64,000 nucleotides of DNA from contig JANBQS010000003.1 of NCBI GenBank assembly GCA_027577415.1, forward strand, positions 28,547 to 92,546, written 5' to 3'. This DNA comes from Coemansia sp. RSA 922 (lineage: Eukaryota; Kickxellomycota; Kickxellomycetes; Kickxellales; Kickxellaceae). A program made the position numbers and the translations under genes. The notes below the pieces were generated by a model. It searched no databases, was not told the origin of the DNA, and worked only from the letters and a program-made list of their open reading frames with translations. Positions 1 through 64,000 of the stretch are shown one piece after another. How positions within the stretch are numbered: the stretch's first letter is position 1; every line of letters begins with the position of its first letter.

Positions 1-252
1 TGTTAGATTTTAGAGCGAAGTGAACTAGCGTAGGCTTATAAAATAATGTGTCAATAAATTAATACTGGAAAGGTTAAAGAAGAGAAGAAAGATGTTAACC
101 GGTCAAACACGCACTATATCCAAAGTGCCAAACAAACCAGTGAACCATGGGAACGACTGAGCCGAGTCAATACATATGACAATGGTACCGAGATCCAAAA
201 GATATATTTAACAAGTTTTGATCAAGATTTATTCCTTAACCCAAAGTCCATT

Positions 253-1320
253 TTAAATAGACAGTCCATCTGCAGCAATAACCTTCCCATGCCGCTTCAA
301 CCATTCATCAACAAGAGTCATATAGTACTCTGGTGGGACTCGAGAGACCACTTTGTTCCAAGCAGATTTAACGGATTCTTCCTCTGGCTCAACGTCTTTT
401 GCTATCTGGCTTTTCATCCAAGGGAAGTATATAAAGTCGCAGGGTGCCAGATCTGGAGAGTACGGAGGCACCTTGAGTAAATGGAACTTTGGCGGGTCCA
501 TGTCCATAGGGCGATTGTGTGGCCGTGCATTGTCGAAGTGCATGTGTATTCTTGAAGGATAGTCGTTCCCATCCATAGACTTCCAAGCTTCGACGACTTG
601 TGGAATAACTTCTCCCTAGAAAATGGTTTATTTCATATACTCTCCACATCGACGGTAGTGCTCAAGGAGACACCCCTTTTGTGACACAAAGAATGTACAT
701 ATGACCTTACTTGGCCATACTGATTCAGCTCTGGGCACATCGTATCCTGTGAATGCACGACGTTCACTATATATCGGTGGTGTATGGAAAGATAAATAGG
801 TCTTGTCACCTGTCACAATGTTGGTGCGTGTCTGTAAAGTTGTGGCAGAAATCTAGTCTCGCTTCGATTTGGTCAGGCGTCAATACATGAGGTATCATAT
901 GGTCTATACAACGTTTGTATCCAAGCCGCTCAGTTACGATGCGCTTTGCCCTGACAGTACTACAGAGTCCAACGGTCGCTAGCTCCTCCCAAGTAATCCT
1001 AGGGTTCTCAACTATTTTGTCGTGAAATATTTCAGTTAACTCGTCATTATAGTAGTTCGGAATTCTGCCTGATCTGGGGCGATCTTCGAGGTTAAAATCT
1101 CCCTGTTCAAAGCGCTTATACCAATATCTAATGGTGTTCTTACAAACGCTCGCACCAGGTCCTAGGCCATGAATATATGGGAGAGCATCGTCCAAAGAAA
1201 GACCCTGAGCGAAACTGCCTAGAATAAAAACACGAAGGTGAGACTGAATTTCACTCTGGAATTCTAGGGTTAAATTTTGTGGAAAAGTTGATTCTTTTAA
1301 GAGGTATATTTTTAAATAGG
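253..1320 (-). mobile_element. Decayed mariner-like (IS630/Tc1/mariner) transposase
   Basis: Three reading-frame pieces on the minus strand together read as one mariner-type transposase. The 5' piece (about 1320-806) holds an HTH-type DNA-binding region with the linker motif DRPRSGRIP. The middle piece (about 816-628) has the first catalytic Asp in a TGDK context. The last piece (about 615-253) has the second Asp in FDNARPHN and the third in YSPDLAPCD. The last two Asp have 31 residues between them, shorter than the 34 of classical mariner. The copy is dead: there is a frameshift near 806-816 and two in-frame stops (628-630 and 616-618) between middle and last pieces. The open frame runs upstream of 1195 without a convincing ATG. 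I could not define terminal inverted repeats, so the ends given are those of recognisable coding sequence, not of the element. Confidence 0.8.
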
Positions 1321-1766
1321 AGAGGTATCAAAGTGAAGTAAGAGTGTAAAAGATGGTTGTTGTTTGCGATCTTGAAAAAGGCAAGGACTAGGGGGGCATA
1401 CGTGTTCTATGTTTTGGGAATCCAGACTCATTGAAAGTTTGACTGTAATTATCAACAATAACGATTTGTGTTTGCCCCCAATACTCGAGCGACTTTGGTG
1501 GTTGTGGTATTGCCCACACCATCAAGAGAGGCGACACTGTCCTTCGTTAATAAATTAATAAATCCTCATTTTATTTGAGCACACCTATTGCATAGAAAGC
1601 CTTGGAGGCAACTGTTCGTTTTGGGGTGTCTCCAAGCCACAGCTTCGTCGACCTTCTTTGGGGCTGAATTGGTTATTTTTTTAGCTTTACACCGCTTGGG
1701 AGAAGATCGCGCCACATTTGGGGATAATTTGGCTGTGGCTCATTTCTTTTTCCCTCTCATGGCGGG
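1321..1766. other. Gap between transposase remnant and small gene
   Basis: No coding sequence recognised. It probably contains the unseen right end of the mariner-like element and the upstream region of the small gene at 1869. A run TTAATAAATTAATA near 1549 resembles AATAAATTAATA near 51, but both are AT-rich, direct rather than inverted, and not diagnostic. Confidence 0.4.
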
Positions 1767-1774
1767 TATAAAAA
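1767..1774 (+). promoter_or_regulatory. TATA box of the small gene at 1869
   Basis: TATAAAAA in a GC-flanked context, 102 bp before the ATG at 1869. The spacing leaves room for a start site about 30 bp downstream and a leader of about 70 nt. Position and form match the TATA boxes of the related small genes elsewhere in the window. Confidence 0.65.
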
Positions 1775-1868
1775 GCCCACTTGGCGCGTCTTTTTTCTGT
1801 CATTCGAAACAAAGACTTTCAAATTTCACTTTACTCCATCATACCTACATTTCCCAAAGTCTATTGTC

Positions 1869-2216
1869 ATGATGTTAAAAACTAAATTGGTTGCCCCATA
1901 TGATCCTTATAGGATCTATGTTATATGTGCAGGAAATGGCGGTGTTCACAGAGAGACACATGTCTTCAATCGCCACAGCATCACTAACCTTGATACGCTG
2001 CTAGAAGAGGAGCGACGACATTATATCCGTGAGCAGCCTAGTATTAGTAACAACTTTATTCGGGCGCAATATAACACCAACTACTGTTGAATGTTAAACA
2101 TCAGCACTAATGCGCCTTATGTTCTTGAAGGCTGCCAATACATTTTTATAGGAAATGCAGCAGATGTGGTCGCTGCGACTAACAAGATATATTTTAAGAT
2201 GTTTGAAAATTTTTAA
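1869..2216 (+). pseudogene. Small orphan-family gene with one in-frame TGA (member G)
   Basis: From ATG 1869 the frame is open for 73 codons, meets a single TGA at 2088-2090, then continues in the same frame for 41 codons to TAA at 2214-2216. Read through, the product would be about 115 residues, the size of the intact relative at 41867 (114 aa). The part after the stop contains QYIFIGNA, which aligns with the second family motif (TYFLVANG at 63504, TYFVMAS at 40867) at the expected distance, about 34 residues, from the QPSISNNFIRAQ segment. The TATA box and leader look intact. I infer a recent nonsense mutation; stop readthrough, recoding or an assembly error are alternatives. The function of the family is unknown, and no signal peptide or membrane segment is visible. 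Confidence 0.55.
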
Positions 2217-3196
2217 CACTGATCTCTAATATAAATAATAGATGCTTCACTGCTCATGCCTTATCTTTCACATCTACCTTAAAGTTGTTAAAGTTTATAT
2301 GTCGTTGGATTGCACCCTAAAGGATTGTATGTGTAGTTATTTGCCCGTCATTTGCTCGTTATACAGGCAACATGTTGTTTACAACTACTAGTAACAACCA
2401 TATAACATAAATGCATAATATTTAGTGCTACGGAAAATAACAAGGTCACCTAGCTAAAGATGGGACATACCAACGCCAAAAGTAGTGCGCATTTTTTACC
2501 CAAGATGTCTGGCGAGTGTTGATTACAGAGTTTAAGCTAGCAAATCTTGGGGAAAATACCCAAAGTCGGTTGACAAAGGCGCTCATATTGGCTTTAATTG
2601 TTAATTCTTTTGTTTTCAAGCGCTATCGCATGCTTCCAGAATAACAAAAAAACAGATTAGGTATGCAAACATGTAGGCAAGGATATCCAATATGGCTGAT
2701 AAGAGGCAAACAACATTGAGGGCAAGGCCGTAGCCGATGTCCTGGCTAATTCAGACCAGCGTGCTGATTACACATAAGGGTGAGAATAAAGGATGCTCGA
2801 CAGACTACCCGACAACGTGATGCCACAATTTATGCCTGTGTACTTGCATGCAGAATGTTTGTCAATTAGCATCGCACTAGCAAACATGTGCTAAGCGACG
2901 TCCTAATGCCGCACTTGTAGCTGCAGGAGATTAAAGATAATGCTTAATGCAATTTGATGCACACGCTATATTCACTGAGAGATATTTGAACCAATTGACA
3001 ACATCTTCATTGTCAATGGCAGATTAGGTTTGACATTGCTGGCCATTCCAAATTCCTTTTTACTAAAGGTTCGCTCGATATCAAAATACTATAAAAGAAC
3101 ATTGCTTCACACTGCCTCTCCAATTGAGGAATATCAACATCCTTTACAACCTCTAAAGCAATTTTTAGCCAGCTCCATCAACAGCCTCTTTTTACG
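2217..3196. other. 980-bp AT-rich gap
   Basis: No ORF or RNA gene that I can support. A possible TATA element (ATAAAAG near 3091) lies about 105 bp before the HD-domain gene at 3197 and could belong to its promoter. Confidence 0.4.
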
Positions 3197-3829
3197 ATGA
3201 CCACCTCTAACACCACTACCATGACTCCCGAGCAACGTGTGAACAAGGTATTCCAGCTACTCGAAAATGCCAACAAGAAGGACTACATGGGCGAGAAAAT
3301 AACGCAGCTGGACCACGCTCTTCAAGCCGCGCAGCTCGCCAAGAAAGAGGGTGCCGACGAGGAGACCATTTTGGCCGCGCTTTTGCACGATATCGGTCAT
3401 CTCTGCCCATCAACGGAGCAATGCAGCGAGAGCCGTGGCAAGAACTGGGCAGCTTTCCACAAGACTGAAGCTGACATTAATGTCGGCGTCGTTGATCACG
3501 ATAGGGTTGGTGCCGAATACCTGCGCAAGCTTGGGTTCCCCAAGAAGACGTGCGAGTTGATCGAGTCTCACGTCTTGGCCAAGCGCTACCTTTCGACCAT
3601 TGATCCCTCGTATCATGCCGGCCTTAGCAGCGCCAGTAAGCAGTCGCTCAAGCTCCAGGGCGGCCCGTTCTCGCCAACCGAGATCCGCGAGTTTGAGAAG
3701 GACCCGCTCTTCAAGCAAAAGGTGCAGATTAGGAAGTGGGACGACGCCGCCAAGGTCATTGGTGTTAAGCCACCCGCCTTGGACACGTATCGCGATATGG
3801 CTATCAATAACTTGAAGCAAGCAGTTTAG
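3197..3829 (+). CDS. PhnZ/TmpB-like HD-domain protein
   Basis: A 210-residue HD-superfamily protein. Metal-binding motifs are visible in order: DHALQAA near residue 35, LLHDIGHL near residue 68, DHDRVGAEYL near residue 97 and SHVLAKRYL near residue 118, followed by the conserved stretch LKLQGGPFSP and a C-terminal RKWDDAAK. This arrangement matches the PhnZ/TmpB group, mixed-valence di-iron oxygenases that cleave 1-hydroxy-2-aminoethyl-phosphonates; many eukaryotic homologues have no tested substrate. I infer a di-iron oxygenase or a related HD enzyme, with phosphonate as the family-based guess only. It is intronless and starts at the first ATG after a short leader. No phosphonate-pathway neighbour lies beside it. 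A nucleotide phosphohydrolase activity cannot be excluded. Confidence 0.75.
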   Translation: MTTSNTTTMTPEQRVNKVFQLLENANKKDYMGEKITQLDHALQAAQLAKKEGADEETILAALLHDIGHLCPSTEQCSESRGKNWAAFHKTEADINVGVVDHDRVGAEYLRKLGFPKKTCELIESHVLAKRYLSTIDPSYHAGLSSASKQSLKLQGGPFSPTEIREFEKDPLFKQKVQIRKWDDAAKVIGVKPPALDTYRDMAINNLKQAV

Positions 3830-4735
3830 GCCATACGCTTAATGAGCGCCTCTATCTCTAGGGACAATTAGTATTTTACAGTTCATGTCTATACTGGGCT
3901 CTAATAAAATGATATATAAATCAAAATGTCATTATTTTACATTTGTGTGAGGCAACTGGATAAACACCTCTTCATAAAAGCTCCATAAAACGACATCCAG
4001 CTTGATAGACGGCAAGAACCCTTCCATCGACAGTTCAAAGCTCAACCCTGACATCATATTATTATTCAACGAGCAAGCAGAATTCCACTTCTGTGACGTG
4101 CATATGTTCCTTGGGGACAAGAGGAAGAAAATCGATCCCAAGCGTACAAGTCAGCTAGCCGACTATATACAGTCGCTTTGAGAGCAACAGCGCAACGAAC
4201 GAGTTCACATCCACCCTATTTTGTATTTTGCACGACCACAATAGCTTTTGCTATCGTTGCTCTCTCTATTTACCTACATGATGCTACACACAGAGCAAGG
4301 CTTCAGTGTTCTGAAAATTATTGTCAGTACTTACAAAGTAATCAAAAAAATAATAATAGAATCCTAAATATCCAAAAAAGGGAAAGAAAAGAACAGGCGA
4401 AGACTACTTCACACTTTCTTTTTGCAATCTGAGAAGTACTGCGCGAGATTGTCCCCCTTATCCGCCGCGAGTATCTTGTCTGTGATATCTGCTCTATGCC
4501 GTAGTTTTTAGCGTGTGATCATCATCGATTTTTTTTGCTGAAGATTAATCAAGCACGTGGACAATGGGCGGGCGCGCTCGGACCCGCATGCTGAAAGTGA
4601 CGACTGACACATGTCAGCCACAAGTGTCCGTTACCCACGCTGCTAATAAAAAGGGGGGGGGAAAGCGGTTCCAAAGTTCATCAGCCTTCCTTATCTTTAT
4701 CTTGCTTCAACTTTATCGCTACCCAACTTCTAAAT
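3830..4735. other. 906-bp gap before the SDR gene
   Basis: Mostly AT-rich. A minus-strand open stretch of 69 codons (4141-3932) without an ATG start ends in a plausible amphipathic sequence, and a TATATA lies upstream of it near 4164, but I recognise no family and do not call a gene. A CACGTG is at 4554-4559 and a poly-G run near 4653 precedes the SDR leader. Confidence 0.35.
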
Positions 4736-5635
4736 ATGAGCCTCAAGGACACTGTTGTATTCATCACGGGCGGATCTCGCGGCATCGGTGAGGCGATTGC
4801 AGTGCGCCTGGCCAAGGAAGGCGCCAGCATCGCTATTGCGGCAAAGACAGCCGACACCAACTCCAAGCTGCCTGGCACTATCCACACGGCAGCCAAGGCC
4901 ATCGAGGCGGCAGGTGGCAAGGCTCTGGCCTTGCAATGCGATATCCGCGATGAGGAGCAGGTACAGCGGGCCATAGACCAGACAGTAGCGACATTCGGAC
5001 ACTTGGACGTAGTAATCAACAACGCATCGGCGATCTTCCTCGAGAGCACTGAGCAGACCCCCGCCAAGCGGTACGACCTGATGCACAACATCAATGGACG
5101 CGGTACGTGGCTAGTGACTAAGCTGGCTCTGCCGCACTTGAAAAAGTCGCGCAACCCGCGAGTCCTCACACTTAGCCCGCCGCTGGACATGAGCCCCAAG
5201 TGGTTCGAAAAGACACCGGCTTATACGATGGCCAAGTACAACATGTCGATGCTCGTGATCGGCCATGCTGGCGAGTTTGCCAAGCATGGAATTGCAGTCA
5301 ACGCTTTGTGGCCCTACACTGTTATCGAGACGGCAGCGCTCAATATGATCTCGCAGTCAAAGAGCAAGCCCAACCTGCGCACGCCCGAGATCATGGCCGA
5401 TGCGGCCCTAGAGTTGCTGAGCAAGCCAGCGACGTTTACTGGCAACTTGTGCATTGACGAAGTGATATTGCGTGAGGCTGGTGTGCGCGATATGGCGCGG
5501 TATGCGCTTACGCCCGGCACTCGCGACGAAGACATGGAGCTCGACGGGTTCTTGAGCGAGGCTGACCATGCTCGCGTGGCGATGCTGCGCAAGATGCACA
5601 AGAGCGATACTGCGGCAGCAAAGGCCAAATTGTAA
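4736..5635 (+). CDS. HSDL2-like short-chain dehydrogenase/reductase
   Basis: A 299-residue SDR. The Rossmann dinucleotide motif TGGSRGIGE is at residues 11-19, NNAS at 95-98, and the catalytic YxxxK is Y163/K167 in PAYTMAKYNM. The segment after the first strand and the AVNALWPYTVIETAA region match hydroxysteroid dehydrogenase-like protein 2 (HSDL2), usually peroxisomal or mitochondrial and linked to lipid metabolism. Animal HSDL2 carries a C-terminal SCP2 lipid-binding domain; this protein ends after the SDR fold, as fungal relatives often do. The C-terminal AKL is a classical PTS1 tripeptide, so peroxisomal import is likely. Substrate unknown. Intronless; the start is the first ATG, and the protein begins directly at the first strand of the fold. 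Confidence 0.85.
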   Translation: MSLKDTVVFITGGSRGIGEAIAVRLAKEGASIAIAAKTADTNSKLPGTIHTAAKAIEAAGGKALALQCDIRDEEQVQRAIDQTVATFGHLDVVINNASAIFLESTEQTPAKRYDLMHNINGRGTWLVTKLALPHLKKSRNPRVLTLSPPLDMSPKWFEKTPAYTMAKYNMSMLVIGHAGEFAKHGIAVNALWPYTVIETAALNMISQSKSKPNLRTPEIMADAALELLSKPATFTGNLCIDEVILREAGVRDMARYALTPGTRDEDMELDGFLSEADHARVAMLRKMHKSDTAAAKAKL

Positions 5636-5744
5636 TAGTTTTGACATATTTGCTACAATTGAGATATTCGCAAGTATGATTGATAGATATGTAACATGAT
5701 AAAAAGATATACTGGAGTGTCTAGCCAAGAGAGTGCTCATGGGC

Positions 5745-7418
5745 CTAGGGCCGCTTGGAGATGATAAGGTTGCAGTCTCTGGCCGGGTACTTTGGAATCA
5801 TGGCGACGAGGTTCGTGCGCGGCATGATGACAGGAAGGCCATTCTCGTCCAGGTTCTTTGGCGTGTAGAGGGCGTCAGCGGGCAAGGCAAAGTCGTATCT
5901 GTTGAGGATGTTGGCCAGTGTGGTCATCATCTCGACCATGACAAGGTGTCTGCCGGGGCAAATGCGCACGCCGGCAGAAAGCGTCAGGAGATTGCGACGG
6001 TTGGCGTCGTTGTTGATAAACCGCGATGGATCATAAAGATGCGGGTTGACCCAAGTGTCCGGGTTCTTGTTGGCCGCCGCCGTGCTGACAGCGACAGAAA
6101 AGCCCTCGGGGATAAAGTGGCCGCGCAGCGTAATGCCGCCCTTTGGTATAATACGCGGCAAGTTAGTCGACACTGGGCATAGTCTTAGCGACTCGTAGAT
6201 ACACGCCTCGAGGTACGGCAAATGCTCCTTGGCCATATCAAATGTGATTAGTTGGTCTCTGGAAAACGCGCGGCGTACCTCGTCGACTACCAGTTTGTAG
6301 TGTGCTGGGTAGATCATCAGCAAGTGAATGGTCCAAGCAAGCGCCGTGGAGCTGGTATCGGCTCCGCTGAGCAAAACCATGATTGTTTCGGTAATAACCT
6401 GCGAAGACGTCATCTTGATGTTGGACTCGGGATCCTCGGCGTCGATAAATGACTGCAAAATGTCGTTGGGCTTGGCCAAACCCTTGGACAAGTGCTGCTT
6501 GCGCTCGTTGATGGCGCGGTGACCAAAGGCAAAAAAGTCATCAACGTCCTTGCGCAACAGCCAGTTCACCAGGCCTCTGAGCGGCCAGCCCTTGACGGCG
6601 GGCAGCACCATTTGGATAATCATTAGCGCGAACGTCTTTTCGACCCAGTGAGAAATAGTTTTGTCACCGGTAGTCAGCGACCGGTGCTCCTTGCCGAATC
6701 CCAGTGAGCTGATAATATCAAACGACATCAAAGTCATATCGTAGTAATAACACACTCGAGCCTTATTGGTACCGATATTAGACTGCTCAATGTACGCGTC
6801 CCATTTGTCCATTAACTGCTGCACACCGGCAGCCAAAATGGTCGGTTCCATCTTGTGCAGGCCAGCCATACTCAGCGTGGGTCCGACTTGGCGGCGTCGC
6901 TGTTTGTTGAGTTCGGCATCGCGAGTGAGAAAGATATTTGGCTCCATAAAATCGACGTTCTCGTATAGCGTATCCTTGATAAAAGAATAGCTGCTGAGGA
7001 TCAAGCGACAGTCCTCGGGATGACAGATTGCGACCTTTTGTGGTTCCATTACGTAGATGTTGCCGTACTGCTCGCAGTCACTGACCATATCGTCGTTTGT
7101 GCATCGAGTTAGACCCGCGATCAGCGACGGCAATGAGCTTAGACGGGAGAGAAAGGGGCCAGGCATATTGCGCAACGGCGAAAAGCACAGCGCGTAAATG
7201 GTCCTCCATGCTGTATAAACCACGACACCGGCGCATACGTGTGATGGACGCAGAGCCCAGGCCACAGCCGCCAATATTTGCTGCGAGAGGCTGGCATAGT
7301 CGATGCTTGCGACTACAGAACTGACACCGCGCAGTGCATGTGGCACGGTTATTGTGCGGTTGATGGCACGAATGGCCTGTGTAAAATGTAATGAAGAAGA
7401 TGTGAGTGCTGCGTCCAT
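5745..7418 (-). CDS. Cytochrome P450 monooxygenase
   Basis: A 557-residue class II P450. A hydrophobic stretch near residues 60-85 is the likely ER anchor, followed by the proline-rich hinge MPGPFLSRL. The I-helix oxygen-binding motif is SGADTSS, the K-helix ExxR is ESLR, and DPSRF is the PERF-like motif. The heme-ligand loop reads SAGVRICPGRHL, with the Cys ligand in place. The usual Phe that opens FxxGxRxCxG is Leu here. I chose ATG 7418 because the frame upstream only offers a TTG. Convergent with the SDR (stops 110 bp apart); co-function is not implied. The substrate cannot be read from the sequence; fungal P450s of this size act in sterol, fatty acid or secondary metabolism. Confidence 0.9.
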   Translation of the reverse strand: MDAALTSSSLHFTQAIRAINRTITVPHALRGVSSVVASIDYASLSQQILAAVAWALRPSHVCAGVVVYTAWRTIYALCFSPLRNMPGPFLSRLSSLPSLIAGLTRCTNDDMVSDCEQYGNIYVMEPQKVAICHPEDCRLILSSYSFIKDTLYENVDFMEPNIFLTRDAELNKQRRRQVGPTLSMAGLHKMEPTILAAGVQQLMDKWDAYIEQSNIGTNKARVCYYYDMTLMSFDIISSLGFGKEHRSLTTGDKTISHWVEKTFALMIIQMVLPAVKGWPLRGLVNWLLRKDVDDFFAFGHRAINERKQHLSKGLAKPNDILQSFIDAEDPESNIKMTSSQVITETIMVLLSGADTSSTALAWTIHLLMIYPAHYKLVVDEVRRAFSRDQLITFDMAKEHLPYLEACIYESLRLCPVSTNLPRIIPKGGITLRGHFIPEGFSVAVSTAAANKNPDTWVNPHLYDPSRFINNDANRRNLLTLSAGVRICPGRHLVMVEMMTTLANILNRYDFALPADALYTPKNLDENGLPVIMPRTNLVAMIPKYPARDCNLIISKRP

Positions 7419-8036
7419 TCGAAAGAGCAACCGGGATTACGAACAATGCAGTGCTCGATCAGCCAGAATAAATGATGCAAAAAAGAAGTTATAGACACAC
7501 GATACTTGGAGAAGGAGGACCAGAAAAAATATCGCTTGCTGCGAAGAAGGTGACTGCCAGAGGATGTGCAGGCCCTCTATAAAGGCATAAAAATAGAGAC
7601 CGCGGGCAAACCACGGGAAAAATATTGCAGTCCAGTAGAAGAGGGGGTGGGTATTGGCCCCCGTAGCCCCCGTGGTCAAGCCCAAAAAGAGAAACTCCTT
7701 TTTCCAATGTCATTCTTTTAGAGACCACGGGCGTGCTTTTGCATCACCTCCGAGAATATAAAAAAAAAAGTTGGGTGGATTGGGTGCCACAAGGCAAGGG
7801 AGACTGAGTGAAAGAAGGAGGGAGGCTTAGTGCCTGAGGGCGTGCAATATTTCTGCAGGGATTTACTTCATGCGTTTAGCTTGTGCTGTTAGCCTCTCTC
7901 TTTCTGTCGGCCCATCAAACCTATACTCACAAGCATGTGGTTTTGATGGACTAGGCAAAATAAAAAAATCTCTACGATCGCCCGCAGATTACAGCCAAGA
8001 CAAAGAAAAAATAATTGCGTCAATCTTCACTCCTTA
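7419..8036. other. Gap upstream of the P450 gene
   Basis: The P450 promoter and leader lie on the minus strand side. A plus-strand ORF at 7870-8067 (65 codons) has no recognisable features. No RNA gene or repeat seen. Confidence 0.35.
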
Positions 8037-8430
8037 TCACCGAACAATAGCCAATTCGGACAATTGAAAACCATGTCTCTGGAAGAACACATTTTTAGCA
8101 CGCCATATCCAGATCTCAATTTTTTTGCATGTTCCTGGTACATCCTTTACAATGTCGAATGGTGTCTCATTAGGAGATTCATGCGGGATAAATGTATTGT
8201 CGCATGCATTAATAATTAATTTTACAAGTCGGATACCCACTATGCCCTCCCTCGATTTCTGGCACAGTACTAATTAGGCTTCTATGAAGAATCTGAGTGC
8301 CAATATGGCAAGTGCACAACCCAACAGTGGCGGGACTGCTACTAATGTAGCCACACTGACACATGCCTGTGTAACATTACATCCAACAGCAAGTCTTTGG
8401 GTGGGGAAGTGATTGCAAACCCCAGCCTCA
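8037..8430 (-). pseudogene. Remnant of a membrane protein, frame interrupted by TAA
   Basis: On the minus strand one frame is open from about 8430 to 8277, stops at TAA 8276-8274, and continues open to the terminal stop at 8037. The part before the stop encodes a hydrophobic helix (ACVSVATLVAVPPLL and onward, ending RFFIEA). The part after it has 78 codons with no methionine and includes FIPHESPNETPFDIV and KIEIWIWRAK. The upstream edge coincides with a T-rich AG that looks like a 3' splice site (8431-8432). I read this as the 3' exon of a transmembrane protein carrying a nonsense codon. I do not recognise the family. The absence of Met and the splice-like edge argue against an independent small gene. 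Confidence 0.35.
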
Positions 8431-8756
8431 CTAAAAAAAAAGAAGAGATTATTATTATAAGAAATTGTACTGGGATCTGGTAATGGATTTTGGATTTTTC
8501 TTTCGTTCTTTTTATCCTGCGTCAGACTAGTCTTTTCCGCTTATCCCGCCTTTGAAGATACACCTTCTCAAAGTGGATTAGCACGAGATAAGCCCGTAGT
8601 CTCATGCCGCTAATTGTAGCAAAGAGTGGACATGCGGAAACGGTCTTGCTTGTAAAGATCTTTATGATGGCGACATCTCGGCATAAACCGAAATCCCACG
8701 TGTGATTATGAGTGGGCAAGATCAGCTCAATCAATTTAGTTTTTTGACTCAAAAAA
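8431..8756. other. Gap, nothing recognised
   Basis: Contains a poly-A/T stretch and the 3' flank of the 6-phosphogluconolactonase gene. If the remnant at 8037-8430 had upstream exons they should be here, but I see none. Confidence 0.3.
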
Positions 8757-9521
8757 TCACAGCTTAAACTCGGCTGGCTTATTGACGGTAAGATACTTTG
8801 CCGTGGCGTCGTCGAGGAACCAGTACAAGCTGCCCTCAGTCGGAGCCACACGGGCAGCGGGCAAGGTCTGGTCGCGCCCATCGACGATCAGCTTGACAGT
8901 ATCGCTCTTGCTGCCACCAGTAACGACAAACACCACGTTCCTAGCCTGGTTGAGCACGGGAACCGTCAGCGTGATGCGACTAGCCGGGGGCTTGGGCGAG
9001 TCATCGATGAACGTCACCCATTTGCTCTTCTCCTGGACTTGCGGGTACCCCGGGAACAGCGAGCAAGTATGTCCATCGGGTCCAATACCCAGCAAGATAC
9101 AGTCAAAAGCAGGCGGCTGGTTCACTACATCGCATCCAAGCGCCTTGGACATTTGCAAGTCATAGTCCTCGGCCGCCAGCTTTGAATCAAGGACAAGCGC
9201 CTCGTTGATCCTGATGATCTGATTATCGGGAATCGGGACATGGCTGAGAAGCTCGTCTTTGACTAGCTTGTAGTTGGACTCGGCATCTGTGTGCTCGACG
9301 CACCGCTCGTCCGAAAAGAACACAAACCACTTGCCAAAGTCCACGCTCTTGTTGTCCTTCAAGTACTTTGCAACTGTCGCTGGCAACGATCCGCCAGAGA
9401 ACGCTACAGAAAACTTTCCGTGTCTCTTAATCGCCTCTGCCGAAGCCTGCGCTAAGAACTTGTCTAGCGCTTGGGCCACTTGATCGGCGTTGGGAAACGA
9501 GTACACTTTTGGCTGCTGCAT
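8757..9521 (-). CDS. 6-phosphogluconolactonase
   Basis: A 254-residue enzyme of the glucosamine-6-phosphate isomerase/6PGL family, hydrolysing 6-phosphogluconolactone to 6-phosphogluconate in the oxidative pentose phosphate pathway (cytosol). Diagnostic motifs are FSGGSLP near residue 40, FFSDERCV near residue 69 and LLGIGPDGHTCSLFPG near residue 140; the last is the 6PGL signature. Length is normal for a fungal SOL/6PGL protein. ATG 9521 (MQQPKVYSF) is preferred; the frame extends upstream, but that segment is low-complexity and covers a poly-C tract in the leader. Intronless. Confidence 0.93.
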   Translation of the reverse strand: MQQPKVYSFPNADQVAQALDKFLAQASAEAIKRHGKFSVAFSGGSLPATVAKYLKDNKSVDFGKWFVFFSDERCVEHTDAESNYKLVKDELLSHVPIPDNQIIRINEALVLDSKLAAEDYDLQMSKALGCDVVNQPPAFDCILLGIGPDGHTCSLFPGYPQVQEKSKWVTFIDDSPKPPASRITLTVPVLNQARNVVFVVTGGSKSDTVKLIVDGRDQTLPAARVAPTEGSLYWFLDDATAKYLTVNKPAEFKL

Positions 9522-9686
9522 CTTTTTTGAGAGAGAGTTGTAGTGACAATAAATTGTACAAAGTAAAGAAGAAAAAGTGTAGTAGGAAGTTCGACTGCAT
9601 GAAGTAGCCTCATTTCTCCCCCCCCCCCTGATCCCATCTCCTCCCCCTGATCCCAATCGCCTATCGAGAAACCTACTCCGGATATC

Positions 9687-11306
9687 TCATGGCGGCTCCT
9701 GGTGCTGCGACTGCGAAGGCGGATACACTGTCAGCTCCGGTGCAATACCACTTACTAGCCCAGACGACGGCTGTTGCTGCTGCTGCTGCTGTTGTTGTGG
9801 CTGCTGGAGCTGATGTTGCGACTCCCAGCCGCCGAGTTTGGAGTCCAAAAGCATAGAGTAGTTGGCTGCCGATGCTGCTGCCACAGTAGTCGGATCTTGA
9901 CCCAATCCATATGATGAAATCAGATCAATATACGCCTGGCTGTTACATGCCAATACCGATCCGTCGCTGTTCTCCGCACTAGGAATCAGCGTGCCAAAGT
10001 CAGACGGCAACGAGTAGTAGTGATCCTGCTGCTGTTGATATTGCTGATACTGCTGGTATTGTTGCTGCTGCTGTGTGTTGTAATCGACCGACATGGCGTT
10101 ATTCGGGTATCCGCCATCTGCCTCATAAGAGCTACTAAATGTCGAGCGCTCTATCAGTGGAACATTAGAGATGCTGTCAGAAGACTCGTCCGTCATCGTA
10201 CGCTTGTGATTGGCCGCCACAAAAGTTCGTGCTCTACCAGCCTCCAGTATTGACTCTGCCATACCCTCTCCCATCCCGCTCTGCTTACCAGGCACTGGGA
10301 ACTGCGTCGGCAGGCCGAATCCAGCTGTAGCTGATGTTAGTGGCGATGGCGCAGGCGATATTCCATTTCCCGAGTTTTTACCACCACTACCGCCACTACG
10401 AGAACCAGCAAACGACATGGCCGCCTGCTGCTGAGCTGCAGGTGAACCAGGTATCTGAACATCGTACAGTGAGTTGGGCATAGTCACCAAATTCATCCGT
10501 TCACCAGCGCTTCCCGGTGAGGCCAAATCAGTCGCATCGCTCTGCATCGAATTGAAGCTACCCAAAGAGGCGCCCATGTCAGTAGGCAGCGAGCCGTACA
10601 TATAAGCCAGCTGTGGCGACCCCAAAGGTGACAGTGAGCTTCCGCCAATACTACTGACATTACAGAGATGCGGCGGTATAGCAGTAGCCGGTCGTGGCTG
10701 CTTGAACTGCGCCTGTTGTTGGTACGCGGCTTGTAGATACGGAGACTCGGCGTTAGTAGGTGCGCTGGAATAACGAGCGCTGGCACCCTGTTGGTGTAAC
10801 AGGTGTAGTGGCATCGCGTAAGGATACTGCATACTGCCGCCACCAGACATGGGAATAGAGATCGGCTGTGGCTGACCCGGTCTAGCTCTCGCCTGTGGTT
10901 GTCTTGGAAACCCGTAGGAGCCAGTAGCCGACGATGCGCTCATCGCCGGACTAGACGCCACTGATGTCGAGCGACGTGTGGACCGTGCTAAAGGCTTGTA
11001 TATACATTCGATACCTCTGCGCAAGCAGTGCTCGCATATCGGACGAGTACCACTGCACTTGATCTTCCGCCTCCTATTATCGGATATGAAACAAGGAATA
11101 TATTTAGTTTCGGAACAACGGATAAATATTCCTTGAACAATCGCCCAAAAATCCTACTAAAAAAAGCCTCAATTAGTAAGCGGAACGTAAACTTACCTGC
11201 AGTTCTCACACGAGTGGCGGAAACGCAGTAGCTGCGACGGCTGTGTGGTAGGTGATGCCGCTTGCAACGACTGTTGCTGCTGAATAGTTATAGGCGCGTT
11301 GTCCAT
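9687..11306 (-). CDS. Zn2Cys6 transcription factor with polyQ tracts (2 exons)
   Basis: The spliced CDS is complement(9687..11073, 11197..11306), 498 residues. Exon 1 (11306-11197) ends inside the zinc cluster. The 123-nt intron has GTAAGT at 11196-11191 and TAG at 11076-11074. Across the junction the cluster is complete: C33, C36, C43, C50, C53, C60, a C-x2-C-x6-C-x6-C-x2-C-x6-C pattern with the basic RRRKIK between the second and third Cys. The rest is low-complexity Ser/Pro/Gln/Tyr sequence typical of activation domains, with one Gln-rich block near residue 385 and another near 465. No middle homology region was recognised, so target genes cannot be inferred. Without the intron model the DNA-binding domain would be missed. 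Confidence 0.85.
9776..9806 (-). repeat. CAG-type microsatellite encoding polyglutamine
   Basis: TTGCTGCTG-type runs on the plus strand encode a Gln tract in the C-terminal part of the Zn2Cys6 factor. A second, interrupted tract (Gln/Tyr) lies at about 10026-10075. Both are likely length-variable between strains. Confidence 0.7.
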
Positions 11307-11706
11307 TGTACAGGGAGAGAGAGTCGCTCAGGTTATATAAAAAAAGGTACTTTAGGCGCAATAATAAAAAGATCGTAGATACAATAATAATATAAAAAGT
11401 ACAATAAAGAAGAGTAAAAGTGGCTCGAGCCATTCTCACCCTTTCCCCTATCTCACGCCAAGTCACAGTGACCTGTTTGGGGCCACTGTGTCAAGTGGAA
11501 GGGAAATGCTGCGACCTGATTTGTCGAGCACAGTGGAAAAAAAAAGCTAACCAACCACTCGTCGCGTGGTGTGGACGATCGAAAAAAAAAAAAAAAGTCG
11601 TTCCAAAAAAAAAAAGAGACTGGAGATATGAGCTTCTGGACCTTTCAACATAACAAACAAAAAAGAAGCCATGCATTGGTGATAATATAAAATAAAATAA
11701 AACTAT
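11307..11706. other. 400-bp intergenic region
   Basis: Promoter and leader of the Zn2Cys6 gene plus the 3' flank of the TFIIIC gene; both genes are on the minus strand. Contains two long A runs (near 11581 and 11605). No gene seen. Confidence 0.4.
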
Positions 11707-14700
11707 TTAGAGAGAAACGTCCTCGATCCTCAGTAGTCCGACTGCGCAGACACTGGCAACCCAGTGCGCTGAGTACGAGTTTCGGGACCACGCGCACGCC
11801 TGTACTGCCGTCTGAGCCGGGTACACATAAAATCTACTAGTAGTTTTAGGGACGCTGCTTGCCCTAGCTCCTTTAGCCCGCTTACTTCCATCGTCGACAT
11901 CATCATCGTCGTCCCGCTTGGCTTTATTTCCCTTACCCGTACCACCTCGCGGAATGACCGGTCTAGGCTGAATGGGCGTACGACCCAAACACACCAACCG
12001 CTCCTCGTCAGCTTCAACATCCGCAGAAGCACTGGCCTCATCGTTGTCCTCGAGCAAGGCATTTTGCTTCAAATGCGGGTACCACAGGAGCGAGTATATC
12101 TTGCGGAACATTGGCGCTCTCCTAGACGAATTGTCAAATCCCAGGATATTTTGAATCAAAACTGAACCGTCGCTCGAAGATGCGACGATATACGAGTGGA
12201 ATTCAGAAACAGCGATATCGAGGACAGCACCAGAGAGGTTTAGCGCGTAAATAGCCGATAGATCAGTTGGCGAGTTCCACGTGTTGGCCAGCTCCCTTCC
12301 AACCTGCTTCCCGTCAAATCCAGTGTATACCCAAGGGTCGCCTGGATTGATTAGCGCACCGCCGACAGTAAGGCGCACGCAGTTGTCAGCATCGCCATAG
12401 AGAAAATTGGCAGTTGGCCAGAATATAGCAAGCGCTCGTGGCTTAGACGCCATGATAGCTATCGTGTGGTGATGGCGCGCCGGGAAAGCAACCAGCGTTT
12501 GCTGGATACGCCCAAGATCAGATGCCGAAATGATCTGGATATTAGATACGCTTATCTTCGTAAATAGCGATCCCTCGCTGCTATTAATCTGGCCGCCACA
12601 GAACGTGTCGATCGCGCTGACCATGCAAGTGTGCACTGGGGAGTTGACGATAGGTGCCAGCTGACAGTCGTCATTCTCAAAGAACTCGGCAGGAATCGAA
12701 TAAGGCCAAGGCCCCTTGTCGCCTCTCTTTGATGCCATCCAATTGGCATGCTGCGCGCGGATAGACGAGCCAAGCAGCCATGCAGTCACGCTGCCCAAGG
12801 ACGTGCCCGCGACTAGCAAGTCGCTGCTAGCCCACGCAAGAGAAGTAAAGATGCCATGCGGGGCGCTAATCTCAACCAGCGAAAACTTTGGCCAGCGCAC
12901 ACATACAGGCCCATCAGTGCCGCTGTCAAAGCCGTCGGGATGTGGCACAGCACACACGCGCAGATACCCGTCGCCAAACACCACGGCCAAATAGCCGATA
13001 ATAGGCATAGCTGCGTCGGTCTTGGTATTGGGCGCCAGGCTAACTGGGCACCAGTTGAGCTTGATGCAGCGGCCAAAAGTGTGCGTCAGAATCATACTCA
13101 GTCGACACGAGCCGGCTGTTTTGCTCGCAGTGTCAGCGCGCCATATCTGAATCGAACCCGGCTTAGCGCCCTTGACACGCTCAGTAGCGCACTGCTCAAC
13201 TGCGCAAGTGGCTGGGCTGCAGCTACTCCCTGCTGGCAAGTTAATTCCGCCAACTGCGACAAAGTCGACACAGGAAGCAGATCCACTTTGTCCCAGATCA
13301 GAGCCCACAGGAGCCCAGTCAACCGAACACGCTGACAATCCAGTGTTAGCGACCCAGCCCGTAGTCTCGTCAATTAGCTCGTGCACATCATGCGGTCCAA
13401 GCTTAATCGGAGCCTTGTCGCTTCTGAGCGGCTCCCCAGACCCACTGAGCATGGCAACATGCACCTTGCCTGACGTGGGAATAGCCGAGGCAAGCATATC
13501 CTTATCGGTCTCGATCTCGAAGCAGTCGCGGTTGACACGCATAGAACGCAATACGGACCATGTCGCCTGGTCCAGGCCCAAGTCAATGCGATACGGGTTG
13601 CCAAGTCGATTGGAGGGCTGCGGGCCACCCCACCGCCTGTCGAGTCTGACAGCTCGCTTAGCGCTAAAATCCACGGGCGTATAACCGCCAGCTCCTTGTT
13701 TCTTGGTCGTACTTAGGAGCGTGTTGACGCGCGGCTTCTTTTTCGGCGTGCGCTTGGAAGAGTCGCTGTCGCTCTCATCGTAGCTGTCGTTGGTGACTTC
13801 AACTTCGTCGTCCTCGTCATCCTCTGCTGAACCGGCCACGTACTCGTCACTCTCTTCGTCAGAGCCTACAGCTCTTGGCTTGGGAGGAGGCGGTGTAGGT
13901 AGCGAAAACATAACGGGCTGTAATATTTGTCCTCGCACTAGAGGGCTACGTAGTATCCCGCGACCACGTCCTCGGCCCGACCCACTCTTCTTCGGCGTTA
14001 GTGTGACTGTGGATGGATCCAGACCAGCAGCCACGGCGGCAGCCCTAGCAGCAGCCAGTGCAGCCTCCTTGGCAGCCTTTGTGCTCCCTGGAGGCCGACC
14101 GCGCCTGGCAGGCCGAGAAGGCGTGGCTGCGGAGTCAAGATCACCTTCAGCCTGCGTGATACTAATGGGCGGGGTGTTGTCAGTAGCACTTCCACGACCC
14201 TGGCTCGTCGGCGTATCGGCTACAGGGGTTTGTGGCGCTGGTTCCTCCTCACTTGACTCGACACGGACATGCTCTTCTGGGAGCTTCTCGGGCGTCGTGG
14301 CAGCCGCTTCTTCGGTCGGCAGCTGTGGTTCTTGTGCCTCGCCTGTGGCTAAGCGCTTTGATCTAACCCAAGGAAGAGTGCGAGCCTGCCTAGCGCGCGT
14401 CACAGGTGGAGCTGCTTTCTCTGTAGGAATCGCCTCCATGTCGATATCTACAGCTTTAGGAGTCTTTGGTGGACGACCACGCCTCCGCTTTCCGGGCGAT
14501 ACGGTCTCCTCTACCTGCTCCTCGACGGGATCCGGACTAGGCTGCCGTGCGACTGGCTCAACGGTCTTTGCAGCTGGCTCGACGGGCTTTGCAGCTGGTG
14601 TGTCAACGACTACTGAAGATTTCTTTGGACGCCCGCGGCCTCGCTTCGCTGGCGTAGTTGCTTCAACTACTGCGGGCGTTGGTGACTCGGCATGCGCGGG

Positions 14701-15021
14701 CGATGCTTCCTCAGCTGGCTCTTCGGGAGTGCTCACCTCAACTGGCGCGGGAGACACCGTGTTCCTACGAGGACGCCCGGGGCCTCTTTTCGCCGGAGTT
14801 TCTTCGGCTTTTGGTGCAACTGTGTTTTTCCGGGGACGACCTGGGCCTCGCTTCGCTGGTGTCGCAGCGGCTGCGGGTAGACGACGGGCCATGTTTAATG
14901 ACGTATCAGAGTCAGTTTCAATGATAGATGGTTTAAAAAATGAGTGTAAAGATGTTTGTCGAGAGGGACTGGGAAAAGAAAGGGATGATGGCGGAGGCGA
15001 AGGCCGATTTTGAGGAGGCAT
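11707..15021 (-). CDS. TFIIIC WD-repeat subunit (Tfc6/GTF3C2-like) with AT-hooks
   Basis: A 1104-residue nuclear protein. The N-terminal third is basic/acidic low complexity with at least four AT-hooks: KRGPGRPRKN near residue 58, KRGPGRPRRN near 78, KRGRGRPKKS and KRRRGRPPKT, then RRGRPPGS. A highly acidic region follows near residue 400, and the C-terminal half has WD-like blades (for example GSIQIWRAD, LAVVFGDGYLRV, LAWASSDLLVAGTSLGSVTAW, SSSDGSVLIQN). AT-hooks plus this divergent propeller fit the Tfc6/GTF3C2 subunit, which binds the B box of tRNA genes for RNA polymerase III. The N-terminus also has QTSLHSFF (residues 22-29), a perfect PCNA-interacting PIP-box pattern. Intronless. A downstream ATG (MARRLP, residue 44) would remove the PIP box. 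Confidence 0.7.
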   Translation of the reverse strand: MPPQNRPSPPPSSLSFPSPSRQTSLHSFFKPSIIETDSDTSLNMARRLPAAAATPAKRGPGRPRKNTVAPKAEETPAKRGPGRPRRNTVSPAPVEVSTPEEPAEEASPAHAESPTPAVVEATTPAKRGRGRPKKSSVVVDTPAAKPVEPAAKTVEPVARQPSPDPVEEQVEETVSPGKRRRGRPPKTPKAVDIDMEAIPTEKAAPPVTRARQARTLPWVRSKRLATGEAQEPQLPTEEAAATTPEKLPEEHVRVESSEEEPAPQTPVADTPTSQGRGSATDNTPPISITQAEGDLDSAATPSRPARRGRPPGSTKAAKEAALAAARAAAVAAGLDPSTVTLTPKKSGSGRGRGRGILRSPLVRGQILQPVMFSLPTPPPPKPRAVGSDEESDEYVAGSAEDDEDDEVEVTNDSYDESDSDSSKRTPKKKPRVNTLLSTTKKQGAGGYTPVDFSAKRAVRLDRRWGGPQPSNRLGNPYRIDLGLDQATWSVLRSMRVNRDCFEIETDKDMLASAIPTSGKVHVAMLSGSGEPLRSDKAPIKLGPHDVHELIDETTGWVANTGLSACSVDWAPVGSDLGQSGSASCVDFVAVGGINLPAGSSCSPATCAVEQCATERVKGAKPGSIQIWRADTASKTAGSCRLSMILTHTFGRCIKLNWCPVSLAPNTKTDAAMPIIGYLAVVFGDGYLRVCAVPHPDGFDSGTDGPVCVRWPKFSLVEISAPHGIFTSLAWASSDLLVAGTSLGSVTAWLLGSSIRAQHANWMASKRGDKGPWPYSIPAEFFENDDCQLAPIVNSPVHTCMVSAIDTFCGGQINSSEGSLFTKISVSNIQIISASDLGRIQQTLVAFPARHHHTIAIMASKPRALAIFWPTANFLYGDADNCVRLTVGGALINPGDPWVYTGFDGKQVGRELANTWNSPTDLSAIYALNLSGAVLDIAVSEFHSYIVASSSDGSVLIQNILGFDNSSRRAPMFRKIYSLLWYPHLKQNALLEDNDEASASADVEADEERLVCLGRTPIQPRPVIPRGGTGKGNKAKRDDDDDVDDGSKRAKGARASSVPKTTSRFYVYPAQTAVQACAWSRNSYSAHWVASVCAVGLLRIEDVSL

Positions 15022-15275
15022 TGTTTAAAAAAAATTCAAGGAGCAGGGGTTGTGTTTTGGATATGCACTATAAAAAAAAAGTCCATTGTTCGACTTGTCG
15101 CATAATCGCCAAATGAAATTTTAGTGTGATATGGATGAGCCACTTTATCACGTGATCAATTTGATTTTGAGCCAAAGTATCTTTTTTGCTTTTTTTTAAC
15201 TGATCTCGTCTTTTGCCTCTCTTGGTTCACTTTATTTTGTATTTATTATTTATTATTTTTGTTGTTTGGAGAAGG
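15022..15275. promoter_or_regulatory. Divergent promoter of TFIIIC and TFIIH genes with a CACGTG palindrome
   Basis: The 254 bp between two divergent general transcription factor genes holds the 10-bp palindrome ATCACGTGAT (15147-15156), a bHLH/Cbf1-type E-box, and T-rich blocks on either side. One region probably serves both genes. Confidence 0.5.
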
Positions 15276-16754
15276 ATGGCTACGCAAATGGGCAGCGAGG
15301 AGGAGTTCAAATCGACGATTGCCGAGTATCTAGAGTCGTTGCCAACGCAATTCTGTCGGCGAGTTTTTTCGAATCCAGCGGCCTGCCTGGCGATATTCCG
15401 ACTATTATCGACAGTCGGCAAACAACTAGTAATGTCCATGCTTTACCTAGACTCGGCGATCAAGCTACAGGACGTATACCAATGGGCCAAAGTCGATCAC
15501 CAGCCGCTAGTGCGGTCAAAAGTACACCAACTGCGTAAGCTACAGATCCTGACCGAAGAGAAGGGCACCGTATCTCTGAACCCAATATTCCGCGAGCAAC
15601 TGCGCAATGCACTGACTGGTGGCGGCGATTTCAGTAGTTTTGGTATACCTTACACGGGCGCTGTAAGTAATCGTGGGGTATCCAAAAAATGGCTCGCGTC
15701 TTACGCCAACGACCGGTGGGAAGCCATTTTGCATTTCATGGTTGGGCATTCGGCAGACGCAGAGCCGCCGTCGGAGAGCGTTCGCGGTATTCTACGCATG
15801 TCCAGGCTTATGGAGAACAGCGAGGAGGGGATGAAGATTACTAACAGCGGGTTCCAGTTCTTGCTCCAAGACTCTAGCTCGCAAGTGTGGACCGTGTTGC
15901 TGCAGTACTTGAGGCTGGCCGAGCAGCAGGATATGGATGTGGTGGAGGTGTTGAATTTCATGTTTCAGCTAGTCAGCCTACAGCTGGGGAGACCGTATTC
16001 GACAGAGGCGCTGACTAGGAACCAGCGCAAGATGCTTGCGGAGCTGTGTAGCTTTGGGCTTTTGTACCAGGATAGCGTGGGTGCTCCGCAGTTCTACCCC
16101 ACACATCTTATTACGTCGTTGAGTAGCGGCAGCGCCAGTCACAGCGGACCATCGGGCACAGACAGCTCAGTAGTGGTCGGAGCTGGAGGCGGGACGGGTC
16201 GTAGCGCCATCCCCACTGGCTCAAAGGCGACGGGCGAGCTGGCCAAACCCAGCGACCAAGGGTTTATAATCCTCGAAACTAACTGCCGGATGTACGCCTA
16301 CACCAACTCTGCCCTGCAAATCGCCATTCTCAATCTCTTTGTGCACTTGGTCAACCGCTTTCCCAACTTTATCACTGGCGCCCTTACCCGCGACAGTGTG
16401 CGCAGAGCATTGTCGCGAGGAATCACGGCGGACCAGATCATCACGTTTCTGACAACGCATGCTCATCCGCAGATGCAAGGGCGTACGCCTGTCCTGCCTA
16501 TTACGGTCACGGACCAGATCCGACTGTGGGAGCAGGAGAGGAACAGACTGAGACCTACGCCGGCGTACTTTTACAAGGACTTTGGGCAGAAGCAAGAGTA
16601 CGAAAGGATGTTCAAGTATGCTCAGGATATTGGTGTTATCTTGTGGGCTAGCAACGAAAAAAGACAACTGGTGGTTACGAGGCAAGGACATGCTAAAATT
16701 GCAGAGCTGGTCAAGAGCCAAAGAGCAGCAGCGGCGGCGGCAGCAGCCAAATAA
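15276..16754 (+). CDS. TFIIH subunit p52/Tfb2
   Basis: A 492-residue homologue of human GTF2H4 (p52) and yeast Tfb2, the TFIIH core subunit that binds and stimulates the XPB helicase in transcription initiation and nucleotide excision repair. Recognisable blocks are the N-terminal YLESLPTQFCRRVFSNPAACL, KQLVMSMLYLD, KLQDVYQWAK, the central VLNFMFQLVSL region, GFIILETNCRMYAYTNS, and the C-terminal p8-binding part with ADQIITFLTTHAHP and LWEQERNRL. Length is normal. The start is ATG 15276 (MATQMGSEEEF); the open frame upstream is a hydrophobic-looking translation of the T-rich leader and has no ATG. The stop is 20 bp from that of the convergent FAM32A gene. Confidence 0.95.
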   Translation: MATQMGSEEEFKSTIAEYLESLPTQFCRRVFSNPAACLAIFRLLSTVGKQLVMSMLYLDSAIKLQDVYQWAKVDHQPLVRSKVHQLRKLQILTEEKGTVSLNPIFREQLRNALTGGGDFSSFGIPYTGAVSNRGVSKKWLASYANDRWEAILHFMVGHSADAEPPSESVRGILRMSRLMENSEEGMKITNSGFQFLLQDSSSQVWTVLLQYLRLAEQQDMDVVEVLNFMFQLVSLQLGRPYSTEALTRNQRKMLAELCSFGLLYQDSVGAPQFYPTHLITSLSSGSASHSGPSGTDSSVVVGAGGGTGRSAIPTGSKATGELAKPSDQGFIILETNCRMYAYTNSALQIAILNLFVHLVNRFPNFITGALTRDSVRRALSRGITADQIITFLTTHAHPQMQGRTPVLPITVTDQIRLWEQERNRLRPTPAYFYKDFGQKQEYERMFKYAQDIGVILWASNEKRQLVVTRQGHAKIAELVKSQRAAAAAAAAK

Positions 16755-16774
16755 AAAAGTTTATTGATAATATA

Positions 16775-17068
16775 TTAGCCTGGTCCAACTTTGGGCATAT
16801 CGTTGTGTTCGGGTGCGCGTTCTAACTTTTCGTTGAAATCTTTAACACGCTCACGATATGACTTTTCAGCCATCTTGTCGATTCGCTCCATTTTACGCTT
16901 CATCTGCATATCGTCGTGTCGTTTCTCTGCATCTGTACGTCGTTCCTTGGGAATATCTGTGGTTTTAATCTCTTTCTTTTTCTTGTTCTTTTTAAACAAG
17001 TCCTTTTTCTTTTTGACAAGTTTGAGTGGACCAGTTCGTGCTACGCCATAGTCGTAAGCGTCAGACAT
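16775..17068 (-). CDS. FAM32A-like small nuclear protein
   Basis: A 97-residue, very basic protein of the FAM32A family, whose human member is a splicing factor seen in the post-catalytic spliceosome helping 3' splice site use. It has the family's order of blocks: N-terminal GPLKLVKKKKD, a Lys-rich linker, the RRTDAEKRHDDMQMKRKMERI helix and the C-terminal signature RVKDFNEKL followed by EHNDMPKVGPG. Start at ATG 17068 (MSDAYDYG); the frame upstream lacks an ATG and runs into the leader. Intronless, convergent with TFIIH p52. Confidence 0.9.
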   Translation of the reverse strand: MSDAYDYGVARTGPLKLVKKKKDLFKKNKKKKEIKTTDIPKERRTDAEKRHDDMQMKRKMERIDKMAEKSYRERVKDFNEKLERAPEHNDMPKVGPG

Positions 17069-17564
17069 TATTTTTATAGGAGAGCGAGAAAAAAAAAGCC
17101 AGCAAATAACAGGATAAATTTTTTGGAGTTTATTATATAGTTTTATTACGATTGATTTGGAATGTGGGTTTCCCAGAAGATAAAAAAAAATCAGTATGAC
17201 CATGGGGTATTTGGTTTCGGCTGATTCTCTATTATTAGAGAGACATCATCTCCTGGAGAGAGGTGATATGTGCAGTGAATAGATACATGCAGGTAGCCAA
17301 AGAAACGAATAGAGGCATTATTTTCTACTTATTTTTTTCAAATACAAATAAAAATCTAGTGTGTTCTTTTTTTTTTTTTTTTTGGTCACAACACTGACGA
17401 GCGTGAAACAAAGGATTTACACACTCTGGTCCCAAAAAAGGGGGGAGGCGTTTGTTTACTGAGAACTGACCTCTTCTGTTTTGCACAACATTTGTACTAC
17501 CTTGATTTTATACACCACTTTTTTATTTTTGTAGAAACACCTATTTATTTTTTATTTCATTCAT
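17069..17564. other. Divergent intergenic region FAM32A/TBC
   Basis: About 500 bp of AT-rich promoter and leader sequence, with an uninterrupted T run near 17367-17382 and a poly-G patch near 17440. No gene or conserved element identified. Confidence 0.4.
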
Positions 17565-20141
17565 ATGGCAGACGCAACACCCGAGCGAGACAGCGGGGAA
17601 AGTGGGGATACTAGCAGATCCACTTTGGCGGTGAACGGCAGCAACAACGCAGTAGTAGTGGCTTTGCCCAAGGATGACAATAGCCATAGCGACAATACCT
17701 CGAGTAGTTCAGCTCTTGAATCAAATTTGTCATTTCACTCACTCCCACCAATTTCCCTAGCAAACCGCCGACGAAGCAGCATCAAAGCTCTACCCGGGCT
17801 AACACCGCCAGTTATCGATACAAAGCCCAGCGGACATCGTAAAGCCGATAGTGCAATAGAAGACGCAACAGAGTTGATGCTAGCTCGTGCCAAAGTAGCC
17901 AACGACTTGTTATTCAAGGACCCTAAACGCGTAGTCATTGAGCACGGATACTTACAAGCCGACCAAGATACGCTTAGGTCGCTTATCGACGTCTCGTCAC
18001 CTACGTTTCGCATGCCACATAGCAGAGTACCTGAGACTAGCCCTGAGTCGGACAGCTATGCGGTGTATCCCGAGGGCGATGAGCGCGCGCTGCCGGGGTT
18101 TATTCTCTCGTGTATGACGATGGAAGAGCTGGATTTGGTGACGGGTGCTTGGGAGTCGGAGCTGGAAACTTTGAGCGATGGAGACTTTTGGCGTGGTGTC
18201 ATCAGCGACCTGGACGGGTTGTCGCGTAGAGCGCCGCTGCACTTGTCGGCGAAGATCCGGGCTGGTATCCCGGCGTCTATTCGCGGCGTGGTGTGGCAGA
18301 CGCTGACGCAGGCAAGGTCCACTTATCTGCAGACTGTGTACACGCAGTTAGTGAAAGAGTACTCGCCTCATGAGCGTATTATCAGACGTGATCTGCCCCG
18401 GACCTTTCCCAAGATCCCTGTGTTCAAGAGCGAGGGCGGGTCGGGCCAGCAGCGGCTCTTCCGGATCCTCAAGGCATACTCTCTGTACGATGCCGAGGTC
18501 GGGTACTGCCAGGGCCTAGGCTTTGTTATTGGGCCGCTGCTGATGAGCATGGGGGAATGCGAGGCGTTCTGCGTCCTTGTCCGACTGATGGAGACCTACG
18601 ACCTGCGTGGCATGTTTACCGAGGACATGGCTGGACTGCACTTGCGGCTGTACCAGTTCCAGGAGCTGGCTACTGAAATCGTTGGTGACGTAGTGGCCCA
18701 CTTGGACCGTCACGGCGTCGTTCCTGCAATGTACGTGCCGTCCTGGTTTCTCTCCTTGTTTGCATACACCATGCCGCTGAGCTTTGTCCTGCGCGCCATG
18801 GACGTTATCGTGGCTGAGGGCGCGCCCGAGTCTATTATGCGCATTGGCATAGCCCTTTTGCAGCGCAATGCCGAGCACATACTCCGCCAGGACGACTTTG
18901 AGTCGGCCATGGCTGCCGTCAACAGCGGGCTCTACGACGACGCAAATAACACGAGGGATAGGCCTGGCTATGTGCTACAAGAGGCGGCCAAGCTTAGCGC
19001 TGTTGTTACGAGGCAGCGGCTGGACGAGCTGGAGGTGCAGTATTGCCGAGAGCAAGGCGTGGTGCTGAAGGGCCGGCAGAGCACGTCGACGCAGGCCACG
19101 CAGGTGGCTACACCTACGGCGCAGCAGGCTATTACAAAGTTTCTGGGGTGGCCGTGGAGCAAAGACAATCTGGCTCCACAGACCCCTTCTGCTCGGCGTC
19201 CTAGGGCGTCGGAGACAGGGCGGATTAGTCCCCGGGTACTGGAGCTTACAGAGGAGCAGCAGCTCCAGTCTCAGCGCCTGCGTGAGCAAGTGTTGCTGGA
19301 GCTGCAGAACCAGTCAATGGCCCCAGCTACTGTCCTAGGAGCAGGGGAGATCAAGACTAGAGAGTCGGCCGAATCGACCAAGACTGCTGTTGCCGACACT
19401 GATGTTGATGAGCCGCCTCGTTCGGCTGCAGCACAGGGCCAGAGGGACGGCGCTTGGCGTGACGAGGTGCTGGAGCCGCTGAACCGGCAGCTCCATGATG
19501 CGCGAGTCACTTGCGCCTCACACAGAGACGCACTAGTAGCCTTGCAAGCAGACCACGAACTATTGCGAGCAGAACTGGCCGCTGCCAAAGCCGATCGCGC
19601 CGAGCTGGCTTCAGATAATGAGCAGCTGAGAATGCTACTGCGTCGGGCGGAGTCGGCTACGGTGGCTGCTGATGAGCGGGCAGAGTACTCGGGCGAGCGG
19701 TCTAAACGGGCTGAAGACATGCTTATTGCCGCCAGAGTGGAGCTGGCAGAAGCCGACGAGGAGCGTGCGTTGCTGGTGAGGCAGTTGAGCAATTTGCGCA
19801 AGTTTATCGCTGATTCTGGTAATGAGGAACCCGCAGAGAGAGCCAGACTGTTCTCTGTCGATGGCGGGTCTCGGCCTACGCAGCAACCTCAGCCCGGTAG
19901 GTTTAGTATCTCTAGTATAGGATCGGCTATCCGTGGCGCTATTACTAGCCCCCGCCAGCAGCTACCAGATCCACCTTTGATGTCTCCACCGTTGGTCTTG
20001 TCGCCACCGCCGACTGCTCGGCAGCACTCGTCGATTCCCTTGGCTTCGCTGCATCGCAGCAAGACTACGCCACCAGGCACTATTGTCACATCTCCGTTGC
20101 CTTCATCTCGCAACACTATTAATAGCAGCATTATCAATTAA
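17565..20141 (+). CDS. TBC-domain Rab GTPase-activating protein
   Basis: An 858-residue RabGAP. The N-terminal 200 residues are Ser-rich and disordered. The TBC domain spans about residues 225-450, starting at KIRAGIPASIRGVVWQTL. Both catalytic fingers are present: IRRDLPRTFP (IxxDxxR, Arg finger near residue 277) and YCQG (Gln finger near 314). After residue 580 a long coiled coil (repeated Leu/Ala/Glu heptads) runs to about 740, followed by a Pro/Ser tail. TBC plus C-terminal coiled coil resembles Gyp5/EVI5-type GAPs, which act on secretory or endosomal Rabs. The specific Rab cannot be deduced. Intronless; convergent with Snf7 with only 24 bp between stops. Confidence 0.9.
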   Translation: MADATPERDSGESGDTSRSTLAVNGSNNAVVVALPKDDNSHSDNTSSSSALESNLSFHSLPPISLANRRRSSIKALPGLTPPVIDTKPSGHRKADSAIEDATELMLARAKVANDLLFKDPKRVVIEHGYLQADQDTLRSLIDVSSPTFRMPHSRVPETSPESDSYAVYPEGDERALPGFILSCMTMEELDLVTGAWESELETLSDGDFWRGVISDLDGLSRRAPLHLSAKIRAGIPASIRGVVWQTLTQARSTYLQTVYTQLVKEYSPHERIIRRDLPRTFPKIPVFKSEGGSGQQRLFRILKAYSLYDAEVGYCQGLGFVIGPLLMSMGECEAFCVLVRLMETYDLRGMFTEDMAGLHLRLYQFQELATEIVGDVVAHLDRHGVVPAMYVPSWFLSLFAYTMPLSFVLRAMDVIVAEGAPESIMRIGIALLQRNAEHILRQDDFESAMAAVNSGLYDDANNTRDRPGYVLQEAAKLSAVVTRQRLDELEVQYCREQGVVLKGRQSTSTQATQVATPTAQQAITKFLGWPWSKDNLAPQTPSARRPRASETGRISPRVLELTEEQQLQSQRLREQVLLELQNQSMAPATVLGAGEIKTRESAESTKTAVADTDVDEPPRSAAAQGQRDGAWRDEVLEPLNRQLHDARVTCASHRDALVALQADHELLRAELAAAKADRAELASDNEQLRMLLRRAESATVAADERAEYSGERSKRAEDMLIAARVELAEADEERALLVRQLSNLRKFIADSGNEEPAERARLFSVDGGSRPTQQPQPGRFSISSIGSAIRGAITSPRQQLPDPPLMSPPLVLSPPPTARQHSSIPLASLHRSKTTPPGTIVTSPLPSSRNTINSSIIN

Positions 20142-20165
20142 GAATATATAAGAAGAAAAAAATGA

Positions 20166-20858
20166 CTACATTGCCATACCCATGCTCTCGCGTAACTCGG
20201 CCAACTCATCGTCTTCATCCACATGCTCGACAACAGGACGCGTGTTGCGCTGGGGCTGTGCAGTGGGACTCCTAGCAGCAGCAGAAGCAACGGTCTGTGG
20301 CGGGAGTTTAGGCAAAGACACTGGGACTCTACCCGAGTTAAGCAACTGTTTATCCAACTCTTCCTGTTCCAATTCCTCTAGTTCAGCTTCCAATTCGTCT
20401 TCGTCCATTTCAGCACCAAACAACTGAGGCTGAGAAATAGCGTCAGAGACCTCGTTAGCCAAATCCATCTGCTCTCTAATATCCTCCATAGTTTGGTCGA
20501 CCTTATCGATATTCAAATCCTTATGTATATGTTTCATAGCTTCGGCGCCCCGTTCCATAGCCTTCATAGTCTCGAGGTTGACGTTTGCGGCTTCAATCGA
20601 CATTGCCTGTGCTTCGATGGTCATACGAGTACCGCTCATCTTTTCTAACTGATTGTCGTATAGTTTCTTACGCTTCAACGCCAATAGGGCTACGCGTCGG
20701 TTGGAGGTGGCGTTGGTCCGCGCGATTTTAAGTTCATTGTCGATTTTACCCTGAATGTGTAGCTCTCGCTTTTCTAGCATGGTCAGCGTTTCCCGTAGAT
20801 TTATAATTGCATCTTTGGGCGTCGTCTTTTCCTTCTTCTTGGCAAAGAACAGATTCAT
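20166..20858 (-). CDS. snf7: ESCRT-III subunit Snf7/Vps32 (CHMP4)
   Basis: A 230-residue ESCRT-III core subunit that polymerises on endosomal membranes to drive vesicle budding and membrane scission. The N-terminal basic helix (FAKKKEKTTPKDAI), the paired helices with ALLALKRKK, the QAMSIEAANVNLETM segment, the acidic region EDELEAELEELEQEELDKQLL and a C-terminal MIM-like helix (DELAELRESMGMAM) are in canonical order. Length matches yeast Snf7 (240). Start is ATG 20858; the three codons upstream begin with TTG. Intronless. Confidence 0.95.
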   Translation of the reverse strand: MNLFFAKKKEKTTPKDAIINLRETLTMLEKRELHIQGKIDNELKIARTNATSNRRVALLALKRKKLYDNQLEKMSGTRMTIEAQAMSIEAANVNLETMKAMERGAEAMKHIHKDLNIDKVDQTMEDIREQMDLANEVSDAISQPQLFGAEMDEDELEAELEELEQEELDKQLLNSGRVPVSLPKLPPQTVASAAARSPTAQPQRNTRPVVEHVDEDDELAELRESMGMAM

Positions 20859-21252
20859 GATTGACAAATGTGAAAGAAAAAAAGGTAGTATACAAAATTT
20901 AGTGTAGAAGAGAAAACCTGAAGAATGCGTTAGTTTGCCAAGCTAAAGCTTGTGTAGTTTAAGCGTCACGTGGTATGCGCATGATTAAATCTGTTGACCC
21001 AATTTTTTGGCAGTAAGAGCTGGAGCCAATCACAGAGCTGAAATGGAATGGGTCGATTGTTGTTGGTTTCCTTTGTATGCGCAAAACTAAATTAGGACGG
21101 ATGGGGGGAGGCTTGCTGGTCTTGAAAACTACACGAACCAGTCCGCTTTTTTGACCTACAAACTTTCCATCACCTTTTTCTTTTTTGCATACTCTTAACT
21201 TTTCAAGTACCCTTTTTTTTCTTCGCCTAACGACTCCCCTCCACCCAGAATA
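20859..21252. promoter_or_regulatory. Divergent promoter Snf7/RAX1-like
   Basis: The 394 bp between divergent starts include a CACGTG (20967-20972) in the context GTCACGTGG and a pyrimidine-rich leader just before ATG 21253. Confidence 0.4.
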
Positions 21253-23052
21253 ATGAACTTTCCTGCTGAAAAGAAGCCTGGTTATCAGGAAGACCCAAAC
21301 CATCCAATGTACCACATACCTCTGCCGAGCAACCACGCCGCGTTTGACCGCAGGAGTGAAGGCGACCATCGTGGCCGCTCTTTGAGTTCAGCTCAATCAG
21401 CTCTTGCACGTAGGTCATCAGATGACGACCGTACACCAATGACTACGTTTTTCGGTACTCAAGCCTGGCAACGCATGTCCTCCGGTCTACCCACGGGTGT
21501 CCGCGACCCATTAAACATTGACGAGCTAGAGCGCGAAGAACGACAGATGCCATTTACTCAGATGGCTGTCGGCGCGATGACCGACGAAGAAGCACTCAGC
21601 GCCGCGACCACTGGCGCTGCTGATGGCGGTGCCACGCCTATTGACTGGGCATACATGCAAGACCACAATCTGCGGACTGGCGGTCTGCCCTCCCTCGACC
21701 AAGTACTGACAAGGAGGACTAGGGCACCATTGGCATTGCGTGACTTTGCTGTGCACTGTTCTGTGAGGCAGCCACAGGCGCGTAGGTGGTTGGAGTTTTA
21801 TATGGCGGCAAGAACTCATGAAAAAATGTGTCTAGCCTATGAATCCGACCTACGCCATGCCAAGGCTCGTAGCCATTATGCTAGTCACGATAGCTACGTG
21901 TTGCCTGCTCAAGACCCCGATGAGCTAATGGACCCGGCTAGTCGCGCAGCTGCACACAATGCTACTATGGAGTCGTTGTCGCGCGGACGGTCCGAGTCAT
22001 TGGGAAAGGCCGGGTTCCGTCGTAGTCATCGTCAGTCTTCGCGTATGGCTGTACAAATCCAGACTGCCGCAGAGACTATCTTTTTGCGTTACTTCCGCGC
22101 TGCTCTAGACCCCAATTTAATGCAGACTGGTGGTGGGTTTCGCACAGCGGGCAACAACAAGAAAATCGGCTCTCTACGTCGCATGCTCACCCAGAAGCCA
22201 GGCGAAAGACCTACACTCGACGATGCCTATCATCAGGGATACGGCGTAGCGAGTGAGTCTGTTTATGTTAGTGCTGTAGCTACGCATCCTCGTGACCCGT
22301 CTCATGATGGTCTGGCGTCTCCTACGTCGCTGGTTATGTCGCATGATCACTTGCATACGCCGATTACGGACAAACCTACTACTCAGCAGCAACGGTACTT
22401 GCGCTTGCCGCATGGAGGCGCTGGTGCTGCTCGCAACCACTTGTATTACCATATGCCGTGGCCACCAGAGATCCTCACCGATATCGAGCAACGTCTACTC
22501 CACGATGGGTCTGCTCTAGACGCCACGCTATTTTCCGAGGCACTTCTCTATGCCTACGACGTATTGGATACCTACTATTTCCCTATATTTATTGCCGATG
22601 CTGTCTCGCGCAACGTTACTCGCGACCACTGTGTTCTCCGCGTACTAGTAGCCTTTGTGTTCCTGTGGCTTGGGTTTGCACTCCCGCTTGCTCTTATTTT
22701 GTTGGATGAGGAACCAAAGGCCCGCCGTGTGTGGGCAGTTCTGCCCTTGCTTTTGGGCTGGTGGAATGTCGCTGTTGGATTTGGCGGTTGTGACCTACTA
22801 CTGGCTGCTGTGCGCAAGTACCAGTCACCGGGTGTCAGAGACTCGACTCAGAAGAGTGATGGGTGGTCGGTTAAATCTCAGTTTGGCGGATGGCGTAGGG
22901 CTTGGTTTTCAACTAGGGTATCGGTTGATATGACTGCTACTAGAATGGTTAGGGCTAGGAGTATTCGTTGGTTTATCGGCGCTCTTGTCATGACTGCTAT
23001 TAGCACTGCTATACTGTGTGCTGTGCCTGGAACCAAGATTTACACCGACTAA
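21253..23052 (+). CDS. RAX1-like RGS-domain membrane protein
   Basis: A 599-residue protein with an RGS fold split by a long insert. The first half starts near residue 145 (SLDQVLTRRTRAPLALRDF, then ARRWLEFYMAA), and the second part is near residues 400-440 (DATLFSEALLYAYDVLDTYYFPIF). Three hydrophobic segments follow: near 460-480 (VLVAFVFLWLGFALPLALIL), near 488-510, and a C-terminal one near 570-590 just before the tail. N-terminal RGS with C-terminal membrane spans is the layout of yeast Rax1, which with Rax2 marks bud sites; in non-budding fungi the homologues are linked to polarity. The N-terminus is disordered and His/Pro-rich. Intronless. Family call moderately sure, biological role inferred. 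Confidence 0.65.
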   Translation: MNFPAEKKPGYQEDPNHPMYHIPLPSNHAAFDRRSEGDHRGRSLSSAQSALARRSSDDDRTPMTTFFGTQAWQRMSSGLPTGVRDPLNIDELEREERQMPFTQMAVGAMTDEEALSAATTGAADGGATPIDWAYMQDHNLRTGGLPSLDQVLTRRTRAPLALRDFAVHCSVRQPQARRWLEFYMAARTHEKMCLAYESDLRHAKARSHYASHDSYVLPAQDPDELMDPASRAAAHNATMESLSRGRSESLGKAGFRRSHRQSSRMAVQIQTAAETIFLRYFRAALDPNLMQTGGGFRTAGNNKKIGSLRRMLTQKPGERPTLDDAYHQGYGVASESVYVSAVATHPRDPSHDGLASPTSLVMSHDHLHTPITDKPTTQQQRYLRLPHGGAGAARNHLYYHMPWPPEILTDIEQRLLHDGSALDATLFSEALLYAYDVLDTYYFPIFIADAVSRNVTRDHCVLRVLVAFVFLWLGFALPLALILLDEEPKARRVWAVLPLLLGWWNVAVGFGGCDLLLAAVRKYQSPGVRDSTQKSDGWSVKSQFGGWRRAWFSTRVSVDMTATRMVRARSIRWFIGALVMTAISTAILCAVPGTKIYTD

Positions 23053-23169
23053 GTCTATTTATGTACTCCCATCATCTAAATATCCCTTTTTCCGCATCTA
23101 TTAATAATAAGAGCAAATCTGCCCACTACTTTAATTTTCTTCCTATTATTGTTTCCTTTATTTTTTTCA

Positions 23170-24240
23170 ATGTCTATTGGTATTGATTTGGGTGCTACTA
23201 GCTCAAGTGCCTGTGTCTGGAAGAACGGCCGGATACAGATTATTGACAGTCCTATTCCCTCTTATGTTGCCTTTACTGATACCAAATGCCTGATAGGCAA
23301 AGATGCCAAGGACCAAGCTGCTGTACACCCGCAAAACACTATATTCAACTATAAACGTCTTTTAGGTCGCAAATTTAAAGACTACGTAGTCCAGTCTAAC
23401 CTTGCGCATTGGCCGTTCGCAGTAGTCAGTAATAGACGCGGCAAACCAGTTATCCAAGTCAATACAGTACATACTCCGGAGGATATATCGGCTATTATCT
23501 TGGGCAAAATACGTACGAACGCTATGAGTTTTCTGGGAGTCGAGGTCAAAACCGCGGTTATCACTGTACCGGTTCATTTTACCCGTTCACAGCGCAAGGC
23601 TGTCAAGAGTGCTGCCAAAATAGCTGGTCTCAAAGCCCGTATTATCGACGATCCTGTTGCTGCTGCTATTGCCTATGGTCTTGACAAAGGTGGTGGCGGC
23701 AAGAGAAAAGTACTCGTTGTTGATCTAGGCGGGAATTCGTCTCTGGTATCACTTCTTGCTATAAACTCGAGCAAAATTAAAGTGCTGGCCACTACTGGCA
23801 ACCACCTTCTCGGCGGCAAGGATTTCGACCAGTGTCTAGCCAACTACTACATCAAGGAGCTTAATGGTAAATTTGGAGTGAACGTCTACGGAGATACAGC
23901 CGCTATGCACCGTCTTTTGGCTGCCTGTGAGCAAGCCAAACACGAGTTGTCTACGGAGGCTACGGCTAATATTGACTCTATCCAGATTACTCGTTTACAC
24001 TTTGAAACACTTTGTCAGACGCTGATCCGGTTGATCTTGGGGCTTGTCAAGAGTATTCTGAGTACATCGAAAATAGACAAGAGCAAAATAAGCGCTATTG
24101 TCATGGCTGGTGGATCGTCGTGTATTCCTATGGTTCAGGAGCAAATTGCGGAGTACTTTGGCAAGGAGCTGTGCAAGTTTATCGATCCCAACATAGTAGT
24201 TGCATATGGTGCGGCTATTTTGGCAGAAAGAATAATGTAA
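23170..24240 (+). CDS. Hsp70-like ATPase domain standing alone
   Basis: A 356-residue protein made only of an actin-like Hsp70 nucleotide-binding domain. Visible are the phosphate-1 motif IGIDLGATSS (residues 3-12), the Hsp70-like YKRLLGRKF, the AVITVPVHFTRSQRKAVKSAAKIAGL block, DPVAAAIAYGLDKG, phosphate-2 VVDLGGNSS, and the adenosine motif MAGGSSCIPMVQ near the end. Translation stops right after VVAYGAAILAERIM, so the interdomain linker and the substrate-binding domain are absent. A short segment that normally precedes the lobe IIB helix (around GIDFY) is also missing. With no stop or frameshift inside, this is a complete, divergent gene rather than an obvious pseudogene. It may be a co-chaperone/NEF-like or degenerate Hsp70. 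Start ATG 23170; the codons upstream begin with TTG. Confidence 0.8.
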   Translation: MSIGIDLGATSSSACVWKNGRIQIIDSPIPSYVAFTDTKCLIGKDAKDQAAVHPQNTIFNYKRLLGRKFKDYVVQSNLAHWPFAVVSNRRGKPVIQVNTVHTPEDISAIILGKIRTNAMSFLGVEVKTAVITVPVHFTRSQRKAVKSAAKIAGLKARIIDDPVAAAIAYGLDKGGGGKRKVLVVDLGGNSSLVSLLAINSSKIKVLATTGNHLLGGKDFDQCLANYYIKELNGKFGVNVYGDTAAMHRLLAACEQAKHELSTEATANIDSIQITRLHFETLCQTLIRLILGLVKSILSTSKIDKSKISAIVMAGGSSCIPMVQEQIAEYFGKELCKFIDPNIVVAYGAAILAERIM

Positions 24241-24556
24241 TATATTATTATGCATGGTAGGAATGTGTTTGGCTCATGAAGATGTTCAGCACTGCTTTAG
24301 AGCAAGTCGTCGATTTTTATTTTTAAAAATCTGGAAAGAAGGCAAAAATTGGATGGATTGGGGGGGTGGGTTCTGTATCCATTATTATGACTGAACAAGA
24401 ATTCGACATGGAAATATGTTTTTTAAAAGGCTCCAGAAAGTAGTGGGGAAGATACGGATACTCTATGGTGAATATCTGACAATTGTGCAACTCTGTCTTT
24501 TAAAAAATGTTGGTCACTGACTGTGAAGAGGAGAGACAGCCTTTTGGCTTTCGCCT
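24241..24556. other. Gap before small gene at 24651
   Basis: AT-rich with a poly-G patch near 24361. No homology seen to the shared upstream module of the 40867/48539/63504 genes. Confidence 0.35.
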
Positions 24557-24565
24557 TATAAAAAA
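24557..24565 (+). promoter_or_regulatory. TATA box of small gene at 24651
   Basis: TATAAAAAA, 94 bp upstream of ATG 24651, followed by GCAGGCC, similar to the GC-rich start of the leaders of the related genes at 40867 and 63504. Confidence 0.7.
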
Positions 24566-24650
24566 GCAGGCCATGTGGAGGGAATGGAGGCTGGACAACA
24601 TCTCAATTATTCTTATTTCACTACATTTGTTCCTAAACACTTAGTTAATA

Positions 24651-25079
24651 ATGGTTACTATAAGGATTTATATGTCTGAAGGGGGTGAAGATGGTATAGT
24701 TTATGCACTAGGCGCATACCGTATTGATAGCGACCCTATACCCAAATATTACCAGGCAGCCATGACAAGTAAAACGAATTTACAAAATATTATAGGAGGA
24801 ACCTACACGGCTTTTTTCGCTATTGGCAAAAAGTTTTTCAGGGAGGATAAAGACCACAAAAATTCTGAATGCCACTCCGTCACAATGGATTATGCTGTAG
24901 TATACATGAAGCACGACCAGGTTAAATGGTTCAAGGTGAGTATAAAATTGATGTCAGGGAAAATTAATATGACTGATGATCAACTTGCCAGCTATTTGGT
25001 TAATCCTCCAGTTGATGCAAGTTTTAATAATTCGTTTTTAGGAAGGATTCAAGTCAATGGGTTCACCGAGGTTGCCTAA
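24651..25079 (+). CDS. Small orphan-family protein (member A)
   Basis: A 142-residue protein with no signal peptide or membrane span. I do not recognise a known domain. It belongs with the other small orphan genes in this window: MDYAVVYM (residues 79-86) sits where they carry the second hydrophobic motif, and DQLASYLVNPP (110-120) matches DQLIHALANPP in the gene at 48539 (minus strand). Base composition is more AT-rich than that of the housekeeping genes. Its TATA box and short leader suggest a strongly transcribed gene. Convergent with member B at 25734. No intron evident; ends at TAA 25079. Probably cytosolic or nuclear; function unknown. Confidence 0.75.
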   Translation: MVTIRIYMSEGGEDGIVYALGAYRIDSDPIPKYYQAAMTSKTNLQNIIGGTYTAFFAIGKKFFREDKDHKNSECHSVTMDYAVVYMKHDQVKWFKVSIKLMSGKINMTDDQLASYLVNPPVDASFNNSFLGRIQVNGFTEVA

Positions 25080-25377
25080 TACAGTATTTAGTATTGCATA
25101 TAACATTGTTTGTTAAAAATATGAATAGACTCATAAAAATGCAATGTGCAACTACATATGTTTGATAAAAGTTGGGCAGAATTGGTCATGTAGGGAGCCA
25201 CTCATATGGTATGAGATTTCATATTTTTATTGCGTGTCACACAGAACTAATCAAGATCACTAAATCGGCGGTCTGGGCAAGGGATTGCGGCTTAGCTGCA
25301 GTAGAACGTTGTTATTTAAAAGAGTTTATTGTTGTTTACAAAATAGAACTCTTTATCTTCTCTTTTATTTATTTGAA

Positions 25378-25734
25378 TTAAATTCTAATATCACATTGCG
25401 TTCCACAAAAAAAGCTATTGCGTGCTGCTACAGCATTATCGAGTAATGTCTTATAATCACTGTTGGCCTTTTCAAACAGTATCAGTAGATCACTCTCTTT
25501 GCCTTTAAAGATATAGGTACTACCTTCATCATTGGCATACTTTCCCTCACCTATGACTTTACTAATATGTGTCCACTTTGACAATCCAAGGACATAATAG
25601 CCTTGTCCTGAATCCTCACTACCTGTATTACTTAGAGCTTGATCACAGGCACTTAAACCATTAAATCCGTAATTTCGAGACTCACTTTGGAATAGAAAAA
25701 AGCCGGCATTAAAGGTAAAATAGGTATAACCCAT
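25378..25734 (-). CDS. Small orphan-family protein (member B)
   Basis: A 118-residue protein from ATG 25734 (MGYTYFTF); the longer open frame has only a TTG before it. Two hydrophobic motifs, GQGYYVLG (43-50) and STYIFKGK (72-79), stand 29 residues apart, as in the related small genes. The second motif is preceded by Gly/Asn-rich sequence and followed by an acidic helix-like segment. No signal peptide, membrane span or known domain. A TATATAAA lies 108 bp upstream, and a tandem repeat with three TGACGTCA sites lies beyond it. Function unknown; same family as members A, C, D, E, F and G by layout rather than by strong identity. Confidence 0.7.
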   Translation of the reverse strand: MGYTYFTFNAGFFLFQSESRNYGFNGLSACDQALSNTGSEDSGQGYYVLGLSKWTHISKVIGEGKYANDEGSTYIFKGKESDLLILFEKANSDYKTLLDNAVAARNSFFCGTQCDIRI

Positions 25735-25841
25735 TATATTTGTAAATAAAATGCTGTAGTAGTTGATCAAGATTGTTAGGTGAAGAGAGAGTATGTGTGG
25801 TGAATGGTCTGAAGGTGAGAATAGAAGCAGCAGCAGCTTAC

Positions 25842-25849
25842 TTTATATA
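25842..25849 (-). promoter_or_regulatory. TATA box of small gene at 25734 (minus strand)
   Basis: Reads TATATAAA on the minus strand, 108 bp upstream of the ATG, followed downstream by a GCTGCTGCTGCTTC leader similar to the GCCTGCTGCTGAC leader of the gene at 40867. Confidence 0.65.
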
Positions 25850-25946
25850 CCAGAAAAGGAAGCGTTTCCTCTTGCCGAAAGAGTGGAAAATTGTGCTCCC
25901 CACTGTTTCCTGGCAAGCATCAATGAGCACCAACAACCCTTTGTCT

Positions 25947-26265
25947 CAAAGGATTCTGACGTCAGCTTCAACTGTCGAGACTTTGAAAATATAGTGCTTG
26001 TCAGAAAGTGACGCGATTTGCCTGGCTTTCTCCCCAATTTTCTCCTCTGGCATAGAAAAATATGCAACAGCCAAAAATGCTCCTCCTAGCCACAAAGAAC
26101 AGTGACGTCATTTTCAACTGTCGTGGGACTTTGAGAATATAGTGTTTGCTAGAAAAAGCAGCAGAGTGCTCACGTTTTCTCTCACTTTCTTCTCTTACAA
26201 GGAAAACAAGAAACTCTGCCTATAGCCACAAAGGATACTGACGTCATTCTTAGTGCTTTTTGTAG
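25947..26265. repeat. Imperfect tandem repeat, each unit with a TGACGTCA site
   Basis: Units begin near 25947, 26092 and 26227. Units 1 and 2 share TGACGTCA, then TTCAACTGTCG, GACTTTGA, AATATAGTG and AGAAA in the same order; unit 3 is truncated. The palindromic CRE/ATF octamers are at 25957-25964, 26103-26110 and 26239-26246, spaced 146 and 136 bp. The array lies 108-400 bp upstream of the TATA box of the minus-strand gene at 25734, where an upstream activating region would be expected. One octamer per 64 kb is roughly what chance predicts, so three in 290 bp is notable. Confidence 0.75.
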
Positions 26266-26873
26266 TGAAGATGTGATGTCATACCAACACATCGCTCGCT
26301 AGCAGTGTCACGTGAGGTGGCCAGGATCAAGACCATCGGATCACCTGATTTAGCCGCAGGCTCAGACTGATAACACATATGGATTATTTATTATAATAGC
26401 TTTTATTCTTTAGCTTCCTTTACGACAAGAATATATTTATATACGTCTAATAACAGTCATTATAGGTGATGTATTACACTAGAAAAATAGTAAACTGAAT
26501 TTTCCAACTAGCAAACAGTAAGACAACAAAACAAATGTCTTGTCTGCGTATTGCACGTCTTGTATGTCAAACATATATGCCATATCATGCAATAAATACT
26601 ATTGGAAATGCTGTGCATCCTAGTTTAGAGTATATTGCGCAGCCGCACTTTACATTGCTAATGTCTCTTCTCCAACACCAGCCTTTGCCCTTAGTAGTCA
26701 CTTTATTGCTAAGCCGTGAGTTTGGAGAATAGACCTTAGAGATTTGACAAAAAAAAGTGGTTATCATGCTTTTGTCACAATGCACATAAAGTACTATAAC
26801 ATGCATGTCTAGGAAAACATGACAGAGAAAAAGTTTGTTCTTTAGCTCTGGAAAGTGATGTTTCTGTGAGACT
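26266..26873. other. Gap upstream of tRNA-Val
   Basis: Contains a CACGTG (26309-26314) and a 65-codon plus-strand ORF (26535-26732) with no recognisable features. No gene called. Confidence 0.3.
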
Positions 26874-26946
26874 GGTTCTATATATCAGTGGTTAGATTAT
26901 TTCGCTTACACCGAAAAGGTCGCCGGTTCGATCCCGGCTGGAACCA
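26874..26946 (+). tRNA. tRNA-Val (anticodon UAC)
   Basis: A 73-nt cloverleaf. Acceptor GGTTCTA pairs with TGGAACC (one G-U), discriminator A. The anticodon stem is TTTCG/CGAAA with loop CTTACAC, giving anticodon TAC. The T arm is GCCGG-TTCGATC-CCGGC, and the variable loop is AGGTC. The D stem has three pairs, with a T-T opposition where most tRNAs have 10-25 pairing. Box B is the consensus GGTTCGATCCC; box A is TATATCAGTGG, weaker than usual. No intron. A run of at least ten T starts two bases after the 3' end and is the Pol III terminator. The TTATTTTT-rich spacing and perfect B box make it likely to be expressed. The TFIIIC subunit that reads box B is encoded in this same window. Confidence 0.93.
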
Positions 26947-26947
26947 A

Positions 26948-26960
26948 TTTTTTTTTTTGC
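26948..26960 (+). terminator. RNA polymerase III terminator
   Basis: Uninterrupted T run directly after the tRNA-Val gene. Confidence 0.85.
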
Positions 26961-27548
26961 ATATTGTTTACTTCTGGCTGTTTAAGCTCGAAACTATTTT
27001 TTTTCTACTATTAATCCTGTTGAAAGAGTGTGCAGCGACAACATCGCGTTCAGCAATACGTTGAGTACCAACTATGCTGATGTAGGACAAGTTCATCAGC
27101 TTTTCATACAGCTTTTCGTAGATACCAGCAGATTTGTTTTTTTTTTACTTCGGCTCTTCTCTGCACTGAAATGTCTCTACTACAGCCATTGCATAGAGCT
27201 ACATAATTTCTGGTATATACTACTATTCTCAAGAATAACAAAAAATTTCCATGCCAAACTGTGTTTGAATCAGCACTCAAGCACCAAAGCTGGTGATGTC
27301 TCGGACCATCTGACAGCAGCAAGGTAATGCAGACGAGGCAGTTGAGCAACCTATTCAATGTCAATGTGGAGCCTTCCCAGGACTGATACCATCTGCTAAT
27401 GTATTGATAGTTTAAATGAGAGTGCAAAGTAGTTAAAGTAGGTTCTTACCATCTGATAGTGTAGGTTTTAAAGTACATACGTCTTGGTTAAATAAATATC
27501 AGAAATAATGAATAAAGAAATACGCTGCAAAGAACAACCCGCCAAGAT
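26961..27548. other. Gap after tRNA-Val
   Basis: AT-rich; ORFs near 27028-27427 on both strands show no recognisable sequence and no promoter-like context. Confidence 0.3.
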
Positions 27549-27561
27549 ATTAAAAGGCCTG
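27549..27561 (+). promoter_or_regulatory. Possible TATA-like element of gene at 27758
   Basis: ATTAAAAGGCCTG; its last 11 bases (TAAAAGGCCTG) are identical to those of the TATA region of the small gene at 40867 (TATAAAAGGCCTG). It lies about 200 bp before the ATG, further than in the other small genes. Confidence 0.35.
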
Positions 27562-27757
27562 AAAGTCGTCTTTCTGGCTATGCTAGTAAAAAAATATTCC
27601 TTTTGACTGCGTGGCCGCTGCATTGTATTTTCAGGATGCACATTAGAAAAGCTGTTTTTTTTTCTCTTCCCCCCAAGAACACCTCTTCTCTTCTCTTCCC
27701 TTACATTTTTTTTTTATTTCAATCCACTTGGTTTTTACAGCTTTTTTTTACTTTACT

Positions 27758-28258
27758 ATGGATATTTGGCCGTTGTCACCCAAGAAGGAAGTCTTGCTAG
27801 TAAGCATTTGCAACAAAATAGTCGGCGAATGTAGCTCCAAACCCAACTACATCAGTTTCCACCAGAGCCTTCCAGTCACGGGAAAGGAGCTTCTGGCTAC
27901 AGCTCGCGACAAGTTTGATTACAAGGGAGCTTCAGCCAGGCTGGTGAAAACAGTGTTTACTGGTAACTTAGAAGCAAAGAGTGTCCCAGTGCAGCGCTCC
28001 TTTGTGTTTGACAATGAACAATATGAGGATAAATCTATCACTCTGTTCTTGACTACAAAGTGTTCCCCACCACACAAGAACCGCAAAGCTATTGAACGCA
28101 AGGCTCAGCATGCAGCCGAAACGACAAGCGAGGTTTCTGAGGAAAGTGATGATTACGGCGAGCTGCCTGAGAACATTGAAATACCGTTCTACAACCCCTC
28201 AAGAAAGGCAGCCAAGATTGTCGATGAGCTTGCTCACCCTGATGAAGCGCTAAAGTAA
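27758..28258 (+). CDS. Small orphan protein, candidate family member H
   Basis: A 166-residue protein from ATG 27758 (MDIWPLSP). No known domain, signal peptide or membrane span. KGASARLVKTVFTG (56-69) and KSITLFLTTK (92-101) are hydrophobic motifs 36 residues apart, like the paired motifs of the other small orphan genes, and a helix-like stretch (GKELLATARDKF) precedes the first. The C-terminal third is acidic and Ser-rich (TTSEVSEESDDYGE), then basic. The leader is long and pyrimidine-rich. Membership of the family is suggested by this layout and by the shared core-promoter 11-mer, but is weaker than for the others. Confidence 0.6.
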   Translation: MDIWPLSPKKEVLLVSICNKIVGECSSKPNYISFHQSLPVTGKELLATARDKFDYKGASARLVKTVFTGNLEAKSVPVQRSFVFDNEQYEDKSITLFLTTKCSPPHKNRKAIERKAQHAAETTSEVSEESDDYGELPENIEIPFYNPSRKAAKIVDELAHPDEALK

Positions 28259-29517
28259 TAATAGTAGTATATTATTTCGAAGAGCATTTGTGAATAAATC
28301 TAAAAGTTTTTATTGCAGCATGGCTCTGTCAACAACACTGTGTAGAGGTAGCATGCAATCATGTGTATGGCCTGGTTGAGCAATCGACTAGGGTTCACAG
28401 TGAATCCGGTGTCACACATCAAAGACAATAGTTAGTGCGCCAACCTATGAGTGTATGGCAGTACAACTGAGGCATCCAACCACACATCGTCAACAACATT
28501 AGGACTTATGCCCTCAGTGCCATGCGGGTCTCCTATGCCAGTGTGCCACGATGGATGATGGCCTGAGACTGTGAATGCGCAGCTACTGGCAATGACAAAT
28601 AAAAAGCACCCGTGTTAGTGCCACTATCACTGCAACAACCATACCCCTCATCTTTGGGCTTGCGAGCAGTCCCAGTGCATGAATAGTCCACATTAACCTC
28701 ACCGCTATTATCCCCAGTGGCAACAACAACGCCGGCCACAAAGGCGCTTTAATAGTCGTCAACACCGTACCCAAGACACTTCAACAAAGGCACGCAATTG
28801 TATGCTATAATGAGCTCCCCTACATGATGCAGAGTGGTCGGATTATTGGCTAGCGAAGGAGGTGAGCGTTAGAAAGTATGTATTGAAAAGTGTACTCAAG
28901 AGTAAGAATGGTTAAACCCGTATCCAACTAATGACAGGACGTTGTTTATATAGCATTTTTGCTGCTTTCTTCTAGAGCCGTAGTTAAGTGGATCCTGCTA
29001 GGCGTAGTATAGTCGGGTCATGCGGGTGGGCGCAAGATTTGCTTGGGCGCATCTCGTCATTGGTAGAAGGCAGCACACACGGGGTCAGTGCCTCAGAGAT
29101 AGTTTCCGTCAGCTCAGAAACCCTGGTCTGAAGTGTTCCACATGGGCTGCCAGGCCAGTCTTGTGGATTATCCCGCTGCTCTGTAACAGGCGCAACACAC
29201 CTACCTCTTGACAGACATTGGTATATTTGAATGTAGAGCTAGGTTGATATAGCACTGTTAGAGGCACTTGGTGTATTTTTGCTCAATCAGAAAAGGGCAT
29301 TAAATAGCAATGGTACTTTAGTTGGATGATCGCCAGATGTCACAAATCCACAAATGTCGATCCAAGCGTAAATTGGCAAAGGTCGCTTGAGAATCCGCAG
29401 CAATCGCGAGCTACTAAAATGAGACGGAGAAGAGGGAAAGTGCTTTCTCTCCTCTGCTTCTCTCCACTTTTGTTTATTTTTGCCTCTCTCTTTTTTTCGT
29501 TAGTTAGTGACTTTAAC
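28259..29517. other. 1.26-kb gap, possibly degenerate sequence
   Basis: Contains short ORFs on both strands (minus 28533-28774; plus 29020-29211), none recognisable. Base composition is more balanced than in neighbouring gaps, so it may be decayed coding or repeat sequence; I cannot assign it. The last 100 bp form the pyrimidine-rich leader of the DUF4246 gene. Confidence 0.3.
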
Positions 29518-31212
29518 ATGAGAGAGCGCCGCACCGCTATTGGCATCCCACTGTCGGCAACATTGGATGAACGCATCAGAGGCCTCTTTCCACCTGGAGC
29601 CATGTATGACTGCGATCCCGAGCCAATGAATACGCTTGCAGAAAGGCGGATGCGCCAAATGAGTAGCGATATTCGTTCAAAGGCTGACTGGATGGAGACG
29701 ATTGATGATGCCGACACTCGCACTGGCTGGGCCGTCGAGGCCAAGGCAAAGGAGCTGACGGCTGTTGAGTTTGCGTACGTTATGGACGAGCTAGCATACT
29801 ACGCGTCTCTACACCTGCCAGGTAGCAACGTTAGACTAAGTGCGGCTGACGGCGTGTGGTTCTCTGATACGCGTGTAGACGACAAGACCACGAGTGAGCT
29901 CAAGGACTATGCAACCATACTCGAAGGAGTGCCAGATCGCCAAAAAGACTGGTATCCAAAGGACCGGTCGCGTGTACTCAATCTGGTTGACCCGTCACTC
30001 TATCCGCTGACTTATAGCCGCTCGAAGCTGTGTCGTCAGACCAGTACGTCGCCACAGACAGCTCTTACTCTTGAGGATGCAGGGGAGTTTCCTGGATCTC
30101 TTGATGAGTGGCGCAAGGCTTTACACGTTGGCGAGGATGGGGAGTCTGACTACTATCTCCCGATTTGGGATTGGCAGTATGGATCTTATACTTCTGACAA
30201 ATTTAGCTGGCTGCCATCCGAGTTTTGCATTGACGACAACGGAGTTGTTACTATCGAATCCTACATCAACAACTTACACCCCGTCAAGCACGCCACGCTG
30301 TACCCGATTATTGCCAGCGTCTTCTCCAAGGCTATTCCTTTGCTAGAGCAGGTAGTCACTGATATTGTGCATCCGCGCCAGCGACGAGTGGTACCAGACT
30401 CGTCAAAATACTACAAGAGCGATGAGGCAATGCCCGACAGGGACGATCTCATTCTCTGGAAGAGACGCGCGACATTTGTCCACCCGCAACCCGAGCCGTT
30501 TGTTGCACCTGCACGGCCTGTTATTCCCTACAAGCTCTGTGGACGGCGGCTGCAGGCCATTGTCAAAATGATCAGTATCGAGCCGACTTCTAAGAGGTCA
30601 ATCTATGGCGGCGAGGACTGGAGCGTAGTGGGCTTGGGCAATGAGCGCATCATTGCTACTGGGATATTCTTTTACGACGTGACAAACATCGCTCCAGCCA
30701 GTCTGCGATTCCGTGAGACACTTTGCTCTTGGGATTTTGAGGCCGAACAGTTTGACATTGAGTCAGTTGTCAAGGCATATGGTATAGAGAAAAGTCGATT
30801 AAGGGAAAGTGACCTCGTATCGCAGGAGCTAGGCAGTGTTGGGATTAAAGATGGACGGTGCGTGGTGTTCCCGAACGTACACCAGTTCAAAATGCCTGAG
30901 CTCAAGCTAGCTGACAAGTCCAAGACTGGCCATTGCAAGATGATTACGTTTTACTTTGTAGATCCAAGTACGCGCATTCCGTCGACAGCGATTGTGCCGC
31001 CACAGCAACAAGATTGGTACTTTGCGGATATCTTGGCATCTGAGCCATTTCGCAGTTTACCCCATCTAGTAGTGGAGGGCATCATGGCCAAGGTCGACTT
31101 TCCAATTTCGCTCAAGGCAGCCAAGAAGCTTCGTCCACAAGTGCACTTGGACAACAATGCCGAGAATATTTCACTTGAATTTTTTGAGCCCAATGTTTAC
31201 TTCAGCGCGTAG
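29518..31212 (+). CDS. DUF4246 family protein
   Basis: A 564-residue protein matching the fungal DUF4246 family of unknown biochemical role. Characteristic blocks are LTAVEFAYVMDELAYY, WLPSEFCIDDNGVVTIESYINNLHP, YPIIASVFSKAIPLLEQVVTDI, and, in the C-terminal third, a possible double-stranded beta-helix signature (HQFKMPELKLADKSKTGH, then FYFVDPSTRIPSTAIVPPQQ). Full length for the family. Two starts are possible. ATG 29518 (MRERRTAIGIP) begins just before conserved sequence and follows a T/C-rich leader, so I prefer it. ATG 29419 would add a basic plus hydrophobic segment resembling a signal peptide, but that segment is probably translated leader. Intronless. Confidence 0.85.
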   Translation: MRERRTAIGIPLSATLDERIRGLFPPGAMYDCDPEPMNTLAERRMRQMSSDIRSKADWMETIDDADTRTGWAVEAKAKELTAVEFAYVMDELAYYASLHLPGSNVRLSAADGVWFSDTRVDDKTTSELKDYATILEGVPDRQKDWYPKDRSRVLNLVDPSLYPLTYSRSKLCRQTSTSPQTALTLEDAGEFPGSLDEWRKALHVGEDGESDYYLPIWDWQYGSYTSDKFSWLPSEFCIDDNGVVTIESYINNLHPVKHATLYPIIASVFSKAIPLLEQVVTDIVHPRQRRVVPDSSKYYKSDEAMPDRDDLILWKRRATFVHPQPEPFVAPARPVIPYKLCGRRLQAIVKMISIEPTSKRSIYGGEDWSVVGLGNERIIATGIFFYDVTNIAPASLRFRETLCSWDFEAEQFDIESVVKAYGIEKSRLRESDLVSQELGSVGIKDGRCVVFPNVHQFKMPELKLADKSKTGHCKMITFYFVDPSTRIPSTAIVPPQQQDWYFADILASEPFRSLPHLVVEGIMAKVDFPISLKAAKKLRPQVHLDNNAENISLEFFEPNVYFSA

Positions 31213-31476
31213 TTGTGCGCCACTTAAAGTAGCTAATGTATCGATTGCTCTTAAATTGACATTGTCGCAATGTTATCGCCTGCGTAAGGTTTCTATGACG
31301 CCTCTATCTGCTGGGCTTTTTGTTATCGTCCAAAAGCAATCGATTTAAGGTGCTACAATCAAAGTCTGCCCAGAAATATCTTAACCTTTAGTGTTAAATT
31401 GTCATCGTTAGAAAAATCAGTTCTTCCTAAAAAAAATTTACTCGATATTCTTTATTTCTTACTTGCCATCAAAAAA

Positions 31477-32552
31477 ATGGACTCTCTATCTCCTTTTCAA
31501 ACTGATTGTGGACAAGATTGTCGAGTATTTGGAATGCCCACTAAAGGCTCCTTCAAGCTGGCGATCGGTGAGCACGACAAGCAAAATATTGTGCTTTTTC
31601 CGCTACTTCTTATCAGTGAACGCTGGCGCAAGGCGGATCTTGTCTCAATTTGCGAGAACTGTATCCTTGAATTTGACTATTATACCAAGGCAATGAAAGT
31701 AAGATTTCTTGCATTGTTTGCTGGCGCTCCGTACCTGCGGGTTCGCAAAAACAGTCTTGTCAAACGGGTTTGTGTAGCCGTTCCTCTTTGGAAAGATAAG
31801 TGTGATGGGACATTTAGCGAGGCCATCACTAGGCCGCAGTACAAGGGTCTAGTGTTTCCGACTGCTCATAGTTTTTTCTCTATATGTACAAAACCCCCGA
31901 GAAATCACGTACCCGTAATTTCAGCACACGTTCAGCCACCACACCTACTTTAGTGATCAGCGAAGAACAAGTGGCCGACTTTGTTCATTCTCTCCAGCGG
32001 CTATTACCCTCGTTAACAAGTGTGATTGTAGTCTTCGGCTCTGGTAACGAAGTGCATTCAGATCACAAACACCTTTATCGCTCACTAATAACCGAGATCT
32101 ATCAAGGAGGTATAAAGAAATTACACGGTACCTTGAAACCTGGAACTATGACAATGCTTAACATGCCGAGTATCGAGCACTGCCATTCTTCAGCACTTCG
32201 ATTTGGGAAAGCCAAGCTTTGAGATGGCTTATGCGATCTCAATTATCTCTGTGCTTCCGAGTCTGGCCAGTTTAACTTGTAACATAGGCGGGCTAGGATT
32301 AAGTATAGAGTCCATTCTAGCCAACGGTTGTCCGAGTACTCTCCATGCAATGCACCATCCTTTGAGCGGCAATTTCAGGATATTGTCTGTGCCGTACGTG
32401 TCAAATACCTCGGCCGACATGATAACAAGAGTGGCCATGCTTTTTTTTGCCGTCGTGTGTCCCAACTTGGCATGAGGCATTTAGTTGCAAGATTGCCTGG
32501 AGTACATACAGTTGTTCGTATAGGACATTTGCGGATTCCATTAGCCGCTTAA
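31477..32552 (+). pseudogene. Frameshifted F-box-like/LRR family gene
   Basis: The start MDSLSPFQ resembles MLSLSPLQ at the start of the intact paralogue at 56639. The coding signal then jumps between frames: LIVDKIVEYL (frame of 31463), then SERWRKADLVSICENC and NSLVKRVCVAVPLWKDKCDG (frame of 31477), then a LPSLTSVIVVF segment (frame of 31884), then IISVLPSLASLTCN (frame of 32203), then a last piece ending at 32552. At least four frame changes are needed, so it is dead. The F-box-like N-terminus followed by leucine-rich blocks is typical of a large expanded family of this kind of fungus. No function is retained. Confidence 0.75.
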
Positions 32553-32972
32553 TTTGCTGTGGGTAGAGTATAACAATAATATGCTACGTGATAATTTCAA
32601 CTACTTTTAGCATATTCAAGCAGTATCTGGAGAGTTTGCTGCTGCTATTGGCTACAAGTGTGATCGGGTATTGTAGTATTGCTGAATGCATTGCTCCAAT
32701 TGTAATCATACCACTATTTGTAGAATAGAAACTTCAAAATAAGGAGATGTGTGCTAATTTCCACAATAGGACAGATGCTTTACGGAGCATTCAATGTACA
32801 CTTAAAGTAGTCGTTTCTTACTAAGTACAATTGGCTTACATATGTGATGCGCAAAATGAACTGGCAATTCAATCTTTGATGACAATATCAAAAAAGTGTG
32901 CAACAATACAATTACGCATATGCACATTGTATAGGGTAAAAGTGTGAGTGTAATAGACCTCTCTCAAACGGG
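32553..32972. other. Gap upstream of the micro-gene
   Basis: AT-rich, no ORF of note; presumably holds the upstream control region of the secreted-peptide gene at 33049. Confidence 0.35.
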
Positions 32973-32982
32973 TATATAAATA
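32973..32982 (+). promoter_or_regulatory. TATA box of secreted micro-peptide gene
   Basis: TATATAAATA, 76 bp upstream of ATG 33049, with a clean leader (CATCATCATCTCTTCAC) containing no upstream ATG after the expected start site. Confidence 0.7.
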
Positions 32983-33048
32983 AGGACATGTGCATGCCTC
33001 TTCTCACAAAATTATCATCATCATCTCTTCACTACAAATTCTCTAACC

Positions 33049-33138
33049 ATGAACGCCTACGCTACTCTCCTCGCCATAGTCGCTATTACAGCCACAACTG
33101 CCAATGCCCAGGCTGTCTGGCTTGGTCCCTGGCCCTAG
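33049..33138 (+). CDS. Predicted 29-aa secreted peptide precursor
   Basis: The ORF is 29 codons plus TAG. Residues 1-20 form a textbook signal peptide: a short N-region, a hydrophobic core (LLAIVAI), a polar Thr-rich end and an Ala-x-Ala-like cleavage site (ANA|QA). After cleavage only nine residues remain, QAVWLGPWP, with two Trp and two Pro and an N-terminal Gln that could cyclise to pyroglutamate. There is no splice donor near the stop that would extend the frame. A TATA box at 32973 and a short pyrimidine-rich leader argue for a transcribed gene. It might be a secreted signalling, pheromone-like or antimicrobial peptide, or the truncated remnant of a longer secreted protein; I know no family match. 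The cleavage site is a prediction by eye. Confidence 0.55.
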   Translation: MNAYATLLAIVAITATTANAQAVWLGPWP

Positions 33139-33708
33139 ATTTCCACAATGTTATTTAGAAGCTAGTCAGAAATACATGTTTTTTCTGTCTGTCTAAATTA
33201 AATCTCAACCAGCAACTTCATGTCAATCTCTTATATTTCTGGGAGCACACTGGCATTCGGGTTCTCCACTTGCCGGATACGCAACAAATTTTTTGAGAGT
33301 TATTGACGTGTTTGGACAGCTCCCGAATATCATGGAACTTGTGTACCGTACCTCTACACTTTACGATCATAGCCATTGACTTGGCTTTTGACGTTGATAT
33401 GCCCTGAATATTAGAACATGGACAAGTTATTGGCGGGCAAGCAGTTTAGGATTCGGAAGTTTACCGATTCAAAGCAGTTTCGGCGCACTACCTTCTGTTT
33501 GACGAGTACGCTATGAATACGAAAACAGTGTAGCAAAGTATCTAGCTGAGTTTGAATCAATCCGCAGCCAATCGCTGGTGAGCATGCACAAAGGTTTGGT
33601 CCAAAACACAAGTGTGACAATCAAAACTTTTTTGTTTCCACCAGATTTTTTTCTTTATTTTTAATTTTAATTTTAATTTTTTTCGCATACACTTTTCACA
33701 TTTATCAA
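33139..33708. other. Gap before the BRE4-like gene
   Basis: Short ORFs only. A plus-strand frame from 33418 (about 32 codons beginning MDKLLAGKQF) looks coding-like but is too short to assign. The final 60 bp are the T-rich leader of the downstream gene. Confidence 0.3.
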
Positions 33709-36700
33709 ATGCACGAACCATTAGCACGCAAAGACAACGACGAAGCGGACGCACCTACGGGCAGTAGTCTTCCCACACCAAGCGGTAACCGAGCGAGTCT
33801 AGTGTTTCAGCAGCTACACGCTTCGGTAGCTTTGCCAAATTCACCTAGTCACCGGAATTCGGGATTAGGACCGTGGGCCTTGCGACGCAGTATTACCGAG
33901 GGCGCAGCATATAGCCATCGGAACAGCGTAGCTTTGCCCTCGGCTAGTCAGACGTTTGACCAGCAATGGTGGGGCGAGCCAGAGCAGTACTTTGCTCGGC
34001 CATGTTCGCCAGCATGGAGCTCTACGGCGCAGTATGTACGTGCTGCGCAATTGCCTGTCGATACTCATGAAGAGCCAACAGCCGGTAAACCCGTTTTGGC
34101 TGCTGCAGCGGCCGAGGAAGTGCATCCGCCAGACCCGCCCGATGAGCATACAGTACTGTTGGGCGGCATTCCTAGCGCAGCTGACTGTCAGTCGTCCCGA
34201 TGGCGCGATCTGAGGGCCAGCGTTGCTAAGCGCGGTGCATCTGCCAAGGCATTCGCTGGGCAGTTGTTTCCGACACTGAGTTCGCAACAGACCAGTGTTC
34301 TCAAGGCCGTGCTTGCCTACGCGATAGCTGCGCTCTTTCCGTTCGTCCCTGTACTGCGGGACTGGCTGGGTGATCCGGACTATATGGCGCCACACTTGGT
34401 CACTAATGCGACGATCTGGTTCCATGCTGCCAAGACTCGTAGCGGGTTGGCGGAGGGTGGCCTGGTAGGCGTAATCTGGGTCTGCGTGACTAGCTGCGTG
34501 ACGTATTTGGCGCTGTTTATTGCCGAATGGCTACACTGCACGTTTGCTAGGCCGGTATTGGCGACTGGTGATGTTCCTGAGGCCCTGCCGCTGGCTATTC
34601 AGAGCAAGGTGGTGAGCTTAGTGGTGTTTGTGTTTGGGTATAGCTGGATATTGGCGTTCTTTAAGGCTAACGCTAATCGAGCATCGGTGGGCACGGCCAC
34701 GGCTATATCTAATATCGCGTTGTACTTGGTTATGCTGCGAGAGGCACCGATAGTCAATTACAAGGTGGCGGCGGCGACTGGCGGGGATGGCAAGATCCCA
34801 TGGCCGGAGCCCGGGGACAGAGATAGTCTGGCAGAGAGCGTAGGCAAAAAGACCGAGCACGTTCTTGTGGCCGTATTGACTGGCATGGCGATCAGTATAC
34901 TGGTGGGCTGGATGGTGCGTCCTACAACGGCGGGACAAGAACTGAGGGCGCAGTTGAGCACTACGTTTTCGTCGTTCCGCCGAATCCTGCCACAGCTCCT
35001 GGCGCCAATTGTCAGCGAGGATACGCCATCCAACACTCAGGCCAAATTGCATGGCGCCAAACCTGAGGAACTCAAAGCCGGACTGCGCGAGCACCGGCAA
35101 CGCTTGCAGCAGCTTAAGCGACAGCTGGACGCTATAGCGTTGGAACCCGGCGAATGGCACGTGTGGGCACGACGTGCTAAATTGTCGGCTCTGGTTACTT
35201 GCCTTGATGCGCTTAGTCTGCATTTGAGCAGTATGAGTTCGGGCTTGGAGCTGCGTGTCATTGATCATAATTCCGATGCGTTTGTCGGTGACTTGGACGT
35301 TGAGGCGTACTCGAGTGTTATTAGGAGGATTCGGGAGCCGGTTGTGAGGCTCGGCAATATGTGCGATCGTATTTTGGCTGCTGTCCATGGTCTAGTCGAT
35401 GGCGCTTTGAGCGGGGATCTTAAGGAGTATGTGGTGGATGTTTGCCAGTGCAGAGACTCGGCTCCAAGCGATGGCATGTGTATGGCGTGTGGAATGCCCC
35501 TGGAGGATGTGGATCCGGCTACACGGCGAGTATTGCAGCTGCGTGCGGAAATGACTGAGGCGATCCAGGTATTCCACACTGACTACGACGCAGCAGTCGG
35601 TGACCTCACATCGCTTTCCACTAGTGGAGGGAAAGCTAAGCCCGGATCGAGTACAACCGAGGAGCAGCTATTTATCGTGTATTTCTTTGTATTCAGTCTT
35701 CGCGAATTCGTCGACGAGCTGTTTGACATTCTGCCGCAAGTCGCCGCTGTATGTCGCCAGCCCCCGGGACCCGCCCTATGGCAGAGCCGGCAGCAGGCGG
35801 CCGACGGCATGCGGGCACTCAGCTCGTGGGTATTGATGTTGGCGCGTGGGCTGTGGGATACTGGTGCTACGACCGAACTAGAGACTCGGTACGAGGTGGC
35901 GCAGTTCACTGACCCGCGGTCATTGCACGCGCCGCAGCCTACTACGCGGATCCAACGCTTGGCGCGCTCTGTTTGGCGCACGTTAATGTGGGCGCGTCGA
36001 CTGAATGTCAAATTCGCGACAAAGTACGCGCTTTTAGTCACATTGCTCTCACTACCCTGTTACTGGAGTATATCGGTGTACTTGGAGTTCAGAAGACAGA
36101 GACTGGACTGGATGGTTATCTCGGCTGCGGCCATTATGGTCCCCACGGTGGGCGGCTCGGCGCTAGTCAGCGTGTACCGTATCTTGGGAACGTGTGCTGG
36201 CGGTCTTGCTGCGTTCTTGGTTTATGAAATCGGTCGGGATATTCCTGTCCTTACTTACTCGCTGTTGGTTTTGTTTTCGGTTCCCTGTTTCCATGTCATT
36301 TTGCATGGAAAGTATCCGAAAATCGGCCAATTCGCACTCATTACTTTTGGCGTCGTGTTGATTAACAAGTGGGTAGCCCGCGAAGATCAAGGCGAGGGGG
36401 CCGGAGCCCTAGCTGTTAGGCGAACTGGAGCAGTGGCGTTGGGTATTGTGGCTGGTATGTTTGTTACTGTTTACATTTGGCCCTTTGAGGCCCGAGTTCG
36501 CGTGCGACAGGCGCTTAGTTGGTGGCTTTTGACTGCGTCACAGCTATACGACCGGTTGTGGAGTTCACTTTGGCAGTCCTACGTGGAACCAGATGGGGAA
36601 TGGCGGGGCGCGGTGGGGACAGTGAGGGAATACTTGGATAACGAGATGCATTTGCAGAGCTCGTTATTGGAGATTCGCGCACTTTTGGCTGATACTCTGA

Positions 36701-37404
36701 ATGAACCAAGGTTGAAGGGTCCGTTCCCACTGGCGTCGTATCATCGGATCATAAACGCGTGTCAGCGGCTGCTTGACGCTATGGTTGCTGCTAGATGGGT
36801 TATGCTGCCTGTACCTATGGTCGTAGCCACACAGCTGTACAGTTACCCGGCACCTTCAGAGTCAGATAGTCATGAGGGGGATTTGTTTGACCAACGGCTC
36901 GTCGATGTGCAACAGGCACTGGATCGGTGCTGTACGCCATGTATGGATGATGTGCTGGTGAGCGATGGCAATACGACTGAGGAGGAAGAAGGCCGGGTTT
37001 TGCTCGATCTGCCGTTGGCTCTGGCATCTACTGCATTGCTGGAGCGTGAAGGGAATCCAAGTAGGGTCCGCGCACAGGTGGAGGCTGATTTACTGCGGCG
37101 TACAGCGCAGGAGCGCGAGCAAAGGGACTCGCTGGTGGCGCTTACTATGTACGTTTTGGCGTCAGCTTTAATCCTCAAAACTCCACTGCCAGCGGTACTG
37201 CCACCTATCCACGCGGCGCAACGGAGGGTGGCGGAGGCTATGCGGCATATTTTGGACTCGTCAGATGAGCAAGTGTCTCGGGTCAAATACGTATTCTACT
37301 ATACACAGGTTATGTTGGGATGGGAAGTAGTGCACGAGTTGGCTATAATCGGAGGAATGATGAGAGAGTTGTATGGATCGTATGGATCTTATTTAAATAA
37401 TTAA
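33709..37404 (+). CDS. BRE4-like fusaric-acid-exporter-type membrane protein
   Basis: A 1231-residue polytopic protein of the aromatic acid exporter/fusaric acid resistance superfamily, of the kind named after yeast Bre4 (brefeldin A sensitivity). A disordered N-terminus of about 200 residues is followed by a first membrane bundle (SVLKAVLAYAIAALFPFVPVLRDW, then SKVVSLVVFVFGYSWILAF and VLVAVLTGMAISILVGW), a cytosolic helical region with a Cys cluster (CQCRDSAPSDGMCMACG), and a second bundle near residue 765 on (KYALLVTLLSLPCYWSI, MVISAAAIMVPTVGGSAL, LGIVAGMFVTVYIWPFEARVRVRQ). The C-terminal quarter is soluble and helical. Duplicated six-span bundles with this WPFEAR motif fit the family. Likely an organellar or plasma-membrane exporter; the substrate is unknown. 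Its stop overlaps that of the convergent LeuA gene. Confidence 0.85.
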   Translation: MHEPLARKDNDEADAPTGSSLPTPSGNRASLVFQQLHASVALPNSPSHRNSGLGPWALRRSITEGAAYSHRNSVALPSASQTFDQQWWGEPEQYFARPCSPAWSSTAQYVRAAQLPVDTHEEPTAGKPVLAAAAAEEVHPPDPPDEHTVLLGGIPSAADCQSSRWRDLRASVAKRGASAKAFAGQLFPTLSSQQTSVLKAVLAYAIAALFPFVPVLRDWLGDPDYMAPHLVTNATIWFHAAKTRSGLAEGGLVGVIWVCVTSCVTYLALFIAEWLHCTFARPVLATGDVPEALPLAIQSKVVSLVVFVFGYSWILAFFKANANRASVGTATAISNIALYLVMLREAPIVNYKVAAATGGDGKIPWPEPGDRDSLAESVGKKTEHVLVAVLTGMAISILVGWMVRPTTAGQELRAQLSTTFSSFRRILPQLLAPIVSEDTPSNTQAKLHGAKPEELKAGLREHRQRLQQLKRQLDAIALEPGEWHVWARRAKLSALVTCLDALSLHLSSMSSGLELRVIDHNSDAFVGDLDVEAYSSVIRRIREPVVRLGNMCDRILAAVHGLVDGALSGDLKEYVVDVCQCRDSAPSDGMCMACGMPLEDVDPATRRVLQLRAEMTEAIQVFHTDYDAAVGDLTSLSTSGGKAKPGSSTTEEQLFIVYFFVFSLREFVDELFDILPQVAAVCRQPPGPALWQSRQQAADGMRALSSWVLMLARGLWDTGATTELETRYEVAQFTDPRSLHAPQPTTRIQRLARSVWRTLMWARRLNVKFATKYALLVTLLSLPCYWSISVYLEFRRQRLDWMVISAAAIMVPTVGGSALVSVYRILGTCAGGLAAFLVYEIGRDIPVLTYSLLVLFSVPCFHVILHGKYPKIGQFALITFGVVLINKWVAREDQGEGAGALAVRRTGAVALGIVAGMFVTVYIWPFEARVRVRQALSWWLLTASQLYDRLWSSLWQSYVEPDGEWRGAVGTVREYLDNEMHLQSSLLEIRALLADTLNEPRLKGPFPLASYHRIINACQRLLDAMVAARWVMLPVPMVVATQLYSYPAPSESDSHEGDLFDQRLVDVQQALDRCCTPCMDDVLVSDGNTTEEEEGRVLLDLPLALASTALLEREGNPSRVRAQVEADLLRRTAQEREQRDSLVALTMYVLASALILKTPLPAVLPPIHAAQRRVAEAMRHILDSSDEQVSRVKYVFYYTQVMLGWEVVHELAIIGGMMRELYGSYGSYLNN

Positions 37405-39167
37405 ATATCTACTTTACGGTCCTTGTGACTAGCCCTATTATCAGACTCGTCATGGCCGATCATTCTGTTTACTGCTGAGATGTAGGCATTGGCCGATGCA
37501 GTGATAATATCGACATTGGTCGCTAGGCCAGTGAATTTTGGTACTGAGCCACCTGGCGCCAGACTATTCTCCTCTGGTTCCTGTGCGCCACGAGCTATGC
37601 GTACGGCTACTTTACCCAGAGTGTCTTGTCCCTCGCTGGTAGCAGCGACGTTAAAGTTAAGCAGCTGAATGTCTACGCCGATGATACGCTGGATAGCTGA
37701 GAACGTCGCCTCGATAGGCCCGTTGTTCGCCAGCGCCACATCAGTGATATCAATGCCTTTCACTGCGTCGTGTAGGGTTACTGTGGCGGTGGGCGTGATG
37801 CCTAGACCGGTAAACACCTGGAGATGTTTGAGCGTGAAGCGCAACGCGCTCTCCGCCTGCGCCTCATGGGCATCCTCTGGCAGGTCCGTCGACGTGCGCT
37901 TGACAGCGGTCTCTGGTGGGGGAGCTGAAGATCCGCCGGCTAGAGTAGTCGACCGTACGTCGGCTACGAGCGCGTGCATATCGCCGTCAGTCACACCGGC
38001 TTTCTTCGAGTCAGCGAGATCTTTGAACTTGGCAAAGGCTGCCTGGAACTGTGCATCAGAAAGGGCGGGTCCTCCGTAGCCTAGATCTTCTAGCTTGGTC
38101 TTAAATGCATGGCGACCCGAGTGCTTGCCCAGAGCTAGGTTGCCAGTGGTAACACCGACGTCTTCTGGGCGGATAATCTCGTACGTTTGCTTGTTTTTGA
38201 GGACGCCGTCCTGGTGGATCCCGCTCTCGTGCAAAAAGGCGTTGCGTCCGACAATAGCCTTATTGGCCTGTACCGCCATACCAGAGAGATCTTCGACCAT
38301 GCGTGAGGTCGAGAAAAACAGCCTCGTGTTGATCGTGTGCTCGACCGGGTAAGAGTGCGGATGAGTATGGATGTTCATCACTACTTCCTCCAGCGACGTG
38401 TTGCCGGCGCGTTCGCCTATACCGTTGATCGTCACTTCTACTTGGCGAGCGCCGTTAGTAATACCCGCTAGCGTATTGGCTGTGGCCAGGCCCAAATCGT
38501 TGTGGCAGTGGGTAGAGAACACGACAGAGTCAGCGCCCTCAGTATTCTCTCTCAGATGCTTGATCAAGGCACCGTACTCACTCGGAGTATTGTAGCCGAC
38601 GGTATCCGGAATATTCAGCGTTGTGGCACCAGCCTTAATGGCTGTGGCTAGGGCCTCGCATAGGAACGAGTGGTCTGAGCGACCTGCGTCCTCGGGAGAG
38701 AACTCAATATCCGCACAGAGGCTCTTGGCGAAACCCACCATGTCTTTGATGCGCTGGAGGCACTGCTCGCGAGAGATCTTGAGCTTGAACTCTAGATGGA
38801 TATCGGACGTCGCTAGGAATACGTGGATCCGGTGACGAGGAGCCTCTTTGACTGCGTCGTAGGCTGTTTGGATGTCGTGTTGGACTGAGCGCGCTAAGCC
38901 GCAGATTACCATCTCTTGGTTTACCCGACCTTCGCCTGTACGACCCTCCATTAGAGGACCGACTTCGCGGGCTATCCGTTGTACTGCAGAAAAGTCGCCA
39001 GGTGAGGCTACGGGAAAACCAGCTTCTAACACATTGACACCGAGGCGGGAGAGCTGACGTGCGATCTCGATCTTTTCCTCTGTGTTCAGCGTTACGCCGG
39101 GCGATTGCTCGCCATCGCGGAGGGTAGTATCGAAAATAATAAGCTTATCCTTGGTTTGCGAAGACAT
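37401..39167 (-). CDS. 2-isopropylmalate synthase, LeuA type
   Basis: A 588-residue enzyme condensing acetyl-CoA and 2-oxoisovalerate, the first step of leucine synthesis. The catalytic TIM barrel opens with FDTTLRDGEQSPGV and contains the metal ligands in STHCHNDLG, then NGIGERAGNTSLEE and HESGIHQDGVLKN. The C-terminal LeuA dimer (leucine-sensing) domain runs from about residue 440 (HLQVFTGLGITPTATV) to the end. These motifs are those of the bacterial/plant/archaeal LeuA form; ascomycete and basidiomycete Leu4 proteins belong to a different subgroup with a longer, distinct N-terminus. Start ATG 39167 (MSSQTKDKLIIF) is preferred: no mitochondrial presequence is visible, though the in-frame upstream ATG at 39257 is a possible longer start. 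Divergent from the DUF924 gene. Confidence 0.9.
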   Translation of the reverse strand: MSSQTKDKLIIFDTTLRDGEQSPGVTLNTEEKIEIARQLSRLGVNVLEAGFPVASPGDFSAVQRIAREVGPLMEGRTGEGRVNQEMVICGLARSVQHDIQTAYDAVKEAPRHRIHVFLATSDIHLEFKLKISREQCLQRIKDMVGFAKSLCADIEFSPEDAGRSDHSFLCEALATAIKAGATTLNIPDTVGYNTPSEYGALIKHLRENTEGADSVVFSTHCHNDLGLATANTLAGITNGARQVEVTINGIGERAGNTSLEEVVMNIHTHPHSYPVEHTINTRLFFSTSRMVEDLSGMAVQANKAIVGRNAFLHESGIHQDGVLKNKQTYEIIRPEDVGVTTGNLALGKHSGRHAFKTKLEDLGYGGPALSDAQFQAAFAKFKDLADSKKAGVTDGDMHALVADVRSTTLAGGSSAPPPETAVKRTSTDLPEDAHEAQAESALRFTLKHLQVFTGLGITPTATVTLHDAVKGIDITDVALANNGPIEATFSAIQRIIGVDIQLLNFNVAATSEGQDTLGKVAVRIARGAQEPEENSLAPGGSVPKFTGLATNVDIITASANAYISAVNRMIGHDESDNRASHKDRKVDI

Positions 39168-39550
39168 GGTTGATAGTATATAAAAAAAATCGAGAGAGAG
39201 ATAGATGAGAAGTGTCGTGTGGTTTTGTGATGAGATCGAATGTCCTTTTATATCCATTAGAACAAGGGTCTGTTTTAGCATTTATCTGCTCGTGACTCAG
39301 TAAAGACTATTGTGTCACAAAAAAAAAAAAGTCATGACTGGATTAGCACTCGAAAATCCCCGTCACGTGTAGTCCGATGGCTGCAACTCGAGCCGCCCCG
39401 CCTCCCTTGTATCTTTCGGCTCGAATCTTGCTTGCTGTCAGCCCTCCCTTTAAAGTCGCACGCATTTTGTTCTCTTGTATTTTTTCAAATTCAGCTCTAT
39501 TTATATTTTCTTTTTCTACTTTCTCGTATAATATAAATTTACATAAAAAA
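39168..39550. promoter_or_regulatory. Divergent promoter LeuA/DUF924
   Basis: The 383 bp between divergent starts contain a CACGTG at 39364-39369, an A run near 39319 and a pyrimidine-rich DUF924 leader. Confidence 0.4.
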
Positions 39551-40341
39551 ATGTTTAGAGCTGTACTGTCACACAAGCCACAGCAATTGCTAAGGCCTCT
39601 ACCACGCACTTTGGCTAAACGTCTGTCTATTGCACGTGCATATACGACAAAAGTCGAATCTCAAAAACTATTCGACGAAATCAACAACTTTTGGTTTGCA
39701 GGCAAGTATCCCACATAACCAACTCTATCGTATTGTAAACCTACCTGATACTAATAATTTATTCAGTGTTTGTAGAGTCTGATAAGCTACACGATGAGGG
39801 TAAAGTTAGTTTCCAAAAATGGTGGTTCCAACCCACACCCGAAATAGACACTCAGATCAGGGAACGTTTCGGTCCAATCCACCAACAAGTTATCGCTACC
39901 AAGGAGCACGTCGATGCTGCGAAAGAGACACCGGAGGGGACGCTAGCTCTCATTATTTTGTTGGATCAGATGGGACGCAATATGTATCGCGGTCAGGCCC
40001 AGGCTTTCTCTGGTGATGCCATTGCCCGCTCTCTGGCTATGTATATGGTGCGTCGCAAGTTCCACGAGCAACTGCGTTTGGTGAAGCGGTCTTTTGTTTA
40101 CATGCCGCTTATGCATGCCGAGGATGTGGAGGCGCAGGAGCTGAGTGTGCAGTTGTATACCGAGTTGGCGGAGCAGTTGAGGGCCCCTGATGAGGATGCG
40201 AAGAATGACGATTTTGCGGCTTATGCTAAAATGCATATGGACGTTATTGCCGAGTTTGGCAGGTTTCCTAGTCGTAATAAGGCCCTGGACAGAACGTCGA
40301 CTCCTGAGGAGGTTGAGTGGCTCAAGAACTCGCCGTTTTGA
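39551..40341 (+). CDS. DUF924 family protein, mitochondrial, with GC-AG intron
   Basis: The spliced CDS is join(39551..39701, 39767..40341), 241 residues. Exon 1 encodes an Arg-rich, acid-free presequence (MFRAVLSHKPQQLLRPLPRT and on to AYTTK), predicting mitochondrial import, then LFDEINNFWF, the DUF924 opening. The 65-nt intron begins with GCAAGT after CAG and ends TTATTCAG, with TACTAAT as branch point: a GC-AG intron. The join gives FWFAVFVESDKLHDEG in frame. Further DUF924 blocks are FQKWWFQPTPEID, LALIILLDQMGRNMYRG, FVYMPLMHAED and the terminal GRFPSRNKALDR-TPEE. Its biochemical role is unknown. Without the GC donor, exon 1 would hit a stop within a few codons. Confidence 0.85.
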
Positions 40342-40747
40342 AATATCGGATGTTTCTTTTTTTTGGTAGAATTTCTCCGAGGGTTTTTTTTCAACGACAA
40401 ATATACTTTGGCTGAAGCCATTTTTTCTCTCTTGTTCTTCAACAAGCTTTGTAATTTGCTTCTGCAAAGCACCTTTGAAAGCATGGGTGTTTTTGGACAA
40501 GAGAACAAATTACGTCATTGTTGGACTAAAAATAGTGAGGTCTATTGTTAGCTCTTTTTTGCACATAGATTGCTACTACGTCATTAGGAAACACTTTACT
40601 CCTTTGAATTAATTGCTTTTCGGTATGACGTAATGCAATAGTTTGTGTTGCCTTTCTGCAACCACTATAGAGTGGTTGGGGAGGAGACTTTGTCCAAATG
40701 TTCTTTCCTTCCGTTTTTATCCTCAGTCAATTCCACTCCAATTACCA
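40342..40747. promoter_or_regulatory. Upstream control region of the small gene at 40867
   Basis: Contains, in order, AAAGCACCTTTGAAA (40466-40480), TTACGTCA (40510-40517), TACGTCA (40577-40583), TGACGTAA (40626-40633), CACTATA (40663-40669) followed by GTGGTTGGGGA, and TCCACTCCA (40732-40740). The same order, with nearly identical spacing, is found upstream of the small genes at 63504 and (minus strand) 48539. The ACGT sites are CRE/ATF-type bZIP elements. Confidence 0.7.
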
Positions 40748-40754
40748 TATAAAA
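40748..40754 (+). promoter_or_regulatory. TATA box of small gene at 40867
   Basis: TATAAAA followed by GGCCTGCTGCTGACAGCCAG, 119 bp upstream of the ATG. The gene at 63504 has TATAAATA followed by AAGCCTGCCCAAGGCTGCCAG. Confidence 0.75.
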
Positions 40755-40866
40755 GGCCTGCTGCTGACAGCCAGTTTCTCTTTCCTCCTCCATACTTTAC
40801 TCCTCAGATTATATTCAGCTAGCTTTACATACCTTAACTGTATACACATTTACATATTATTTATCA

Positions 40867-41271
40867 ATGACGGATATTAGGTGCCCAGTAATTACACTCT
40901 ACAGTTTTGATGAAACAGTGGCTTATGAGAATGACCTTAGTGTTACATTACCAATGACAGTTCACGATGCTGTAGTAAAGTTGAAGCTTAGTTTTACTCA
41001 AAATGATCGTAATAGAGGAAAGAAAGCCCATGTCATTACTGGAAATGGAACATACTATACCTATGGAGAAAACCAACGTAAAGAAGCAAAGTGTGATATG
41101 CCTATTACCGAACCTACATATTTTGTCATGGCTAGTGCTGATAGGTGGAATCAATATAAGAAGTCGCGTGGGATTTCGTCTGATTTTGAGGCAGTGATGA
41201 AAGCAGTGAAAGAGGCGAAAAAACAAATTGGTGGGTTTGTAAACTTGACAATAGACGATTTTACTGTTTGA
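40867..41271 (+). CDS. Small orphan-family protein (member C)
   Basis: A 134-residue protein without signal peptide, membrane span or known domain. RGKKAHVI (50-57) and TYFVMAS (84-90) correspond to KGKSVYVA and TYFLVANG in the gene at 63504 and to KGKSVLVA and ARFVLVNG in the broken gene at 48539, at similar positions and spacing (33-38 residues). A helix-like segment (TVHDAVVKLK) precedes the first motif and another (FEAVMKAVKEAKKQI) follows the second. Strand-strand-helix-strand-strand order could be a small alpha/beta (perhaps beta-grasp-like) fold, which is speculation. The upstream control module is shared with those two genes, so they are both sequence relatives and probably co-regulated. 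Function unknown. Confidence 0.8.
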   Translation: MTDIRCPVITLYSFDETVAYENDLSVTLPMTVHDAVVKLKLSFTQNDRNRGKKAHVITGNGTYYTYGENQRKEAKCDMPITEPTYFVMASADRWNQYKKSRGISSDFEAVMKAVKEAKKQIGGFVNLTIDDFTV

Positions 41272-41780
41272 TTGGATTTACCATTCTTGTATCTCTCTAC
41301 TCCAAACAGATGTCCGCTACTGAGATGGAGAGGGAGAGAACATGTATGGTTAGGTGTCTTGCCTCCTGTCCAATATTTTTCACCACTTGGCTTTTTAGTG
41401 TGGGTTCACATCCTAGTAGCACTACTATTTTTTCCTAGCTTTTCTATTATTATTATTTTTTGTTAGCTTTAGTTAATACAAAATAATTATTATCATGTCA
41501 TTATTGAAACTTAATCATAGGTGCGTTTTTTTTTGGTCTACAGATTCCTTTTAGGTTTTCCTTGCGCTTTTACTTTCTGGACTGAATTTGCCAAGTATCT
41601 GGCTTGCTTGTTCTGCAATGTGATTCGGGGGAAGACATGTAATTTGCAAAAAACCAAAGACACTCCAATAGTGTAGCTATTAAAAAGAATAATGTGATAA
41701 TTGTCACTTGATCATTATTCCCAATCATGTGTTTTCCGTTGACTGGCCAAGTCAAGCTGACTTAGACTAAAAAATCCTCC
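41272..41780. other. Gap between two small genes
   Basis: AT-rich; no copy of the shared upstream module found here, although the next gene belongs to the same family. No ORF of note. Confidence 0.35.
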
Positions 41781-41788
41781 TATAAAAA
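41781..41788 (+). promoter_or_regulatory. TATA box of small gene at 41867
   Basis: TATAAAAA, 86 bp upstream of the ATG, followed by a C/A-rich leader. Confidence 0.7.
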
Positions 41789-41866
41789 AAACCTCCCACC
41801 AACTGGATCCATTTTTTTTATTCCTTTCTCTTACCAACAACCAATTATCCCCTTCCACCAACTACT

Positions 41867-42211
41867 ATGCCTTGCCCAGTTTACTATCTACCTAAACTAC
41901 CAGCACAGGGTATTGTTCTATGTGACATAGAGCTTTCTGGACACACCTATAAATCAGCCGCTGAACGACTTAGTATCCTCAAGACACAGGAAATGGGCGA
42001 CGTTGCATTGTATTTCGTTTTCAAAACTGAGTATTTAACTGTTATCACAGGTCAAGAGTTCCCCAATGTACCTATTACACACGACGTAGAGGAAATATTT
42101 TTTGCGAGTACAACAGTCGGATTACTCTGCCTCAAGGGCAAAACCCCTGCCAACATCAGTGAGCCATATCAATCAAATGGCGATAGAGTACGTGCAAAGT
42201 ACTCACAGTAG
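41867..42211 (+). CDS. Small orphan-family protein (member D)
   Basis: A 114-residue protein, adjacent and in tandem with member C (600 bp apart). GDVALYFV (44-51) and EEIFFAS (75-81) occupy the two family motif positions, 31 residues apart; a helix-like segment (YKSAAERLSIL) precedes the first. No signal peptide, membrane span or known domain. Codons are AT-rich compared with the SNX gene next door. Identity to member C is low, so if they arose by tandem duplication it was long ago or they evolve fast. Function unknown. Confidence 0.7.
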   Translation: MPCPVYYLPKLPAQGIVLCDIELSGHTYKSAAERLSILKTQEMGDVALYFVFKTEYLTVITGQEFPNVPITHDVEEIFFASTTVGLLCLKGKTPANISEPYQSNGDRVRAKYSQ

Positions 42212-42280
42212 ACATAATATGACCAAACTTTCTAAATAAAACAAGAATTATAAAATAAAAAAATAAAAAATAAAAAATTA

Positions 42281-44653
42281 CTACTCGACTAGATCCACAG
42301 CTTCTTTGGCTTCTTTCCATATTTCCAAGTTCTTTTCAGCCCACTCTAGGTGCATTTTAGCCAGTGCTATGAGTGTAGATTTGAGTTCACGCACTTTTTG
42401 TTTCTGGAATCTGTCCAAATTGTCCTGCGTACTCGTATTGATCAGCACCAAGTCATTGCTCAGCATCTCCAGCTGCTCCTCAAGAATGCCAATCCGGTCC
42501 GACGCGCGACCGATTTGGTTCCGACGCATTTGCTCAGGGTCCACGTCCATCATACCGTTCAGCGCGTATGTCAGTCGGCTCATGATCCCGTCCCCAAGCA
42601 CCTTGGGCGACCTTAGCAGCCGCGCCCCAAACGACGACTGCACAGGCCCGGGTGCCACAGCAGATGCGCTCATCCCGGTCGCCACATGTGTCCTCTGCTG
42701 CTGCTCGCCATCGTCATAGGCCGATTCGCGGTGCTGGTGGTCTCTGAGCGCCGGTGTAGACGCGGCCATCACCTTGGCATTATATGCAGCACTGTCATCG
42801 ACAGGCGGCTGGTGATCAGCCGTATGGCGGGGCAGCGCCGAGGGCATAGGCGGGTGGTTGCGAGCAGGACTATTGGCGCGGCCAATATACTCGGAGCGCG
42901 CCATATGCGGGTACGCCCCAAACGTCTCCTCACCACTCTGCTGATGATGCTGACTGCGACTACTGCGCGCGCCAAGTCTCGGCAGAGTGCTGCGAGTACC
43001 TCCGCCCCATAGCTGCGACTCCTCCTGCTGGAACTGCGCCAACGGGTCTTCCTCTTCCTCCTCGTCCGCCTCCTCGTCGTCGTCCTCCATGCCATTGCGT
43101 CCACTCCACGCCGCAGCAGACCCACGGCGATTCCTGCCACCAGCAGACCCCGTGCTAGTAGCAGTGCCCGCCCTAGATCTCAGCCTCTGTTGGGTCGCGC
43201 GTCCTCCGAGCGACGACGGAGCAAACGCAGAGTCTTCGGGAATGCTTTGTGGCGCCAGCGTCGGCGTAAAGTCGCCGTGGATGCCGACCGACGTACCAGA
43301 CCCCACGCTTTGTCCACGCGATCGCCTACCACCAGCAGCCACCGCATAGGACATGCCGGCCGCGCCCGACGCAGTGTCGATGCTTGCCCGCTGCGGAGTA
43401 GAAAACCCACGCTGCTGGGCAGCAACCGAGTCGTCCTCGTCGTAAGCCGGCGGCGGCATCAGTGAGTCATGTTCAGTATCAGCTTCCGCATACCGCCGAA
43501 CCTCTCCGGCCTGGGCCGATGGCGGCACGACGCGAGCAGAGCCAGAGGACTCCAAAGCCAAGGCCAAGCGCTTCGCCTCGTCGTCAGCCTGCAGCAGGCC
43601 CTCGAGCTTGGCGCGCTGACGAACAAGCGCCTCCTGGGCATTCTCCATCTGCAGGTTCTTGAGCAGGCGGAATCTCAGCACCTGCTTAATAATCATCGCG
43701 TACTGCGCATACTCATGAATGGGCTCACTGACCTCGGCGTCCATCTGGCGCAGCAGCTGGTTGATCTCAATATAGGAGCTATCCACAGCCTGCCCGGCCT
43801 TTTCAATCGCCGCTGCCAAAGACTCTGGGTGCTCCAAGAGACTAAACCCGTTGAGCGTCGCCCCAAGCTCAGCATAGTCCCCAGAGAGCTCACCCAGCTT
43901 ATGGTAGATACGCCGCTCGCTGCGCTCCACCACACCCGAAAAGTGGTTAGCGTACTTGTTAGTAAACAGCTCGCAGTCCATCCACCGCGCCTCAATATTC
44001 TTAATCGGCGCCAGCGTGCTGGGAACAAGCACGTCAGAGGCAAAGCTGTTGGTGGCCGCGATCTTGGGCAGCTGCACAGCAGACCCGTCAGCAAGCGACG
44101 ACCCCGGCGCCCGCGACGGCGACGAATGCAACGGTGATTTAGGCAGCCCCGTTACAATAGGCGAGTGGAGGACCTCAGTCCACGATACGCCGCTCTCCAG
44201 GAACCGATGCAAGATATGCTCGCTGCTCAGTATCGGGTGCTCGACAAGGTGGTTCAGAAAATGCTCCAGCATACGCTTCCGCCGCTCGATAATATACTGG
44301 TCCTCCTTGGCCCGCTTCTGCAGCACGGCGTATTGCGTCAAAGAGTGCTTCTCGGGAATCGGCGGCACAATAAAAGTCGGGTATAGACGACATAGACAGA
44401 TACGCAGTGACTCGAACTCGCTGTAGCGCCGCTTGACCTCGCACTCGCCAAACTGAATTGAATATGCTATGAACGACGACCCGTTTTCGCTTAGCTTTTC
44501 TGCTTCGCCAATATGTACCACGTAGTAGGCCTGTGGAGGCTGGTAGTCCCGTCCTTGTTCGCCATTGTGTTCGTGTCGCTGGGCATTGGCGTCGTCGAGG
44601 AGCTCGTGGACATGACGGTCGATAGCACAACAGTAGTCGCCAAACTCTGCCAT
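42281..44653 (-). CDS. Atg20/Snx41-like PX-BAR sorting nexin
   Basis: A 790-residue sorting nexin. The PX domain is at about residues 38-150: YYVVHIGEAEKL, IQFGECEVKRRYSEFESLRICLCRLYP (containing the PI3P-binding RRYSEF), VPPIPEKHSLTQYAV and RRKRMLEHFLNHLVEHPIL. A helical BAR region follows from about residue 225 (WMDCELFTNKYANHFSGVVERSERRIYHKLGEL), is interrupted by a long disordered, acidic and Ser/Gln-rich insert (about 390-680), and resumes near the C-terminus (RIGILEEQLEMLSNDLVLINTST and MHLEWAEKNLEIWKEAKEAVD). A split BAR with a disordered insert is typical of yeast Atg20 and Snx41, which work with Snx4 in endosomal recycling and selective autophagy. Start ATG 44653 lies just before conserved sequence. 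Intronless. Confidence 0.85.
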   Translation of the reverse strand: MAEFGDYCCAIDRHVHELLDDANAQRHEHNGEQGRDYQPPQAYYVVHIGEAEKLSENGSSFIAYSIQFGECEVKRRYSEFESLRICLCRLYPTFIVPPIPEKHSLTQYAVLQKRAKEDQYIIERRKRMLEHFLNHLVEHPILSSEHILHRFLESGVSWTEVLHSPIVTGLPKSPLHSSPSRAPGSSLADGSAVQLPKIAATNSFASDVLVPSTLAPIKNIEARWMDCELFTNKYANHFSGVVERSERRIYHKLGELSGDYAELGATLNGFSLLEHPESLAAAIEKAGQAVDSSYIEINQLLRQMDAEVSEPIHEYAQYAMIIKQVLRFRLLKNLQMENAQEALVRQRAKLEGLLQADDEAKRLALALESSGSARVVPPSAQAGEVRRYAEADTEHDSLMPPPAYDEDDSVAAQQRGFSTPQRASIDTASGAAGMSYAVAAGGRRSRGQSVGSGTSVGIHGDFTPTLAPQSIPEDSAFAPSSLGGRATQQRLRSRAGTATSTGSAGGRNRRGSAAAWSGRNGMEDDDEEADEEEEEDPLAQFQQEESQLWGGGTRSTLPRLGARSSRSQHHQQSGEETFGAYPHMARSEYIGRANSPARNHPPMPSALPRHTADHQPPVDDSAAYNAKVMAASTPALRDHQHRESAYDDGEQQQRTHVATGMSASAVAPGPVQSSFGARLLRSPKVLGDGIMSRLTYALNGMMDVDPEQMRRNQIGRASDRIGILEEQLEMLSNDLVLINTSTQDNLDRFQKQKVRELKSTLIALAKMHLEWAEKNLEIWKEAKEAVDLVE

Positions 44654-45513
44654 TATTTTTTTCGACACAAAAGAAAAACGGACCTTTAACTTTGGCAATT
44701 GGAGAGTATCAAGATAATCTCGAAAAGAGAAAACTGTAATTTAAAAAAGTGATGCAGTTTTTAAAAAAGAACAAGATAAAGTTTTTACAAATTTTAAAAA
44801 AGGCGAAGAGTGTGAGACGATTGCTGTGTGAGTAAAAACATTCTGCTTGCTTAGCAAGCCAGGTGACGTGTTGAATCATCAGTTCATGCGATTTACCAGG
44901 AGGACAAAAAAAGGCCGAGCCGTGACTCGATCATTTACGCTTAAACCACGTGAGTGAGGAGAGGGAGGGATCCAGTACATCGCATGCGGTTCTCGTCAAT
45001 TAGCTGGGGAAACAGGTTCCATAGACAAGTGACAGCTCGCTCACATGGAAAAGTTGCCAGGCTTCTTCAAAGCCCTGGCTGAGTTCTAAAGTAGTCGGCA
45101 GGATTGCCAGAGGAGGAAGCGCTCAGCCTTCCCAGCTGCAAATCCAACCAAGAATTCCCCTCCTCACGTTTATCCAGCTCTACAGTCTAGGTGCATACTC
45201 CAGTACTACTAAAACCCCATTGTGATAATTTGATTTTGTGCCGCATGATCCCAATTCCACGCCTTGCATGCAGAGCACTTGACTGCATGCGAGCAGACAC
45301 ACTCGATTGTCCCCTCTTCCCCACCCACTCACGCTATTTTACTTTTCCCCACTTGGGCTCTCGACAATATACCTCATTTCCAACTATACACAATTTGTAC
45401 TATTATATTTTACTTCCTATCTCTCGCCAAAACAGCTCAGACAGACGGTGAAAAAGGAATAAACAAAGAACCTTCTCTCGCTCTCTCACTTTCTTTCAAT
45501 TACACGCTATTAC
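44654..45513. promoter_or_regulatory. Divergent intergenic region SNX/UBTD
   Basis: 860 bp. A CACGTG is at 44947-44952. The half nearest the UBTD gene is a very C/T-rich leader (45300-45510). No independent gene recognised; the ORF at 45191-45451 is pyrimidine-tract translation. Confidence 0.4.
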
Positions 45514-46533
45514 ATGGGTGGTTGCCTGTCTACACGGCCAGAGCCAAGTGCGCTCGCTGGCGGGACACAAAGCGGGCGAGAGGCAACATCGGTTGACATC
45601 CGAGCGACACCATTACAACGAGCAGCCAGACGTCGGCGAGCCATAGAAGCAGCAGGACTAGGCTCCGCTGTTCTTCCAGGCGATGGCCGCGTAGATTTTG
45701 GACACACTACGCGATGGCGCGCTGAGCGAGAAATGACTTTGGCCGAGCTAATGCGACAACGAGAAGAGTTCTGGGACACTGCCGCAGTATACGAAGGACG
45801 AGCAGAGATATGGCAGGCGCTGCGGCTAGCGTGTGAGAGTGACGACGCGCAGCTGGCTGTTGCTATACTGGAAAGTGTTGGCGTCTCGGTGCCTACCGGA
45901 AGAATAGCAGATGGCGCGTACGATGAGCTTGGAGCTTGCTACGATATTCCCTTGTACTGTTTGTGTGCGCCAGTAAATCTTGTGGCGGGGCCTGGCAATG
46001 TGGCTGCTGACCGCAGTTATGCCCGACGAGTGCAGTTGCAGGAAGATGGCGACGCGCTTTTGAGGGAGAGCGTTGATAGCGGCCAGAGTATTGTCGTCGG
46101 CCATGCTCCTGCTGTGCCATGTCCTATTACTCATGGCTCGGCGCCTGGGTTGTCGCCGTCGCTATACGCAGTTGGTAGCGCTAAATTTGCCGCTACGTCG
46201 GTACAGAGTCCTACTTCTGTTGCTGATTCGGATGCTGCCTCGTTTGCCTCGTCGTCGGTGCCTCTGCACGTAAATCCAATTCTGGCAGAGGTTCCCCTGC
46301 GCCCGCTTCGAGTAAGGCTTTGTGTCGGCAGGGATGCTCAGGTCAACGTAGCGGCAGACTCGACTATCGCGCAAATCGAGCAAATGTTGCGCGACGCCAA
46401 CCATATTCCACAGACTACCAACCGCGTATTATTTTTCTACCTTGGCCACTTGCTTGCGCCTTCCGCTGCGCCGCTCAGAGACTTGCGCTTGCCAAAGCCT
46501 GCTATAATCCAAGCGTTCTACTCGTTATCGTAA
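45514..46533 (+). CDS. UBTD1/2-like ubiquitin-domain protein
   Basis: A 339-residue protein of the ubiquitin domain-containing protein family (UBTD1/UBTD2, DC-UbP), adaptors that bind E2 and deubiquitinating enzymes. The N-terminal DC-UbP domain covers about residues 60-155, with TLAELMRQREEFWDTAAVYEGRAEIWQAL, DDAQLAVAILESVGVSVPTG and YDELGACYDIPLYCLCAPVNLV. A Ser-rich linker follows, and a ubiquitin-like domain spans about 265-339 (RPLRVRLCVGRDAQVNVAADSTIAQIEQML and RVLFFYLGHLL). The N-terminus MGGCLS is a classical myristoylation site with an adjacent Cys for palmitoylation, predicting membrane attachment as in other UBTD proteins. Intronless. Confidence 0.9.
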   Translation: MGGCLSTRPEPSALAGGTQSGREATSVDIRATPLQRAARRRRAIEAAGLGSAVLPGDGRVDFGHTTRWRAEREMTLAELMRQREEFWDTAAVYEGRAEIWQALRLACESDDAQLAVAILESVGVSVPTGRIADGAYDELGACYDIPLYCLCAPVNLVAGPGNVAADRSYARRVQLQEDGDALLRESVDSGQSIVVGHAPAVPCPITHGSAPGLSPSLYAVGSAKFAATSVQSPTSVADSDAASFASSSVPLHVNPILAEVPLRPLRVRLCVGRDAQVNVAADSTIAQIEQMLRDANHIPQTTNRVLFFYLGHLLAPSAAPLRDLRLPKPAIIQAFYSLS

Positions 46534-46585
46534 TTACTTTTTTCATTATTCGTAAAAAAAAAATATGATATTTTAAATTATATCA

Positions 46586-47512
46586 TTAGATATACATGAC
46601 GGTGTTGGCGCCCTGTACGGCTAGCAGATCGGCTTGTTCGTTGTCGTGGATGCCAGAATGACCGCGCACATGGATAAACTGTATCGAACCTCTATACTCC
46701 TTCATACTAAGCAATATAGCTCTGATCAGGTCCTGGTTGTTGACTTGCTGGCCTGCGCTATTAACCCATCCGCAGCTCTCCCATTTGTAGTGCCAAACAC
46801 TGACACAGTTAATCGTATACATAGAATCCGTACAAATAACCAAAGTCTTTGTACTGCCACTAGACGATACCGTTTCGATTGCGCGCAATACTGCCATTAA
46901 CTCTGCGCGCTGGTTGGTTTGACGGGGACCGGCAAGGGATTCAGATATGTTGCGTGGATCTAGGGCACCAAAGTACACACCTACGCCGGCGCGTGCTCCC
47001 TTTTTGCCATTTTTCGAACTGGCTCCATCCGTGTATACGACTATTTTATCTTCTGTCTCGCCAACCAATGGTGGTGGTGCCGTGGGATGTGTTACGGATT
47101 CATTCACCCTCGTTAATTTACGACCCACCTCCCTTGGTTTGCGCTGCCCGTCGCCCGTACTCCTTTCCGATATGTAGGGTGCCGCACGATGGGTTCTCGC
47201 CATGGGGGTGTTCACTCTTCCTGGTGCTGACGTGTGTTCGGATGTTGCCGATGATAGGGGTGCTTGTGGACCGGCAAACGTTTGGGCTTCATTTAAATCC
47301 TTGAATTTTTTGAATATCGCACCTGGATATGCGTTCACCTCGGCCTTGCACTCATCCCAGGTCCTGTATATACCTGCTTTTCTTCCGACCCTTACTGCGT
47401 AATACGAACCACCATCTTGAGTGGACGATCTGGGCATATTGGGTTTTCTAAAGTAGTTTCGCGTGAGTGTTCGAATAAAAAATGCAGGTTTAGAGATACT
47501 GGTAGAGTACAT
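46586..47512 (-). CDS. Ribonuclease H1, possible dual targeting
   Basis: A 308-residue RNase H1, which degrades RNA in RNA-DNA hybrids. The N-terminal hybrid-binding domain is at residues 36-80 (YYAVRVGRKAGIYRTWDEC and on to KKFKDLNEA), then a disordered linker, then the catalytic domain with D162 (YTDGAS), E204 (QRAELMAV), D229 (CTDSMY), H285 (HVRGHSG) and D295 (NEQADLLA). All catalytic residues are present. Two in-frame ATGs matter: the first (47512) adds 25 residues, basic and hydroxylated without acids, that look like a mitochondrial presequence; the second (47437, MPRSS) starts just before the hybrid-binding domain. Animal RNASEH1 makes nuclear and mitochondrial forms in the same way. 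Intronless and cellular, not retroelement-derived. Convergent with the UBTD gene. Confidence 0.93.
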   Translation of the reverse strand: MYSTSISKPAFFIRTLTRNYFRKPNMPRSSTQDGGSYYAVRVGRKAGIYRTWDECKAEVNAYPGAIFKKFKDLNEAQTFAGPQAPLSSATSEHTSAPGRVNTPMARTHRAAPYISERSTGDGQRKPREVGRKLTRVNESVTHPTAPPPLVGETEDKIVVYTDGASSKNGKKGARAGVGVYFGALDPRNISESLAGPRQTNQRAELMAVLRAIETVSSSGSTKTLVICTDSMYTINCVSVWHYKWESCGWVNSAGQQVNNQDLIRAILLSMKEYRGSIQFIHVRGHSGIHDNEQADLLAVQGANTVMYI

Positions 47513-47778
47513 ATGATATGGTATAAGAAAAAATAGAGTGAAACTATAAAGAAAACTAGAACCATCCCATGAACTACAAAAAAAATATATTATTTGGATT
47601 TCTTGCCTAAATTATTCAAGAATATGGGCATAAAGTGTGTTGTCAAATTGACAGCATACAGTACCAAAAAATTTCTTACTCTTTCCAAGTCAATCTGTTA
47701 ACAAAACAATAAAAGGACTAAAAAAATATAGATTCAAAGTATCGATTGCCCGCTTGTCTTGTTGTCTTACACTTGGAC

Positions 47779-48539
47779 TTATAGCTTTGCAAGCTTCTTG
47801 TCATAGGCATCAGATATCTGACAGGGTTCTGACACAAAAAAACAGTAGCACGTGTAAGTGGATAACAGGATATTGACCTTATGTGTATCCTGTAGTAGGT
47901 ACTCACTTGAAAATGGCGATTGCAAGTTCTTCTTAAAGAACTTACATACCATCTGTAGGGTTTAGCAATAGTTCAACTAACACATTGTATGCTGACAAGC
48001 TGACGTTGTCATCCGTGGAATTAAACAAGTCGCCAATCCAGGCATTGTAGACTAACGCGTCTTCAACTGAGAGCTTATGATAAGCATCCAACACCTCCTT
48101 GTGTCGTGGCATCTGTCCTATACAATTCGGGGGATTGGCTAATGCATGTATTAACTGATCCCTTGATAAATCGTAATTCATATGATCTTTCCTTGTTGCT
48201 GTACCCATGATTATGTCATAGTCTGTTGATCCTTCACAAAACCATTTGTGAATTGTTTTCCATGATTGTCCATTCACAAGTACAAATCGTGCTGTATCAT
48301 CTATAATAACATTGATAAAATCTATACTATCACAGGTGGAAGAGCTACGATAAACTCTATTATTTGTAGCAACAAGTACTGATTTACCTTTTTTTATCAC
48401 TATATTCGCATTTATTCTTTACATACATAGCAGCAGTTGCACAGTTCTTTTTGTCCTTAGGAATAGGTAGCTCGTCAATAAGTTTCAGATCCTTGGCATC
48501 ACTTTCATACGCATATACTTTATAAAGCATTTCTGGCAT
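47779..48539 (-). pseudogene. Small orphan-family gene with intron, frameshifted (member E)
   Basis: From ATG 48539 (MPEMLYKV) the frame is open to a run of seven A on the coding strand (plus 48389-48395); with one A fewer it would continue uninterrupted to 47950. There a GTATGT donor (from 47949) and a TTTTTTTGTGTCAG acceptor (ending 47829) define a 121-nt intron, and exon 2 (47828-47779) ends SDAYDKKLAKL. The corrected length is 212 residues, the largest of the family. KGKSVLVA and ARFVLVNG match motifs of members C and F; DQLIHALANPP matches member A. The upstream module is shared with C and F, but the position of the TATA box holds GTTTAGAAGG and the TGACGTAA site is lost. It is either a young pseudogene or, for the frameshift alone, a homopolymer sequencing error. 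Confidence 0.6.
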
Positions 48540-48639
48540 CTTTAGATACGTTTTTGGACAAGTGAAACCCAAGGGTGTGAGCGTGTCAGTATGTCAAATA
48601 AAATAAAAATAGGAAAAAAAAAATAGATGAAGAAAGATG

Positions 48640-48985
48640 AAGAAAGAAGAAGAAATTAAGAGGCCAGCGGACCTTCTAAACATTAGCTGGAGTGGAAGTG
48701 AATAGAAAAAAGCTGAGAAAAAAGGTTGGGAAAAGCCTTCCCCCCCCCAACGATCCTATAGTGGTTGGAAACAGAAAACTAAACCTCATGCCTTTTGTCA
48801 AAGCCAGGTGCAATTACTACAAAGGTTTGTGCTATATTAATTGTTTCCCACTATGGAGCAAGTGGGAGTTTGCAAAGGCTACAATGGACAAAAAAGGGAG
48901 CAAAAAGGGGATTTCAATTTTTCTAATGTCCAAGAATGTCTCCATTTTCAAAGGCACTTTCTCCAAGCCAAGTGTGAAGCGGTAG
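48640..48985 (-). promoter_or_regulatory. Shared upstream module of the broken gene at 48539
   Basis: Read on the minus strand it has AAAGTGCCTTTGAAA (48960-48946), CACTATA (48763-48757) followed by GTTGGGGG, and TCCACTCCA (48696-48688). Distances of 197 and 67 bp compare with 197 and 69 bp in the module upstream of 40867. No good TATA box follows. Confidence 0.65.
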
Positions 48986-49428
48986 AGGCTGGCTTGTAAG
49001 GGGTTTATTGCTGAGCACACTATCAACTGTTTATGAGGAGGGAAGAAAGCCATGCCTTTAGATTTGTTGTGATGCACTGAGCTGCAGCCACCTTTGGCCG
49101 CAGCAAACGCTGAGTGGGCCAGTAGATATGGTCCACTTCTCTGCAATATGGGGATTGAGGTTCCTTAGTTCGCTATTACTCACATTTGCTTATATATTCT
49201 ATTATATTCGCTCATAATACTTACTCGCTAACAGATTAGTAATAGTGCTAGACTTCCAAGTACTGATGTACTCAGCTTGTCGTTTTATTTTTTTAACAAA
49301 TAAACAAATTAATTACAATTTATAAGATGTGACACGCTACTTTCTAAATGAGTGGTTCGGTGCCACCACAATATAGTTGCAATGATAATTTTTATTATAA
49401 CTATATATACGAAATAACCTCGTAAAAT
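48986..49428. other. Gap beyond the shared module
   Basis: No gene recognised; partly 3' flank of the ABC transporter fragment. Confidence 0.3.
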
Positions 49429-50823
49429 TTACTGGCCAAAGTCGCTGGTCTTGACTAGCTGTGCAAACATTCTGTCTTTGGCAAGCAATTCTTCAGGTGT
49501 GCCAATTTCAGCAATGGTGCCCTTGTCCATGACAATAATGCGATCACTATTCATAATAGTTTCTAGGCGATGAGCAATGGTCAACACGGTGCAATCACTA
49601 AACTCTTTGCGAATCAGCTCTTGGACGGACTTGTCTGTCTCCAAATCGACATTAGCCGTAGCTTCATCAAGAACTATAATCTTGAGCTTGCGCATAATTA
49701 CGCGACACAGGCTAAATAGCTGTTGTTGACCACTGCTAAAGCTTCCAAAGCAGTTATCAACTGATTTATTCAGTCCATTAAACCTGGGGGTTTCCACAGT
49801 ATTTAGTGTCGCAGGTACCTCATTAAGAATAAATAACAGCAAATGCTTCATCCAGCCAGCATTTTGCCACTCTTTGCTTTTGCGTGCTTGATTTATTTCA
49901 TACACTGACTTGGGAGAATCACAGCTTGAAGTATCCTTGGATGAAATTAGTCCAGACAAGTTGCACTTTACCAACCCTGCCCACGTTTCTTCAATGTCAA
50001 ACTGATTAAGTGGATCCAAATTCCTTCTTATTGACCCACTAAACATTGACGACTCTTGGGGAATCATGCCCAGTCGTGGTCTGTAGTCGCCAACACCAAA
50101 TTCAGAAATATCCTGTCCATCGATCAAAATAGAACCGCTGGTATTCTCGTGAACTAATCTAAACAAGACCTTTGCCAGAGAAGACTTGCCAGCACCAGTT
50201 CGTCCAACAATGCCAATCTTCTCTCCAGGATTAATGGTTAGGTTGACGTTCTTTAGAGCATAGCCTAGATCTGCACTATACTTCATGCTAAAATCGCGGA
50301 ATTCAACTTTGCCATTGGGTGGCCATTGCATAGCTGGCCTACAGCTATTAGTTACATATGGCGCCTCTGGATCACGCTCAGCTAGATTGCGGAACTCATT
50401 TATATCTGCTAGTAGTTTGAAAGTACTTGTAGCCAAGTAAGAAACAATGTCGATTTTCTTACTCATTGATTCACAGCTCTTGCGAAACTCGGCAACGTCA
50501 CCTGCACCTATAGCATAAAACCCAATCTTCGACATGGCAATATAGATATAGAGAAGCGTCGAATGCAATGCTGTTCTAGTAGTTTCTGCGACTAAAATGC
50601 TTAGATTATAGTATGTCAATATCGTCATACCCAAGTGAGTAGTTCTCTCCTTGCTCTTGATATAATTTTCTGTGAAGTAAGACTCTACTCCAAAGAGGCG
50701 GATCATCTGGGCTCCATTCTTAACCAAGCTCTCGCTGTGATCATGGTCTTTCTTTTCTTTCTTATGCAACTCCCCAATGCTTTTATCTAATGGCATGAAA
50801 ACGGATTTCATCGCATGGGACAT
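49429..50823 (-). pseudogene. 5'-truncated ABCC-type ABC transporter
   Basis: 464 codons covering only the last part of a full ABCC/MRP transporter (normally about 1300-1500 aa): three to four helices of the second membrane domain (SESLVKNGAQMIRLFGVESYF, ILTYYNLSILVAETTRTALHSTLLYIYIAM) and the complete second nucleotide-binding domain. Walker A is GRTGAGKSS, Q-loop MIPQESSMFSGSIRRNLDPL, signature GSFSSGQQQ (LSGGQ-like, with Ser for the first Gly), Walker B IIVLDEATANVD and H-loop TIAHRLETI. Nothing upstream (50824-51444, both strands) continues it. A full transporter is not encoded, so it is probably a pseudogene or translocated fragment, although the remaining frame is intact and starts with ATG. 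If translated it would be a half-transporter-like piece lacking most spans. Confidence 0.75.
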
Positions 50824-51444
50824 CCACTAAAATAGTGGAACACAGACGAGAAGCCAAGGATAAGACCTTGCAATTCGGTATATCAACAAGAGGGCGGATG
50901 CAACCTCTTCACAGGTATATGGCAAGTATTCACAGGCATAACTGGGAGAATTTTTCTTGCCAGCCGTGGGCGCACCATTTTAGCAGGAAAACACGACTGT
51001 ATCCTCCACAGGCAATGAAAGGATTCCACTTCAAAAAAAATAAAATAAAATAAAAAAGAGTGCTTTGACGAAAGAGCTTGAGCTCCTTTGACCTTCAAGT
51101 CTCTACATTGCCCATGCCTTGGACATGTAGCCATTAAATCACTTAATACTCTGGAGATCAGTCTAATTTTCACTTCATTGTTAGTACTTGAGGGATGTAT
51201 TCTTGTTTGCTGCGGTTCCTGTGTGATTTTCCCACACAACGCTAAATCTCTTTGCTCACAATACTTACTTGCAAACCTATTCACTATTAGATCAAGGCCG
51301 ACTGATTGATTAGTGTCGTCAATTAAACTATTGAGGGCGATCACTGGCTAAGGTAAATAATGCTGGTGCTTTGTTATTATTTCTTTCTTGTGTTCTCCAG
51401 TTAATTCATTCTATATTTCCTTCTATTGTTTGAATCTCTCCTGA
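50824..51444. other. Gap between ABC fragment and TACC gene
   Basis: No missing transporter exons found. The AT-rich right half is the TACC promoter and leader. Confidence 0.4.
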
Positions 51445-53709
51445 ATGGACGACCTGTTACGCACACCAAAGTGTGAATCTCGGAGACTAGATGACGATTT
51501 GTCATTACAGTCACCACCAATGCTCGCACAAACACCACTCGTTAGACATTCTGGTGGTTCGCCAGAAGACGAGCCACTGTCAGTATTCGCAAAGCGTACA
51601 ATCGACGATATAGCTACGCCTCGCAAACCCGGGTCTGCTGAGGCTCGTGCGCAAGTTGAAACAGCTTATATAGACTCGCCTGCCCGTGGGCCTCCGTCTA
51701 CTAAGCGGCAGAATCGGTCAGAGTCGCCACTGGGATTCAAGATATCCCTTGGACATGAAGACCAGGCTCCGGACATGTTGGGTGAGGTTTCGGCGGACTA
51801 TGACGACTCTCTTTTGGCGCAAAGTAGCTGCAATCTTTTATTCTCGCCTCCGAGGTTTGCGTTGGCGCCTGAGAGCAGCGGCTGCGCCGAGGAGTGTCAG
51901 GCAGCAGCGAGCAGTGGCAGCGCCGAAGAGAGCCTTGAAGCACCAGGCGGGGGCGATGATGATATGCTAGTTGAGTACGCGGACGAGCATACAACTGTCG
52001 ATGCGGCTGTGGGCTTGGCTGTGAGTGTAGATGTTGGCGAGCTAGAGTCCGAAGCTATGGACGCCGAGGACGCTGTAGTCAGTGCGCCGGCTGCCTGTGA
52101 GTCTACTGACGATGTTGCTATTGTTGCCGCCAATAGCACTGGCGAGGGAGAGCTAGGCGTGGGAGAACTAGTCGCAGAAAGCGACAGCGACATTGAATTC
52201 ACTACCGCCCACACGCGCACTGAAACCGACAGTGACACTGAGTTCTGCTTCTCCGACACGCACGCCAAATCCAATGAGGATTGTAGCGCAGGCCCTGAGG
52301 AGATGGACTGCAGCGCCAAGCAACTCGAAGACGAGTCTATACCGACTATGCAACCGACGCTGTCTGCTCTAGACGATGCTTTCCCCGCACTAGACGATAC
52401 CTGCGATGATGATATGTTAGGACCATTGACGCCAGTGCCTGCGGTTACAGTTGCTCGCTTGGAAATGCCAGCGATGGACAACTCGAAAGTTGAGCGGGCC
52501 GAGCTGACTACAGCCAAGATTCTTTCTGATCCTGAGCTTTTGTACGCCGCATCGATCCCGCTTCCTGGCACGCCAGCACTAGCCAACCAGTCGACTCCTG
52601 CGGCCGACCGGGCTGGTGACTCTGAAGACTCTGCCGACTTTTACATTCCGACCAGTTGGCTGATGAATCCCAGCACTGGCCCGCGCAACGACCGCAGTCA
52701 GCCGCAGTCGCACACTGGAACAGCCGACCACCCATCCCCGAGTCTTGAGCCCACCAGCGCCCAGGCCGACAGTCTTATCCCTGTGACGCCTGCCAACCAG
52801 CGGCTACTGGACAGCCTTGAGATCCAGTGGGTATCGCCCCGTCGAGTGCCAAAGTTCAGCGACGTAGATATGGAGGCGGTGCGCACAGAGTACGAGGAGA
52901 AGATGAGGCGGCAAAACGAGCTACGCGAGATGCTGTTGGAGGCGCTCAAGGAAGAGTACGCTGCCAATATGCGCAAACATGAGGATATAGCCGACCAGGC
53001 TTTGCGTGAGGCCGAGGAGCTGTTCCAAAAGCACGCTGAGCAGCGTGAACGCGAGTTTGAGGAGCGGCTGCGGGCAGCCGAGACAAACCATTTGGGGGAG
53101 ATTGCCAGGCGTGACGAGGATACTAGGGTTCAGGAAGCTCAGCTGAGTCGTGAGATTGAGAACCTTATTACTGAGCGTGCTGATATTAGCAATGAGTTGG
53201 CGCAGACTAGACAGACGCTAGACGAGTATGTGGCCACGTCTGGCCGCCTGATGGACGAAAAGGACTCGGAGATCAATGGACTGACCCGCGAATTGGCCAA
53301 GCTGACTTTGGACCGACAGCGGCTGCAAGAGCAGTTGAATGAGGCCGTTAAAAATACTGAGGACTTGTTTGCTAAGAACACAGATGCCATGCAAATGATC
53401 GACGCGCTGGAGGCTGCCAAGAAGCAGTCTGATGAGCTCAATAGCAATTTACATCACGATGTTTTGGTATCTGAGGAGCGTGCGGCAAAGATCAAGGAGT
53501 ATGCGGAGGGTAAATTGGGAGAAGCCAACGCGGAAATCTGTTCTGCTCACGAGCAGCTGGCTGCCGTACGTCAGGACGCAGCTACGCTCAAGGCTCAGGC
53601 AACAAAGTCAGATGCTAGGGCTCGGTCATTGCAGATCCAGCTCGACTCGACGAAGCGCCAAAACGAGGAGCTGCTGGCTTTGTGTGAGAGGCTTGAAGGA
53701 GCTTTCTGA
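51445..53709 (+). CDS. TACC-domain microtubule/spindle protein
   Basis: A 754-residue protein. Residues 1-460 are disordered, acidic, and rich in SP/TP sites suitable for Cdk phosphorylation. From about residue 470 to the end it is an almost continuous coiled coil, beginning SDVDMEAVRTEYEEKMRRQNELREMLL and ending in a typical TACC tail (LHHDVLVSEERAAKIKEYAEGKL, then RARSLQIQLDSTKRQNEELLALCERLEGAF). TACC proteins (fission yeast Alp7/Mia1, animal TACC1-3) bring the XMAP215/Alp14 polymerase to spindle poles and microtubule plus ends. Length and layout fit Alp7-like proteins. Intronless. Alternative coiled-coil families are possible but the C-terminal signature favours TACC. Confidence 0.8.
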   Translation: MDDLLRTPKCESRRLDDDLSLQSPPMLAQTPLVRHSGGSPEDEPLSVFAKRTIDDIATPRKPGSAEARAQVETAYIDSPARGPPSTKRQNRSESPLGFKISLGHEDQAPDMLGEVSADYDDSLLAQSSCNLLFSPPRFALAPESSGCAEECQAAASSGSAEESLEAPGGGDDDMLVEYADEHTTVDAAVGLAVSVDVGELESEAMDAEDAVVSAPAACESTDDVAIVAANSTGEGELGVGELVAESDSDIEFTTAHTRTETDSDTEFCFSDTHAKSNEDCSAGPEEMDCSAKQLEDESIPTMQPTLSALDDAFPALDDTCDDDMLGPLTPVPAVTVARLEMPAMDNSKVERAELTTAKILSDPELLYAASIPLPGTPALANQSTPAADRAGDSEDSADFYIPTSWLMNPSTGPRNDRSQPQSHTGTADHPSPSLEPTSAQADSLIPVTPANQRLLDSLEIQWVSPRRVPKFSDVDMEAVRTEYEEKMRRQNELREMLLEALKEEYAANMRKHEDIADQALREAEELFQKHAEQREREFEERLRAAETNHLGEIARRDEDTRVQEAQLSREIENLITERADISNELAQTRQTLDEYVATSGRLMDEKDSEINGLTRELAKLTLDRQRLQEQLNEAVKNTEDLFAKNTDAMQMIDALEAAKKQSDELNSNLHHDVLVSEERAAKIKEYAEGKLGEANAEICSAHEQLAAVRQDAATLKAQATKSDARARSLQIQLDSTKRQNEELLALCERLEGAF

Positions 53710-54076
53710 TATGTCGTTTTATAATTTTTTCTTTTCTTCTCTTTGTGCTTGATGTGACAATATACTTTGCTTGTGTTCAGAGTGGCGCCTTTCGAATGGC
53801 AGCTTTTTCAAGAGGGTGATTGATGGCGCAGGAAAGTGGTCCAAATATTGCCCTCCCCCTGTTTAGGGATGCATTGTGTGATTTGTTTTGGTGATTTGTT
53901 TTCCGTTTCCCAGAATACAATTTTGCGGTCTACTGCTCATAGACCAACCATGTTTGTCCATGAAGTGTCGGTAGGCCAGACCACGGAGCACAATTTCTCT
54001 CTTGACTAATATTTTTCTTATCCCTCTATCACTATTAACGTCTTTATTACCTACCTCCTATAACATCTATTTAGTT
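53710..54076. other. Gap before small secreted protein
   Basis: Promoter and leader of the gene at 54077; no TATA box as clear as in the small orphan genes. No ORF of note. Confidence 0.35.
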
Positions 54077-54361
54077 ATGCGCTTCTTTACTATTGTATCG
54101 GCTTTCTCTATGCTGCTGGGCTGTGCTCTGGGCAGCCCAGTCGTTTTTGGCCAAGGCGTATTTGACCCGATTACTGGCTCTCACTCTTTTACAGGCGGTG
54201 TGGGTGCTGTCGATGCTGCTGGAAATTCGTTCCTTCGTGTTGATCAAGACACTAGTGTTCATGGCATGGGGTTTGTCGGTCTAAACGAAAACTCTGTGAG
54301 TAACCAGTTGGGCGGTCCAGCGGTGGAAGCTAACGGAGCAGTCGTCGTCACAGTAGACTAA
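54077..54361 (+). CDS. Small secreted Gly/Val-rich protein
   Basis: A 94-residue protein from ATG 54077 (MRFFTIVSAF). Residues 1-20 are a signal peptide with core FSMLLGCALG and likely cleavage before SPVVFGQG. The mature part of about 75 residues is rich in Gly, Val and Asn, has no Cys and no transmembrane span, and has beta-like repeats such as GSHSFTGGVGAVDAAGNSFLR and SVHGMGFVGLNENSVSNQLGG. The periodic Gly-x-hydrophobic pattern suggests a beta-solenoid or wall-associated polypeptide. No known family recognised. Upstream in-frame codons contain no ATG. Likely extracellular or cell-wall located. Confidence 0.7.
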   Translation: MRFFTIVSAFSMLLGCALGSPVVFGQGVFDPITGSHSFTGGVGAVDAAGNSFLRVDQDTSVHGMGFVGLNENSVSNQLGGPAVEANGAVVVTVD

Positions 54362-54582
54362 ATACTCCGCAATTGAACTTGTTCGAAATCTCGGTATACT
54401 TTTTTTCTGGCTCCCCCTTTTTTTTTAACGAATGCCTCTTGGAGGCGTTGTAGTTACACTTTAACAACCTGCTTTGGTTAAGAGTGTGACATAATGATTA
54501 CACGACTTTTTTCTTTCTTTTCTTTTTCATGTTTTGGCTTTGATAAAAAAAATATACGAGATTTCTTTTAACTATAATAAGA

Positions 54583-56070
54583 TCAATATAAAACTTCTAA
54601 ATATTCGTTAAACTCGGAATCGTTGATTATAAGCTGGTAGATATCTTCGCGTAACGCAATGTCGATATTAGTTGTCGGCGCCTTGGCGGATTGACCGGTA
54701 GTCCGAGTAGGCATCCAGAGAGAGAACCCAGGTGTAATATATGCCGGGATATCGATATGCACAGGCTTACCAAATCCAAAATCAACCATATCAAACATCG
54801 GGAAGCCGTTGACGATCGATGCCGAAAAGAACGAGTTACTGGGATGAAATATCGAAATCAACTTTTGCAAGTCCTCAGAGATTGACAAAAGTAAAGACAT
54901 GTTTCTTGCGTAGGCCGGTGATAGGATACTGAGTTGTTGACGGATCCATGTCGCAGTGTCGGTAATCGTTTGGCGCTGCATTTGGCTCTTATCCATATGC
55001 ATTATTAGTGGGAATGAGGCATTGCCGGTGTAGGTTGGTGGAAGACCGATACGGCTGCGCATATCGCAGGCTAGCATCATACAGGTGTTCGGGTCACTTG
55101 GGTCCAACTCGTAGTGGGCACGGGTTATTGCACGCCAAAACACGGAGCAGACCAAATCATTGGTCGATACGTACGTAATGTTGTGAGCACGGACAAACGG
55201 CATATGCTCCGGTGAGCAGTTGGCTAGCTGGCCATGTACTGCCTTTAGCCGAGTAACAGCTTTGTGGGTCAAAGCGAACTTGCGCACGCTATAGTCATAC
55301 GTGTCGGCAGAAAATACGCTGGACGTGTGCAGGCGGCGCTCGGTTACACGATCAAAGAACTGCAACATCTTGTCTATATACTCGGCGGCTACATCGCTGG
55401 CTTTTTCAATGCCCTGGCTGTGCACCGGTGGTAGGAGTTTGTCAAACATTGGCAACCGACTTGGCAACAGTGGCTCCTTGTCTTGTGGACAAGCTAGGAA
55501 TCGACCACCATACTTTTTGCACATATCCTGACATATCTGAGCCCAAACACTGTAGAACCGCCATGCACCATTACCGTCGACAATTAGGTGGCGAATCTTT
55601 ATGTGCACGCTAATCCCGCCACACACATACCGCACGATATGGACACCGACCATTGGTTGGAATGGCCGCTGCGCCAAATCCATCGTGTACGTAGCCTGAG
55701 GCCAGTGCGACCAAGCAAATCCATTGCGCTGTAAACTAGCTATCGACATGTTGCTCGCCGACACTTCGGTGATATCTGGCCAATTGAGGTTATCAGGGTC
55801 TACAACAACTTTTAGTCCACAGTTATCGCTGGTAGGAACTGCGCGGCCTAGCATGATCGGGAACTGCTGAACGGCGGATATCAGCGAGGCTTTGAGGCGG
55901 CCTACAGGTAGTCGACGCTTCTTGTGGCGTTTGGATGCCCCGTAATAAAATAGCACAAAGTTTAAGTCTGCATCGCCCTGTGCGATGTCGATACTCGATA
56001 GCTCGAATTCTTGCGCCTGGATTGGAGAACTAGAAGTATGACGAGTACTGGTCTTGCGGTTTGACTGCAT
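54583..56070 (-). CDS. HXXXD-type (BAHD-like) acyltransferase
   Basis: A 495-residue CoA-dependent acyltransferase of the transferase family. The catalytic HxxxDG is H161-L-I-V-D165-G in IRHLIVDGNG, and the structural DFGWG-type motif is DFGFGKP near residue 435. Two-lobed length is normal. Such enzymes move acyl groups to alcohols or amines, in plants and fungi often on secondary metabolites (trichothecene acetyltransferase-like in fungi); the substrate cannot be deduced. The N-terminal 20 residues are Ser/Thr-rich and non-conserved. Intronless, with ATG 56070 the only reasonable start. Confidence 0.85.
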   Translation of the reverse strand: MQSNRKTSTRHTSSSPIQAQEFELSSIDIAQGDADLNFVLFYYGASKRHKKRRLPVGRLKASLISAVQQFPIMLGRAVPTSDNCGLKVVVDPDNLNWPDITEVSASNMSIASLQRNGFAWSHWPQATYTMDLAQRPFQPMVGVHIVRYVCGGISVHIKIRHLIVDGNGAWRFYSVWAQICQDMCKKYGGRFLACPQDKEPLLPSRLPMFDKLLPPVHSQGIEKASDVAAEYIDKMLQFFDRVTERRLHTSSVFSADTYDYSVRKFALTHKAVTRLKAVHGQLANCSPEHMPFVRAHNITYVSTNDLVCSVFWRAITRAHYELDPSDPNTCMMLACDMRSRIGLPPTYTGNASFPLIMHMDKSQMQRQTITDTATWIRQQLSILSPAYARNMSLLLSISEDLQKLISIFHPSNSFFSASIVNGFPMFDMVDFGFGKPVHIDIPAYITPGFSLWMPTRTTGQSAKAPTTNIDIALREDIYQLIINDSEFNEYLEVLY

Positions 56071-56638
56071 GGATTACAAAAAAAGGTATAAAAGAGTGAT
56101 AATAACTGATAGAGACTGAGGATTAGAAGCAGAAAGGGAGGAGTGTATTTGCTGTCAATAGCAAAGGTTATTTGTTGTCGACTTTTACCTTGAGAAAAAA
56201 AAGGGGGACAACAGGGATGGTAGGGATAATTATAAGCGGCTTGGCAAAGATTCACTAGCGCTTAGCATTTGTTTTTCTTTTTATGTCTATATTCTACCAC
56301 TGCCAGTTCTGATGGTTCTCTTGTCGCCATCTGTAATGTAATTGTTCTTATGAGTGGTGGCGTATTTCTCAATGGCGCTGAGAACCCGGTGTCTCCAAGT
56401 TCACATGGTTTCGTAGCATTATGATCCACGCCACAAAGTAGGAATGAACTATTTTTTTTAATTCGCTGGGAGGATACCTCACCTTCGATCATGCAAAACT
56501 TCATTTGTGACCAATTGCATGAAATTTTCAAACCCCCCACTCCGCCTATTACTTTGTATTCATTTTCATGATCCGCCTTATCTTTCTACTTTTCCTTGAG
56601 CTTTTTATCGCCTATAAATTGAAGCACAACTATGAACA
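56071..56638. other. Divergent region acyltransferase/F-box-like gene
   Basis: 568 bp. TATAAAT at 56613-56619 is only 20-26 bp before ATG 56639, too close to act as a TATA box for that start. No gene recognised. Confidence 0.35.
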
Positions 56639-58378
56639 ATGCTTTCTCTATCGCCACTCCAACTACTCCCCTCTCACATCGTCGAGTTGGTTGTTGATTA
56701 CGTCAGCGATTACGTTCCACCGCTGTTTTACAGTGCAAATTATGGCGGTGACAATTCTGAATGGCGTTTATTGCAGAAAATGCCACTACTGTTGGTTTGC
56801 CGCAACTTTCGAGACGTTGTTTATTTGCGCTATAGCAAGGTATGCGCGTTAAAGCTTTGTACTCAATCGAACAAAGTAACTACTACATGGCGTTCTTGGC
56901 CAGAATGTCTTCAGGAGAACGTGCACACAGGACACGGTCTGGCCAAAGAGTTATTTATCAAGGTAGATGCTTGGACGATATTCAACGGCAGGTTACTGGT
57001 GGCTCTGTCTCGCGCGCCATATAGCGGGTGTTTATTTCCGAGAGTTCGAGTGATTGAGCTGTGGTTTGGATCTGACTCGTTTGGAAAGAGCTCTAGTGTT
57101 CGCCCATCTACGATTAGAGCCAATACCGACGAATTTGTGAGTCGACTATTTCAAATGGCTCCGGCGGCTAGCAAAATCAAAATTTCGGGCTACTGCTTCA
57201 AATGGTGCTTGCCGGAGCCCGCCATGCCGTATTTCATCCAGTTAGTGTTGAAGCTTTGTCAAAGCTTTAAACACATCAAGTACGAAATTTACTGCTTTGA
57301 CTACAAGTTTACGAGTCAACAGGTCGACAAGATTTGTGACTTGGTACATCTAGACTACAATATTAGGGATGACTGCGAGGAGGCCTTACAACTAGCGCGC
57401 CAGAACGCACCGACATTGCAGTCCTTGGTCATTTATTTCAGCAGCGTCACAGACATCTCTAGCCTTATCCAAGATTCTGACGGTAGTTACGCCGAGTACC
57501 CTTTTCTGCGCACGCTGGAACTTCGTAATGATACGGGATTGGGCATGTCGTATGATCTTGAGTCGACTTTACCACGTCGATCAAAACGGGATATTTCGAG
57601 GTTGCCAGTCTTCGCTGGTGCGATTCCATTCCCAGGACTACGGCGCTTATGCATCCGGATGGACTACCCATTCGGCGATGATATGTTGTTCAGGGGAAAC
57701 TCCGCCACACTCGAATACTTGGACTTGCAGCTCTTTCCGGCATTAATCGACAGAGTTAAACATCACAAGGTGTTTACGCCCGTGAGTCACCCAAGACTAT
57801 GGTGTGTCAAGATACACCAGATGGATGACTTCAAGCTTCCCAATTTTGAAACCGCCGAAGAATATGTGCGGTTTGCGCTCAGCGTTGGACCACACGCGCA
57901 GGTACGAATGATTGACGACTTGCCATACAACGCTGACCTTATTCCTATCCCACCGCTATTCGATGGCTTTACTGATATACGTACTCTTTCTCTGTCAAAT
58001 ACGTGTCCAGCGTTCTGGGACGTCGTTTCTCTTATCACGCGACTACCGAACCTCTCATATCTGTGTACCAATTCTCCCAGATTTGGTTGGATGCCGAGCG
58101 GCGTGACTGTGAGAAAACTACCTGCCTTTGTGATTTCAAAGTACGCACCCATGAGTGAGCGATTTCGGCGTTGGCACTTCGACTACGAATACAATTGCAA
58201 GCCTAGCGAAATAGCGAGATGTGTGCTGCTGCTGGCGCTAGTATGCCCCAATTTTGATTTTATTAACCCGCACTACTATCGGCACCCTTGGCTTATGTCT
58301 CATATGAAAAGGGTAGCTGGCTTACAAGGATTCAAGGATCACACAAAGCGGTTGCTGAGGCTATTGACCGAACCATGA
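56639..58378 (+). CDS. F-box-like/leucine-rich family protein
   Basis: A 579-residue protein. The N-terminus MLSLSPLQLLPSHIVELVVDYV is an F-box-like helix pair, continued by LLQKMPLLLVCRNFRDVVYLRYSK; the rest is built of irregular leucine-rich units (for example TLQSLVIYFSSVTDISSLI, FLRTLELRND, LRRLCIRMDYPFG, LEYLDLQLFP, DIRTLSLSNTCP, LPNLSYLCTN). F-box plus LRR proteins are substrate receptors of SCF ubiquitin ligases; in this lineage such genes are expanded, and their targets are unknown. A frameshifted paralogue is present at 31477-32552. Intact, intronless; its stop is 43 bp from that of the convergent oxygenase. The F-box call is by pattern, not profile search. Confidence 0.7.
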   Translation: MLSLSPLQLLPSHIVELVVDYVSDYVPPLFYSANYGGDNSEWRLLQKMPLLLVCRNFRDVVYLRYSKVCALKLCTQSNKVTTTWRSWPECLQENVHTGHGLAKELFIKVDAWTIFNGRLLVALSRAPYSGCLFPRVRVIELWFGSDSFGKSSSVRPSTIRANTDEFVSRLFQMAPAASKIKISGYCFKWCLPEPAMPYFIQLVLKLCQSFKHIKYEIYCFDYKFTSQQVDKICDLVHLDYNIRDDCEEALQLARQNAPTLQSLVIYFSSVTDISSLIQDSDGSYAEYPFLRTLELRNDTGLGMSYDLESTLPRRSKRDISRLPVFAGAIPFPGLRRLCIRMDYPFGDDMLFRGNSATLEYLDLQLFPALIDRVKHHKVFTPVSHPRLWCVKIHQMDDFKLPNFETAEEYVRFALSVGPHAQVRMIDDLPYNADLIPIPPLFDGFTDIRTLSLSNTCPAFWDVVSLITRLPNLSYLCTNSPRFGWMPSGVTVRKLPAFVISKYAPMSERFRRWHFDYEYNCKPSEIARCVLLLALVCPNFDFINPHYYRHPWLMSHMKRVAGLQGFKDHTKRLLRLLTEP

Positions 58379-58421
58379 TTAAGTATATCAATATATTACT
58401 GGTCTCATGTAGAGAACTATT

Positions 58422-59507
58422 TCAATACCCAGTGCTGGACGCTGTGGTAATAATGCCATGGTCTTTGGCCAACTGAGCATAGAATTTGGCGCCCACATCG
58501 CGATGAGACGAAATCCGATTCAAAACTGCATAGAGTCCCGGATCGTTCTGGTACACTTGACCAAACTGATGACCAGAATCAGTAACTACGGTTTGTGGGC
58601 GTTGATCGAGGATGCGTTGAGGAATTTCAATGGGTGTTAGCTTTTTGTCTAAGCGTGCACCTAGGAAGAACGGAATCGAGTAGCGGGGTCCACGGCCAGG
58701 TGGCGGGTTTAAAACGCGATGGGTAGTAGCAATGGCGACATTCTGGACCAAGTACTCCAGACCAGTGCCAATGTTTACGACAAATGTGTTGGGTATCGCA
58801 GGAGCATCTATCCAAGCGCCAGCGTGGTTCTGGACCTGTAGTCCGGGCAAGTCGTTGGCCTGGTATAGGAGAGTGAGGAGCGATGCTGTGTCGCGGTGCG
58901 GCCCTACGCCCTGTGTGCCATCCTGTGGGTCGAGCTGGTCAACGGCTGGGTACTTTATTAGCTTGGCACGATGTTGTTGACCGGGTAGAACAAAGTGATC
59001 CAGCAGCGTATTAGGCTCGAGCCCCAAAGCCTCAGCGACGAGTCTAGTCAGCTTTTCAGCCAGATCCTGCGCCTGGTTATGAAACGACAATATTGCTTGG
59101 CGGAATCCAGGCAACACATCTTCCTCGGGCCACAAGTTGGGTCCTGTGAGTCGTTCGTGGGTATGGTGGCCCTCGGTCCAAGTGGCTGGTAGTTCGTTGG
59201 CAAAATCAAATTGCTCGCGATTGTCTTTCTTGTCCTTGGTGATCTCGTTGCCCTGGATACTATAGCCCAAGAATGTCGGTGAGTAAATCTTGTCGGTTTT
59301 CAATTTTTCGTCTAGCGGGAGATCAAAGTAGCCGATAGTTTGCTTGGTCAGACTGTCGAGAAACTCGGATGTGATTCCATGACCCTTGACGTAGAAGAAC
59401 CCGATGTGAATAAGTGCGTGCTGTAGTTCGGCCAAAAAGTCATCCTTGTTGCTGATGGCTTTCGCCAGATCGAGGACTGGGATAGAGGTAAAGTCTGTGG
59501 TAGTCAT
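58422..59507 (-). CDS. 2-oxoglutarate/Fe(II) oxygenase, isopenicillin N synthase-like
   Basis: A 361-residue dioxygenase. The N-terminal non-heme domain (IPVLDLAKAI, then GFFYVKGHGI, FFDLP-like YFDLPLDEK) is followed by the double-stranded beta-helix with iron ligands H and D in GPHRDTASLLTLL, the distal H in TTHRVLNPPPG, and the 2OG-binding R-x-S in PRYSIPFF. Length and motifs match the fungal group annotated as 2OG-Fe(II) oxygenase/flavonol synthase-like/isopenicillin N synthase-like. The substrate is unknown. Intronless. Upstream on the minus strand the sequence becomes AT-rich leader. Confidence 0.9.
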   Translation of the reverse strand: MTTTDFTSIPVLDLAKAISNKDDFLAELQHALIHIGFFYVKGHGITSEFLDSLTKQTIGYFDLPLDEKLKTDKIYSPTFLGYSIQGNEITKDKKDNREQFDFANELPATWTEGHHTHERLTGPNLWPEEDVLPGFRQAILSFHNQAQDLAEKLTRLVAEALGLEPNTLLDHFVLPGQQHRAKLIKYPAVDQLDPQDGTQGVGPHRDTASLLTLLYQANDLPGLQVQNHAGAWIDAPAIPNTFVVNIGTGLEYLVQNVAIATTHRVLNPPPGRGPRYSIPFFLGARLDKKLTPIEIPQRILDQRPQTVVTDSGHQFGQVYQNDPGLYAVLNRISSHRDVGAKFYAQLAKDHGIITTASSTGY

Positions 59508-60009
59508 AGTATTTAGTATAAAAGAAAATATGTTTCAGTGGGAAAAATAAATAGGGGTAAAGTGGTGTCGGAGCGGCATACGAATCATTTTATAGCTGCA
59601 AAAGCGTGGGTACGCGAGATGAGCAGCGGAAGACAAGAAAGGAATATATTGCGTGATTTTGCACCTGATGGCGCATTGGCCACATATGTCGCCTTTACAT
59701 ACATTTGCTCTTGGACGCAAGCAGTACCGCTATTTGTGGAACAGAGAACGCTCGTGTGCACTAATTAGAAGCCGCATAGGATATTTGTAAGCGCAGTACT
59801 ACTTCAATATTTCCTTTTTCGAGCGCTCGCTGGATATGCTTTTTTTAGGCCCCTGAGATCAAGCAAAACAAGCTGATCTTGATTGGCGATTTGGTGAATC
59901 ACTTTCTTGACTTCAAGTCTTGCGAATTGAATTTTCTTCTTGTTGAATCCGATTTAACTTCTTTATTTTTATCCGCATTTAAGCAAATTATTTTGTCAAG
60001 CAGTCAACT
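59508..60009. other. Divergent region 2OG oxygenase/HisRS
   Basis: Contains a 76-codon plus-strand ORF (59538-59768) with no recognisable features; probably promoter sequence for both flanking genes. Confidence 0.35.
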
Positions 60010-61818
60010 ATGAGCGATATCGAGCAACTGCAACAGCAGGTCGACGAGCAAGGCCGCGTAGTGCGCGATCTAAAGGCAGCCAAGGCCGAAAAGGCACAGT
60101 TGGACGAGCAAGTGGCTCTCCTACTCGCACTGAAGAAGAAGCTGCAAATTACCAGCGGCAATGGAGAGGTCGAAGCAGACGGGCCAAAGAAGAAGAGCGG
60201 TGGCGCTAGCAAAGCTCTAGTTCTGAAAGAGCCAAAGGTAAACATGCACGCCGAGCCCAGTTGTGTTCAAGTGGCGCAACATATTGTTTGTACTTTTTGT
60301 TTTGGTCAGAGTCACAGAAACTCACATATCCTGGTACATGCGTTGTGACAACGAGTTTTTGTGTAGGGTACCAAGGACTATACGCCCAAGGAGATGGCGT
60401 TGCGCACAGATATTTTCCGGACGATTACTAGCGTGTTTGAGAAGCACGGAGCAGTGACTATTGACACGCCAGTGTTTGAGCTGAAGGAGATCTTGGTCGG
60501 CAAGTACGGCGAGGACAGCAAGCTTATCTACGACTTGAAGGACCAAGGCGGAGAGGAGTGCTCGCTGCGCTATGACCTGACAGTCCCGTTTGCGCGGTTT
60601 GTGGCACAGAATGGCATTTCCAACATTAAGCGGTACCACCTAGCCAAGGTCTATCGGCGTGACCAGCCTGCTATTACTAAGGGCCGTATGCGCGAGTTCT
60701 ACCAGTGCGACTACGATATTGCTGGAGTTTACGACCCCATGATCCCTGACGCCGAATGCGTGCGTGTGGCTGTCAATGTGCTTACCCAGCTGGATGTCGG
60801 CAAGTTTGTTGTCAAGCTTAACCACCGCAAGATCCTTGACGCAATCTTTGAAGTCTCGGGTGTTCCTGCTGATAAGGTGCGTGCGATCTCGTCGGCTGTC
60901 GATAAGCTCGACAAGGCGCCGTGGGCGGAGGTACGCCGGGAGATGACGCAGGAAAAGGGACTGGATGCTGCGGTGGCGGACCGTATTGGCGAGTATGTGC
61001 AGATCAGCGGCAGCGGCGAGGAAGTGCTGGCGAGGCTCCAGGCCATGCCTGAGCTTATGGCGAGTACCAAGGCCCAGGAGGGCGTGAAGGACATGGGCTT
61101 GTTCTTTAGGTACGCAAAGATCTTTGGCATTATGGACTACATCTCGTTTGACATGAGTCTGGCTCGTGGTTTGGACTACTACACGGGAATCATTTACGAG
61201 GCAGTACTTGTCGAAGAGAACGTGCGCTCCGCTACTACCGAGGCTCAGCCGCCTGCATCGGTTGCCAAGAAGAGCAGCAAGAAGGACAAGAAAGAGGAGG
61301 AGGACGAGTCGCAGATACGCGTAGGGTCGATTGCTGCGGGCGGTCGGTACGACGAACTGGTCGGCATGTTCTCGTCGGCTATGCACACCAAGGGCAAGAA
61401 GACGGATGTGCCATGTGTAGGCATCTCATTCGGCGTGGAGCGTATCTTCTCGATTATAAAGTCGCGCAAATTGGAGGCCGAGATCAAGGCCAATAGGACG
61501 CAGGTGTACGTCATTAGTCTTGGCGACAAAGTCGAAGACAGCCTGCTAGAGGACCGCATGCGCATTGCTGCCGAGCTCTGGGACGCTGGCATCGCAGCAG
61601 AGTTCCCCTATAAGATTAAGCCTCGCCCGCAGGCGCAGTACGATACTTGCGATTCATCGATTATCCCATGGGCGGTTATTATTGGCAAGGATGAGATTAG
61701 CCAAGGAACGGTCAAGATCAAGAACATGGCGCAAAAGGTCGAGGAGGAAAAGGGCGGCGTCGTTGTATCGCGCTCGGACATGATTGCTGAGCTAAAGCAG
61801 CGTTTGCAGATGAACTAG
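60010..61818 (+). CDS. Histidyl-tRNA synthetase (2 exons)
   Basis: The spliced CDS is join(60010..60237, 60367..61818), 559 residues. Exon 1 encodes a WHEP-like helical hairpin (QQQVDEQGRVVRDLKAAKAEKAQLDEQVALLLALKKKLQ). The 129-nt intron has GTAAAC and TTTGTGTAG ends; exon 2 restarts GTKDYTPKEMALRTDIF. Class II catalytic motifs are RYDLTVPFARFVA, the motif-2 region FYQCDYDIAGVYDP, the His-specific ARGLDYYTG and AAGGRYDELVG, and motif 3 in GISFGVERI; the anticodon-binding domain is C-terminal. A Lys/Glu-rich insert (SKKDKKEEEDES) sits between the two His signatures. Cytosolic form by default; no presequence is visible in exon 1. Confidence 0.95.
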
Positions 61819-61993
61819 AATGAAAGAGTTTACATTGAGACGTACTTTGCAACTAATTAAATAATTACTACGAGTTAAGAAATGAATTGCCCATGGGCCG
61901 ACGACATGCCATGACGGTATACCCCGCCAAACCCAGTGTTGGCGCTCCAACACACTCGACTTGTTAAACCTTTTGGAGCACACAAGCCATTTC

Positions 61994-62827
61994 AAGCTCG
62001 GCAGTAACGTACCGGAAATATTATAGTTGAGGGGGCGTGTTTTTCGACCAAACACAAGCAAGCTCAGAAAAGTGCTAGAATTAGCAGGACCCGACCTAGA
62101 AATCCGCCTAGTCTTTGACCCAGTGTCCAACCGCTCCTGAGGTTTCGGGTTCTGTCAATTCATAGACAGCTCGGTAGCAGCCAGTGCCATTAAGAATCTC
62201 AGCGACACACTGGTAGATGGACGCAACCTCAAAATCGTGTTTGCAGACAAGGAGCGCATACAACGCTACTTTGGCAACAATGCTTGGTCCGCGCGAGGCA
62301 GTGCGGATGGTGTGGCCAAAGTAGTAGAAGCCCTGGCTCCAGTCCAGAAAACAGAGCTGCTGGCACAGTTCAAGAGCTTTGCTGCTGTGAATACTACCAA
62401 GGCCCGCGAAGAGCTGGCTAGGAACCCGGCCCTTGCACATGCGCTTCTATGCGCATTAGAGTCCTTGGGTTCGGTAGATCAGGACTCTATTGCCCGGATC
62501 AAAGGCACTGCGCAGAGATCGTCTGGCGGGTCTAATAGCGTGGCGAGAGGTTTGTCGGCTGGCTATTCGCCTAGGCAGCCATCGTCGGCGTCCATATCAC
62601 CAGTCACACCTGCTCACCGACCTATGGCTCCTCCATCACGTCAGCTACAGCCAGCGCCGGTACCAGCGCCTCAGCCAAGACATTCAGAGCCGGAACCGAT
62701 GGAAATGGACGATGCGGAATTGATTCAAGTTCTTGGTCTCACTGACGAGCAGCTATCCCTGATGCCTGATGCCCATCGTCAGCAGATGATCGACCTTAGA
62801 CGGCAGCTTCAAAGCACCCTACCCTAG
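61994..62827 (+). pseudogene. CstF64/Rna15-like gene with broken RRM
   Basis: The frame ending at 62827 encodes the hinge and C-terminal part of a cleavage stimulation factor 64 kDa homologue: the hinge helices (LLAQFKSFAAVNTTKAREELARNPALAHALLCALE), a Pro-rich linker and the C-terminal Pcf11-binding helix bundle (LIQVLGLTDEQLSLMPDAHRQQMIDLRRQL). Upstream in the same frame lies the N-terminal RRM, with KLRKVLELAGPDLEIRLVFD and the RNP1-type GFGFCQFIDSSVAASAI, but it is interrupted by TGA 62138-62140, exactly where Arg is expected before GFGF (a CGA to TGA change would do), and by TAG 62024-62026. The RNP2 strand is degraded and there is no start ATG. Probably a pseudogene, with the functional copy elsewhere; a sequencing error cannot explain all the damage. 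Confidence 0.7.
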
Positions 62828-63376
62828 TAGCTTTGTTCCTTGCTGAGGGAATAGCCTAACAATAATTGGCCTCGTCAAGAAACTCCCTGTTTGGTTTACT
62901 TTACAAGCAGCAATAAACAAGAATTTACTCTTTTTTTACTCGGTGCTGCAACATGTTGGGCTCTGGTGGGCCTTCTGCTGTTGCAGAGGCATTAGCTGGC
63001 GTGCTCAACCACGCCCTCATCATAGGCCACCTTTGACAGCTTTGTACTGGCATAAGCAAAGTGCCTTTGAAACCTGGGGTGCTTTGAAATTTTCTAAATA
63101 ATGACGACATCTCAAGACTTCTAAATAGATTGCGATGCCCTTCTTTAGAATTTTTTGTGCACTGTATGCTGCGGCTCCAGCTAAAATCCCTGTTTAGCTC
63201 CAATGTGAGGAGCAGTTTATACTGCACATCCCTTTGAACTAATTGTTTTTTTTGGGCATGACGTAAGGTGTGATTTGGCTATTCCCATCTCCAAGCACTA
63301 TATAATGGTTGGGGAGAGACTTTTCAAGTACTATTCTTCTCTGCTTTTTTTCTAGTTGCCTCCACTCCAGCCGTGG
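62828..63376. promoter_or_regulatory. Upstream control region of the small gene at 63504
   Basis: Contains AAAGTGCCTTTGAAA (63058-63072), TGACGTAA (63259-63266), CACTATA (63296-63302) followed by ATGGTTGGGGAG, and TCCACTCCA (63361-63369). TGACGTAA to CACTATA is 37 bp, exactly as upstream of 40867. No ORF recognised in the gap. Confidence 0.7.
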
Positions 63377-63384
63377 TATAAATA
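63377..63384 (+). promoter_or_regulatory. TATA box of small gene at 63504
   Basis: TATAAATA, 127 bp upstream of ATG 63504, right after the TCCACTCCA element, with a C/T-rich leader. Confidence 0.75.
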
Positions 63385-63503
63385 AAGCCTGCCCAAGGCT
63401 GCCAGTACATTTTCTCTCTCTCCTTCACTCTCACATCCACATCTCTTTTGATTATCAAACACACTCCAGCCCTTATTTTGTTCTTGGTCAAATTTACTTA
63501 CAA

Positions 63504-63929
63504 ATGGAAGGTAAAGAGTATACAATTATTCTCCTGGAGGATTCTCTCATGAAGTATTGTGGACCTGTAGTCCACAAGGAAAAAATGACTGATATTTTTG
63601 AAGCTGCAAAAATGATAAAAGATGGATATATAGGTACCAATATGAAAGGAAAGTCGGTTTATGTTGCTTCCAGTGACAGTGGAGAAAATGATGTTTTGAA
63701 ATATACCACGACTACGAAAAAACTCCCTGGAAAATATTATCCCGAATTATCAGAACAAACATATTTCTTAGTTGCTAATGGAGCTGGTATGATTGGATTT
63801 ATGGGTGACTTACAAAATAAGGGGCTTACTGAGCATCAAGCAATTACAGCTGCAGCAGAGTATCTAAAGGTGAACCAGAATGAAAAACTACCTGCATATA
63901 CTCTGGCTAATATGTTACTAAAGAAGTAG
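63504..63929 (+). CDS. Small orphan-family protein (member F)
   Basis: A 141-residue protein from ATG 63504 (MEGKEYTII); the longer open frame upstream is leader sequence. No signal peptide, membrane span or known domain. KGKSVYVA (48-55) and TYFLVANG (86-93) are the clearest versions of the two family motifs. A helix-like segment (MTDIFEAAKMIKDG) precedes the first, and TEHQAITAAAEYLK follows the second, in the place of DQLASYLVNPP in member A. It is closest to member C at 40867 and member E at 48539, with which it also shares its upstream region. Intact, with TAG at 63929; an additional 3' exon past the window edge cannot be excluded, as member E has one. Function unknown. Confidence 0.8.
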   Translation: MEGKEYTIILLEDSLMKYCGPVVHKEKMTDIFEAAKMIKDGYIGTNMKGKSVYVASSDSGENDVLKYTTTTKKLPGKYYPELSEQTYFLVANGAGMIGFMGDLQNKGLTEHQAITAAAEYLKVNQNEKLPAYTLANMLLKK

Positions 63930-64000
63930 ATGACTTGTCTTTGTCACTCTTAAGCAATGTGGGCATCACTAGGAATGCATAGTTATTTGAACTCCTCATA

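What the first reader, a model, noticed from the sequence alone, without database searches (positions are those of the whole stretch)
1869..63929. Dispersed family of small, fast-evolving orphan proteins (7 members plus 1 candidate in 64 kb)
Genes at 1869, 24651, 25734 (minus), 40867, 41867, 48539 (minus) and 63504, with 27758 as a candidate, encode roughly 114-212 aa proteins without recognised domains. Seen directly: two hydrophobic motifs 29-38 residues apart, clearest as KGKSVYVA/TYFLVANG (63504), RGKKAHVI/TYFVMAS (40867) and KGKSVLVA/ARFVLVNG (48539); and DQLASYLVNPP (24651) against DQLIHALANPP (48539). They are AT-rich, scattered singly or in tandem between conserved genes, and most have a strong TATA box 86-127 bp before the ATG. 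Two are freshly broken. Inference: a lineage-specific family under birth-and-death evolution, perhaps a stress-induced or self/conflict system with a small alpha/beta fold. I recognise no described family that fits.
Basis: partly seen in the sequence, partly recalled or inferred. Interest (0 to 1): 0.9.

Follow-up and report, generated by a model that had tools for sequence, protein, structure and literature searches.

The report
Hypervariable orphan gene families in Coemansia
A small soil fungus appears to carry several large families of tiny, previously unseen proteins whose switches (promoters) stay alike while the proteins change so fast that even the two copies in one assembly differ, a pattern expected of genes caught in a biological arms race.

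Summary
The genes are real but are not one family. By sequence they fall into at least four orphan families of a Coemansia-like fungus: A (63504, 40867, broken 48539, probably divergent 41867), B (24651), C (25734) and D (broken 1869). 27758 is conserved, no paralogue was found, and it is not a member. Family A has 51 profile-confirmed loci in the fetched DNA, 39 full-length. Two searches of 5.8 billion proteins found no homologue, although Coemansia proteins are held there. A model from three window sequences (pLDDT 71, pTM 0.72) shows a ubiquitin-like beta-grasp domain plus helices. The assembly holds a second, haplotype-like copy of the region: 10 of 12 compared neighbour proteins are 92-100% identical, five family proteins 46-97%, with extra copies on one side. 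Fifteen A pairs share 84-95% of upstream DNA but only 24-40% of protein, and one gene is a gene-conversion mosaic. Core strands are conserved while loops and helices vary, unlike plain decay. Most likely a cytosolic, co-regulated, rapidly diversifying recognition or conflict repertoire. That function is inferred, not shown.

The parts
63504..63929 (+). Family A gene, full length (141 aa); the protein of the structure model
62943..63503 (+). Family A promoter unit of 63504, shared with many paralogues; 5' edge estimated from alignment ends (C3:91489)
40867..41271 (+). Family A gene, full length (134 aa); counterpart on C88 is 80% identical
40440..40866 (+). Family A-type upstream region of 40867
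47942..48539 (-). Family A gene with long C-terminal extension, reading frame broken
48540..49000 (-). Family A-type upstream region of 48539 (no TATA match within 200 bp)
41867..42211 (+). Divergent gene (114 aa), probably family A; link is weak
   Evidence: profile E 0.034; hhalign E 0.001, probability 22%; intermediate C393:5742-6209
24651..25079 (+). Family B gene (142 aa); C88 counterpart 66% identical and with stops
25378..25734 (-). Family C gene (118 aa); C88 counterpart 97% identical
1869..2216 (+). Family D gene, broken by an in-frame stop (pieces 1869-2090 and 2091-2216)
25235..25398 (.). Solo-LTR-like repeat with 5-bp flanking duplication, overlapping the last codons of 25734
27758..28258 (+).
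16884..48425 (.). Stretch collinear with contig C88 (second, haplotype-like copy)

Best explanation
The window samples several co-existing repertoires of small soluble proteins, family A the best studied. Shown or strongly indicated: most A genes (33 of 38 with enough upstream DNA) are units of a related family promoter, about 560 bp where its edge could be seen, and an uninterrupted frame for a predicted beta-grasp (ubiquitin-like) domain with a helical tail. Units are found in tandem and dispersed, some beside solo LTRs; at least one has exchanged a piece with its neighbour by non-allelic gene conversion; a minority are broken. Promoters stay alike while loops and helices of the protein diversify, so the two haplotype-like copies carry different sets. 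Inferred: the common TATA/CRE-bearing promoter switches the set on together under stress or at a developmental stage, and the domains act as intracellular binding or decoy modules against fast-changing partners (viruses, transposons, selfish elements or foreign nuclei), so that new variants are favoured.
For: 51 loci, 39 full-length. Counterparts on C88: neighbours 10 of 12 at 92-100% protein identity, family 46-97%, extra A copies on C88. dN/dS 0.00-0.20 for ten neighbours against 0.51, 0.49, 1.32 for 25734, 40867, 41867; 6 of 13 close A pairs above 1. pN 0.033 in core strands against 0.114 elsewhere, ten pairs pooled. 77 of 666 upstream pairs above 0.75 identity, 74 of them more alike than the coding DNA. 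One upstream cluster for 33 of 38. Conversion mosaic C103:28198. Beta-grasp order in the model and in the structural matches. No hydrophobic segment of TM or signal-peptide strength in 38 of 38.
Confidence: 0.4

Rival explanations
1. Relaxed, stress-induced gene families: the proteins have a loosely constrained role (for example protein binding in stress), copies turn over by drift, and promoters are kept alike by gene conversion or constraint.
For: TATA-rich promoters with CRE-like hexamers; overall pN/pS 0.84 over ten pairs; most close pairs do not differ significantly from dN/dS 1.
Against: Strand cores are clearly constrained; A proteins in the two copies of the region differ far more than most neighbours.
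Confidence: 0.25
2. Selfish genes working like spore killers or meiotic drivers (as fission-yeast wtf): units spread by duplication and conversion because they bias their own transmission, and hypervariability reflects killer-resistance turnover.
For: Multi-copy, haplotype-variable, solo LTRs nearby, conversion mosaic, promoters alike across divergent genes. For wtf, non-allelic gene conversion including promoters is described (PMC6526906, passages).
Against: No transmembrane segment in 38 of 38, no sign of two alternative products; no drive data.
Confidence: 0.2
3. Passengers of a retrotransposon or other mobile element: the promoter-gene unit moves as cargo and has no host role.
For: Solo LTRs abut some copies, and homology units have a recurring 5' edge near -560.
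Against: No solo LTR of the 274-bp kind in the window or in C88 although both hold A genes; the viral fold library has no match at E 0.001. I did not search the flanks systematically for reverse transcriptase.
Confidence: 0.07
4. C88 and the other second copies come from a mixed culture, hybrid or second species, so the 'allelic' divergence is divergence between strains or species.
For: Synonymous divergence of neighbours is high, 0.04-0.21; read depth could not be examined.
Against: Does not remove the contrast: family proteins still evolve faster than most neighbours, and the within-genome paralogue pattern does not depend on it.
Confidence: 0.3

Closest known systems
wtf gene family (Schizosaccharomyces pombe meiotic drivers)
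   Same: Multi-copy, rapidly evolving, non-allelic gene conversion that includes promoters (PMC6526906, passages); LTR association (for wtf recalled, not seen in the passages)
   Different: wtf proteins have predicted transmembrane domains (passages); here 0 of 38. No sequence match sought directly; drive untested
Fungal allorecognition (het/vic) genes and NLR repertoires
   Same: Highly polymorphic non-self recognition genes, sometimes recognising small proteins such as the 208-residue HET-C (PMC10197012, passages)
   Different: No HET, NACHT or repeat domain found by Pfam in 22 A members; single small domain; no incompatibility data
Ubiquitin-like beta-grasp domains (ubiquitin, PB1, USP7 Ubl, TBCE Ubl, plexin Ubl)
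   Same: Strand-strand-helix-strand-strand-strand order, weak structural matches over residues 1-97
   Different: No sequence or Pfam match, helical tail, no C-terminal di-glycine in 63504
Crinkler-type N-terminal domains
   Same: Small ubiquitin-like domain in expanded families (recalled)
   Different: No Pfam match in 22 members; no attached effector domain, open frames of at most 288 aa

Membership tests
Ubiquitin-like beta-grasp fold | Order b1-b2-a1-b3-b4-b5 | tested here: met
   AF2 model of 63504, pLDDT 70.8, pTM 0.72, three sequences
Ubiquitin-like beta-grasp fold | Clear structural match to solved members | tested here: inconclusive
Ubiquitin-like modifiers (conjugated) | C-terminal di-glycine | tested here: not met
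   63504 ends LLKK
wtf-type drivers | Transmembrane segments | tested here: not met
   0 of 38 proteins with a 19-residue Kyte-Doolittle mean above 1.6
wtf-type drivers | Non-allelic gene conversion | tested here: met
   mosaic C103:28198; upstream partners differ from coding partners in several genes
wtf-type drivers | Poison and antidote products, drive in crosses | not testable with these tools
   needs transcripts and crosses
Fungal het/NLR genes | HET, NACHT, NB-ARC or repeat domains | tested here: not met
   Pfam scan of 22 A members at E 1: eight weak unrelated families only
Fungal het/NLR genes | High allelic polymorphism against flanking genes | tested here: met
   one pair of haplotype-like contigs
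Classically secreted effectors | N-terminal signal peptide | tested here: not met
   no 12-residue window above 2.0 in the first 30 residues in 38 of 38 by a simple hydropathy script, not a signal-peptide predictor
Crinkler N-terminal domain | Pfam match | tested here: not met
   no crinkler model among matches of 22 members at E 1
BRCT domain | Score above Pfam gathering cut-off | tested here: not met
   63504: 17.0 bits against 21.3; 2 of 22 members show a weak match

The most novel reading that the evidence does not exclude
An early-diverging fungus keeps several parallel, separately regulated repertoires (families A-D) of tiny single-domain recognition proteins. Each repertoire has its own common promoter and hypervariable coding cassettes renewed by gene conversion: in effect a genome-encoded variable-receptor or decoy system on a beta-grasp scaffold, without a counterpart known to me in fungi.
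Probability: 0.25. Interest if true: 0.9.

Novelty: new variant of a known kind. Interest (0 to 1): 0.68.

Why it matters
Self/non-self and conflict systems of fungi are known mainly from Dikarya (recalled); a review of the fungal immune system has no occurrence of Zoopagomycota or Kickxell in its main text. Here a Coemansia-like genome shows dozens of apparently unannotated, haplotype-variable genes with a promoter-constant, protein-variable layout. It gives named loci, a common promoter and allele-like pairs with which to ask whether early fungi have their own recognition or selfish-gene systems, and it warns that small orphan families may be missed in annotation of such genomes.

Tried and rejected
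Single-family reading of all eight genes: rejected. hhalign A-B, A-C and A-D give probabilities of 0.5-0.8%. In the first, global run A-B scored 10.5 against 4.0 and 4.5 for reversed alignments: a hint only, not used. BRCT: below cut-off. PDB sequence search with the A profile: one hit, E 0.86. Defence-system library: 0 of 22 members. Structure of 24651 from a single sequence: pLDDT 39, useless, so a common fold of A and B is untested; C and D were not modelled. Viral fold library: nothing at E 0.001; ubiquitin-like proteins of giant viruses are among the weak rows. Decoys: of 2527 reversed frames two passed E 0.001 (best 2.6e-4), so the threshold alone is not clean; the weakest frame accepted into A in the run had E 5.7e-6, and it is not among the 58. 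The first blastn of C88 against the window returned nothing because the locus files were not under the assumed names; repeated correctly. Minus-strand loci were first translated on the wrong strand and redone. Literature: searches listed no paper that, by title and abstract start, describes such families in Coemansia or Kickxellomycotina; preprints and most subscription journals are not held. Three papers were seen as passages only; none was read whole.
Full report
Where we are. The window is G000:C3:28547-92546 of a 20.4-Mb, 960-contig assembly. A neighbouring gene (45514, Pfam UBD) has its best database match in Coemansia sp. S146 at 94% identity, followed by many other Coemansia and by Martensiomyces and Linderina (34 hits, only the 7998 best candidates scored). 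The source is a Coemansia or very close to it.

Family A. The protein at 63504 gives 32 match rows in its own genome at E 1 or better, itself included, 40867 gives 25 and 48539 gives 18. An iterated profile over the frames of the 235 kb fetched plus the family D loci collects 58 open pieces. They make 51 loci, 39 with a full-length frame as I defined it; one of the 39 is cut by a contig end, so later counts use 38. Twelve loci are not full length; at least one of these lies at the edge of a fetched stretch and may not be broken. With weak single-sequence hits that were not read, the union is 63. The assembly holds two copies of at least some regions, so the number per haplotype is lower. The consensus is strand YPVxxL, helix VHxAAxxVKxxY, strand KSVYVATNNxVYKY, strand TYFLxANG, then helices (22 members). 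The three clear members in the window share about 450 bp of upstream DNA. 41867 joins A only weakly: profile E 0.034, a link through C393:5742-6209 at E 0.027 and hhalign E 0.001 with a probability of 22%.

Other families. 24651 (B) gives six rows, one itself and two from one broken C88 copy; its relative on C957 adds C65, C33 and C8. 25734 (C) gives ten rows, itself included, and its relative at C3:27471 fifteen. 1869 (D) gives 35 rows, itself included, of which I read 14 frames. One representative each of B, C and D has no Pfam match at E 0.1, and none has a profile link to A. Upstream DNA is alike within C (5 of 6 compared) and within D (6 of 6 compared); no match at E 1e-4 was found between families (17 upstream regions of B-E and 41867 against each other and the 38 of A). 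In B only the C957/C323 pair is alike. 27758 stands alone in the fetched DNA.

Orphan status. The A profile scored none of 460 candidates at E 1 and a haplotype-conserved A member none of 22 at E 10, in a database that does hold Coemansia proteins. That search needs shared five-residue words and predicted proteins, so what is shown is absence from annotated proteins, not from related genomes. B, C and D were not searched there.

Two haplotype-like copies. Contig C88 (38,307 bp, fetched whole) is collinear with window 16.9-48.4 kb, at 92-96% nucleotide identity in the three long blocks and 86-88% in shorter ones; histidyl-tRNA synthetase also has a second copy at 98%, on C459. Protein identities, window against C88, 12 non-family frames: 20166 100%, 39970 100%, 42281 99.5%, 21253 99.3%, 37401 98.9%, 45514 98.8%, 33709 98.7%, 27758 96.4%, 46586 94.5%, Hsp70-like 23170 91.9%, DUF4246 gene 29326 83.4%, and the short frame at 39377 75.2%. 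Family frames: 25734 96.6%, 40867 80.5%, 41867 77.8%, 24651 65.5% with stops in the C88 copy, 48539 45.6% to its positional counterpart. C88 has further A copies near its positions 1.6 kb, 11.2 kb and 13.4-14.0 kb for which the window shows no positional counterpart. My Nei-Gojobori script gives dN/dS 0.00-0.20 for ten of the 12 neighbours (29326 and 39377 were not computed), dS 0.04-0.21, and 0.51, 0.49 and 1.32 for 25734 (only six changes), 40867 and 41867.

Evolution of A. Among 13 close pairs dN/dS runs from 0.15 to 2.17. Six exceed 1, one nominally significantly (C426/C827, p 0.045); three are significantly below 1 (p under 0.001, 0.002, 0.032). Pairs share members and no correction was made. 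Over ten pooled pairs the core strands b1, b3, b4 and b5 have pN 0.033 and the rest 0.114. So the fold core is kept while surface elements change, which plain decay would not give; positive selection is plausible, not proven. Of 666 pairs among 37 genes, 77 have upstream (300 bp) identity above 0.75 (shuffled: mean 0.62, maximum 0.69 in 150 trials), and 74 of these are more alike upstream than in the coding DNA, with median protein identity 35%. The extreme is 63504 against C489:2412: upstream 95%, protein 35%. Fifteen pairs have upstream identity of 84-95% with protein identity of 24-40%; their synonymous sites are diverged too (dS 0.56-1.53), so promoters must be homogenised by conversion or held by constraint. 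C103:28198 shows conversion directly. In 60-bp windows it follows its counterpart C432:6952 at 73-95% up to window start +210 and 90-98% from +390, but at only 60-75% for window starts +240 to +360, where it is 85-100% identical (+240 to +330) to the neighbouring gene C432:8233.

Promoter. Of 38 A upstream regions of 500 bp or more, 33 form one similarity cluster. TATA at -60 to -160: 29 of 38 against 2 of 24 other window genes (large frames of my choice, starts not verified). CACTATA 24 of 38 against 1 of 24, GTTGGGG 25 against 0, CCTTTGAA 26 against 0. CRE hexamers: 38 occurrences in 19 of 38, against 9.5 (sd 3.2) in mononucleotide-shuffled sequence; 5 occurrences in 4 of 24 other genes. The A regions are homologous, so the counts are not independent. 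Reading CRE as stress or bZIP control is recalled knowledge and inference.

LTRs. A 274-bp repeat with TGTAG..CTACA ends has 11 copies in the fetched sequence, ten on contigs C103, C32, C426, C497, C746 and C827 near A genes and one (C3:26693) beside a C gene, none inside the window or C88. One copy (C103:25477) has a clear 5-bp duplication. Fetched stretches were chosen for family genes, so enrichment is not tested.

Mechanism. Step 1, common induction through the shared promoter: inferred. Step 2, soluble intracellular beta-grasp proteins: supported by absence of strong hydrophobic segments in 38 of 38 and by the model. Step 3, diversification by duplication, conversion and loss: shown. Step 4, selection for novelty by a changing antagonist or foreign self: inferred from hypervariability. 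I put the conflict reading at 0.4, relaxed stress genes at 0.25 and selfish drivers at 0.2.

Verdict.

Noticed in passing
window 29326-31212; L081 1-1149 (C3:22153-23301): A DUF4246 gene (PF14033, E 1.9e-98) and a close relative of its N-terminal part about 35 kb away beside a second family D copy; the C88 counterpart is only 83% identical, unusually divergent for a neighbour.
   Followed up: partly
window 56639-58378; L082-L084: Long proteins starting with an F-box-like motif (by eye; no Pfam match at E 0.1 for the window one) lie next to family D genes on C33, C8 and C28; a possible partnership.
   Followed up: no
window 25235-25398: A solo-LTR-like repeat (TGTCAC..ATCACA, duplication TTGCG) supplies the last codons and stop of gene 25734; related copies on C432, C426, C32 and C239.
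   Followed up: partly
window 253-576 (-): Remnant resembling a DDE transposase (PF13358, E 0.004, below cut-off) near the broken family D gene.
   Followed up: no
L075:2606-2935 (C88:12606-12935): hAT-type dimerisation remnant (PF05699, E 0.001, below cut-off) inside the extra family A stretch of C88; similar DNA near A genes on C759 and C489.
   Followed up: no
window 23170-24240: Short Hsp70-like protein (356 aa, ATPase part only) next to 24651, 92% identical to its C88 counterpart and with raised dS (0.21).
   Followed up: no
C3, C88 and C459 contig ends: All three have a family A gene at or within 2 kb of a contig end, as if assembly broke at these repeats; copy counts may be low.
   Followed up: no
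L069 1668-2135 (C17), L070 3093-3452 (C755), L068 7363-7728 (C529): Further small orphan frames beside family C genes with a similar strand-helix pattern by eye; perhaps more families of the same kind.
   Followed up: no
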